From positions 1 through 37,467 of the forward strand of contig ONBN01000018.1 of assembly GCA_900316115.1 (NCBI GenBank): a stretch of DNA of 37,467 nucleotides. Reading direction: 5' to 3'. A model generated the notes under the pieces. That model did no database searches and had not been told where the DNA came from. It saw only the letters and a program-made list of their open reading frames with translations. A program made the translations under genes and the position numbers. The DNA comes from an uncultured Eubacteriales bacterium. Its GTDB lineage: Bacteria; Bacillota; Clostridia; Lachnospirales; Lachnospiraceae. Within the stretch, counting starts at the first letter, position 1, and the number at the start of each line of letters is the position of its first letter. Shown here one piece after another: positions 1 through 37,467 of the stretch.

Positions 1-626
1 AGGGGATGATTCTCTGGCCCAAGCCTGCCTGCTGCCTTTGCATCCCGGATCAGCGCATCGATCACTTCTGCATTCTCACAGTGCACTCCTGCAAAGCAGC
101 CTTCTTCCTTTAATTTCTTAATGATCTTATAAATATCCCCATCCCCTACGATCATTGCCGGATAAGTCATATACAGCTTAAAGCTGGTGATCCCTGCATC
201 GATCATATCCTGGATCTCTTTTTCAGTTTCTTCATTCCATTCCACAATGGACATGTGAAAAGAATAATCACAGGAGCATTTACCGTCAGCCTTTTTGTGC
301 CATTTTTCCAGGCCTTCCTTTAATGTATGGCCTCCTTTATCCTGTGATGCATAATCCACCACCATGGTTGTCCCTCCAAGGATGGCAGCCCTTGTACCTG
401 TTTCAAAATCATCTGCTGTAACAGTCCCTGCCACCTCCAGGTCAAAGTGGGTATGACCGTCAATAAATCCAGGAAACAGAAGCTTTCCTGTTACATCCAT
501 CACCTCTGCCCCTTCTTCGATAAGATTCTCTCCTACAGCCAGGATCTTCTCACCATCTGTGAGTACATCTGCCTTTACTGATTTCTCTCCTGATACAACC
601 GTTCCGTTCTTAAGTAAATATCTCAT
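1..626 (-). CDS. hydA: Dihydropyrimidinase / D-hydantoinase-type amidohydrolase (HydA), 3' end cut by the window
   Basis: Metal-dependent cyclic-amide hydrolase of the dihydropyrimidinase/hydantoinase family. About 208 N-terminal residues are present; the rest lies outside the window. The sequence shows DGHTHFDLE with the metal-binding His pair at about residues 58 and 60. It also shows SFKLYMTYP with the lysine at about residue 150, the position that is carboxylated to bridge the two metals in D-hydantoinase, and a metal-ligand-type His in GVHCEN at about residue 182. The ATG at 626 follows a GGAGG at a good distance. In purine-degrading anaerobes hydA belongs to the same gene set as ygeX/ygeY/ygeW/ygfK/ssnA, where it would open or hydrolyse a cyclic or ureido intermediate. 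The exact substrate cannot be read from sequence. It is transcribed away from the PAS-HTH regulator. Confidence 0.93.
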   Translation of the reverse strand, partial: MRYLLKNGTVVSGEKSVKADVLTDGEKILAVGENLIEEGAEVMDVTGKLLFPGFIDGHTHFDLEVAGTVTADDFETGTRAAILGGTTMVVDYASQDKGGHTLKEGLEKWHKKADGKCSCDYSFHMSIVEWNEETEKEIQDMIDAGITSFKLYMTYPAMIVGDGDIYKIIKKLKEEGCFAGVHCENAEVIDALIRDAKAAGRLGPENHP

Positions 627-697
627 AGTGATACCTCCTTATCATTCAGGTCTTATATGTTTCCACTGTCCTGGGGAATGCCCCCATTTTTTATTTC

Positions 698-726
698 AAT
701 ATAGCACTTCTGTACTGATTATTCCA
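698..726 (-). promoter_or_regulatory. Possible hydA promoter
   Basis: Reading leftward, TGCTATATT gives an extended -10 (TATATT at 703-698). The -35 region 17 bases upstream (about 726-721, TGGAAT) matches poorly. The site lies about 75 bases before the hydA start codon. An activator may be needed given the weak -35. This is a sequence match only. Confidence 0.35.
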
Positions 727-785
727 TACATATCCCTGAATTTTACAATTTTTTTTAGCTTTCCATATTTTTTTTGCGAAAATCC

Positions 786-814
786 TTTTTATTTTTTTTT
801 GCCTGTGCTATACT
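786..814 (+). promoter_or_regulatory. Extended -10 promoter of the PAS-HTH regulator
   Basis: TGCTATACT at 806-814 is an extended -10 with TATACT at 809-814. The -35 region around 786-791 is T-rich but not a clear match. Transcription would begin near 821, giving a leader of about 124 nt before the regulator start at 945. Confidence 0.5.
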
Positions 815-820
815 ATTTAC

Positions 821-895
821 ATGATATCAGAGTAAAAAATTTGTTATATCCATGATTGGAAAGGTGCAAAGCACAAAGCAATCCGCAGGTATCAT
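821..895 (+). promoter_or_regulatory. Foldable 5' leader of the PAS-HTH regulator
   Basis: ATGATATC at 821-828 can pair with GGTATCAT at 888-895 with one mismatch. This would close a domain that contains a small hairpin, GTGC/GCAC, at 864-874. The outer arm falls exactly where the transcript would begin. There is no U-tract, so this is not a terminator. It could be a structured leader or a DNA operator; both are guesses. Confidence 0.25.
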
Positions 896-944
896 ATCGT
901 TTGGCTGACAGCAATTACTATTTATAGAAAGGGAGGCAGCTTTT

Positions 945-1580
945 ATGGGACGTCTGACTGTCTTAAAACAAATCGCCCAGGATCTGGCTTCAGAATTCGG
1001 GCCTGACTGTGAAGTTGTGATTCACGACCTGAAAACCAAGGATCCTGAACACTCCATTGTTTATATCGTAAACGGACACGTTACAGGACGAAGCATTGGA
1101 GACGGGCCTTCTGATGCAGTTTTTGATGTGATCCGCAACCGGAACCATAAGGGAAGTGAGCCTTCTGACCATTCCGGCTATCTGATGAAGACCGGCGATG
1201 GCAAGATCCTGAAATGCAGCACTTCCTATATCCGTGATGATGACGGATCCCTTCATTATGTATTTGGGATCAATTATGATATCACCAAGCTTACCATGAT
1301 CGAGAATGCCCTCCATGCACTGATCACCCCGCAGAACAAAGAAGAAAAGCCAAAGCGCATTTCCCACAATGTAAATGATCTTCTGGAGCGCCTGATCGAG
1401 GAATCTGTGGCACTTGTAGGCAAGCCGGTAGCGCTGATGAATAAGGATGACAAAGTCAAAGCCATTCAATTTTTGAATGATTCCGGAGCATTTCTCATCA
1501 CCAAATCAGGAGATAAGGTAGCCAATTATTTCGGCATTTCCAAATATACGCTTTACAGCTATATTGATGTTAATAAATAA
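945..1580 (+). CDS. YheO-like PAS-domain / helix-turn-helix transcriptional regulator
   Basis: A 211-residue DNA-binding regulator. Residues about 5-118 resemble the PAS_6 (YheO-like) sensor domain, with VIHDL near residue 26 and a SYIRDDDGSLHYVFGINYD segment near residue 100. Residues about 130-211 resemble the HTH_22 DNA-binding domain, ending in a GDKVANYFGISKYTLYSYID helix-turn-helix. The ATG follows GGGAGG at 931-936 with 8 bases of spacing. It is transcribed away from hydA and sits beside the purine operons, so it is the best local candidate for their control. It may sense a purine or a breakdown product through the PAS domain. That role is inferred from position; the family assignment is from sequence. 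Confidence 0.88.
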   Translation: MGRLTVLKQIAQDLASEFGPDCEVVIHDLKTKDPEHSIVYIVNGHVTGRSIGDGPSDAVFDVIRNRNHKGSEPSDHSGYLMKTGDGKILKCSTSYIRDDDGSLHYVFGINYDITKLTMIENALHALITPQNKEEKPKRISHNVNDLLERLIEESVALVGKPVALMNKDDKVKAIQFLNDSGAFLITKSGDKVANYFGISKYTLYSYIDVNK

Positions 1581-1605
1581 TTAGGCTTTTGCCTCACACA
1601 TTACT

Positions 1606-1624
1606 AAAGAAAAGGCCTGTGGCC
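1606..1624 (-). terminator. Possible terminator of the small Cys-rich gene
   Basis: Reading leftward, GGCC-ACA-GGCC is followed by TTTTCTTT, just past the stop of the 60-residue gene. The stem is only 4 base pairs, so this is a weak call. Confidence 0.35.
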
Positions 1625-1633
1625 AGAAGAGTT

Positions 1634-1816
1634 TTACTTCTCTTCCAGGGCGCAGGCTTCTTTGTATATTTCACAGGCACCGCTGTTTACACACCTTTTA
1701 TATGCACAGTCCATAAATGTCAGCTTTTTCTTTCCATCTATGATCTCATATTCGCAGCACACAGTATTACTCCCATTCATAGTCCTGCAAAATCCTGAAA
1801 TAAATTCCTCTTCCAA
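1634..1816 (-). CDS. Small Cys-rich protein of unknown function, TTG start
   Basis: A 60-residue protein with six cysteines arranged in spaced groups, including VCC near residue 20 and DCAYKRC...GAC near residues 36-47, suggesting a bound metal or Fe-S cluster or a disulfide fold. No ATG is available. The TTG at 1816 sits 8 bases after a strong GGAGG, so TTG is the likely start. A second AAGGAGGG lies just upstream. I do not recognise a named family with certainty, and no function is assigned. It is divergent from the 173-residue gene, whose -35 box overlaps this gene's ribosome binding site. The ribosome site and the patterned cysteines argue that it is real. Confidence 0.7.
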   Translation of the reverse strand: MEEEFISGFCRTMNGSNTVCCEYEIIDGKKKLTFMDCAYKRCVNSGACEIYKEACALEEK

Positions 1817-1829
1817 CTTTCTCCCCTCC

Positions 1830-1858
1830 TTGAAATTCCCTCCTTAAACAGCTATACT
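1830..1858 (+). promoter_or_regulatory. Strong sigma-A-type promoter of the 173-residue gene
   Basis: TTGAAA at 1830-1835 and TATACT at 1853-1858 are separated by exactly 17 bases, 35 bases before the start codon at 1893. The -35 overlaps the ribosome binding site of the leftward small gene. Confidence 0.75.
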
Positions 1859-1892
1859 GTACTTATAAAAATAATCCTGTAAGGAGGCCATT

Positions 1893-2414
1893 ATGAATCA
1901 GGAAATGTACGAAGAAGCAGTCCGCTCCAATGTATTGTCCAGACAGCTGATCGAAGATCTTCTCAACAGTCTGGACTATACCGGTATCTCATTTATCAAC
2001 TCAACCATCGAGGTCTTAAAAGTGCTCCGCACCCGTCTGGAGCGAGGTGATAAGATCACTGATGAAGTATCCGGGATCACATACACCATTGACAGCTTTT
2101 ACAAATTTGTAAAAGACCATTTCTCTTCTTATATCCTGAGCCAGGTTTTTGACGACCCGGCCCATGCAGAAAAGGTCTATTTCTCCCTGGAGGCCTGCGA
2201 GGGAGGCTATAACCTGGTTATGGCAGACTCCTCTCACAACAAAACTTACGAGTGGATCTCCTCCTTAAGCGAAAGATTCTCCCTGGTGCGTATGATCTCT
2301 ACAGGGATCGTGTACCTGAAGGATGTAAAAACCAATACATACCAGCCTTTCATCTCCAGTAACGGGAAATACTGCCGCTACGATAAAGATGCGGGGCATC
2401 TGGTAGAGCTTTAA
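1893..2414 (+). CDS. Unrecognised 173-residue cytoplasmic protein
   Basis: No signal peptide, membrane segment or familiar catalytic motif is visible. The first 60 residues are predicted-helical and acidic/basic mixed (VLSRQLIEDLLNSLDYTG). The second half looks like a small alpha/beta domain rich in Tyr and Ser, ending YCRYDKDAGHLVEL. The ATG follows AAGGAGG with good spacing, and a strong promoter lies just upstream, so the gene is very likely expressed. It converges on the DUF1015 gene with overlapping stop codons, which leaves no room for a terminator. No function is assigned. Confidence 0.8.
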   Translation: MNQEMYEEAVRSNVLSRQLIEDLLNSLDYTGISFINSTIEVLKVLRTRLERGDKITDEVSGITYTIDSFYKFVKDHFSSYILSQVFDDPAHAEKVYFSLEACEGGYNLVMADSSHNKTYEWISSLSERFSLVRMISTGIVYLKDVKTNTYQPFISSNGKYCRYDKDAGHLVEL

Positions 2415-3658
2415 TCTTTCAGCTTGTGGATAAAGATCCCGCTGCGGAGCTTTGGCTCAAACCAGGTAGACTTAGGCGGCATCAGCTTACCTTCATCAGC
2501 GATCTGCATCAGATCTTCAACAGAGGTGGGATACATGGCAAATGCGATCCCACCTTCTTTTTCTGCCAGTTCTCCCAGCTCTTTCAGGCTGCGGTTGCCC
2601 CCCACAAAGCTTATCCTTGGATCTCTTCTTTCATCTTTGATCCCCAGTACAGGTGACAGCACCTTCTCATGAAGGATCTGCACATCCAGCTGTCCTACAA
2701 TATCCTTCTTCTCATACACATCCGGCCAAGCCTTCAGATGGAACCACTGACCTCCTATATACAGGCCAATGCAGTGCTTCTCCACCGGCTTGCATGGAAA
2801 TCCAGGCATAGCCACCAGTTCAAAATTAAATTTCAGGCTTGCAAGGAATGCCTGTTCTGTCAGTCCGTTCAGATCTTTTACGATCCTGTTGTAAGGCAAA
2901 ATGGTAAGCTGGTCAAAGGGGAATACCACAGAAAGGAAAAAGTTAAATTCTTCTTCTCCTGTATAATCCGGATGTTCCTGTCTCCTCTTCTGTCCTACTT
3001 TCACAGCAGAGGCAGCCCTGTGATGGCCGTCTGCAATATAAAATGCAGGAATATCACCAAACTCTGTAGAAATCTTCTGAATGATATCCGCATCATCAAT
3101 TACCCATACTCTGTGGATCACTTCATCCTCTGCTGTAAAATCATAAACAGCCTTATGAGAAGCTTTCCATTGCTCCATCAAGTCAAGAAGCTGCTGTGTG
3201 TATCTGCAGGCAAGATAAATAGGGCCTGTATTGGCATCGCACACATCTACGTGACGGATACGGTCAAGCTCCTTGTCTTCCCTTGTAAGCTCATGCTTTT
3301 TCACAACACCGTTCATATAATCGTCAATGGATGCACAGCCTGCGATCCCGGTCTGGGTCCTGCCTTTACGCACAAGTTCATAAATATAATAGCAGGGAGA
3401 CGGATCCTGGATCATGGTTCCTGTTTCTTCCATTTTTTCCAGGTTTTCTTTTGCTTTCTGATAAACAGAAGGATCATACAGATCTACATCCAGCGGAAGA
3501 TCCATCTCTGCCCTGTCCACATGCAGAAAAGAATCCGGATTTGCTTCTCCTATCGCCCTGGCTTCTTCACGGTTCACCACATCATACGGAAGCGCTGCTA
3601 CTCTTGCGGCTTTCTCCGGTACTGGACGAAGTGCACGAAAAGCCCTTAATATGGCCAT
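2411..3658 (-). CDS. DUF1015 family protein
   Basis: A 415-residue protein that matches the DUF1015 family in length and sequence. It has an N-terminal LPYDVVN segment near residue 25 and the family's hallmark FYIADGHHRAASA near residue 205. The function of the family is not established; the paired His in the hallmark suggests a metal or phosphate site. The start is set at 3658 (MAILRAF) because GGAGAG lies 8 bases upstream. A longer frame begins 30 bases earlier but lacks a ribosome site. A promoter with TTGTCA and TAGAAT precedes it. It lies between the two arms of the purine locus, but nothing in the sequence ties it to purine breakdown. Confidence 0.88.
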   Translation of the reverse strand: MAILRAFRALRPVPEKAARVAALPYDVVNREEARAIGEANPDSFLHVDRAEMDLPLDVDLYDPSVYQKAKENLEKMEETGTMIQDPSPCYYIYELVRKGRTQTGIAGCASIDDYMNGVVKKHELTREDKELDRIRHVDVCDANTGPIYLACRYTQQLLDLMEQWKASHKAVYDFTAEDEVIHRVWVIDDADIIQKISTEFGDIPAFYIADGHHRAASAVKVGQKRRQEHPDYTGEEEFNFFLSVVFPFDQLTILPYNRIVKDLNGLTEQAFLASLKFNFELVAMPGFPCKPVEKHCIGLYIGGQWFHLKAWPDVYEKKDIVGQLDVQILHEKVLSPVLGIKDERRDPRISFVGGNRSLKELGELAEKEGGIAFAMYPTSVEDLMQIADEGKLMPPKSTWFEPKLRSGIFIHKLKD

Positions 3659-3702
3659 AATATCTCTCCTCTCATCTCTTGTTTTCAAAATATTTCCAGT
3701 TC

Positions 3703-3731
3703 ATTCTACCACAGTTCCCACGCCTTGACAA
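3703..3731 (-). promoter_or_regulatory. Promoter of the DUF1015 gene
   Basis: Reading leftward, TTGTCA (3731-3726), a 17-base spacer and TAGAAT (3708-3703) lie 45 bases before the chosen start codon. This supports the internal start at 3658. Confidence 0.65.
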
Positions 3732-3779
3732 CGAACCTAATTCTTTTTTGAAATACCTAAAAATTTTTGCGCGTTTCTA

Positions 3780-3807
3780 TTGTAAATTATTTATTTTATG
3801 ATATGAT
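3780..3807 (+). promoter_or_regulatory. Promoter of the ygeX-ygeY-ygeW-arcC operon
   Basis: TTGTAA at 3780-3785, a 16-base spacer and TATGAT at 3802-3807 lie about 50 bases before ygeX. The stretch just upstream is T- and A-rich, with TTTTTGCG at 3764-3771; the same 8-mer occurs in the hydA control region at 771-778. Confidence 0.6.
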
Positions 3808-3857
3808 AGGAATAAGAAATTAACTTTATAAAAATATACAAAGGGAGGTTGTTTCAT

Positions 3858-5084
3858 ATGACAGAAGGACTGAAATGGACTGTGAACCAGGTACCCAAAT
3901 CTTCTGATTCCTATCTGAATCTGATGTCCAAAGAAAACGTGCAGAAAGCCAATGAATTCCACAAAAGCTTTCCCCAGTACTCTGTAACACCCCTGCAGAA
4001 GCTTTCTGCTCTGGCTAAGTTTCTGGGTGTAAACAATATTTTCTGCAAGGACGAATCCTACCGTTTCGGACTGAATGCCTTTAAAGTGCTGGGCGGATCC
4101 TATGCAATGGGACGTTACATTGCAAAAGAGCTTGGAAAAGATATCAGCCAGCTGCCTTACAATGTTCTCTCTTCCGAAGAGCTTCGCAAAGAGTTCGGAC
4201 AGGCTACTTTCTTTACCGCAACAGACGGCAATCATGGGCGTGGAGTTGCATGGGCAGCACACCGTCTTGGTCAGAAGGCTGTTGTACGTATGCCGAAAGG
4301 TACAACCAAGACCCGTTTTGACAATATCGCAAAAGAAGGCGCAGAAGTTACCATTGAAGAGTTAAACTATGATGACTGTGTAAGGATGGCAGCTGCCGAG
4401 GCAGCCAAGACTCCTCACGGGATCATTGTCCAGGATACTGCCTGGGACGGATATGAAGAGATCCCGTCCTGGATCATGCAGGGATACGGCACTCTGGTTC
4501 TGGAAGCAGACCATCAGATGGAAGAAGCCGGTGTCCGTCCTACCCACGTATTTGTCCAGGCTGGTGTAGGCTCCCTTGCAGGTGCTGTGGTAGGCTATTT
4601 TGCCAACAAATACAGAGAAAATCCTCCGGTAATGGTAGTCTGTGAGGCAGGGGCAGCTGATTGTCTGTACCGTTCTGCCTGTGCAAAGACCGGAGATCTG
4701 GTAAATGTTACCGGAGATCTTTCCACCATTATGGCAGGACTTGCCTGTGGTGAAGGCAATACCATTGGATGGGATATTCTTAAGAATCATGTTTCCGTAT
4801 TTGCATCATGTCCTGACTGGATGAGTGCAAAGGCTACCAGGATCTATGCCAACCCGCTTGGTGAGGATCCAAAGGTTATTTCCGGTGAATCCGGTTCTGT
4901 ACCTCTTGGCCTTGTTTACACTGCTCTTCATGATGAGGATGCGGCAGATCTTAAGGAAGCCCTTCACCTTGATGCAGATTCCAACATCCTTGTAATCTCC
5001 ACAGAGGGAGACACGGATCCGGTACGTTACCGTGAGATCGTATGGGACGGTCTTTATGGCACATCCCAGTCTCTCAGTAAATAA
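3858..5084 (+). CDS. ygeX: 2,3-diaminopropionate ammonia-lyase (DpaL/YgeX)
   Basis: A 408-residue PLP enzyme of fold type II that converts 2,3-diaminopropionate to pyruvate and two ammonia. It carries CKDESYRFGLNAFKVLGGS with the PLP-binding lysine at about residue 76. TATDGNHGRGVAWAA lies near residue 120, and a Gly-rich cofactor phosphate loop (QAGVGSLAGAV) near residue 235. The ATG at 3858 sits 9 bases after GGGAGG; a TTG at 3849 directly abuts that site and is rejected. It is the first gene of a rightward operon with ygeY, ygeW and arcC. In the purine pathway this step would deliver carbon to pyruvate, which the pyruvate:ferredoxin oxidoreductase encoded at 30254-33793 could then oxidise. 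Confidence 0.95.
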   Translation: MTEGLKWTVNQVPKSSDSYLNLMSKENVQKANEFHKSFPQYSVTPLQKLSALAKFLGVNNIFCKDESYRFGLNAFKVLGGSYAMGRYIAKELGKDISQLPYNVLSSEELRKEFGQATFFTATDGNHGRGVAWAAHRLGQKAVVRMPKGTTKTRFDNIAKEGAEVTIEELNYDDCVRMAAAEAAKTPHGIIVQDTAWDGYEEIPSWIMQGYGTLVLEADHQMEEAGVRPTHVFVQAGVGSLAGAVVGYFANKYRENPPVMVVCEAGAADCLYRSACAKTGDLVNVTGDLSTIMAGLACGEGNTIGWDILKNHVSVFASCPDWMSAKATRIYANPLGEDPKVISGESGSVPLGLVYTALHDEDAADLKEALHLDADSNILVISTEGDTDPVRYREIVWDGLYGTSQSLSK

Positions 5085-5122
5085 TCTCATCATTAAATAA
5101 TCAGGATATCTATTAATATTCA

Positions 5123-5160
5123 TAGCTGTCCAGTTTTTACTATTGCATACTGGACAGCTA
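5123..5160. repeat. Perfect 12-bp inverted repeat between ygeX and ygeY
   Basis: TAGCTGTCCAGT (5123-5134) and ACTGGACAGCTA (5149-5160) are perfect reverse complements around a 14-base loop. No T-run follows on either strand, so it is not a standard terminator. It lies 38 bases after the ygeX stop and before the ygeY ribosome site. It may be a messenger-stabilising or processing hairpin, or an operator for a dimeric regulator. Confidence 0.8.
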
Positions 5161-5198
5161 ACCACATTCATTAACATACATATACAGGAGGAAGAAAA

Positions 5199-6509
5199 AT
5201 GGATTACAGCCAAATCAATGCAGCAGCAGAAGGCTACAAAGCAGACATGACCAGATTTTTACGGGATCTTGTAAAAATTCCTGGAGAAAGCTGTGGCGAA
5301 AAAGGACATGTGATGCGGATCAAAGAAGAAATGGAAAAGCTTGGCTTTGACAAGGTTCAGATCGATCCTATGGGTAATATCCTTGGCTTTATGGGCAGCG
5401 GCAAGACTCTCATCGGTTTTGACGGTCATATCGATACTGTAGGTATCGGCAACAGAGACAACTGGGAGTTTGATCCATACGAAGGCTATGAAACAGATTC
5501 TGAGATCGGCGGCCGTGGAACCTCTGACCAGATGGGCGGTATCGTTTCTGCTGTGTATGGTGCCAAGATCATGAAAGACCTTGGTCTTTTAAATGATAAA
5601 TTCCAGGTTGTAGTTACAGGTACTGTACAGGAAGAAGACTGTGACGGCCTTTGCTGGCAGTACATCATCCATGAAGACAAGGTTCGCCCGGAGTTTGTTG
5701 TATCCACAGAACCGACAGACGGCGGTATCTACCGTGGACAGCGTGGACGTATGGAGATCCGTGTGGATGTAAAGGGTATCTCCTGCCATGGTTCCGCTCC
5801 AGAGCGTGGAGACAATGCGATTTATAAAATGGCAGACATCCTTCAGGATGTACGTGCCCTCAATGAAAATGATGCAGCTGATGAGACACAGATCAAGGGT
5901 CTTGTAAAAATGCTGGACGAGAAATACAATCCTGAATGGGAAGAAGCACGTTTCCTTGGAAGAGGTACTGTTACTACTTCTGAGATCTTCTTTACTTCCC
6001 CAAGCCGCTGTGCAGTTGCAGATTCCTGCTCTGTATCCCTTGACCGCCGTATGACTGCGGGCGAAACATGGGAAAGCTGCCTGGATGAGATCCGTGCCCT
6101 TCCTTCCGTAAAAAAATACGGAGATGATGTAAAGGTTTCCATGTACGAATACTCCCGTCCATCCTGGACAGAGCTTGTATATCCTATCGAATGCTACTTC
6201 CCTACCTGGGTAATCCCGAAAGACCACAAAGTTACAAAAGCACTGGAAGAAGCATACAAAGGCCTGTATGGCGAAGAACGCCAGGGTAATGAAGTAACAT
6301 CAGAACTTCGTAAATCCCGTCCTCTTACCGACAAATGGACCTTCTCCACAAACGGCGTAACCATTATGGGACGTAACAAGATCCCTTGCATCGGTTTCGG
6401 ACCTGGTGCAGAGGCACAGGCACATGCACCAAACGAAAGAACCTGGAAAGATGACCTTGTAAGATGTGCAGCTGTATACGCAGCACTTCCGGGAGCTTAC
6501 TGCAAATAA
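5199..6509 (+). CDS. ygeY: YgeY family M20 metallohydrolase
   Basis: A 436-residue zinc hydrolase of the M20/ArgE/DapE superfamily, in the YgeY subgroup linked to selenium and purine metabolism. Visible metal-site motifs are [14 protein letters not shown] (His at about 77, Asp at 79), [11 protein letters not shown] (Asp at about 110) and [12 protein letters not shown] (catalytic and metal Glu pair at about 145-146). The family cleaves amide or carbamoyl bonds; here it probably releases an amino acid such as diaminopropionate for YgeX, though the exact substrate is inferred. The ATG follows AGGAGG with normal spacing. It lies second in the operon, 114 bases after ygeX and separated from it by a perfect inverted repeat. 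Confidence 0.93.
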
Positions 6510-6550
6510 TTAACTAATCCATCACAAAATAAACGAGGAGAATGATACCC

Positions 6551-7744
6551 ATGAAAACATTACAGGATTATATTGACAAACTGAACAGCCTTAATTTTAA
6601 AGAAATGTACAACAATGATTTCTTCTGGACCTGGGACAAGACAGATGATGAGCTGGAAGCTGTTTTCACTGTTGCAGATGCCCTTCGTTTTATGAGAGAG
6701 CACAATATTTCCACAAAAGTATTTGAAAGCGGTCTTGGTATTTCCATTTTCCGTGATAATTCCACACGTACCCGTTTCTCTTTTGCTTCTGCCTGCAACC
6801 TGTTAGGTCTTGAGGTACAGGATCTGGACGAAAAGAAATCCCAGATCGCTCATGGTGAGACTGTCCGTGAAACAGCAAACATGGTTTCCTTTATGGCAGA
6901 TGTGATCGGTATCCGTGATGATATGTATATCGGCAAAGGCCATGCTTACCAGAAAGAATTTATGGATTCTGTTACAGAAGGTAATAAAGACGGTATCCTG
7001 GAGCAGCGTCCTACCCTTGTAAACCTTCAGTGCGATGTAGACCATCCTACCCAGTGTATGGCAGATATGCTTCACATCATCCATGAATTTGGCGGTGTGG
7101 AGAATCTGAAAGGCAAGAAGATCGCTATGTCCTGGGCTTACTCTCCTTCTTACGGCAAACCACTGTCTGTTCCTCAGGGCGTGATCGGACTTATGACACG
7201 TTTCGGTATGGATGTTGTTCTTGCTCATCCGGAAGGATATGACGTAATGCCAGAAGTTGAGGAAATCGCACGTAAGAATGCACAGGCTTCCGGCGGTTCC
7301 TTTACAAAGACAAACAGCATGGAAGAGGCATTCAAAGATGCTGATATCGTTTATCCAAAGAGCTGGGCTCCTTTTGCTGCCATGGAAAAACGTACCAGCC
7401 TTTACGGAGAGGGCGATTTTGAGGGCATTGACAAACTGGAAAAAGAGCTTCTTGCTCAGAATGCAGAACACAAAGACTGGGCATGCACAGAAGAGCTTAT
7501 GAAGACTACAAAGAATGGCAAAGCCCTTTACCTGCACTGCCTGCCAGCAGATATTTCCGGTGTAAGCTGCGAAACCGGTGAGGTTGACGCAAGCGTATTT
7601 GACCGTTACAGAATCCCGCTTTACAAAGAAGCAAGCTTTAAACCATACATCATTGCAGCTATGATCATGCTGTCCAAATTTGAGAATCCTCAGGACATCC
7701 TGAAGAAACTGGAAGTGAAAGCAGCTCCCAGGATCATGGCATAA
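6551..7744 (+). CDS. ygeW: YgeW, knotted carbamoyltransferase-like protein
   Basis: A 397-residue member of the aspartate/ornithine carbamoyltransferase superfamily, YgeW group. The carbamoyl-phosphate loop FRDNSTRTR is at about residues 67-75, and the second conserved motif LHCLPADISG starts near residue 328. The substrate of YgeW is not deducible from sequence. Acting in the catabolic direction, it could phosphorolyse a ureido compound to carbamoyl phosphate for ArcC. The ATG at 6551 is 10 bases after GAGGAG; an ATG at 6542 is too close to that site. It is third in the operon, 41 bases after ygeY and 26 before arcC. Confidence 0.94.
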   Translation: MKTLQDYIDKLNSLNFKEMYNNDFFWTWDKTDDELEAVFTVADALRFMREHNISTKVFESGLGISIFRDNSTRTRFSFASACNLLGLEVQDLDEKKSQIAHGETVRETANMVSFMADVIGIRDDMYIGKGHAYQKEFMDSVTEGNKDGILEQRPTLVNLQCDVDHPTQCMADMLHIIHEFGGVENLKGKKIAMSWAYSPSYGKPLSVPQGVIGLMTRFGMDVVLAHPEGYDVMPEVEEIARKNAQASGGSFTKTNSMEEAFKDADIVYPKSWAPFAAMEKRTSLYGEGDFEGIDKLEKELLAQNAEHKDWACTEELMKTTKNGKALYLHCLPADISGVSCETGEVDASVFDRYRIPLYKEASFKPYIIAAMIMLSKFENPQDILKKLEVKAAPRIMA

Positions 7745-7770
7745 TATCCCATTTGGGGTGGGAGGTTTTT

Positions 7771-8715
7771 ATGTATCAAAGAAAACGAATCGTGATCGCT
7801 CTTGGCGGCAATGCTCTGGGAAACACCCTCCCGGAGCAGATGATCGCTGTAAAGGCTACTGCCAGAGCGCTTTGTGATCTTATTGAAGAAGGCCATCAGG
7901 TGGTAGTTGTCCACGGAAACGGACCTCAGGTGGGCATGATCAACAATGCCATGTCTGCCCTTTCCAGAGAGGACGATGCTCAGCCTAACACACCTCTTTC
8001 TGTATGTGTTGCCATGAGCCAGGCCTATATTGGCTATGATCTTCAGAATGCACTCAGGGAAGAATTGCGGAAACGTGGTTTTATGCGTACTCCTGTGGTA
8101 ACTGTTGTTACCCAGGTTCGGGTAGATCCGGATGATCCTGCCTTTGAAAATCCCACAAAACCGATCGGCAAATTCCTTACAAAGGATGAGGCAGAATATC
8201 AGGCAAAGGCCTATGGTCACATCATGCGTGAGGACGCAGGCCGCGGCTACAGGCGTGTGGTAGCATCTCCCAAGCCTGTAGAGATCGTAGAGCAGGATGC
8301 CATCAACAGTCTGGTAGATGCCAACAAGATCGTGATCTGCTGCGGAGGCGGTGGGATCCCTGTGATCCTGAAGGATCATCATCTGAAAGGTGCATCTGCA
8401 GTGATCGACAAGGACTTTGCCAGCTGTCTTCTTGCAAAACAGCTGGATGCAGATATGCTGATCATCCTTACAGCAGTTGAAAAGGTAGCCATTAATTTCG
8501 GCACTCCGGATCAGAAATGGTTAGATGACCTTACCGTTTCCCAGGCCCGCAAATATGTAAAAGAAGGCCAGTTTGCTGCAGGTTCCATGCTTCCCAAGGT
8601 GGAAGCAGCCATTGATTTTGCAGGCTCCGGTTCCGGACGCACTGCACTGATCACCCTGCTTGAAAAGGCAAAAGAAGGCATTCAGGGAAAAACTGGAACC
8701 CTGATCCATCTGTAA
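7771..8715 (+). CDS. arcC: Carbamate kinase
   Basis: A 314-residue carbamate kinase of the amino-acid kinase fold, transferring phosphate from carbamoyl phosphate to ADP to give ATP, ammonia and CO2. Motifs include VIALGGNALG at the N terminus, VHGNGPQVGMINNAM near residue 50, a Gly-rich CCGGGGIPV near residue 190 and GSMLPKVEAA near residue 270. The ATG at 7771 follows GGGAGG. It is the last gene of the rightward operon and the likely energy-yielding step of the pathway. The length is normal for ArcC. Confidence 0.96.
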   Translation: MYQRKRIVIALGGNALGNTLPEQMIAVKATARALCDLIEEGHQVVVVHGNGPQVGMINNAMSALSREDDAQPNTPLSVCVAMSQAYIGYDLQNALREELRKRGFMRTPVVTVVTQVRVDPDDPAFENPTKPIGKFLTKDEAEYQAKAYGHIMREDAGRGYRRVVASPKPVEIVEQDAINSLVDANKIVICCGGGGIPVILKDHHLKGASAVIDKDFASCLLAKQLDADMLIILTAVEKVAINFGTPDQKWLDDLTVSQARKYVKEGQFAAGSMLPKVEAAIDFAGSGSGRTALITLLEKAKEGIQGKTGTLIHL

Positions 8716-8780
8716 GATCCTCTGTTATCATATCAAAATGATTAAGAGCTTTTATTGACTTTAATTATTCACGCATTACA

Positions 8781-8847
8781 AAAAGGAGTTATCTGGATTA
8801 AGGCAGAAGTATGATCACTTCCGCTCTCACTCAGGATAACTCCTTTT
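8781..8847. terminator. Long shared stem-loop between the converging purine operons
   Basis: AAAAGGAGTTATC (8781-8793) pairs perfectly with GATAACTCCTTTT (8835-8847). Inside it, GCAGAAGT and ACTTCCGC form a second stem with one mismatch. Leftward transcripts end in CTTTTTGT and rightward ones in CCTTTTAAA, so it can serve both arcC and mocA. The right arm lies inside the last codons of mocA, so the leftward hairpin begins before the mocA stop codon. Confidence 0.85.
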
Positions 8848-9435
8848 AAATTCTGCCGAATAATCGATATCCAACAGTTCTCCCGGATCCTTTATCTGGT
8901 AATAAAACACATCCTCCGGATATTTTCGGATCAGAACCTTTCCTCCTCTGTCACCGGAAATTTCCAAAAGCTGCTGAAAATACTTGGCACCAAAAATACA
9001 CGGATTTCCCATTTTCTCCTGAAAGCAGGCCACCCCCATTCCTTTCTCTGAAATCAGAAAACCTTCCACAAGTTCTTTTACACTTTCTGCAGTAAGACGA
9101 GGCTGATCTGCAACCATAAAAAGGCAGGCGTCCATCTGAAGGTTATGCTCCAGTCCTATCTGCATGGAGGAAGCGATCCCCAGGTCAGGATCCGGATTGA
9201 TGTATACCGGGATCCCCTGACTGCTGCATGCTTCCCTGATCTGCTGATACTGGGTCACAACCTGTACCTGACAGTTCACCTCCAGAAGCTGTGCTGCTTC
9301 TCTTAACGTATCCAGGCCATATTTGTACATAGGCTGTCCATTTACCGGATATAGCAGTTTATTTTGTCCAAAACGTCGGCTATAACCGGCAGCCAATAAG
9401 ATCAATGCAATTTTTGTCTGCTCATGCTGTCTCAT
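8827..9435 (-). CDS. mocA: MocA/YgfJ-type molybdenum cofactor nucleotidyltransferase
   Basis: A 202-residue nucleotidyltransferase-fold protein. The N-terminal nucleotide-binding motif LLAAGYSRRFGQNKLL lies at about residues 13-28, and MVADQPRLT is a metal-binding loop near residue 107. This YgfJ/MocA group is found with selenium-dependent molybdenum hydroxylases, and E. coli MocA makes molybdopterin cytosine dinucleotide. That chemistry is inferred here. It overlaps the yqeC end by 14 bases and is the last gene of the leftward purine operon. The final codons form part of the terminator stem. Confidence 0.9.
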   Translation of the reverse strand: MRQHEQTKIALILLAAGYSRRFGQNKLLYPVNGQPMYKYGLDTLREAAQLLEVNCQVQVVTQYQQIREACSSQGIPVYINPDPDLGIASSMQIGLEHNLQMDACLFMVADQPRLTAESVKELVEGFLISEKGMGVACFQEKMGNPCIFGAKYFQQLLEISGDRGGKVLIRKYPEDVFYYQIKDPGELLDIDYSAEFKRSYPE

Positions 9436-10144
9436 TTTTTATACTTCCCCATACAGCCTTTGTGCCTTTTTCTTCCAGGCATCTTGCAATACTGGCTGCT
9501 TCCTGCGGATCGGTCAGTACATCTGCCTTATTCAGATATACACGATAAATGCGTTTCTCTACATCCTTAAACAGTCCATGGATGGAAGACGCTATCTTTA
9601 CAATGTCCTCCGGAGTCACCGGGGCATCCATGTTCTTCTGTAAAAATCTGGACGTCCTTTCTGTTCTGTGAGTCACTTCCCGGATCGGGTGTCCCAGGCA
9701 ATCCAGCCCAATCACACTGATCACAATATCCGCAAATCCCGGAATCACTGGCTCCCACTCTTCCGGTACCTTCAAGGGCTTATGCTTCGCTCCGTCTGCC
9801 TCGATCAGCATCACATCACACAAACCTTTCAGTTCCAACAGCTGCTGTTCAGGCAGGGCTGTCACCTTATTTTGCACCTTATCCAGCCCGGCTGCCACCA
9901 CATATTTATGCTGCTTCAGACAATCAAGCACCTGCTGCCTGTCACCGTCCCTGGCAAAAGGCCGATCCTTTTCCCACTCCATATGAGTAGTTGTAGCGAT
10001 CACCACTTTTTTATCCATAGACGTCAGTTCCTGGCACAGACGGTAGATCAGGCTGGTCTTCCCTCCACCGCCAACTACAGCGATCACAGGATAATGCTGA
10101 ACATCCAGATCAAGAAGATCCAAAAAATATTCTGAATAATGCAT
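9422..10144 (-). CDS. yqeC: YqeC, selenium-dependent hydroxylase accessory protein
   Basis: A 240-residue P-loop protein of the YqeC family, found with selenium-dependent molybdenum hydroxylases. AVVGGGGKTSLIYRL near residue 20 is the nucleotide-binding loop, ATTTHM follows near residue 50, and LIEADGAKHKPLK near residue 115 is the family's conserved acidic motif. A role in maturation or selenium insertion is suggested by genome context in many species; the reaction is not known. The start at 10144 (MHYSEYF) has GGAGGAG just upstream; the longer frame beginning at 10195 would run into yqeB. Spacing to yqeB is 16 bases. Confidence 0.9.
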   Translation of the reverse strand: MHYSEYFLDLLDLDVQHYPVIAVVGGGGKTSLIYRLCQELTSMDKKVVIATTTHMEWEKDRPFARDGDRQQVLDCLKQHKYVVAAGLDKVQNKVTALPEQQLLELKGLCDVMLIEADGAKHKPLKVPEEWEPVIPGFADIVISVIGLDCLGHPIREVTHRTERTSRFLQKNMDAPVTPEDIVKIASSIHGLFKDVEKRIYRVYLNKADVLTDPQEAASIARCLEEKGTKAVWGSIKNETA

Positions 10145-10160
10145 CGGCTCCTCCTTCTCT

Positions 10161-10973
10161 TTATGGGAGTATATGCTCCCCAAGCAGGATCTCAACCACG
10201 CTTCCTGCTATACATCTGGCTTTATCAGATATAGTAAAACAGTTCTTTTTTTCTTCTTTTCTGGGATCAATATCTGCGATCTTCATTCCATTAAAGACCT
10301 GATATCCATCCCGGATGATGCCCCTTAATACCCCTGTAATGGTAGCAGGCACAGGCACTTCTCCTACATAAGCAAGGATCTGTCCTTTCTCCACCAGATC
10401 TGCGATCTGGCTCTTTACGTGGATGGTGCCTGCTGCCGGGGAATGGATCACCCGTTCCTTGCTTACACCACCTACTACGCCTGGCACTCCTGTATTAGGC
10501 AGGGCATAATCATCCTCTATGATCCTGCCAAGATCATGCCCACGCATGGTTTCCACCACATAGTCTACATCTTCTCCTGCCAGAAATCCAGGACCAAGGC
10601 CAATGGTCACAGGCGCCATATCCTTTCTGGTTCCAAGATTTTTCTTTGCAATGATCCCATCAATCAGTGCTGCCGGGCCTTTGCCATCCAGTCCGCTTCC
10701 TAAACATGAGGCTTTTGGATCCACCAGAAGAGGGATCTGCCTTTTTTCCCAGATCTGCCTGCATTGGCTGATATCTTCGATCCTGCTGCAAAGCACGCCT
10801 TCTACAAAAGACTCCCCATCATACACTGCCTCACAAAAAGACACCTTCCTGCGGATAGCACTTGGCTTTTCACACTCTAATATAAGAACTTTATAACCGC
10901 ATCTGTAAAGTCTGTGGATCACTCCTGTGGCCAGATCACCGCTACCTCTTACAATAATATATTGTTCACTCAT
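10161..10973 (-). CDS. yqeB: YqeB, selenium-dependent molybdenum hydroxylase maturation protein
   Basis: A 270-residue protein of the YqeB/EF2563 family. It begins with IIVRGSGDLATGVIHRLYRCG, a Rossmann-like dinucleotide-binding turn, and resembles the XdhC-type maturation factors in its N-terminal half. The C-terminal half has a biotinyl/lipoyl-like beta-rich stretch (SPAAGTIHVKSQIADLVEKG). The family is a marker for selenium-containing molybdenum hydroxylases and is thought to help insert the labile selenium; the mechanism is unproven. Its start overlaps the xdhC stop by 8 bases, showing tight translational coupling. Confidence 0.92.
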   Translation of the reverse strand: MSEQYIIVRGSGDLATGVIHRLYRCGYKVLILECEKPSAIRRKVSFCEAVYDGESFVEGVLCSRIEDISQCRQIWEKRQIPLLVDPKASCLGSGLDGKGPAALIDGIIAKKNLGTRKDMAPVTIGLGPGFLAGEDVDYVVETMRGHDLGRIIEDDYALPNTGVPGVVGGVSKERVIHSPAAGTIHVKSQIADLVEKGQILAYVGEVPVPATITGVLRGIIRDGYQVFNGMKIADIDPRKEEKKNCFTISDKARCIAGSVVEILLGEHILP

Positions 10974-11454
10974 TTTTCTGAAGATTTTCCTTATTTACTT
11001 TTTCTACTGCATTCACAATGTTTTCGTATCCTGTACACCTGCACAGATTTCCTGCCATATGCTTACGGATGGCATCCCTGGACAAAGGAATCCCTTTTTC
11101 CAGAAGAACTGTGGCAGACATAATAAATCCAGGAGTACAGAAACCGCACTGTACAGCCCCTTCCTCAATAAATGCCTGCTGGATCCTTGTAAGCTCCCCG
11201 TTTTTCTCCAGGCCTTCCAGTGTGCGAATCTCTTTGCCATCAGCCCACACAGCCAGATAAATACAGGAATCAATGGTTTCCCCATCCAGGATCACTGTAC
11301 ATGCGCCACACTCTCCTACCTCGCATCCCTTCTTTACAGAGGTAAGTCCCAGACGGTTCCGCAGCATGTCCAGAAGAGACTCCCTTACATCCACATATTC
11401 TGCTACAGGCCGTCCGTTTACTGTACACTGAACCAGTTTCATCTCTTTTTTCAT
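10966..11454 (-). CDS. xdhC: Molybdenum hydroxylase 2Fe-2S subunit (XdhC)
   Basis: A 162-residue electron-transfer subunit with two [2Fe-2S] clusters. The plant-type cluster motif CEVGECGACTV lies near residue 44, with a fourth Cys in SCIYL near residue 63. The second cluster has CGFCTPG near residue 99 and LCRCTGY near residue 137. It passes electrons from the molybdenum subunit XdhA to the FAD subunit XdhB. The ATG overlaps the xdhB stop by 4 bases (ATGA), and GGAGG lies 9 bases upstream. Confidence 0.95.
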   Translation of the reverse strand: MKKEMKLVQCTVNGRPVAEYVDVRESLLDMLRNRLGLTSVKKGCEVGECGACTVILDGETIDSCIYLAVWADGKEIRTLEGLEKNGELTRIQQAFIEEGAVQCGFCTPGFIMSATVLLEKGIPLSRDAIRKHMAGNLCRCTGYENIVNAVEKVNKENLQKNE

Positions 11455-12335
11455 GCTCTGTCACCTCCCTGCAGACGTATGCTTTCTTCCAGTGCCCTGG
11501 CTGCGATCTCGCCGCCGATCTGAAGCCTGAAAGTTCTGGATGCTCTCCAGGAATTTCTGGGATTGATCTCTTTTCGTACCAGTTCCTTTACCTTGGCATA
11601 AAGTTCTTCCCCGATCTCCATTCCTATAAGAGCCTGCTCTGTTTCCCTGCATCGAAGAGGTACAGGCGCTGCCACACCAAAAGTGATCCTTACATCCTTC
11701 AATGTGTGTGTATCCTGATCCACAGCGCTGACTACACTGCAGCTTAAGGTAGCAATATCCATGGCATTACGCATGGAGTATTTAATATAGTGTCCCTGAT
11801 AGCCTTCATACTCACTGGCCGGGATCACGATATGGGTCAGCAGATCTCCTGGATGAAGATCCACCTTACCAGGTCCCAGATAAAACTCCTGGATAGGAAC
11901 CAACCTCTCTCCCTGATCATTTCGGATCAGAAGCATTGCATTTAAGGAAAACAATGTAGGTGCGCTGTCTGCACTGACAGCTCCATTACATACATTGCCT
12001 CCAATGGTACCAATATTCCTTACCTGCGGGCCGCCAACCTGATCTACTGCCTCACCAAGCACAGACAAATGCCTGACGATCACAGGATCTGCTGTCACAT
12101 GGGAAAATGTAGTACCTGCCCCGATCCAGATATCCTTATTTTCAGCCATCCATACTCCCTGGATCTCCCGGATGTCCCGGATACTTACCAGGGAAGTGCC
12201 TGCCATCTTCCCTTCCCGGATCTTGATCAGCACATCACTGCCTCCGGAAATAACTCTGGCCTTTGGATGTTCTTTCAGAAGCTTTACAGCCTCCTCTATG
12301 GTTGACGCCTGATAATAATTCTCTATATCATACAT
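11451..12335 (-). CDS. xdhB: Molybdenum hydroxylase FAD-binding subunit (XdhB)
   Basis: A 294-residue FAD subunit of the xanthine dehydrogenase family. The FAD pyrophosphate-binding segment ARVISGGSDVLIKIREGK is at about residues 26-43. RNIGTIGGNVCNGAVSADS near residue 110 is the second FAD motif, and a CO dehydrogenase-type C-terminal domain follows. Reduced XdhC would donate to this flavin and NAD or another acceptor would be reduced. The start has AGGAGG 8 bases upstream. This is the only separate FAD subunit in the window, although two molybdenum catalytic chains are encoded. Confidence 0.94.
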   Translation of the reverse strand: MYDIENYYQASTIEEAVKLLKEHPKARVISGGSDVLIKIREGKMAGTSLVSIRDIREIQGVWMAENKDIWIGAGTTFSHVTADPVIVRHLSVLGEAVDQVGGPQVRNIGTIGGNVCNGAVSADSAPTLFSLNAMLLIRNDQGERLVPIQEFYLGPGKVDLHPGDLLTHIVIPASEYEGYQGHYIKYSMRNAMDIATLSCSVVSAVDQDTHTLKDVRITFGVAAPVPLRCRETEQALIGMEIGEELYAKVKELVRKEINPRNSWRASRTFRLQIGGEIAARALEESIRLQGGDRA

Positions 12336-12391
12336 ATTCCAGCCCTCCTATACTGATACTGTTCTTTCTTGGCCACCTACAAATATAGGAG

Positions 12392-14677
12392 TCATCCCAC
12401 ATCTGATATAAGACCCGCTTTTTGGAAGCCTTCGATCAGCCTCTGGGGCGTAAGGGGATTCTCGTTAAATGCCACACCAGTTGCATGAAGCACTGCATTA
12501 CGGATAGCAGGCGCAGGCGGAATGGCAGGCGGTTCACCCAAAGCCTTATTCCCATAAGGTCCTTCCGGGTCATCCATCTCTACAAAACCGGCTGTCAGAT
12601 CCGGTGTATCCATCATGGTCATCATCTTATAATCCAGAAGGGTGGCATTTAAAGGCCGTCCTGTCTTTTCATCCAGAAGCAGCTGTTCAGACAGACCATA
12701 ACCCATGCCCATGGACATACCACCATGTACCTGCATGGAAGCAAGCTGTGGGTTCAGTAATTTCCCGCTGTCATGTACATTAATAATATTCAGCACTTTT
12801 ACTTTTCCCAAAGCCATATCCACTTCCACTTCTGCAAAACCGCAGCCTGTAGCAATCGTATTTTTCTTTACCTGTCTGGAAACCTCTGCTGTAATAACAG
12901 AAGAATTTGTCAGACTGTAATAGCTTTCCAGTGCCAGCTGTTCAAGAGAAAGTGCCCTCTCTCCGTCCTCCAGGATATATCCATGATCTAGATCCAGAGT
13001 ACCAGAAGCTTCAGGCAGAAGGGTTCTGGCATAGGCAAGTATCTTCTCTTTTAGAAGCTGAGCACATTCCTTCACTGCGGTCCCTGTTACAAAGGACTGT
13101 CTGGACGCATAGGCACCTGTATCAAAAGGCGTCACATCTGTATCCTGTACAGACGTAATATGTATATTCTCCAGCTCCATATGCAGGGTTTCTGCTGCCA
13201 TCTGTGAAAAAACAGTATCAGCTCCCTGTCCGATCTCTGTAGCTCCTACCTGGAGCTGCACGCTGCCGTCTTGATTCAGGGACATCCTTGCACCTGCGAT
13301 CTCCAGGGAAATAGGCCACACACCTGTCTTGTAGGAAAACAGCGACATCCCCACTCCTCTTCGGATATTACCGGTCTGGTGGGCATATTCTTTTCTTTTT
13401 TCTTCCCAGTGGATAAACTCTGCACCCTTTTTCAGGCATTCAAATATACCATTGGTATGGGCTGCGATAGGCTTCAGATATGCATCCTGATAAAAACCCT
13501 TGATCAGGTTCTTTTTCCTGAATTCCAGCGGATCCATATGGATGGCATATGCCACATCATCCATAAAACATTCCATGGCAAAATTTGCCTGTGGGATCCC
13601 ATAAGCACGCATGGCACCACCAACCGGTGTATTGGTATAGATCGTATACCCCTCTGCACGTACATTTGGACAGGCATACTGAAGACGCCAGGCTGTAAGC
13701 CCATTGGCTACGATCGCATGTCCATGAGAAGCATAGGCACCCTGATTGGAATACGCATGCATATCCTTTGCTACAAGGTATCCTTCCTTATCTACCCCTG
13801 CTGCCAGGTCATACTCTATAGAATGCCTTGTCCTTGTATTTACAAAAGTCTCCTCTCTTGTAAGTTCCAGCTTTACAGTACGTCCACCTACAGCCATGGT
13901 AAGAAAGGCATTTAAAGGCTCATACAGTACATCCTGCTTATTGCCAAACCCGCCGCCAATATAAGGTTTGATCACCCGCACTTTCCCCCAGGGGATCCCA
14001 AGTGCCTGACCGATCACTCTCCGTACAATATGCGGGATCTGGGTAGAAGATACTACCACGATCCGTCCGTTTTCCATATAGGCATAAGAAATATTATTCT
14101 CAATATGGCAATGCTGGATGATCGGTGTCTTATAGCTGGCCTTAACCACCACAGCAGCATCTTTCATCCCCTTATCCACATCCCCGATGGCATAATCGGA
14201 ATGTGCCAGGATATTGTCCTTTTTCTCCTGATGGATAGGCGGATTACTCCCTTTCATGGATTCCCTGGGATGGATCTGCACAGGATATTCTTCATACTCA
14301 ACCTTGATCAGCCGCAAAGCCCTGGATGCTGTCACTTCATCCTCTGCTACCACTGCTGCAACATCATCTCCGTAATACCGTATACGTCCTGTAAGAAGAT
14401 TACGGTCTGCCACATCCTGATGTGCTGTTTCCACAGACCAGGGATGTCCGGGTGTAGGATAGGGGTGTGAAGGTACATCTTTAAATGTTACAACCTTTAC
14501 CACTCCGTCCAAAGCCTCTGCCTCACTGGTATCAATGGAGATAACCCTGCCATTTCCAATGGTAGCATGATAAACCTTGGCAACCAGGCAGTGGTTCAGG
14601 ATCATATCATCTGTAAACTTTGCCCTTCCGGTTACCTTGTCGTAAGCATCCACTCTTGGTACACTTTTTCCGATCAT
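12392..14677 (-). CDS. xdhA: Molybdenum hydroxylase catalytic subunit (XdhA)
   Basis: A 761-residue molybdopterin-binding chain. It has an aldehyde oxidase/xanthine dehydrogenase a/b hammerhead domain at the N terminus (IGKSVPRVDAYDKVTGRAKF). The Moco motifs are IGGGFGNKQD near residue 240, GGAMRAYGIPQANFAMEC near residue 355, and IGQGADTVFSQ near residue 490. ALGEPPAIPPAPAI near residue 720 holds the catalytic Glu. The start at 14677 is chosen because AAGGTG lies 6 bases upstream and homologous chains begin here; a longer frame from 14755 would translate through a terminator-like hairpin. With XdhB and XdhC it forms a heterotrimer acting on xanthine or a related purine. Confidence 0.93.
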   Translation of the reverse strand: MIGKSVPRVDAYDKVTGRAKFTDDMILNHCLVAKVYHATIGNGRVISIDTSEAEALDGVVKVVTFKDVPSHPYPTPGHPWSVETAHQDVADRNLLTGRIRYYGDDVAAVVAEDEVTASRALRLIKVEYEEYPVQIHPRESMKGSNPPIHQEKKDNILAHSDYAIGDVDKGMKDAAVVVKASYKTPIIQHCHIENNISYAYMENGRIVVVSSTQIPHIVRRVIGQALGIPWGKVRVIKPYIGGGFGNKQDVLYEPLNAFLTMAVGGRTVKLELTREETFVNTRTRHSIEYDLAAGVDKEGYLVAKDMHAYSNQGAYASHGHAIVANGLTAWRLQYACPNVRAEGYTIYTNTPVGGAMRAYGIPQANFAMECFMDDVAYAIHMDPLEFRKKNLIKGFYQDAYLKPIAAHTNGIFECLKKGAEFIHWEEKRKEYAHQTGNIRRGVGMSLFSYKTGVWPISLEIAGARMSLNQDGSVQLQVGATEIGQGADTVFSQMAAETLHMELENIHITSVQDTDVTPFDTGAYASRQSFVTGTAVKECAQLLKEKILAYARTLLPEASGTLDLDHGYILEDGERALSLEQLALESYYSLTNSSVITAEVSRQVKKNTIATGCGFAEVEVDMALGKVKVLNIINVHDSGKLLNPQLASMQVHGGMSMGMGYGLSEQLLLDEKTGRPLNATLLDYKMMTMMDTPDLTAGFVEMDDPEGPYGNKALGEPPAIPPAPAIRNAVLHATGVAFNENPLTPQRLIEGFQKAGLISDVG

Positions 14678-14715
14678 AAGCTTCACCTTCTTTTTCATAG
14701 CTGTATTAATATTAC

Positions 14716-14764
14716 AAAAAGAGCCGGACAAATCCCTTTTTTCAGGAACTGCCACAGGCTCTTT
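14716..14764 (-). terminator. Terminator-like hairpin inside the leftward operon, upstream of xdhA
   Basis: Reading leftward, AAAGAGCC (14764-14757) pairs with GGCTCTTT, which is followed by more T (14725-14716). The inner segment can also pair partly. It begins 8 bases after the stop of the selenium-type xanthine dehydrogenase gene and ends 38 bases before xdhA. It may reduce or regulate transcription into xdhABC and the maturation genes. Confidence 0.7.
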
Positions 14765-14772
14765 CGCCGCTT

Positions 14773-17334
14773 TTATTTCTTCCTCTCATAGGGAGTATCT
14801 GAAAGAGGAAGGGATGTCCTGAACTTTCCATCATAATGATAATAGGCTGCTGCAATAGCCGGTGCTGTGGGGATGGATGTGATCTCTCCGATCCCAATCG
14901 CTCCCCCTGCTACATTCAGCCCTTGTTTCTCTACAATAATACTCTCTACCAAAGGTATCTTATTTGCTTTTGGTAGTCCCAGTGTACCATATCTGGCTGT
15001 TGGTTTGCAATCTGTAAGAGGATATTTCTCAGTAAGAGCGTATCCAAAAGACATGACCACTCCGCCTTCGATCTGTCCTTCCACAGACAATGGATTCACT
15101 GCTTTTCCCACATCATGGGCTGCCACGATCTTGTCCACTGTTCCATCTTCCTTCAAAATGCATACCTGGGTAGCATACCCATAAGCTACGTGGGAAACCG
15201 GATTCTTCAGATCACTTCCCATTGGATCTGTTTTCGCCAAATATTCCCCTGTATATTCCTTTCCCTCCAACTGAAAAAGATCAGCTCTATCCAGATCTTT
15301 TTTCATATTTTCGCAGGCACGTATGCAGGCTTCTCCTGTAACAAGCGTCTGCCTGGAACCGGAGGTCGTTCCTGAATCCGGTGCACTCCAGGTATCTGAT
15401 CCGCTGTAACAGATCTTTTCCCTTGGAAGCCCCAAATGCTCTGCTACCAGCTGCACAAGCACGGTTCCTACCCCCTGCCCGATACAGGATGCTCCTGCAT
15501 GGATCTCCACACATCCATTCTTTACAAGGAGTCTGCATCTGCCCCAGTCAGGTAGACCCACACCTACTCCTGCATTTTTCATGGCACAGGCAATCCCTGC
15601 CCCCGGATGTTCATCGAATACCTTTTTCACCGCTTCCAAAGTCTCACAAAGCCCTGTGGAAGCATCTACGATCTGACCGTTTGGAAGTTCCTGTCCCGGA
15701 CGTATCCCATTCCTGTATCGAATCTCCCAGTCACTGATACCCACCTTTTCTGCCATTTTGGTAAGAAGCATTTCAATGGCAAAACAGGTCTGGGTCACAC
15801 CAAATCCACGGAAAGCGCCTGCCGGAGGATTATTAGTATAGTAAGCTTTACCGTCAATATCAAAATTCTGATAATTATATGGCCCTGAAGCATGGGTACA
15901 TGCTCTTTGCAGTACCGGCCCGCCAAGAGAAGCATAAGCTCCTGTATCTGCGATCACGCTTGCCTTTACTCCCTGGATGATCCCGTTTTCATCACATCCA
16001 AGGGTAAACTCCATATCCATAGGATGGCGCTTGGGATGGATCAGAATGCTTTCTGCCCTTGTCAGCTTTACCTTAACCGGATAACCAGACAGATAAGCGA
16101 TCATAGCTGCGTGGTGCTGCACGGTCACATCTTCCTTCCCTCCAAAACCTCCACCTACCAGCATATTCCGTACACGGATCTTTTCTGCCGGAAGCCCAAG
16201 AACGGTCATACATTCATGCTGGGTATCATAAACTCCCTGATCTGTGGAATAAATGGTCACACCACCATCCGCATCCTTTACAGCCACTGCACACTCAGGT
16301 TCCAGAAAAGCATGCTCTGTCCAGGGCGTATGAAAATGATCCTTCACCACATAAGCAGACTTTGCAATCGCCTGATCTGCATCCCCTCTGTGTACATGCC
16401 AGTGTGCCAGAAGATTATCCTTTTCCGACTCATGAACCTTAGGTGCATCCGGCTTCATAGCCTGATATGGATCTTTTACCATAGGAAGTTCTTCATACTC
16501 TACCCGGATCAGCTTCTTTGCTTCTTCCAGGATCTCCGGTGTACGGGCTGCCACAAGTGCAACTGCATCTCCCAGATAATGAACCAGGTGCCCCACCGGA
16601 ACCAGCGTATCCCAGTCTTTTTTCAGATGTCCTGTTTTTATGTTACCTGGAATGTCTTCTGCCGTATAAACACCGATCACCCCCGAAAGAGCCTTTGCCT
16701 CCTCTGTATGAATGGCAAGAACCCTTGCCCTGGGGTAAGCTGCACGAAGGGCGCTTCCATAGATCATCCCTTCAAGTTCCAGATCATCCGGATATTTCCC
16801 GATCCCAAGTACCTTTTCACGTACATCGACCCTTGGGACTCTCTCTCCCATCTTCCATGTATAGGATGTACCTGCCGGAAGCCCTTCCCGCAGGTATTTT
16901 CCTGCAAGAATGATCCCATCAATGATCTTCTTATAACCTGTACAGCGGCAGATATTATTCTTAATGGCATCTGCAGCATCAGCCCTGGACGGATCCGGAT
17001 TCTTATCCAGAAGCCCTTTGGCACTAATGATCATCCCCGGAATACAAAAGCCACACTGCACTGCACCTGCTTCTCCAAAGGCTCTTACATAAATCTCCTT
17101 TTCATGCTCACTTAAGCCTTCCACAGTCAGGATGTGCTTCCCCTCAAGCTTGGAAAGCCTGGGAACACAGGCCTTCATAGGTTTTCCATCGATCAAAACA
17201 TGACAGGTACCACAGGCGCCCTCACTGCATCCGTCTTTCACAGATTTTAATTTACATACATTTCTCAGAAAAGGAAGAAGCTTCCCATCCTTTTCCTCCT
17301 GATATTCTTTTCCATTCACATAAAAGCGGTGCAT
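14773..17334 (-). CDS. Selenium-dependent xanthine dehydrogenase-type protein: fused 2Fe-2S and molybdenum domains
   Basis: An 853-residue single chain. Residues 1-140 hold two [2Fe-2S] clusters: CSEGACGTC at about 36-44 with Cys 56, then CGFC at 94-97 and CRC at 129-131. Residues about 160-853 are the molybdopterin catalytic region, with VGGGFGGKED near 394-402, AFRGFGVTQTCFAIE near 507-521, SCIGQGVGTV near 616 and AIGIGEITS with the catalytic Glu near 818. There is no FAD domain. Length and architecture match the selenium-dependent xanthine dehydrogenase group, in which labile selenium is added after translation, and the gene carries no in-frame UGA. It could oxidise or reduce the xanthine/urate couple. 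It lies 10 bases after ygfK and may exchange electrons with YgfK or XdhB; that partner choice is inferred. Confidence 0.92.
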   Translation of the reverse strand: MHRFYVNGKEYQEEKDGKLLPFLRNVCKLKSVKDGCSEGACGTCHVLIDGKPMKACVPRLSKLEGKHILTVEGLSEHEKEIYVRAFGEAGAVQCGFCIPGMIISAKGLLDKNPDPSRADAADAIKNNICRCTGYKKIIDGIILAGKYLREGLPAGTSYTWKMGERVPRVDVREKVLGIGKYPDDLELEGMIYGSALRAAYPRARVLAIHTEEAKALSGVIGVYTAEDIPGNIKTGHLKKDWDTLVPVGHLVHYLGDAVALVAARTPEILEEAKKLIRVEYEELPMVKDPYQAMKPDAPKVHESEKDNLLAHWHVHRGDADQAIAKSAYVVKDHFHTPWTEHAFLEPECAVAVKDADGGVTIYSTDQGVYDTQHECMTVLGLPAEKIRVRNMLVGGGFGGKEDVTVQHHAAMIAYLSGYPVKVKLTRAESILIHPKRHPMDMEFTLGCDENGIIQGVKASVIADTGAYASLGGPVLQRACTHASGPYNYQNFDIDGKAYYTNNPPAGAFRGFGVTQTCFAIEMLLTKMAEKVGISDWEIRYRNGIRPGQELPNGQIVDASTGLCETLEAVKKVFDEHPGAGIACAMKNAGVGVGLPDWGRCRLLVKNGCVEIHAGASCIGQGVGTVLVQLVAEHLGLPREKICYSGSDTWSAPDSGTTSGSRQTLVTGEACIRACENMKKDLDRADLFQLEGKEYTGEYLAKTDPMGSDLKNPVSHVAYGYATQVCILKEDGTVDKIVAAHDVGKAVNPLSVEGQIEGGVVMSFGYALTEKYPLTDCKPTARYGTLGLPKANKIPLVESIIVEKQGLNVAGGAIGIGEITSIPTAPAIAAAYYHYDGKFRTSLPLSDTPYERKK

Positions 17335-17344
17335 AGGCTCCTCC

Positions 17345-20341
17345 TTATGGGATCAGATAACCATAATCGCTGATCACTGCAAGTATCAGTTTCTTAAGAT
17401 CCTCATACAGCGGATCCTTTGGATCATCTGCCTTGCACTGCTTTTCTGTACCAAGGAAGCGTACCTTGCAGATCCTGTTCTTTGGATCCAGCACTGTAAA
17501 TCCATCATTCTTACTGTCTGCCATATCTGCTTCGCTGGCAAATAGTGTAAACTTATCCTTATAAGGCGCACTGGCGTATGGACAGAAAGTGCGGCAGTTC
17601 CCACATTCATTACACATATAATCTACATGGATCACCTGGTCTTTGTCCATACCAGGTACACGAATGGAAATATTGGCTCTGTTTGGACAGACATCCACAC
17701 AGTTCTCGCAGACTCTGCTGCAATCCAGACATCTGTCTGCTTCTGATGATGCCTGTGCTCTTTCCTGAAGGATACCTTTCTTTGCATAGCAGTCTTCCTT
17801 TGTTCCCTGATCCGGATGCTGGCTTACGATTTCTCTTTGCAGGATATCCTTTGCGGCTAACTGTGCATCCCGAATGCCTTCAACAATAGTAGCTGCGCCT
17901 CTGGCTCCGTCTCCTACTGCATAGATCCCGGGAATACTTGTCTCACAAGTCTGGGTATTCAGACGCAGTCTGCCTTTTTCATTCACAGCCAGTCCATTTG
18001 CCTGATAAAACTCTGCCGGCACCTTCTCACCAACTGCTGCAATCACAGTATCTGCCGGAACCTGCACAAATTCATCCGTTTCTTTTGCACCTGCACGGCC
18101 GGATTCATCTGCCTTGGTCAGTTCCATTTTTCTGCAGAGAAGGACTCCGTTTTCATGGCTTACTGGTGATAGAAGTTCACAGAACTGAATGCCCTCTCCC
18201 AGAACTTCCAGAAGCTCATCCTCTGCTGCAGGCATATACCTTTTCGTCCTTCTGTATACAAGAGAAACCTTTTCCACGCCTTTCACCCGACTGGCTGCTC
18301 TTGCTGTATCCATGGCTGTATTGCCTCCGCCTACAACCACCACATTCTTTCCAAGGGAAAGTTCTCCCTTCTTTTCTTTATATTCTTTCAAAAACTCAAG
18401 CGCATTTCTGGCTTCTCCTTTTTCAAGAGGAAGAACCCCATGCTTGTGTGCTCCTGTAGCTAGGATCACATTGTCAAAGCCTTCTTCTTTCAGTGACTTA
18501 ACAGAACTGATCTCCCTGCCAGTCTTTACAGTTACTCCAAGGGCTTTTATAAAAGACAGATCCTTTTCAATCTCACTGTCTCCAATCCTGAACTCCGGGA
18601 TCACATAACGGATCACGCCGCCTAACTGAGCCTCTTTTTCAAAAATAGTCACATCCACGCCTTCCCTTGCAAGGAAGTAAGCAGCTGCTATGCCTGCCGG
18701 ACCTCCACCTACAACAGCTGTCTTTTTGCCCATGGCTGCCTTTGCTTTTACAGACGGAAGTGCACTATCATACCCGTTCTTTGCTGCAATAAGCTTCGTC
18801 CCACGAACATCCACAGCCTCTTCATAAAAATTCCGGGTACACTTTGTCATGCAGTTATGAGCACATAGGGTACCTGTTATAAAGGGGAGCGGATTCTTAT
18901 CCAGGATCACTTCAAGGGCTTCTTTATACTTGCCTTCCCCTGTAAGCCGGATATACTCCGGAATATCCTGATGGATAGGACATCCTTCCTGGCAGGGCGC
19001 ATAAAAGCAGTCCAGAAGAGGAACCTGCTGATCGCTCTTTCTTAAAGGAAGAGGTTTAATGCTCTTTAAATGATGCTGATCCTTTTTTGCTTCTTCAGCA
19101 AGGGCTGACAACTCCTCCACCTGTATACCCTGCCATTTTTCCATAGGCTTTTCCATTATTTTTTCTGCCATCTGGGTAAATCTCTGATATCCGCCTGGCT
19201 TCAGCAGCGTCGTAGCTACTGTTACCGGCCACACACCACAGGAAACGATCCTGTCAATGTTATAATAATCAGCACCTCCGGAATAAGCGATCCGAAGTTT
19301 CCCCTCAAACTGTGTGGAAAGCTTCGCTGCAAGTGAAATGGATAATGGGAATAAAGCCTTCCCGGACATATACATCTCTTCACTTGGAAGTTCTCCTCTG
19401 GTCACATCCACAGGGAATGTGTTAGTGATCTTTACCCCGAATTCTAATCCTAACTGGTCAGAAAGCTCCATCAGTCTGGTGAGCATAGGCACAGCATCTT
19501 CATACTGCAGGTCATCCCTGAAATGGAAATCTCCAAATACCATATAGTCGTAGCCCATCTCATCCATGGTCTTTCTGGCAAATTCATATCCTAAAAGTGT
19601 AGGATTACACTTAATAAAGGTATTTAAATGCTTTCCTTTAAGGAGATAATCTGCAATGCTCTCGATCTCCTTTGGAGGACATCCATGAAGGGTGGAAATC
19701 GTAGCTGAATTACAGACTGCAGATGGAATCCTTTTAATATCTTCTGCTGTCACATGTTTGAAAAGATCCGTATGCTCCAGCAGCCACTTTCTGCATTCTT
19801 TAAAAACAGCTGTATTCTTTGCTTCTTTCATGCCTTCAATAAAAGCATCAATCTTAGGGGTTTTGATCCCTGCCAGATCATATCCTACTGAAATATTAAA
19901 CTGAAAGCCATCCTGTTCCCCAAGTCCAAACTCCTTGGCCATTACATGAAGAAGAAACCAGGCCTTAATGTACTCCCCCATCGCATCTGGCACTGTCAGC
20001 TCTGTAGACCACTCACAGTTATATCCTTCATCCTCAGCAAGGATACAGGGCTTGTTAATACAGGATGCCAGTTCCTGTCCATCCATCTTCTGCACAGTCT
20101 TCAGTTCAAAAAATCGTGCTCCTGCATAATAGGAAGCTGCAATATTCTGTGCAAGCTGGGTATGGGGTCCGGCTGCCGGCCCAATGGGATTCTCCAGCTT
20201 CCTGTCAAAAATCTCTCCGCTTTTCCCTGGATCTGCCTTGTAAGCCCTATGTATTCCAAATACAGTCCCCCTGGATCTTTCTTCTTCCAGGATCCACTCC
20301 ATCAGCTGTCCGAAAGACATACATGTCATAAGATCACTCAT
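17345..20341 (-). CDS. ygfK: YgfK, multidomain flavin/iron-sulfur oxidoreductase of the purine locus
   Basis: A 998-residue protein. Residues about 1-400 form a dihydroorotate/dihydropyrimidine dehydrogenase-like barrel (VFGDFHFRDD near 268, SGGADYY near 354). Residues about 440-505 carry the N-terminal GltD-type Cys cluster (CFYAPCQEGC, CAHNCMTKC). AVVGGGPAGIAAAYF near 542 is the FAD site and VVVVGGGNTAMDTA near 667 the NAD(P) site. Residues 870-922 carry ferredoxin-type Cys motifs (CLDCSRVCENCVDVCP, CNECGNCRTFCP). It is often labelled a putative selenate reductase, but its place in purine loci suggests reduction of a purine-derived ring or electron exchange with the molybdenum hydroxylases. 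AGGAGG lies 7 bases before the ATG. Confidence 0.94.
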   Translation of the reverse strand: MSDLMTCMSFGQLMEWILEEERSRGTVFGIHRAYKADPGKSGEIFDRKLENPIGPAAGPHTQLAQNIAASYYAGARFFELKTVQKMDGQELASCINKPCILAEDEGYNCEWSTELTVPDAMGEYIKAWFLLHVMAKEFGLGEQDGFQFNISVGYDLAGIKTPKIDAFIEGMKEAKNTAVFKECRKWLLEHTDLFKHVTAEDIKRIPSAVCNSATISTLHGCPPKEIESIADYLLKGKHLNTFIKCNPTLLGYEFARKTMDEMGYDYMVFGDFHFRDDLQYEDAVPMLTRLMELSDQLGLEFGVKITNTFPVDVTRGELPSEEMYMSGKALFPLSISLAAKLSTQFEGKLRIAYSGGADYYNIDRIVSCGVWPVTVATTLLKPGGYQRFTQMAEKIMEKPMEKWQGIQVEELSALAEEAKKDQHHLKSIKPLPLRKSDQQVPLLDCFYAPCQEGCPIHQDIPEYIRLTGEGKYKEALEVILDKNPLPFITGTLCAHNCMTKCTRNFYEEAVDVRGTKLIAAKNGYDSALPSVKAKAAMGKKTAVVGGGPAGIAAAYFLAREGVDVTIFEKEAQLGGVIRYVIPEFRIGDSEIEKDLSFIKALGVTVKTGREISSVKSLKEEGFDNVILATGAHKHGVLPLEKGEARNALEFLKEYKEKKGELSLGKNVVVVGGGNTAMDTARAASRVKGVEKVSLVYRRTKRYMPAAEDELLEVLGEGIQFCELLSPVSHENGVLLCRKMELTKADESGRAGAKETDEFVQVPADTVIAAVGEKVPAEFYQANGLAVNEKGRLRLNTQTCETSIPGIYAVGDGARGAATIVEGIRDAQLAAKDILQREIVSQHPDQGTKEDCYAKKGILQERAQASSEADRCLDCSRVCENCVDVCPNRANISIRVPGMDKDQVIHVDYMCNECGNCRTFCPYASAPYKDKFTLFASEADMADSKNDGFTVLDPKNRICKVRFLGTEKQCKADDPKDPLYEDLKKLILAVISDYGYLIP

Positions 20342-20352
20342 TTGTCTGCCTC

Positions 20353-21690
20353 CTATTTTCCACTGTTGATATCATCTGCCAGTTCTTTTGCAGACTGTCG
20401 GCAGTCTGCCATCACCTTCTCTACATCGCATACCAGAACTTCCCGGTCTTTCATCAGGACTTTTCCATTGCAGACAGTAGTTACAACATCCCTGCCGTTT
20501 GTGCCAAACAGAAGGTGTCCGTTCACATTGTCCCCATGCATTGGTGTAAGCGGATCATAGTCCATCACGATCACATCACCTGCTGCCCCTTTCTTCAATA
20601 CACCCAGCGGGCTCTTAAAGTAGCGTCCGGCGATCACTGCATTATTCTCAAACAGCATCTTTGGAACCTCTGCCCAGGCTGCATTAGGATCACACAGACT
20701 GTGTTTGTGAAGGATATTGGCCACCTTCCAGGACTCCAGCATGTCATGGGTATATCCGTCTGTGCCCAGTCCTGTTATGATCCCTTTATGTACCATCTCC
20801 ATGGTAGGCGGACATCCACAGGCATTTCCCATATTGGATTCCGGATTGTGAACTACCATGGTATCTGTCTCTTTAATAAGATCCATCTCGTGCTCATTCA
20901 CATAAATGCAATGTCCAAGAAGGGTCTTCGGCCCCAGGATGTTCCAGTCGTACAATCTGTCCACGATCCTCTTATTATGCTCTTTCAGGCACTGATGCAG
21001 GTCATAGATTCCTTCAGCCACATGAATATGATAGCCTACACCTTCCGGCTTCAGTTCATTGCAAAGCTCCATAGTCTGATCAGAGATCGTAAAGGAAGCA
21101 TGCATCCCCATCATAGCAGCAATCATATCACTGTCATCTGCCAGGGCATGCTTGATAAAATTCACATTCTCCATAACAGACTCTCTGGACTTATCCATAC
21201 CGTCACGGTCAGAAATCTCATAACACAGGCAGGTACGGATCCCCAGATCCCTGGCTGCATCTTCAATGGCACTTAAAGAACCAGTAATATGTCCGAAGCT
21301 GGCATGATGATCAAAAACAGTTGTTACACCATTACGTATGGAATCAATATAGGTAGCATAAGCACTAAGTCTGGTCTGCTCCAATGTAAGATGGCGGTCA
21401 ATGGTCCACCACTGTCCGTCCAGGATATCCAGAAATCCGGAAGGATTATAACCTTTAATGGAAAGTCCCCGGGCAAAGGCGCTGTAAATATGCTCGTGTG
21501 CATTAATAAAAGCCGGCATGATCAGGCCACCTTTTGCATCAATGTACTCTGCCCCCGGACAGGCTTTCTTTACTTCTTCTGTGTCCCCAACCATGTGGAT
21601 CTTATTACCATCAATGGCTACGGCACCATTCTCAAAGAAAGGCTGAGATCCATCCCGTGTGATCATTCTTCCATTACCAATAATAAGCAT
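20353..21690 (-). CDS. ssnA: SsnA, putative aminohydrolase
   Basis: A 445-residue amidohydrolase-superfamily protein of the SsnA group, related to guanine deaminase and chlorohydrolases. FINAHEHIYSAFARG near residue 60 provides the HxH metal motif. Further metal-site candidates are HIHVAEG near 220, LLGHCIYVN near 257 and LGTDGYTHDM near 311. It probably deaminates or opens a purine-derived intermediate; the precise substrate is not shown by the sequence. It is the first gene of the leftward purine operon: GGAGGAGG precedes the ATG and a promoter lies about 60 bases upstream. It is followed after 11 bases by ygfK. Confidence 0.94.
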   Translation of the reverse strand: MLIIGNGRMITRDGSQPFFENGAVAIDGNKIHMVGDTEEVKKACPGAEYIDAKGGLIMPAFINAHEHIYSAFARGLSIKGYNPSGFLDILDGQWWTIDRHLTLEQTRLSAYATYIDSIRNGVTTVFDHHASFGHITGSLSAIEDAARDLGIRTCLCYEISDRDGMDKSRESVMENVNFIKHALADDSDMIAAMMGMHASFTISDQTMELCNELKPEGVGYHIHVAEGIYDLHQCLKEHNKRIVDRLYDWNILGPKTLLGHCIYVNEHEMDLIKETDTMVVHNPESNMGNACGCPPTMEMVHKGIITGLGTDGYTHDMLESWKVANILHKHSLCDPNAAWAEVPKMLFENNAVIAGRYFKSPLGVLKKGAAGDVIVMDYDPLTPMHGDNVNGHLLFGTNGRDVVTTVCNGKVLMKDREVLVCDVEKVMADCRQSAKELADDINSGK

Positions 21691-21751
21691 ATTTACCTCC
21701 TCCTTTTCTATTAACTGAATATATTAAGAATATTCCATATTTTATAGTATC

Positions 21752-21780
21752 AATTTATCATAAATTTGCACTAATTTCAA
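21752..21780 (-). promoter_or_regulatory. Promoter of the leftward purine operon
   Basis: Reading leftward, TTGAAA (21780-21775), a 17-base spacer and TAAATT (21757-21752) precede ssnA, with transcription starting near 21745. The region is strongly A/T-rich. An 18-bp palindrome lies 8 bases upstream of the -35 box. Confidence 0.6.
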
Positions 21781-21788
21781 TGGAACTT

Positions 21789-21806
21789 ATCAAAAATGTT
21801 TTTGAT
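21789..21806. promoter_or_regulatory. 18-bp perfect palindrome upstream of the ssnA promoter, candidate operator
   Basis: ATCAAAAATGTTTTTGAT has 8-base arms that are exact reverse complements around a TG centre. It sits just upstream of the -35 box, a usual place for an activator site. It is not followed by a T-run on the leftward strand in a way that would make it the cobC terminator, which is a separate hairpin at 21834-21864. Binding by the PAS-HTH regulator is possible but untested. Confidence 0.45.
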
Positions 21807-21833
21807 ATTCTTAAACTTTTTGTTAAAAATACA

Positions 21834-21864
21834 TAAAAAGACAAAAGGATGTTTACCTTTTGCC
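21834..21864 (-). terminator. Terminator of the glycosyltransferase/cobalamin operon
   Basis: Reading leftward, GGCAAAAGG (21864-21856) pairs with CCTTTTGTC (21848-21840) around a 7-base loop and is followed by TTTTTATG. It starts 7 bases after the CobC-type stop codon. Confidence 0.85.
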
Positions 21865-21871
21865 TTCTTTC

Positions 21872-22465
21872 TCATTCGTATATGTGTTTCAAGATCAGCC
21901 GTCTATCTCCCTGATTCCACGCCCCAGGATCCAGGACTACATGGTAGCCTTTTCCATTCTTTACATGCCATTCATAAAAGGATCTGTGCTCCTCACAATA
22001 TTCCTCCATAAGATTCATGATGGTGCCGCCATGTACTACAAAACCGGCTCTTTGGATCTTCTGGCTGATACATTGTTTTATTGCTTTTTCAAATCCAATA
22101 AAGCTTCTTTCCTTAAAAGCTTCTCTGCTTTCGCCGCCTGGGAAAGGCAGCATCCCGTTAGAATCGATCCACTGCTGATAATGCTCATTCCCGGACAGTT
22201 CCTTGTAATTCTTGTTTTCAAACTCTCCAAAATCACACTCTGACAATTCCGGAATAACCTGCAGTTCATGGCCTTGAAAAAGGATCTGTGCAGTCTGCAG
22301 ACACCGCTGTTTAGGGCTTACAAACACAGTTTCTACATCCGGATACTGAAGAGTTTCAAGAAACGCCACGCCTTCCCTGCAGAGAGGCTCATCTGTAACC
22401 CCTATATACCTGCCAGTTTTATTCCCTTCTGTCTGTCCATGACGGATCAGCCACAAATCAAGCAT
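21872..22465 (-). CDS. cobC: Histidine phosphatase, CobC (alpha-ribazole phosphatase)-like
   Basis: A 197-residue phosphoglycerate mutase-fold phosphatase. LIRHGQTEGNKTGRYIG at residues about 6-22 is the catalytic RHG motif with the phosphohistidine. VFVSPKQRCLQTAQI near residue 48, ECDFGEFE near residue 80 and VVHGGTIMNL near residue 143 complete the site. In cobalamin assembly CobC removes the 5'-phosphate from alpha-ribazole phosphate or adenosylcobalamin phosphate. Its place after cobU/cobS supports that role, although the fold alone would fit other phosphatases. It overlaps the preceding CobU-like gene by 8 bases and ends the operon. Confidence 0.85.
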   Translation of the reverse strand: MLDLWLIRHGQTEGNKTGRYIGVTDEPLCREGVAFLETLQYPDVETVFVSPKQRCLQTAQILFQGHELQVIPELSECDFGEFENKNYKELSGNEHYQQWIDSNGMLPFPGGESREAFKERSFIGFEKAIKQCISQKIQRAGFVVHGGTIMNLMEEYCEEHRSFYEWHVKNGKGYHVVLDPGAWNQGDRRLILKHIYE

Positions 22466-22844
22466 CTTTGATCACCGTTCCTATCCCGCACATCACCCTT
22501 GTTACTTTCCGACAATGAGCAGCCAGTATGGTGCAGATCCTTCCTACCTTTTCCCTGTATGCCCGGTCAAATGCATCTACCGGAACAACTCCATAACCGA
22601 TTTCACAGGAAGTTAGGACCAGTTCCGGATTTCTTTTTATCAGTTCCTGGGCAAATCCATCCAGATCTTTTCCTGCCTGCATTTCTTTTCGGATAAACTC
22701 ATGAAAATTCAAAACACCTGCAGCTGTAAAAATCTCATCTTCTTCTAATTCTCTGCCCTCTTTCCAGCAGATATCAGGATGATGTTCTTTTGCATAATCG
22801 CTTTTCCCCTGAAAAGCCCCTCCGATAATCAGTTCCATTTTCAT
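22458..22844 (-). CDS. Short CobU-like P-loop protein (128 residues)
   Basis: A truncated-looking relative of adenosylcobinamide kinase. IIGGAFQGKSDYA near residue 6 is the nucleotide-binding loop, and SCEIGYGVVPVDAFDRAYREK near residue 79 matches the C-terminal CobU region. It lacks the central RHRxxR segment that carries the guanylylated His in full-length CobU, so it should not be able to do the guanylyltransferase step by that route. Since a complete CobU is encoded two genes upstream, this may be a kinase-only or regulatory partner, perhaps with another substrate. It is 15 bases after cobS and overlaps cobC, so it is expressed with the cobalamin genes. Confidence 0.8.
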   Translation of the reverse strand: MKMELIIGGAFQGKSDYAKEHHPDICWKEGRELEEDEIFTAAGVLNFHEFIRKEMQAGKDLDGFAQELIKRNPELVLTSCEIGYGVVPVDAFDRAYREKVGRICTILAAHCRKVTRVMCGIGTVIKDA

Positions 22845-22859
22845 TTCTCCCTGACTTTT

Positions 22860-23639
22860 TTATAACAGTTTAATAAAATTAGAGGCAACAGCCAGGACCA
22901 CACATATCCCGGCCTCACAGGTACAAAGAAAAAATCCTGCCAGATCCCCTGTAATTCCTCCAAAATACTTCATAGCCATATGATGATACCAGCCAAAAAC
23001 TGCCAGCGCCCCAAGAAAAGCCAACACTCCCAGAACAGGCTGTACCAACACCATAAGAACAAAAAGTACTGCAAGATAAAAGATCAGTACATTCCGAACC
23101 GTAATGTCTTCTGATTTTCTGGAAAACTCTGCTACTGTTCCATCTTTTCTTGCCTTTGGAAATGTGACAACACTGATCCCGGAAAAACACCTGGAAACCA
23201 TAAATCCCATTCCCATGATCAAAAGCGTTTTCTGATTTCTCCACATCTGGCTGTAAGCTCCATACCATGTGAGAAAATATACTCCTGCTGTAATCACGGC
23301 AAATGCTCCTGCATTGGAGTCCTTCAGGATCTCCAGTCTGCGCTCACGGCTTTGCCAGGAGCTTAACGCATCTGATGTATCCAAAAGGCCATCCACATGG
23401 ATCCCTCCTGTAACCAGCACAGGGATCAGAGTAAGAACCACTGCCACAAAGCTGCCATTATATCCATAATGCAGCCCTGCATATCCTGTGATCCAGGTGA
23501 TCAGCCCGATCACTGCACCGATAAAGGGAAAAAAGCAGAACATGTACTTGATATTTTCTTTATTCCAATCTGTCTGAGGCATAGGGATCTTGGAATACAT
23601 GGCAAAAGCAGCCTTAAAATTATTCCACAGTTTTTTCAT
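22860..23639 (-). CDS. cobS: Adenosylcobinamide-GDP ribazoletransferase (cobalamin synthase)
   Basis: A 259-residue integral membrane enzyme that joins adenosylcobinamide-GDP to alpha-ribazole (or its phosphate). GGIHVDGLLDTSDALSS near residue 78 is the conserved Mg-binding motif, and several hydrophobic membrane segments follow (near residues 30-70, 105-125, 170-210 and 235-257). The ATG at 23639 is 11 bases after GGAGG; a GTG 9 bases upstream nearly touches that site and is rejected. The gene starts 20 bases inside the end of cobU, showing translational coupling. Confidence 0.93.
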   Translation of the reverse strand: MKKLWNNFKAAFAMYSKIPMPQTDWNKENIKYMFCFFPFIGAVIGLITWITGYAGLHYGYNGSFVAVVLTLIPVLVTGGIHVDGLLDTSDALSSWQSRERRLEILKDSNAGAFAVITAGVYFLTWYGAYSQMWRNQKTLLIMGMGFMVSRCFSGISVVTFPKARKDGTVAEFSRKSEDITVRNVLIFYLAVLFVLMVLVQPVLGVLAFLGALAVFGWYHHMAMKYFGGITGDLAGFFLCTCEAGICVVLAVASNFIKLL

Positions 23640-24165
23640 GGGATGCACATCCTCCTTTCAGATATACCGGGATTCCGTATACAACTTCTGTCACTTCATC
23701 TGCCTCCCTGGCGATCTGACAGTTGATTTCTCCCAGATAGCTTTGATAAAGAGCCGTCTCTCCCAGATACTCTGCTGCCTCAGAAAAAATCTCATTCGTA
23801 ACGATCACCAGATGCCGTACTGTTTCATGAAGGTGACGCACTCCTTCCATCACTGCTTCCACAGTTCTTTCATGGGCACCATTATCCTGAAACATTTCAT
23901 TGGCAGTCAGATTGGACATGCACTCCAGAAGCACTGCACTATCCGGATCCAGATTCAGTCCCTTTAGATCCGTATATCTTTCTACTGTTTCAAATCCTTT
24001 TCCTGCCCGCATCTGTCTGTGCCGCAGGATCCTTGCATCGCTTTCTTTATCAAAAGGAAACATGGTCGCTATATAAATCCGTTTTCCCTGTCCAAAGGAC
24101 ATGATCTTTTCTTCTGCATAGGCAGACTTCCCGCTTCCACTGCCTCCTGTTACCAAAACCAGCAT
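23620..24165 (-). CDS. cobU: Adenosylcobinamide kinase / adenosylcobinamide-phosphate guanylyltransferase
   Basis: A 181-residue bifunctional CobU. LVTGGSGSGKSAYAEEK at residues about 4-20 is the Walker A loop, and YIATMFPFDKESDARILRHR near residues 31-50 contains the His used for GMP attachment. LLECMSNLTAN near residue 99 and LVIVTNEIFSE near residue 139 are conserved. It phosphorylates and then guanylylates adenosylcobinamide. The start codon overlaps the stop of a short duplicated copy of the cobT 3' end, and that copy's AAGGAAC may act as its ribosome site. Confidence 0.93.
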   Translation of the reverse strand: MLVLVTGGSGSGKSAYAEEKIMSFGQGKRIYIATMFPFDKESDARILRHRQMRAGKGFETVERYTDLKGLNLDPDSAVLLECMSNLTANEMFQDNGAHERTVEAVMEGVRHLHETVRHLVIVTNEIFSEAAEYLGETALYQSYLGEINCQIAREADEVTEVVYGIPVYLKGGCASHEKTVE

Positions 24166-24266
24166 TATTTCAGTTCCTTATATTCAGCATAATTTCTATT
24201 TTTATATTAAACATAATGTGCATTCTCATGTTCAGCATTATGGTTCTATTTCAGTTCCTCGTATTG
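24165..24266. repeat. Short direct duplication of the cobT 3' end before cobU
   Basis: The cobT tail (24246-24266) and a copy just before cobU (24165-24185) match at 17 of 21 bases. Read leftward, both end in GAACTGAAATA plus a stop. The copy would encode EYKELK-stop but has no start codon, and it overlaps the cobU ATG. The roughly 60 bases between copies are A/T-rich with repeated TATGCTGAA-like words. It looks like a relic of a local duplication that now supplies the cobU ribosome site. Confidence 0.5.
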
Positions 24267-25298
24267 TTCTACGTGAATATCCTCAAAGGTGCTAAGTGTA
24301 TTATAAAGCTTTGCACCCATATCCAGAAACGGAAAAAGAGCCACTGCCCCGGTGCCTTCTCCCAGGCACATATCTCCATGGATCACCGGATCCTTACCCA
24401 GTGCATCCATCAGAAGCCTGGAAGCCGGTTCTTTGGACATATGACTTGGAATCATGTAATCGCCTGCCAATGCACACATTTTCCTGGCTGCAAGAGCTGC
24501 CACACAGGAAATAAATCCATCCATAACCACCGGCATACCAAGGGCTGCTCCTCCAAGGTAAACCCCTGTAAGTCCTGCAATGTCCAGTCCACCTACTTTG
24601 GCCAGCACATCTACCGGATCTTCCGGATCCGGCATATTTAACTGGATCGCCTTCTCTATGGTATGGATCTTCCTCAAAAGTCCCTCGCTGGAAAGCCCTG
24701 CTCCCCGGCCTGTCATCTTTTCCACAGGCTGTCCCAGAAGGACAGATGCCACTGCACTGCTGGTGGTGGTATTTCCAATGCCCATCTCTCCGGTAGCCAG
24801 GATCTGATATCCCTGGCTTTTCAGTTCCTCTGCCATAGAAATCCCTGCCTGGATCGCCTGCTCCGCCTGCTCTCTTGTCATAGCCGGACCCTTTGCCATA
24901 TTCTGGGTGCCATAAGCCACCTTCAGATCTGTCCTTGCCAGTGCATCCGTCACCATGCCAATATCCACTGGCTTCATATCTACTCCGCACTCCTGGCACA
25001 TCACACATACTGTGGATGTACCACGCACAAAATTATCCGCCACAATGGCAGTCACTTCCTGTCCTGTCTGGGTCACACCTTCTTCTACAACCCCATTATC
25101 CGCACACATGGCAACCAGCGCCTTTTTATGTATGTCTACATTGTAATTCCCGGTGATTCCGACGATCTGCGTGATCAGATCCTCCATCTTTCCCAGGGAA
25201 TGCAAGGGCTTTGCAATACTGTCCCATCGTTTCTTTGCTTTTTCCATGATCTGCTGATCCAATGGACGGATAGCAGCAATGGTTTCCTCTATTGTCAT
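24246..25298 (-). CDS. cobT: Nicotinate-nucleotide:dimethylbenzimidazole phosphoribosyltransferase
   Basis: A 350-residue CobT that makes alpha-ribazole phosphate, activating the cobalamin lower ligand. Motifs are MCADNGVVEEGVTQTGQEVT near residue 80, GEMGIGNTTTSSAVAS near residue 170, TGRGAGLS near residue 198, and CLGEGTGAVALFPFLD near residue 315 with the catalytic Glu. The start at 25298 (MTIEETI) is preceded by AGGAG; a longer frame would overlap gtrA. It lies 13 bases after gtrA, so it is probably read from the glycosyltransferase promoter at 26708-26736. Confidence 0.95.
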   Translation of the reverse strand: MTIEETIAAIRPLDQQIMEKAKKRWDSIAKPLHSLGKMEDLITQIVGITGNYNVDIHKKALVAMCADNGVVEEGVTQTGQEVTAIVADNFVRGTSTVCVMCQECGVDMKPVDIGMVTDALARTDLKVAYGTQNMAKGPAMTREQAEQAIQAGISMAEELKSQGYQILATGEMGIGNTTTSSAVASVLLGQPVEKMTGRGAGLSSEGLLRKIHTIEKAIQLNMPDPEDPVDVLAKVGGLDIAGLTGVYLGGAALGMPVVMDGFISCVAALAARKMCALAGDYMIPSHMSKEPASRLLMDALGKDPVIHGDMCLGEGTGAVALFPFLDMGAKLYNTLSTFEDIHVEQYEELK

Positions 25299-25311
25299 CT
25301 TTTTTCTCCTC

Positions 25312-25725
25312 TTACTTCTTTCCTGTGGTAAACACAAGGAATTTACTAAATATGTAATTCAGTACAAGCACCACAAACTGGGTGGCAAATTTCCCAAGCA
25401 TATCATTCATATGAAGCTGTTCTACCAGAAGCCATACCCCGCCAACCTCGATCACCATGGTTGCCAGCCTGGCTCCGATAAACTTGCCAAAGGGCTTAAT
25501 GTGATCCCTTAAAGTCTCACACTTATCCTGAAACACATATTTAGAATTTACCACATATGCAAAAAGAATAGCAAGGATAATAGAAATAATATTTGCAGTA
25601 TTCAGTTCTGTCCCCAGCTTACGCAGAACAAAAAAGCTTACAAGATTTACCATAGTGGTGCAGCCGCCAAAAAACACATACCGCACCACATCATTTTTAT
25701 ATAATTTTTTGATCAGTTCCTTCAT
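25312..25725 (-). CDS. GtrA-family membrane protein
   Basis: A 137-residue protein with four hydrophobic membrane segments (near residues 15-35, 42-62, 80-102 and 110-130), matching the GtrA-like family often proposed to flip or hold lipid-linked sugars. It overlaps the glycosyltransferase stop by 4 bases (ATGA), so the two are made together. Its link to the cobalamin genes is positional only. Confidence 0.9.
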   Translation of the reverse strand: MKELIKKLYKNDVVRYVFFGGCTTMVNLVSFFVLRKLGTELNTANIISIILAILFAYVVNSKYVFQDKCETLRDHIKPFGKFIGARLATMVIEVGGVWLLVEQLHMNDMLGKFATQFVVLVLNYIFSKFLVFTTGKK

Positions 25726-26660
25726 TTCCTGTCTTCTCCTGTCCCACGTAAGATCTTTGATACAATGTACCTTGGACGCCTCTTTACTTCCTCATAAATC
25801 TTTGCAATATAATACCCAATGATACCAAGGCTTAACATCACAGCACTTCCGATCATAAGAAGAACGATCAATGTAGTAGTATATCCCTCTACTGCCCGTC
25901 CTCCGAAGAACTGCACAAGAGAATAGATCAGAAGAACCAGGGAACACAGAAAACAGGCTCCTCCTGCTACAGTTACAAACTGCAGAGGCACAGTAGTAAA
26001 TGCTACAATATTAGTGAATGCATATTTGATCAAAGACCATGTGGACCACTTGGATTCGCCGGCTTCTCTTTCCTGCACATAAAATCCAACTGTAGTTGTT
26101 TTATATCCTACCCATGCAGATTCTGCCCTGAAAAACATATTCCTCTCAGGCATGGATAAAATACTGTCTACAACCTTTCGATCCATCATCTTAAAATCCG
26201 AAGCATTCTTCATGTCGATTCCTGTTGCCTTAGACATGATCCCATAAAAAAAGCCTGCACATTCCTTATGGATCACACTTTCTTTTCCTCTGGAAAGCTT
26301 CACTCCTTCGATCACCTCATAGCCCTCCTGCCACAGGGCGTACATCTGAAGAAGAGTTTCCGGCGGATGCTGCAGATCACAGTCCATCACTGCTACCGCA
26401 TCCCCCTCTGCCTGTGCAAGTCCTGCACAGATAGCTGCCTCTTTTCCAAAATTTCTGGAAAAGTGAACACCTACCACATTTGTATCTATTGCACCGGCCT
26501 TCCGGATTTCTTCCCATGTCTGATCCCGGGATCCATCATCCACAAGAACCAGTTCATAGGCGATCCCTGCTTTTTCCAGCTCTTCCTTTAATACTCTGCA
26601 GGTTTTCCCAACCATCAGTTCCTCGTTATATGCGGGAAGGACAATTGACAGTCTGCTCAT
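25722..26660 (-). CDS. Family 2 (DPM1/GtrB-like) membrane glycosyltransferase
   Basis: A 312-residue glycosyltransferase of the polyprenyl-phosphate sugar transferase type. Residues 1-230 form a GT-A domain: LSIVLPAYNEE at the N terminus, LVLVDDGSRDQTW near residue 41 and AVMDCDLQHPPE near residue 90 with the metal-binding acidic site. Two C-terminal membrane segments (near residues 235-258 and 268-290) anchor it. It probably moves a sugar from a nucleotide donor to undecaprenyl phosphate, which GtrA may then translocate. The start at 26660 has GGAGG 8 bases upstream. It opens the operon that continues into cobT/U/S. Confidence 0.92.
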   Translation of the reverse strand: MSRLSIVLPAYNEELMVGKTCRVLKEELEKAGIAYELVLVDDGSRDQTWEEIRKAGAIDTNVVGVHFSRNFGKEAAICAGLAQAEGDAVAVMDCDLQHPPETLLQMYALWQEGYEVIEGVKLSRGKESVIHKECAGFFYGIMSKATGIDMKNASDFKMMDRKVVDSILSMPERNMFFRAESAWVGYKTTTVGFYVQEREAGESKWSTWSLIKYAFTNIVAFTTVPLQFVTVAGGACFLCSLVLLIYSLVQFFGGRAVEGYTTTLIVLLMIGSAVMLSLGIIGYYIAKIYEEVKRRPRYIVSKILRGTGEDRK

Positions 26661-26707
26661 GATATTAACCTCCAGTCCATATAATCCTGTCAAATTCAAC
26701 TTCCCCA

Positions 26708-26736
26708 ATTATATTACAATTCCCTGCCCCAGGCAA
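26708..26736 (-). promoter_or_regulatory. Promoter of the glycosyltransferase-gtrA-cob operon
   Basis: Reading leftward, TTGCCT (26736-26731), a 17-base spacer and a perfect TATAAT (26713-26708) lie about 50 bases before the glycosyltransferase start. The leader is too short to hold a cobalamin riboswitch. Confidence 0.7.
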
Positions 26737-26792
26737 CAAAGTTCCCGATTCTTCAGAAAAAGTTAAGAATAATTAAAACTTCAAACAGAATA

Positions 26793-28448
26793 TCAGGATC
26801 CGGTTATATTGATCCACATTGCAGGCCGTACACCATAATTCATATTATCTACCGCTGTGCCGTAAAAATCGGTTGCTCCATCTGCTGATACATAATTTGC
26901 ATTCTTTTGTAATTTTCCTGGGGAGCGCAGCCACCAGTTACAATAACCATATTTATAAGAATCCTTGTCATCTACGGAAGATACTCCCTGTGCCAACGCA
27001 TATTCTGTAGGTGTAGCCTGTTTTTCCTGTGATGTTGGCAGGTATTCTTTGACTTCTTCATCACTTAACAGAAAAATCCTGTCTGAAGTATCCTTTTCTT
27101 CCATGAAAAGATTTTCGTCGTCAAAAATTTCTCTGTACTTCTCCAAAGAATCTTCATCCATATATTTAGCATCTTTTTTAAATAAATATCCGAATGAATC
27201 TTCTGTTGAAACAGAAGTAACCTGAATCCTTTCCTTTTCTTTTTCATCAAAAGCAGTATTCAAAAATGTAGTATTCAACCACTTTCTCAAAGAACAACCT
27301 TCCCAGATGCAGCTTGTCTGATACAGATTATAATACTGACAATCCAACACACTTTTACTGAGCACCAGGACTTTATTCTTTTCTTTTTTCAGGATGATCC
27401 ATTCAATTTTTTCTTTTCCGTCAGACGTATCATTATCCTGTTCATAGGATCCGAATAAAATGCTGTCTTTCACAGGTACATCCTGCAGATTTTCCAGTTT
27501 CTGTACATTGTACTGGTCAGATATTTCCTCTGCTTTCTGCTGACTGTCTTTATAATTTTCCAACGACATCAGCTGATCATATGCTTTTACATATTCTCCT
27601 TCATTGATCCAGTTCATTGCCTTTTTATATCTATCTGCTGGGATATACACACTGTCTGCCCACACATAAATGCACAAAACGGCAATGGCTGCCAGACCTA
27701 GCGCTATATTTCGCTTTATACGTTTTTTTCTTTTTCTTTCTTCTTTTTTCCTGTTTTCTTCACGCTCCAGTTCTTCCTGATGCCACCGCTCCTGTTGTTC
27801 TTTCTCTCTTTTTTCCTTTTCTTTTTGACTCTTTACCCGAAGAATATGAAGCTTTTGTTCACAAATGCCGATCTGTTCCTTTGCATCTTTAAATTCAGAA
27901 ATATCCTGAAATATTCCGATCGCAGCTGCATAGTCTTCCTCTTGACAGGCATGTTCCATGATCTCTGTTGCCTGATCATACAATTGTTTCTGGCGTGCCT
28001 GTTCATTTCGTTCCCAAATCTGCATGTTTATTTTCATTAATCTGGTTGAAAATTCTTCATCCCCGAACCGAAGTGCTTTGTCATAATTTCTATCTCCCCA
28101 AAATACTTCTGTACAATCTACCAGCTGTTCTTTTTTATATACATGACGCTCTGCCATCAGTTTACCAAGATATGCACAGGCATTTTCAGGATCCAGGTCA
28201 AGCACACGCTCACAGTATTTATCAGCGCTCTTCCATTTTCCATCCTCTAAAAAAAGAAAAACTCTCTTCAAAAGAACAGATACGTTGCTCGCCTCTGCTG
28301 ACAATGACTTATTTGCAGACTGGATCATTGAATCTTTATCCAGTTCAGAAATCGTCTGCCTGGTTCCGCAGGAATCACATATTCCAACATTATCTCCCGG
28401 CTTAAACACAATCTGGCCGCCGCATATTTTACATTTATAAACTGCCAT
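26793..28448 (-). CDS. Zinc-ribbon, coiled-coil, membrane-anchored DUF6273 protein
   Basis: A 551-residue multidomain protein of unknown function. A zinc ribbon (CKIC near residues 6-9 and CDSC near 24-27) starts it. A helical repeat region of roughly residues 55-190 follows (TPR-like DGKWKSADKYCERVLDLDPENACAY). A very charged Lys/Glu/Arg coiled coil spans about 195-247 and a single membrane segment about 248-264. A short helical region precedes a DUF6273-type domain at about 328-549, with SLRKWLN, CNWWLRSPG and GVRPAMWI. If the ribbon is cytoplasmic the DUF6273 domain is outside, where its lectin/formylglycine-enzyme-like fold might bind a ligand. The start at 28448 has GAGGTGGG upstream. 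It lies 19 bases after the SPFH gene. Confidence 0.85.
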   Translation of the reverse strand: MAVYKCKICGGQIVFKPGDNVGICDSCGTRQTISELDKDSMIQSANKSLSAEASNVSVLLKRVFLFLEDGKWKSADKYCERVLDLDPENACAYLGKLMAERHVYKKEQLVDCTEVFWGDRNYDKALRFGDEEFSTRLMKINMQIWERNEQARQKQLYDQATEIMEHACQEEDYAAAIGIFQDISEFKDAKEQIGICEQKLHILRVKSQKEKEKREKEQQERWHQEELEREENRKKEERKRKKRIKRNIALGLAAIAVLCIYVWADSVYIPADRYKKAMNWINEGEYVKAYDQLMSLENYKDSQQKAEEISDQYNVQKLENLQDVPVKDSILFGSYEQDNDTSDGKEKIEWIILKKEKNKVLVLSKSVLDCQYYNLYQTSCIWEGCSLRKWLNTTFLNTAFDEKEKERIQVTSVSTEDSFGYLFKKDAKYMDEDSLEKYREIFDDENLFMEEKDTSDRIFLLSDEEVKEYLPTSQEKQATPTEYALAQGVSSVDDKDSYKYGYCNWWLRSPGKLQKNANYVSADGATDFYGTAVDNMNYGVRPAMWINITGS

Positions 28449-28467
28449 ATCCCACCTCTTACAGAAT

Positions 28468-29475
28468 TTACAGAATCTGAGCAATCATCTGCTGCTTCAG
28501 CTTTGCAAATTCCTCATCGCTGATCAGACCGGTATCCTTCATGATTTTCAGCTTTTCAGCTCTATTTCTGAAATCCTGAATATCCTCTGACGGAGACTGC
28601 ATTCCACTTTTTGCCGCCTGCTGTGCAACATCAAAGCTGCGTTCCTGGGCATATGTATATCCTTCCTGATCCCTTTTTGTTGCCTGTGCATGGGAATCGA
28701 TCACAACTTTCTGTGCTTCTGTCTGTGCACGGATCAGATCTGTCTGCTGATCGAGTTTTGCCTCTGCAACATCAGCATATTGCCGGAAATAAATTTCTTT
28801 AAATTTCTCATATTGCCTGTCCCCATCCGGCTTTACAATCGTTGTAACAAAAAACTTTTCCAGGCGGATCCCATAATCTGTAAAATCCGGTCCCAACAGC
28901 TTATGTATAGCATTTGAAAAATCATTTAATTTCTCATCTATCTGGAAAATACTGATCTTTTCCACTCTCATTGTCTGTGCAATATAAGCCTTTACTTTTG
29001 CCATTAAAAATCCTCTGAAAAAATCAGTAAGTTCATCCCGGCTCACCCCATTTCCAGCACCAGCCAGACTTAACAAAAGCTTACAGCCATCCTCCACCTG
29101 AAGGATCATTTCCCCACTGGCTCCGATAGAAATAGGAAAACCATATATCGGCTCCATGTACTGAACCTTTGTATCTGTACCCCATTTAATATTCATCTGC
29201 CCTGCTTTATTAATAAAATAAACTTCACAATGAAAGGGGCTTGTGTCACCGGTAAACCGGTTCAGCAGTCTGCTGATCAAGGGGATGTTCTGCGTCTCTA
29301 ATGTATATCTGCCTGGTCCAAATACGTCCATGATCTGACCATCCATAAAGAAAACTGCTTCCTGGCTTTCATGCACGATTAGCTGTGTAAGACAATTAAA
29401 ATCCTGGCTCGGATGCTTCCAGATAAATGTATAATTGTCTCCTTCATATTTGAGAACATCTGTAATCTTTGCCAT
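28468..29475 (-). CDS. SPFH-domain protein with C-terminal SHOCT motif
   Basis: A 335-residue protein. Residues about 25-230 form an SPFH/YdjI-like (band 7) domain, beginning with an LIVHESQEAVFFMDGQIMD beta segment and GPGRYTLET near residue 54. A helical stretch (KLDQQTDLIRAQTEAQKVVI) precedes a C-terminal SHOCT-like motif (LKIMKDTGLISDEEFAKLK near residue 310). SPFH proteins assemble into rings or membrane microdomains; SHOCT motifs often mediate oligomerisation. No membrane segment is evident, so it may coat the membrane through its partner. GGGGG lies about 9 bases before the ATG. It forms a two-gene unit with the DUF6273 protein. Only weak promoter matches are seen in the 280 bases upstream. 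Confidence 0.88.
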   Translation of the reverse strand: MAKITDVLKYEGDNYTFIWKHPSQDFNCLTQLIVHESQEAVFFMDGQIMDVFGPGRYTLETQNIPLISRLLNRFTGDTSPFHCEVYFINKAGQMNIKWGTDTKVQYMEPIYGFPISIGASGEMILQVEDGCKLLLSLAGAGNGVSRDELTDFFRGFLMAKVKAYIAQTMRVEKISIFQIDEKLNDFSNAIHKLLGPDFTDYGIRLEKFFVTTIVKPDGDRQYEKFKEIYFRQYADVAEAKLDQQTDLIRAQTEAQKVVIDSHAQATKRDQEGYTYAQERSFDVAQQAAKSGMQSPSEDIQDFRNRAEKLKIMKDTGLISDEEFAKLKQQMIAQIL

Positions 29476-29686
29476 ATTACAATTCCCCCTTTTTATCTTA
29501 TTTTGATACTAAAATCTTTTCACTGCACCCTGCAATTTATATGTTTTATCTGTCAGTATTGCTCTGTTTTGTAAATTGTAGCACATAATATAGATGAAGT
29601 AAATCCGATTATATATGAAACGGGCACAACAAGCATAGGCTTAAAACATGATATAAATCAAGTTTCACTAAATAAACTGAAGCACG

Positions 29687-29730
29687 CAAAAAGAGCCATG
29701 CAATAGTCAATATAACTTCTGTATAGCTCT
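29687..29730 (-). terminator. Terminator after the Rpn-type remnant
   Basis: Reading leftward, AGAGCTATACA (29730-29720) pairs with TGCATGGCTCT (29702-29692), with one mismatch and one G-T pair, followed by TTTTTGCG. It lies 26 bases past the stop of the nuclease fragment. Confidence 0.75.
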
Positions 29731-29755
29731 CTATATTTCTTTTATCTTTTCGCTT

Positions 29756-30076
29756 TTACCAATACATTTTCACATATTCTGACGCTTCTTTTTTCGATAA
29801 AGAAAAGTCTTTCATTATATTCTGAACAACATCTTCTTGATTCATATTAAACCTTTTGCATATTCTGACGCTTGCCTGTATCCCTCCTTCTTTTCTACCT
29901 TCTTGCCGACCTTTCTCTACCCCTTCATTCACCAATTCTTCTAACGCTGTACACATATAAATCTGACCTCCTTTTTCTTCTGATTTTAAAGCATGATCAA
30001 TCAGTTCCTGTGATTCTGTAATTGCTCCAATCATCACTCCAAGCTCTATTGGAATTCTCTTTTCAAAGGATATCAT
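29756..30076 (-). pseudogene. C-terminal remnant of an Rpn-type PD-(D/E)XK nuclease/transposase
   Basis: A 106-residue frame matching only the tail of the Rpn (recombination-promoting nuclease) proteins common in gut Clostridia. It has the typical repeated Glu/Gly/Arg stretch VEKGRQEGRKEGG near residue 54, then a helical RICKRFNMNQEDVVQNIM segment. The N-terminal catalytic domain is missing: an in-frame TAG lies 3 codons before the first Met. No normal gene start precedes it, since the nifJ terminator at 30115-30167 comes first. It is most likely a decayed gene. A short standalone protein is possible, because GTGGGAT sits just before the ATG. Confidence 0.7.
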
Positions 30077-30114
30077 ATCCCACTATTTTTTTCTATAACA
30101 TGTTCAGCATTCAG

Positions 30115-30167
30115 GCAAAAACAAGAAAGACCCACGGCACCACCTTCATCAGGCAGTGCCGCAGGTC
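30115..30167 (-). terminator. Terminator of nifJ
   Basis: Reading leftward, GACCTGCGGCAC (30167-30156) pairs with GTGCCGTGGGTC, except at the two TG/TG positions, with a 15-base loop. It is followed by TTTCTTGTTTTTG. It lies about 90 bases past the nifJ stop codon. Confidence 0.75.
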
Positions 30168-30186
30168 CACTTTACGCTACGACACG

Positions 30187-30236
30187 ATAAACATATATTG
30201 GAGTGGTGCTGTAAAAGCACCTAACCTTATGTTTAT
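30187..30236. repeat. Two-layer inverted repeat in the nifJ 3' region
   Basis: ATAAACATA (30187-30195) pairs with TATGTTTAT (30228-30236). Nested inside, GGTGCT (30205-30210) pairs with AGCACC (30216-30221) around a 5-base loop. No T-run follows the inner stem. It lies between the nifJ stop and its terminator, so it would be a hairpin in the nifJ transcript tail, perhaps stabilising it. Confidence 0.6.
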
Positions 30237-30253
30237 ACTATTTATTTAGAATC

Positions 30254-33200
30254 TTATTCCTCTGTTCCGTACAGAGTGATCAGCTTCTGCAGATACTCAT
30301 ATCTAGCTTTTGCTTCAGACTGGTTCTTAGCAAACAGTCTAGCAGCTTTCTCAGGATTCTGACGCTGTAAGGAGTTGTAACGAACCTCACCGTTCAGGAA
30401 TCCCTGATAATCTGTCATATCCGGTGCTTTGGAATCAAGGCTGAACTTGTTGCCTTCTGCAGCCGGATTGAAGCGGAAGTTGTGCCAGTATCCACACTTA
30501 ACAGCCAGCTCTTCCTCTGTCTGAGCCTTTGCCATACCCTTCTTGATACCATGGTTGATACATGGAGCGTATGCAATGATCAGAGACGGTCCCGGATAAG
30601 CCTCAGCCTCAGCGATCGCTTTGATTGCCTGGTTGAAGTCTGCGCCCATGGAAATCTGAGCAACATATACATAACCATAGCTCATTGCGATAGAAGCCAT
30701 ATCTTTCTTCTTTGTCTCTTTACCGCCAGCAGCGAACTGAGCGATCGCACCAGTAGGTGTAGACTTGGAAGACTGTCCGCCTGTGTTGGAGTAAACCTCT
30801 GTATCGAATACCATAACATTGATGTCACGGCCGCTTGCAAGTACATGGTCTACACCACCAAATCCGATATCGTAAGCCCATCCGTCACCACCGAAGATCC
30901 ACTGGGATTTCTTAGCCAGGAAATCTTTCTGTGCAAGGATGTCTTTTGCTTTGTCACATCCGCATGCTTCCAGAGCTGCTACAAGTTTCTCAGTAGCTGC
31001 ACCGTTGGTAGCGCCACATGCAAATGTATCCAGCCATTCCTGGCCAGCAGCTTTAACGTCTGCGTTGTCACCGTTAGCTACAACATCTTCAACCTTTGCT
31101 TTCAGACCATCACGGATAGCTTTCTGAGCAAGAAGCATACCATAACCGAACTCTGCGTTATCCTCGAACAGTGAGTTGCCCCATGCAGGACCCTGTCCTT
31201 TTGCATTTACAGTATATGGTGTAGATGGTGAAGAGTTACCCCAGATAGAGGAGCATCCTGTAGCATTTGCAATGTACATTCTGTCACCAAACAGCTGAGT
31301 GATCAGTTTAGCGTAAGGTGTCTCACCACATCCAGCACAAGCGCCTGAGAACTCAAGCAGTGGCTGTTTGAACTGGCTTCCCTTAACTGTTGTCTCTTTG
31401 AATTTAGCGATAACATCTTCTTTAACCGGAAGAGTTACACCATAATCAAAGTATTTCTGCTCTTCCATGTTTGCTTCCAGGTTCTCCATAGCAAGGGCTT
31501 TTGCCCCTTTCTTGCCTGGGCATACATTTGCACAGGAACCACATCCTGTACAGTCAAGTGCGGAAACAGTCATGGTGAACTTGTATTCTTTCATACCTGT
31601 CATAGGTAATGTTTTGATTCCCTCAGGAGCATTTGCAGCTTCTTCCTCTGTAAGAGCTACCGGACGGATAACAGCGTGCGGGCAAACATATGCACATCTG
31701 TTACACTGGATACAGTTCTCTGGAGTCCATACAGGAATATTTACAGCGATACCACGTTTCTCGTATGCAGCAGCACCGGATGGTGTAGTACCGTCAACAT
31801 AATCTTTGAATGCAGATACAGGCAGTGTATTACCTTCCTGTGCATTAACCTTAGCCTGGATGTTATTAACGAAATCAACAACTTCCTGACGTCCCTCTGT
31901 AGCATGAGTCATATGCAGGCCTTCATCTGCTGCATCTTTCCAGCTCTCCGGAACCTTGATCTCAACAACCTGTTTTGCACCGGCATCGATAGCTGCCCAG
32001 TTCTTCTGAACAACATCATCACCCTTACGTCCGTAAGTTGCCTTTGCAGCAGCTTTCATAAGGTCGATTGCCTGATCCTCAGGAATGATACCTGTCAGTT
32101 TGAAGAATGCAGACTGAAGGATTGTGTTGATACGTGTTGGTCCCATGCCAGTCTCAATACCGATCTTCACACCGTCGATGGTGTAGAATTTGATATTGTG
32201 GTTAGCGATGAATGCTTTAACCTGTCCTGGAAGATGTTTCTCAAGTCCTTCCATATCCCATGCACAGTTAAGAAGGAATGTACCTCCGTCAACCAGCTCC
32301 TGAACCATGTTGTATTTATTAACATAGGAAGGATTATGGCATGCTACGAAGTTTGCTTTGTGGATCAGGTATGTAGATTTGATCGGTTTCTTACCGAAAC
32401 GCAGGTGGGACATGGTAACACCACCGGATTTCTTGGAGTCATAGTCAAAATATGCCTGAGCATACATGTCTGTATTATCACCAATGATCTTGATGGAGTT
32501 CTTGTTAGCACCTACAGTACCGTCAGCACCAAGTCCCCAGAACTTACAGTTAGTTGTTCCTTCTGGTGTAGTAACAAGAGGAGCACCTGTCTCAAGGGAA
32601 AGATGTGTAACATCATCTACGATACCGATTGTGAATTTCTCTTTTTCTGTATTGTCATAAACAGCAACGATCTGAGCCGGTGTTGTATCTTTGGAACCAA
32701 GTCCATAACGTCCGGAGAAGATCTTAACGCCTGCAAATTTGCTGTCTTTAAGAGCAGCTACAACATCCAGGTACAGTGGCTCGCCAAGTGCGCCTGGCTC
32801 TTTTGTTCTGTCAAGAACTGTGATCTGCTTAACTGTCTCAGGAATAGCATCAACCAGTGCCTGTGCACTAAATGGTCTGTACAGACGAACTTTGATCACA
32901 CCAACTTTTCTGCCTGCTGCCATTAAGTAATCGATAGTCTCTTCGATTGTATCATTTACAGATCCCATAGCAACGATCACATGGTCAGCATCAGCTGCTC
33001 CATAGTAGTTGAAAAGCTTGTAATCTGTACCGATCTTAGCATTAACCTTGTCCATGTACTCCTGAACAACTGCAGGAAGTGCATCATAGTATGGGTTACA
33101 TGCCTCTCTTGCCTGGAAGAAGATATCCGGGTTCTGAGCGGAACCTCTCTGACATGGATGGTTCGGGTTAAGAGCATGATCACGGAATGCCTGGATAGCA

Positions 33201-33793
33201 TCCATATCAGCCATATCCTTCAGATCTTCATAATCCCATGTCTCGATCTTCTGGATCTCATGAGATGTACGGAATCCATCGAAGAAATTGATAAACGGAA
33301 CTTTGCCTTTGATTGCAGCAAGATGTGCAACAGGAGTCAGGTCCATAACTTCCTGTACGGAAGACTCGCAAAGCATTGCACAACCAGTCTGACGACAGGC
33401 CATAACATCGGAATGATCTCCAAAAATAGAAAGTGCGTGAGAAGCAAGTGCACGGGCAGATACGTTGAATACACCCGGAAGCTGCTCACCAGCGATTTTG
33501 TAAAGGTTAGGGATCATAAGTAACAGACCCTGAGAAGCTGTATAAGTAGTAGTCAGAGCACCTGCTGCCAGAGAACCATGTACAGCACCTGCTGCACCAG
33601 CCTCAGACTGCATCTCAGTTACCTGTACTTCCTGTCCGAAGATATTTTTTCTACCCTGGGTTGCCCACTCATCAGTGGCTTCAGCCATAACAGATGAAGG
33701 AGTGATCGGATAGATAGCAGCTACATCTGAAAATGCATATGAAGCATGAGCGGCTGCATGGTTTCCATCCATGGTTTTCATCTTTCTTGCCAT
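30254..33793 (-). CDS. nifJ: Pyruvate:ferredoxin (flavodoxin) oxidoreductase
   Basis: A full-length 1179-residue single-chain enzyme that oxidises pyruvate with CoA to acetyl-CoA, CO2 and reduced ferredoxin, using thiamine diphosphate. The N-terminal domain has AAHASYAFSDVAAIYPITPSS near residues 13-33. Two ferredoxin-type [4Fe-4S] motifs lie at Cys 694/697/700/704 and 748/751/754/758. Cys 819 and 822 (CAGCGETP) with Cys 847 bind the third cluster. GDGWAYDIGFGGVDH near residue 970 is the thiamine diphosphate site. AAGGAGG precedes the ATG. It lies downstream of an Rrf2 regulator but is separated from it by a strong terminator and has its own promoter. Confidence 0.97.
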   Translation of the reverse strand: MARKMKTMDGNHAAAHASYAFSDVAAIYPITPSSVMAEATDEWATQGRKNIFGQEVQVTEMQSEAGAAGAVHGSLAAGALTTTYTASQGLLLMIPNLYKIAGEQLPGVFNVSARALASHALSIFGDHSDVMACRQTGCAMLCESSVQEVMDLTPVAHLAAIKGKVPFINFFDGFRTSHEIQKIETWDYEDLKDMADMDAIQAFRDHALNPNHPCQRGSAQNPDIFFQAREACNPYYDALPAVVQEYMDKVNAKIGTDYKLFNYYGAADADHVIVAMGSVNDTIEETIDYLMAAGRKVGVIKVRLYRPFSAQALVDAIPETVKQITVLDRTKEPGALGEPLYLDVVAALKDSKFAGVKIFSGRYGLGSKDTTPAQIVAVYDNTEKEKFTIGIVDDVTHLSLETGAPLVTTPEGTTNCKFWGLGADGTVGANKNSIKIIGDNTDMYAQAYFDYDSKKSGGVTMSHLRFGKKPIKSTYLIHKANFVACHNPSYVNKYNMVQELVDGGTFLLNCAWDMEGLEKHLPGQVKAFIANHNIKFYTIDGVKIGIETGMGPTRINTILQSAFFKLTGIIPEDQAIDLMKAAAKATYGRKGDDVVQKNWAAIDAGAKQVVEIKVPESWKDAADEGLHMTHATEGRQEVVDFVNNIQAKVNAQEGNTLPVSAFKDYVDGTTPSGAAAYEKRGIAVNIPVWTPENCIQCNRCAYVCPHAVIRPVALTEEEAANAPEGIKTLPMTGMKEYKFTMTVSALDCTGCGSCANVCPGKKGAKALAMENLEANMEEQKYFDYGVTLPVKEDVIAKFKETTVKGSQFKQPLLEFSGACAGCGETPYAKLITQLFGDRMYIANATGCSSIWGNSSPSTPYTVNAKGQGPAWGNSLFEDNAEFGYGMLLAQKAIRDGLKAKVEDVVANGDNADVKAAGQEWLDTFACGATNGAATEKLVAALEACGCDKAKDILAQKDFLAKKSQWIFGGDGWAYDIGFGGVDHVLASGRDINVMVFDTEVYSNTGGQSSKSTPTGAIAQFAAGGKETKKKDMASIAMSYGYVYVAQISMGADFNQAIKAIAEAEAYPGPSLIIAYAPCINHGIKKGMAKAQTEEELAVKCGYWHNFRFNPAAEGNKFSLDSKAPDMTDYQGFLNGEVRYNSLQRQNPEKAARLFAKNQSEAKARYEYLQKLITLYGTEE

Positions 33794-33868
33794 AGTTTTA
33801 TCTTTCCTCCTTAAAGATTTATAAAAATATTATTTCTAGACATCTGCGTGCCTAAAATTCCAGATACT

Positions 33869-33897
33869 ATTATAGCATATAATTTCTCATATTTCTA
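33869..33897 (-). promoter_or_regulatory. Promoter of nifJ
   Basis: Reading leftward, TATAAT (33874-33869) is preceded by TGC to make an extended -10, and a weak -35 TAGAAA (33897-33892) lies 17 bases upstream. Transcription would start near 33862, about 70 bases before nifJ. The A/T-rich stretch upstream is a likely place for Rrf2 control, but I see no clear operator dyad. Confidence 0.65.
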
Positions 33898-33994
33898 TTT
33901 TTGTTTCTGTTTTTTTTGTACATTATGAGATACAAAAAGGCCAAACAGAGCAAAAAAACCGTCAAAACATCCCGAACTGCGTTACACACTCCTT

Positions 33995-34039
33995 AAAATA
34001 AAAAAGCACCGGTGAACGGGGGCTGACCGCATACCGGTG
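33995..34039 (-). terminator. Terminator of the Rrf2 gene
   Basis: Reading leftward, CACCGGT (34039-34033) pairs with ACCGGTG (34013-34007) around a 19-base loop and is followed by CTTTTTTATTTT. It separates Rrf2 transcription from nifJ. Confidence 0.88.
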
Positions 34040-34054
34040 TTTCTTCTTCCTGTT

Positions 34055-34465
34055 TCAATCTGTCAGTCCCAGGACCTGGTCAAGGGGCTTTCTTTTCAGC
34101 AGACGCCACAGTTCATCCTGGATCTCTGCCAGTTCTTTGTGCATATAACATACACTTCCGTCCTGGCCATTACGGACACATTCATTTTTCGGATTAAGGC
34201 ATTCGATAATATACATGTCCGGATCAATCGCATAGTATACCTCAAACAAAGTCAGAGAACCTAAATCTTTATTCAAAGTATAACCGCCATGGACGCCTCT
34301 GAAACCTTTTACGATCCCGGCTTTCTGGAGTTTTTTGAGAATTTTGTAGGCAAATGGGGCTGTAATTGCTTCTCTGTCACAAATTTCATTCACGCTTAAA
34401 CGTGTTTCTCCTGCAAGCGCCCGAAGGACTCTTACTGCATAGTCACACTCTCTCGTAATAAACAT
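34055..34465 (-). CDS. Rrf2/IscR-like transcriptional regulator with three cysteines
   Basis: A 136-residue winged-helix regulator. Residues 1-80 are the Rrf2 DNA-binding domain: MFITRECDYAVRVLRALA at the start and GFRGVHGGYTLNK near residues 54-66. Cys 89, 96 and 106 sit in the region where IscR and related proteins bind an [Fe-S] cluster, so it probably senses iron-sulfur status, redox or a small ligand. Being next to nifJ, an enzyme with three [4Fe-4S] clusters, suggests nifJ is a target; that is inference. The promoter TTGAAT-17-TATACT precedes it. AGAGG lies before the ATG. Confidence 0.9.
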   Translation of the reverse strand: MFITRECDYAVRVLRALAGETRLSVNEICDREAITAPFAYKILKKLQKAGIVKGFRGVHGGYTLNKDLGSLTLFEVYYAIDPDMYIIECLNPKNECVRNGQDGSVCYMHKELAEIQDELWRLLKRKPLDQVLGLTD

Positions 34466-34541
34466 ACCTTTATAACCTCTCTCTTTAGCATTTGCATTCT
34501 AGTTGTTGATCCTTAGTTGTCTTTTTCTCCCTGACAAATCG

Positions 34542-34570
34542 AGTATAACAGCCTTAAAGAAAAAATTCAA
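34542..34570 (-). promoter_or_regulatory. Promoter of the Rrf2 gene
   Basis: Reading leftward, TTGAAT (34570-34565), a 17-base spacer and TATACT (34547-34542) lie about 77 bases before the Rrf2 start codon. Confidence 0.72.
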
Positions 34571-34641
34571 CAACATATCTAAATATATTTGACTATTTTT
34601 GAAAAAAACGTCACTTTTTCGAATGAAAGCTATGAAGTTTT

Positions 34642-35331
34642 TTATTTTTCTCCAAAAATCAACACAAACCCAACTAATAATATGACCGTTCCTAACACAT
34701 ATCGGATTCTTTTGCTCCAAGTCTCATATCTTGGATTAGCCATCATCTTCTCCACATAACTGTAACTGGTACCTGCCACGATCAGCAAAACACTGTGTCC
34801 CAGCGCATACAGAACCATAAGGAGGATCCCCCAGCCAGTACTTTTCCCAAGCTTTGCAACAAGGGCAAGAAGGGCAACCATCACAGGAATGGCACAGTGA
34901 GAAGCAAATAGCCCTCCAAGTGCGCCTGTCAGAAATGCTCCTGCATATCCTCTCTTCATAGTATGCTCATCAAAATGGATATGTGGGATCACATTCACCA
35001 CACCAAAGACCTGAAGTGCCATAAGAACCATTAAAATCCCCATAAGCACAGCCCACCAGTGTCCAGCTTCATGCATATGGTGTCCAATGGCTGAAGCCAC
35101 AGAACCAAACACCCCAAAAGTAACTGCCATACCAGCTGCCATAGCAAGGGAAAGACGGAATGCCTTCCCGGGACTTGCTTTAGACGCACCTACGCAGGTA
35201 AGAAGCATAGGCACAGTTGCCAGGGAACAGGGGGTAAAGGATGTAACAATCCCGGCCACAAGAGCCAGAAGGGGTGCTGCCCAGAAGCTTGCTGCCATAC
35301 TATTCGTTAATGTTTCCAATATTCCATTCAT
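34642..35331 (-). CDS. CcdA/DsbD-type membrane protein
   Basis: A 229-residue protein with about six membrane segments of the CcdA/DsbD thiol-electron carrier family. The paired cysteines lie in SFTPCSLATVP near residue 36 and ASHCAIPV near residue 145, the positions that form the shuttling disulfide in CcdA. Two His-rich stretches (GHHMHEAGHWW near 83 and PHIHFDEH near 117) are unusual for plain CcdA and hint at metal binding or transport. It overlaps the 3' end of aroK by 32 bases, with GGAG before the ATG, so it is coupled to aroK translation. No thioredoxin-like or cytochrome c partner is seen nearby. Confidence 0.88.
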   Translation of the reverse strand: MNGILETLTNSMAASFWAAPLLALVAGIVTSFTPCSLATVPMLLTCVGASKASPGKAFRLSLAMAAGMAVTFGVFGSVASAIGHHMHEAGHWWAVLMGILMVLMALQVFGVVNVIPHIHFDEHTMKRGYAGAFLTGALGGLFASHCAIPVMVALLALVAKLGKSTGWGILLMVLYALGHSVLLIVAGTSYSYVEKMMANPRYETWSKRIRYVLGTVILLVGFVLIFGEK

Positions 35332-35827
35332 TTATAATCTCCTCACATATCTGTCTGTCACTTTTGCCATCAGTTGCAATCTGATAATCAGCAGCTGCCT
35401 CATATTTAGGACGGCGTGCTTCCATCAGTTCTTTAATTGCCTCTACATTCTTTTTTCCTTCCAGAAGAGGCCTGTCATGGTTATTCTTCACACGGCTTAA
35501 AATGGTTTCAGGTTGAGCCGTAAGCAGAAATATTTTTCCATTTTTCTTCATGATCTCCACATTACCAGGCTGCATTACAGTTCCTCCCCCACAGGAAACA
35601 ACCACATTTTCCTGATCCTGGATCTTTTCAAGAAATTCTGTCTCTTTTTTGCGGAAATAAGCCTCCCCTTTTTCTTTAAAGATCTGGGATATCTTCATTC
35701 CCTCTTCCACTTCGATCTCATGATCCATTTCTATTTGCTTCATATTATAATTCCTGCAAAGACATCTGGCCACTGTGCTTTTGCCAGCCCCCATAAATCC
35801 TGTAAGATATATCTGTCCAGTTTTCAT
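35300..35827 (-). CDS. aroK: Shikimate kinase
   Basis: A 175-residue shikimate kinase that makes shikimate 3-phosphate for aromatic amino acid synthesis. GFMGAGKSTVARCL near residue 10 is the ATP loop, MDHEIEVEEGMKISQIF near residue 34 holds the shikimate-binding Asp, VSCGGGTV near residue 76 is the second substrate motif, and RPLLEGK near residue 118 is the lid Arg region. The length is typical. No other aro genes are nearby. The promoter TTTACA-17-TATAAT lies about 54 bases upstream. Confidence 0.95.
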   Translation of the reverse strand: MKTGQIYLTGFMGAGKSTVARCLCRNYNMKQIEMDHEIEVEEGMKISQIFKEKGEAYFRKKETEFLEKIQDQENVVVSCGGGTVMQPGNVEIMKKNGKIFLLTAQPETILSRVKNNHDRPLLEGKKNVEAIKELMEARRPKYEAAADYQIATDGKSDRQICEEIINEWNIGNINE

Positions 35828-35880
35828 TTTTTATCAACTCCGTTCATAAATTGTCCTGTTTTTTCAGGCCAGGCTTTCAC

Positions 35881-35909
35881 ATTATAGCAGTGGTTTATTT
35901 TTTTGTAAA
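35881..35909 (-). promoter_or_regulatory. Promoter of aroK-ccdA
   Basis: Reading leftward, TTTACA (35909-35904), a 17-base spacer and a perfect TATAAT (35886-35881) precede aroK. It is back-to-back with the ABC-F promoter, 43 bases away. Confidence 0.78.
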
Positions 35910-35952
35910 GAAATGCAGGGAAAAACAAAAATAATTCTTGCAAAATTCACAG

Positions 35953-35981
35953 TTTACGATAGGAAGGAAATCGGCTATACT
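35953..35981 (+). promoter_or_regulatory. Promoter of the ABC-F gene
   Basis: TTTACG (35953-35958), a 17-base spacer and TATACT (35976-35981) lie about 40 bases before the ABC-F start codon. Confidence 0.72.
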
Positions 35982-36020
35982 AGAAAACAGTGAGCAAATC
36001 GACTATATTCGGAGGTAAAT

Positions 36021-37467
36021 ATGATTTCAGCAAATAACATCACACTGCGTGTTGGAAAAAAAGCGCTTTTTGAAGATGTAAACATCAAATTCACAGAAGG
36101 TAACTGCTACGGCCTGATCGGAGCCAACGGTGCAGGAAAATCCACATTCCTTAAGATCCTTTCCGGACAGCTTGAGCCCACCAAAGGAGATGTGGTGATC
36201 ACTCCCGGCCAGAGACTTTCCTTCCTGCAGCAGGATCACTTCAAATATGATGCCTATCCTGTACTGGATACCGTAATCATGGGAAATGCCCGTCTTTATC
36301 AGATCATGAAGGAAAAAGAAGCCATTTATGCAAAGGAAGACTTTACAGATGAAGATGGTATCCGTGCCAGTGAACTGGAAGGCGAATTTGCAGAAATGAA
36401 CGGCTGGGAAGCTGAATCCGAGGCAGCTACCCTGTTGAACGGACTTGGTGTAGATACAGAGTATCATTATTCCCAGATGGCCGACCTGAACGGAAGCCTT
36501 AAGGTGAAGGTTCTGCTTGCCCAGGCACTTTTCGGTAATCCGGACATCCTGCTTCTTGACGAGCCTACCAACCACCTGGATCTTCCTGCTATTGAATGGC
36601 TGGAAGAATTCCTGATCAACTTTGACAATACCGTCATTGTAGTATCCCATGACCGTTATTTCTTAAATAAGGTATGTACACAGACTGCTGATATTGATTA
36701 CGGCAAGATCCAGCTTTATGCAGGTAACTATGATTTCTGGTTTGAATCCAGCCAGCTGCTGATCAAGCAGATGAAAGAAGCCAATAAGAAAAAGGAAGAA
36801 AAGATCAAAGAGCTGCAGGAATTTATTTCCCGGTTCAGCGCCAATGCTTCCAAATCCAAACAGGCAACTTCCAGAAAGCGTGCCCTTGAAAAGATCCAGC
36901 TGGACGACATGCGTCCTTCCAGCCGTAAGTATCCATATATTGATTTCCGTCCAAATCGTGAGATCGGTAATGAAGTCCTGATGGTAGAAAATCTTTCCAA
37001 GACCATTGACGGTGTAAGGATCCTTGACAATATCTCCTTTACTCTCGGACGCAATGACAAGGTAGCCTTTGTAGGAGCCAATGAGCTTGCTATCACTACT
37101 TTCTTCAAGATCCTTACAGGAGAGATGGAGCCGGATTCCGGTAATTATAAATGGGGTATCACAACCTCCCAGGCGTATTTCCCCAAGGACAATACCCAGG
37201 AGTTTGACAATGACCTGACCATCACAGACTGGCTGACCCAGTATTCTGAGATCAAGGATGCCACCTATGTACGAGGTTTCCTTGGACGTATGCTTTTCCC
37301 TGGAGAAGACGGTGTGAAACGAGTACGTGTCCTTTCCGGTGGTGAGAAGGTTCGCTGCCTTCTTTCCAAAATGATGATAACCGGTGCTAATATCCTGATC
37401 CTGGATGAGCCTACCAACCATCTGGACATGGAATCCATTACTGCACTGAACAACGGACTGATCAAAT
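36021..37467 (+). CDS. ABC-F family ATPase (YbiT-like), 3' end cut by the window
   Basis: At least 482 residues of a soluble twin-ATPase ABC-F protein, a family that acts on ribosomes as translation factors or antibiotic-protection proteins. Domain 1 has a normal Walker A (GANGAGKST near 37-45) and Walker B (LLLDEPTNHLD near 183), but its signature reads DLNGSLKVKVLL instead of LSGGQ. A charged linker spans about 240-305. Domain 2 has an altered Walker A (GANELAITT near 353, no lysine), while its signature LSGGEKVR and Walker B ILDEPTNHLD look normal. The ATG follows GGAGG. There are no membrane segments. The reading frame runs off the end of the window. Confidence 0.93.
   Translation, partial: MISANNITLRVGKKALFEDVNIKFTEGNCYGLIGANGAGKSTFLKILSGQLEPTKGDVVITPGQRLSFLQQDHFKYDAYPVLDTVIMGNARLYQIMKEKEAIYAKEDFTDEDGIRASELEGEFAEMNGWEAESEAATLLNGLGVDTEYHYSQMADLNGSLKVKVLLAQALFGNPDILLLDEPTNHLDLPAIEWLEEFLINFDNTVIVVSHDRYFLNKVCTQTADIDYGKIQLYAGNYDFWFESSQLLIKQMKEANKKKEEKIKELQEFISRFSANASKSKQATSRKRALEKIQLDDMRPSSRKYPYIDFRPNREIGNEVLMVENLSKTIDGVRILDNISFTLGRNDKVAFVGANELAITTFFKILTGEMEPDSGNYKWGITTSQAYFPKDNTQEFDNDLTITDWLTQYSEIKDATYVRGFLGRMLFPGEDGVKRVRVLSGGEKVRCLLSKMMITGANILILDEPTNHLDMESITALNNGLIK

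Follow-up and report, generated by a model that had tools for sequence, protein, structure and literature searches.

Gut bacteria that carry the gene cluster for anaerobic purine breakdown affect host urate, so that gene content and electron supply decide which of them can use urate alone and which depend on xanthine, hypoxanthine or formate. The cluster has previously been reported from a Blautia_A genome. According to Li et al. 2025 (PMC12507026), the route runs in vitro from urate through yanthine, ureidomethylhydantoin, diureidopropionate, albizziin and diaminopropionate to pyruvate; enzymes of E. coli and C. difficile served to assay the steps from urate onward. A commentary (PMC12990295) attributes the conversion of urate to yanthine in C. 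sporogenes to XdhAC, names the electron donor of XdhAC an open question and shows the two groups to be in dispute only over which ureido group is cleaved first (YgeW/YgeY).

Gene content and proposed route

The window analyzed here is a whole contig (C10) of 37,467 bp from a draft Lachnospiraceae genome of a Blautia-type genus. Within its first 21.7 kb, ygeX-ygeY-ygeW-arcC run rightward and face a leftward series of ssnA-ygfK-SeXDH-xdhABC-yqeB-yqeC-mocA, where SeXDH denotes a selenium-type xanthine dehydrogenase; from ~21.8 kb on, other genes follow (cob genes, a glycosyltransferase, PFOR, ABC-F). Searches of the window for Rfam families and tRNAs returned none. The features are as follows, with bit scores given against the NCBIfam cut-off:

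3..626, minus strand: hyuA (D-hydantoinase type), first 208 aa, continuing past the contig edge (TIGR02033; HxH and SFKLYM motifs)
945..1580, plus strand: YheO-like regulator (PAS_6 and HTH_22; PF08348, PF13309), candidate cluster regulator, divergent from hyuA
2411..3688, minus strand: DUF1015 gene between regulator and ygeX, of uncertain membership in the system (PF06245, 380 bits)
3849..5084, plus strand: ygeX, 2,3-diaminopropionate ammonia-lyase (TIGR03528, 606.5 vs. 532.25; 49% identity to E. coli YgeX; solved relatives 5ygr, 4d9g)
5199..6509, plus strand: ygeY, M20 hydrolase, long form of 436 aa (TIGR03526, 674 vs. 321.5; 62% to E. coli)
6542..7744, plus strand: ygeW, knotted carbamoyltransferase (TIGR03316, 801 vs. 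500; STRTR and HCLP motifs; 66% to E. coli; solved relatives 2yfk, 3q98)
7753..8715, plus strand: arcC/yqeA-type carbamate kinase (TIGR00746, 394 vs. 358; 65% to E. coli YqeA)
8827..9435, minus strand: mocA-like molybdenum cofactor cytidylyltransferase (TIGR03310, 130 vs. 186, below the equivalog cut-off and still the best family; PF12804 passes)
9422..10195, minus strand: yqeC, accessory protein for the selenium cofactor, with an uncertain start codon (TIGR03172, 201 vs. 73; PF19842)
10161..10973, minus strand: yqeB, selenium-cofactor accessory protein, short form (TIGR03309, 346 vs. 220; model pLDDT 91)
10966..11454, minus strand: xdhC, 2Fe-2S subunit of xanthine dehydrogenase (NF043084, 250 vs. 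217)
11451..12335, minus strand: xdhB, FAD subunit (NF043083, 436 vs. 310)
12392..14755, minus strand: xdhA, molybdenum subunit, with doubt over its first 27 codons (NF043082, 1235 vs. 780; also above cut-off for the E. coli-type model NF007426 with 1132 bits; 49% to E. coli XdhA)
14773..17334, minus strand: SeXDH (xdhAC type), proposed urate reductase (TIGR03311, 1266 vs. 830; Fer2, Fer2_2, Ald_Xan_dh_C and MoCoBD domains)
17345..20341, minus strand: ygfK, proposed yanthine reductase (TIGR03315, 1392 vs. 835; model domains)
20353..21690, minus strand: ssnA, metal-dependent amidohydrolase, proposed opener of the dihydroyanthine pyrimidine ring (TIGR03314, 600 vs. 455.5; NF005540, 667 vs. 444)
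21752..21780, minus strand: promoter-like site 5' of ssnA (TTGAAA-17-TAAATT with TG), a consensus match only
21790..21805, no strand: inverted repeat TCAAAAACATTTTTGA, weak candidate operator

Twelve curated NCBIfam models exceed their cut-offs within one 22-kb stretch; the grouping is therefore not due to chance, and the purine/urate gene set that had been proposed from the letters of this DNA is borne out. Its description as near-complete is partly a matter of where the contig, which the window spans entirely, comes to an end. The marker SsnA, the dearomatising reductase YgfK, YgeW, the carbamate kinase, YgeY and YgeX all exceed their cut-offs, as a reductive uricolytic cluster requires, and so do the three subunits of XdhABC with their Mo/FAD/FeS make-up. 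By family and by its place directly after ygfK, the SeXDH gene occupies the urate-reductase slot of the XdhD/XdhAC type. SelD had no match within the window and was found on other contigs of the genome; together with YqeB and YqeC it completes the genes that a selenium-dependent molybdenum hydroxylase needs. The purine-permease family PF00860 likewise matched on other contigs and nowhere in the window.

The metal-ligand motifs of SsnA align with those of E. coli SsnA; over their whole length the two proteins are just 31% identical. YgeY carries two inserts missing from E. coli YgeY; they are no peculiarity of this genome, being found in 58 of 58 aligned relatives. YqeB matches residues 268-524 of its E. 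coli counterpart and so equals the C-terminal half of that protein. An alignment of YqeB relatives covered 44 sequences, that of the window among them, from 51 candidate rows, with L066 dropped for a stop in range.

The hydantoinase gene named in the sequence-only reading is present as a fragment; it runs leftward, divergent from the YheO-like gene, and thus lies outside both facing operons. The piece is 37.5% identical to the E. coli protein and reaches 242 of the 393 bits of the TIGR02033 cut-off (profile 2-207), falling short because the gene is cut. A second piece (profile positions 246-454) lies near the end of another contig (C77), with ~28-38 residues unread between the two, and the last ~440 bp of that contig are part of an unrelated, permease-like frame. 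Such a picture could also mean that the locus genes are silent or incomplete in the organism, with hyuA broken or the MAG a chimera. We consider this very unlikely, as all other locus genes have open frames, and relatives of the genus carry both parts in a single unbroken hyuA, beyond which the genes resemble those of C77.

Gene content, families, motifs, domain make-up and co-occurrence form the basis in the window for the conclusion that the locus very probably serves to break down purines anaerobically by the reductive (yanthine) route. By analogy, its proteins are expected to catalyze the same steps as the E. coli and C. difficile enzymes. XdhABC would oxidize hypoxanthine and xanthine to urate, and SeXDH, a molybdenum enzyme whose labile selenium ligand would be inserted by YqeB/YqeC/MocA and SelD, would reduce urate to yanthine (2,8-dioxopurine). 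The FMN barrel of YgfK would then reduce yanthine with electrons from NAD(P)H, passed via its FAD and Fe-S modules; SsnA would open the pyrimidine ring to give ureidomethylhydantoin, and HyuA the hydantoin to give 2,3-diureidopropionate. Phosphorolysis of one ureido group by YgeW would yield carbamoyl phosphate, from which ArcC would form ATP, NH3 and CO2, while YgeY would hydrolyze the other ureido group and YgeX convert diaminopropionate to pyruvate and ammonia. Points against this assignment are the low identities of SsnA (31%) and of the HyuA piece (37.5%) to the E. coli proteins and, for SeXDH, the missing marker residue and the discordant genome G093 described below. The earlier reading of an anaerobic urate/purine locus, with carbamoyl phosphate and ATP recovered through YgeW and ArcC and diaminopropionate led to pyruvate by YgeX, was thus right; its statement that no chemistry follows for SsnA, YgfK and YgeW is outdated, since reactions are reported in the commentary (PMC12990295) and in Li et al. 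2025 (PMC12507026). NCBIfam descriptions still speak of a 'phenylhydantoinase' and a 'putative selenate reductase subunit', and a cluster serving hydantoins, pyrimidines or selenate would agree with these names. However, it was steps of urate breakdown on which the corresponding E. coli and C. difficile enzymes were assayed (PMC12507026), which makes another substrate extremely improbable. With the chemistry published in 2025, the window is a sound but ordinary example of the yanthine route, of interest only for its gene order and electron supply.

Two molybdenum hydroxylases and the proposed reduction of urate

The assignment of roles to SeXDH and XdhABC was addressed by co-occurrence in 150 genomes, one per genus, where XdhA was counted only above cut-off and paralogues below it were not counted as XdhA. 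SeXDH and YgfK were both present in 28 genomes, both missing from 120 and discordant in 2. XdhA above cut-off occurs only alongside YgfK, in 22 of the 29 YgfK genomes; the other seven carry SeXDH, one of them (G209) with a partial 704-bit XdhA match. XdhA-like matches at E <= 1e-150 are more widespread (56/150 genomes, 22 over cut-off). Because SeXDH and YgfK co-occur almost perfectly and XdhA accompanies only part of the YgfK genomes, SeXDH fits the core urate reductase and XdhABC a feeder role.

SeXDH is a fusion of two [2Fe-2S] domains with a molybdenum hydroxylase that has no FAD domain. In E. coli XdhD, residue E606 is proposed to determine the yanthine outcome. A prediction of the SeXDH product from this residue failed: E606 lies within an insertion specific to XdhD and missing from SeXDH, whose regiochemistry is therefore unreadable from it.

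The roles could also be reversed: SeXDH would then form urate as a selenium-dependent xanthine dehydrogenase, and the reduction of urate to yanthine would fall to XdhABC or some other molybdenum enzyme. The missing E606 marker would allow this, as would one genome (G093) that has YgfK, XdhABC and the remaining cluster and lacks SeXDH above cut-off; furthermore, E. faecalis EF2570, with which the C. difficile homologues were found by sequence query, is called a selenium-dependent XDH in PMC11448449. Against these points, seven YgfK genomes have SeXDH without XdhA above cut-off, E. coli XdhABC performs xanthine oxidation and the XdhA of the window passes the E. coli-type model, and XdhAC of C. 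sporogenes converts urate to yanthine by reduction (PMC12990295). The reversed roles are thus unlikely, and SeXDH is retained as the proposed urate reductase.

YgfK architecture and electron supply

The N-terminus of YgfK has no Pfam match (none to PF01180 at E <= 0.01) and models as an FMN dihydroorotate-dehydrogenase barrel, combined in the protein with a GltD-like FAD/NAD(P)H module and Fe-S clusters. Three relatives (G028, G187, G084) have a short YgfK without the NAD(P)H module; loss of the module would point to ferredoxin input. The FAD-less SeXDH may plausibly draw on ferredoxin as well, its donor being presumably ferredoxin or NADH. XdhB as an obligate donor of SeXDH found no support: xdhB is in the fetched stretch of just 15 of 80 loci, and seven of the 29 YgfK genomes are without XdhA above cut-off.

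Arithmetically, the path from hypoxanthine to pyruvate is redox-neutral: the two oxidations by XdhABC account for 4 electrons, as do the two reductions by SeXDH and YgfK, and hypoxanthine + 5 H2O + Pi give pyruvate, carbamoyl phosphate, CO2 and 3 NH3. From this computed balance we tentatively suggest, at somewhat less than even confidence, that the leftward operon may be used for a self-balanced purine fermentation that needs no outside donor such as formate, with modular electron entry that is ferredoxin/PFOR-fed on urate. In that case the ferredoxin would receive its electrons from pyruvate:ferredoxin oxidoreductase, at the expense of the pyruvate that the pathway itself yields. If true, self-balanced fermentation would explain the position of xdhABC between SeXDH and the maturation genes. 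The tracking of YgfK by SeXDH, and not by XdhABC, across genera makes the question of the XdhAC donor testable, and the naturally occurring YgfK forms that lack the NAD(P)H module offer a ready comparison of ferredoxin with NAD(P)H input.

Gene order, control signals and related loci

The two facing operons converge, as claimed, and they do so in eight of nine loci of the genus examined, the ninth being undecidable. Across a wider sample of 80 loci, 54 of the 56 decidable ones are divergent (24 without ygeX/Y/W/arcC in the fetched stretch and all matches <60 bits were left out). The converging layout is therefore a genus habit and not special to this genome. A YheO-like relative occurs in 58 of 80 YgfK loci and directly adjoins ygeX in 50, so that this protein is a candidate regulator of the cluster. 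The DUF1015 gene adjoins ygeX in several genus loci but in just 2 of the 80 wider loci.

Promoter and terminator scans of positions 8400-22600 gave no excess over shuffles (21 vs. 22.5; 12 vs. 11.7), and positions 1-4000 held 13 promoter-like sites vs. 7.8 in shuffles (sd 2.9). The motif CTAAAAA-N-TTTTTAG is strong 5' of ssnA/yheO in divergent loci, where it was found in the same data, with one intergenic region shared by both genes and rough deduplication (near-identical upstreams set aside). A looser form is weak in Blautia-type loci (7/24 ssnA, 1/8 ygeX, 0/7 yheO, 0/6 hyuA; shuffle 1.7-7.5%), and the best scores in the window are 10-12 of 14.

Among known systems, the E. coli K-12 region xdhABC-ygeV-ygeWXY-hyuA-yqeAB-yqeC-mocA-ygfK-ssnA-ygfM-xdhD (NC_000913) shares the pathway genes, the carbamoyl phosphate/ATP branch and a long YgfK that includes the NAD(P)H module. 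In contrast to that region, the window has SeXDH in place of XdhD and YgfM in the urate-reductase slot, a YheO-like gene where E. coli has YgeV, a sigma-54 activator, and a half-length YqeB, and it is without a permease, guaD and ygfST. The C. difficile-type variant, as described by Li et al. 2025 (PMC12507026), has the overall route to diaminopropionate and pyruvate in common with the window but uses UacX and UacY where the window has YgfK and YgeW/ArcC; the reductase in the window is YgfK and not a PF01180-type UacX. Divergent Lachnospiraceae loci (Mediterraneibacter, Hungatella, Faecalicatena and others) contain the same genes, SeXDH being in the fetched stretch of 70 of the 80 wider loci; unlike in the window, ygeX/W/arcC and ssnA/ygfK diverge around yheO and xdhABC is not inserted. 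The Blautia-type loci (genus g1; L038-L055; L056-L072, L096) share the order ssnA-ygfK-SeXDH-xdhABC-yqeB-yqeC-mocA facing arcC-ygeW-ygeY-ygeX, with extra genes between arcC/mocA or yheO/DUF1015, compared with which the window is more compact.

Gene content of the locus and its surroundings

The window comprises all of contig C10 of a 2.77-Mb host genome (107 contigs, 91.5% complete), which belongs to a bacterium from a Blautia-type genus of the Lachnospiraceae; among named genomes, the nearest relatives of its YgfK are held by Blautia MAGs (75% and lower). Family profile matches recovered every gene that the sequence-only reading had named for purine degradation, on the strands it had stated.

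Features of the window
3849-8715, plus strand: ygeX, ygeY, ygeW and arcC, the rightward arm
21690 down to 8827, minus strand: ssnA, ygfK, SeXDH (selenium-type xanthine dehydrogenase), xdhA, xdhB, xdhC, yqeB, yqeC and mocA, the leftward arm
626 down to 3, minus strand: hyuA, truncated at the contig edge
945-1580, plus strand: YheO-like PAS/HTH regulator, divergent from hyuA
2411-3688, minus strand: DUF1015 gene, a further piece of the region
30254-33793: PFOR, 8.5 kb from the locus

Junctions from ssnA to mocA are short or overlapping, as is typical for an operon. Family profile searches assigned no family to the ORF at 1893-2414, which has a single relative (68%) among the genus stretches shown. 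The neighbouring cob set contains two CobU-type genes (22458-22844 and 23620-24165): one is full length, and the match of the other is confined to the family's C-terminal part.

Contig C77 of the same genome is very probably the left neighbour of the window contig, because it carries near its end a hydantoinase C-terminal piece (profile 246-454) and because its gene order past hyuA (lipoprotein, LuxS-like and prolyl-isomerase-like genes) resembles, by eye, that of G028, a genome of the same genus. In genus relatives hyuA is a single gene with both parts, and about 114 bp separates the matched parts. Directly after hyuA on C77 lies an XdhC/CoxI-type maturation gene (L147, 16077-17066; PF13478, PF02625). 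As E. coli YqeB aligns to the half-length window YqeB only over its second half, this gene looks like the partner of the window protein, the pair resembling a split form of E. coli YqeB. In the last ~440 bp of C77 (L147:17775-18221) an unrelated permease-like frame is fused inside hyuA (by eye), probably an assembly chimera; C10 and C77 were kept as separate contigs in the analysis.

Elsewhere in the genome, selD (contig C14) has an in-frame TGA within a conserved N-terminal loop, as in selenoprotein SelD, and two PF00860 permeases lie on contigs C11 and C13. A second cluster (L037:1791-9923, contig C47), in which the hydroxylase subunits (Mo, FAD and FeS) are separate, encodes a YgeY-like M20 hydrolase (30% to window YgeY), an SsnA-like protein (35% to window SsnA; TIGR03314 434.9 bits, cut-off 455.5) and a sigma-54 activator that shares 30% identity with E. 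coli YgeV. The SsnA-like protein had no further match in 64 genus genomes (E <= 1e-130), and its only match in 291 class genomes (E <= 1e-110) was one true SsnA. Since the M20 adjoining ygeX in the urate cluster of genome G187 shares 71% identity with the YgeY-like protein, the C47 cluster may represent a second ureido/purine route. The end of L164 (FAD-like and FeS subunits) and the start of L163 (Mo subunit), on contigs C28 and C72, are probably one more molybdenum hydroxylase broken across a gap; the Mo subunit scores 629 bits against the XdhA model (cut-off 780), and such scores are common in the family.

The probable core molybdenum enzyme and shortened YgfKs

Among 150 family genomes, one per genus, with presence defined as a score over the model cut-off, YgfK and SeXDH each occurred in 29, both in 28 and neither in 120 (Fisher p = 4e-28, shared ancestry being ignored). 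XdhA passed its cut-off in 22 of the 150, all of them YgfK-positive. One discordant genome, G187, has SeXDH and a short YgfK in place of one over the cut-off. The other, G093 (90% complete), has YgfK, the other cluster genes and XdhABC together on contig C24 (L167, L168) with no SeXDH over the cut-off anywhere in the genome, which may reflect either missing data or coverage of both roles by XdhABC. From these counts and the discordant genomes, SeXDH therefore behaves as a step that is fixed, and XdhABC as an optional, though dedicated, feeder.

Short YgfK forms
L044:6228-7982 (G028), 584 aa: within ssnA-ygfK-SeXDH-xdhABC-yqeB-yqeC-mocA
L165:8435-10240 (G187), 601 aa: adjoins ssnA
L166:5921-7645 (G084), 574 aa: second copy, away from ssnA

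The FMN barrel and the Fe-S clusters at the C-terminus are retained in all three, but the FAD/NAD(P)H module is missing; two of the three adjoin ssnA in a cluster, and the form occurs in 2 of the 150 genomes. C. difficile UacX was identified through PF01180, according to the available text of Li et al. (PMC12507026). By profile score the short proteins are shortened YgfKs and not UacX, because they match TIGR03315 (780, 709 and 604 bits for G028, G187 and G084; cut-off 835) and reach only 14.4 and 14.6 bits, or no match, against PF01180 (cut-off 27). A limited literature search found no published description of short YgfK.

Arrangement of the arms and a candidate operator

In the best 80 of 567 confirmed YgfK loci, taken from named genomes, the two arms are divergent in 54 and convergent in 2, and 24 cannot be judged. 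By contrast, eight of the nine loci retrieved as long stretches from the genus are convergent, the ninth (G021) being impossible to judge; the converging arms are thus a trait of this genus, tied to insertion of xdhABC between SeXDH and yqeB. SsnA passed its cut-off in 18 of the 37 genus genomes searched.

A palindrome, CTAAAAA-N-TTTTTAG, lies upstream of ssnA and yheO in divergent loci. Its perfect form occurs in 23% of 69 ssnA and 38% of 48 yheO upstreams and in no shuffled sequence; at a match of at least 12 of 14 it was absent from all 74 ygfK and 68 SeXDH upstreams. The window sites (21790-21805 and 3757-3770) are weak. We regard the motif as a candidate site of the YheO-like regulator.

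Redox balance and relation to known systems

The available text of Li et al. 2025 (PMC12507026), who tested enzymes one step at a time, has E. coli XdhD-YgfM converting urate to yanthine (2,8-dioxopurine) with NADH, YgfK and SsnA converting yanthine to ureidomethylhydantoin, HyuA then giving diureidopropionate, YgeW or its C. difficile counterpart UacY making albizziin, and YgeY and YgeX completing the last steps to pyruvate. A commentary (PMC12990295) has Liu et al. 2025 assigning YgeW to the other ureido group; it gives the electron donor of XdhAC as unknown.

By our computation the element balance holds at every step, and available electrons number 10 each in hypoxanthine, dihydroyanthine and pyruvate and 6 in urate. 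Since hypoxanthine and pyruvate hold equal electrons, hypoxanthine requires no net reductant to reach pyruvate; xanthine requires 2 electrons and urate 4. PFOR could supply 2 electrons from pyruvate, and its nearness to the locus may be due to chance.

The points of interest would be the co-occurrence test, the apparent natural loss of a YgfK domain and the redox reading. The locus itself clearly belongs to a known system already reported from the host group: in the published portions available, the region was tied to selenium in 2008 (PMC2276186), ygeW-ygfK-ssnA-ygeY was listed, as a set of unknown function, among the genes under DioR, a sigma-54 activator (PMC6615313), and uric acid cluster genes were reported in Blautia_A sp900120195 (PMC12542679). 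The division between a fixed SeXDH and a feeding XdhABC agrees with E. coli mutants, in which, in the same text of Li et al., xanthine is handled by XdhA and urate by XdhD (PMC12507026).
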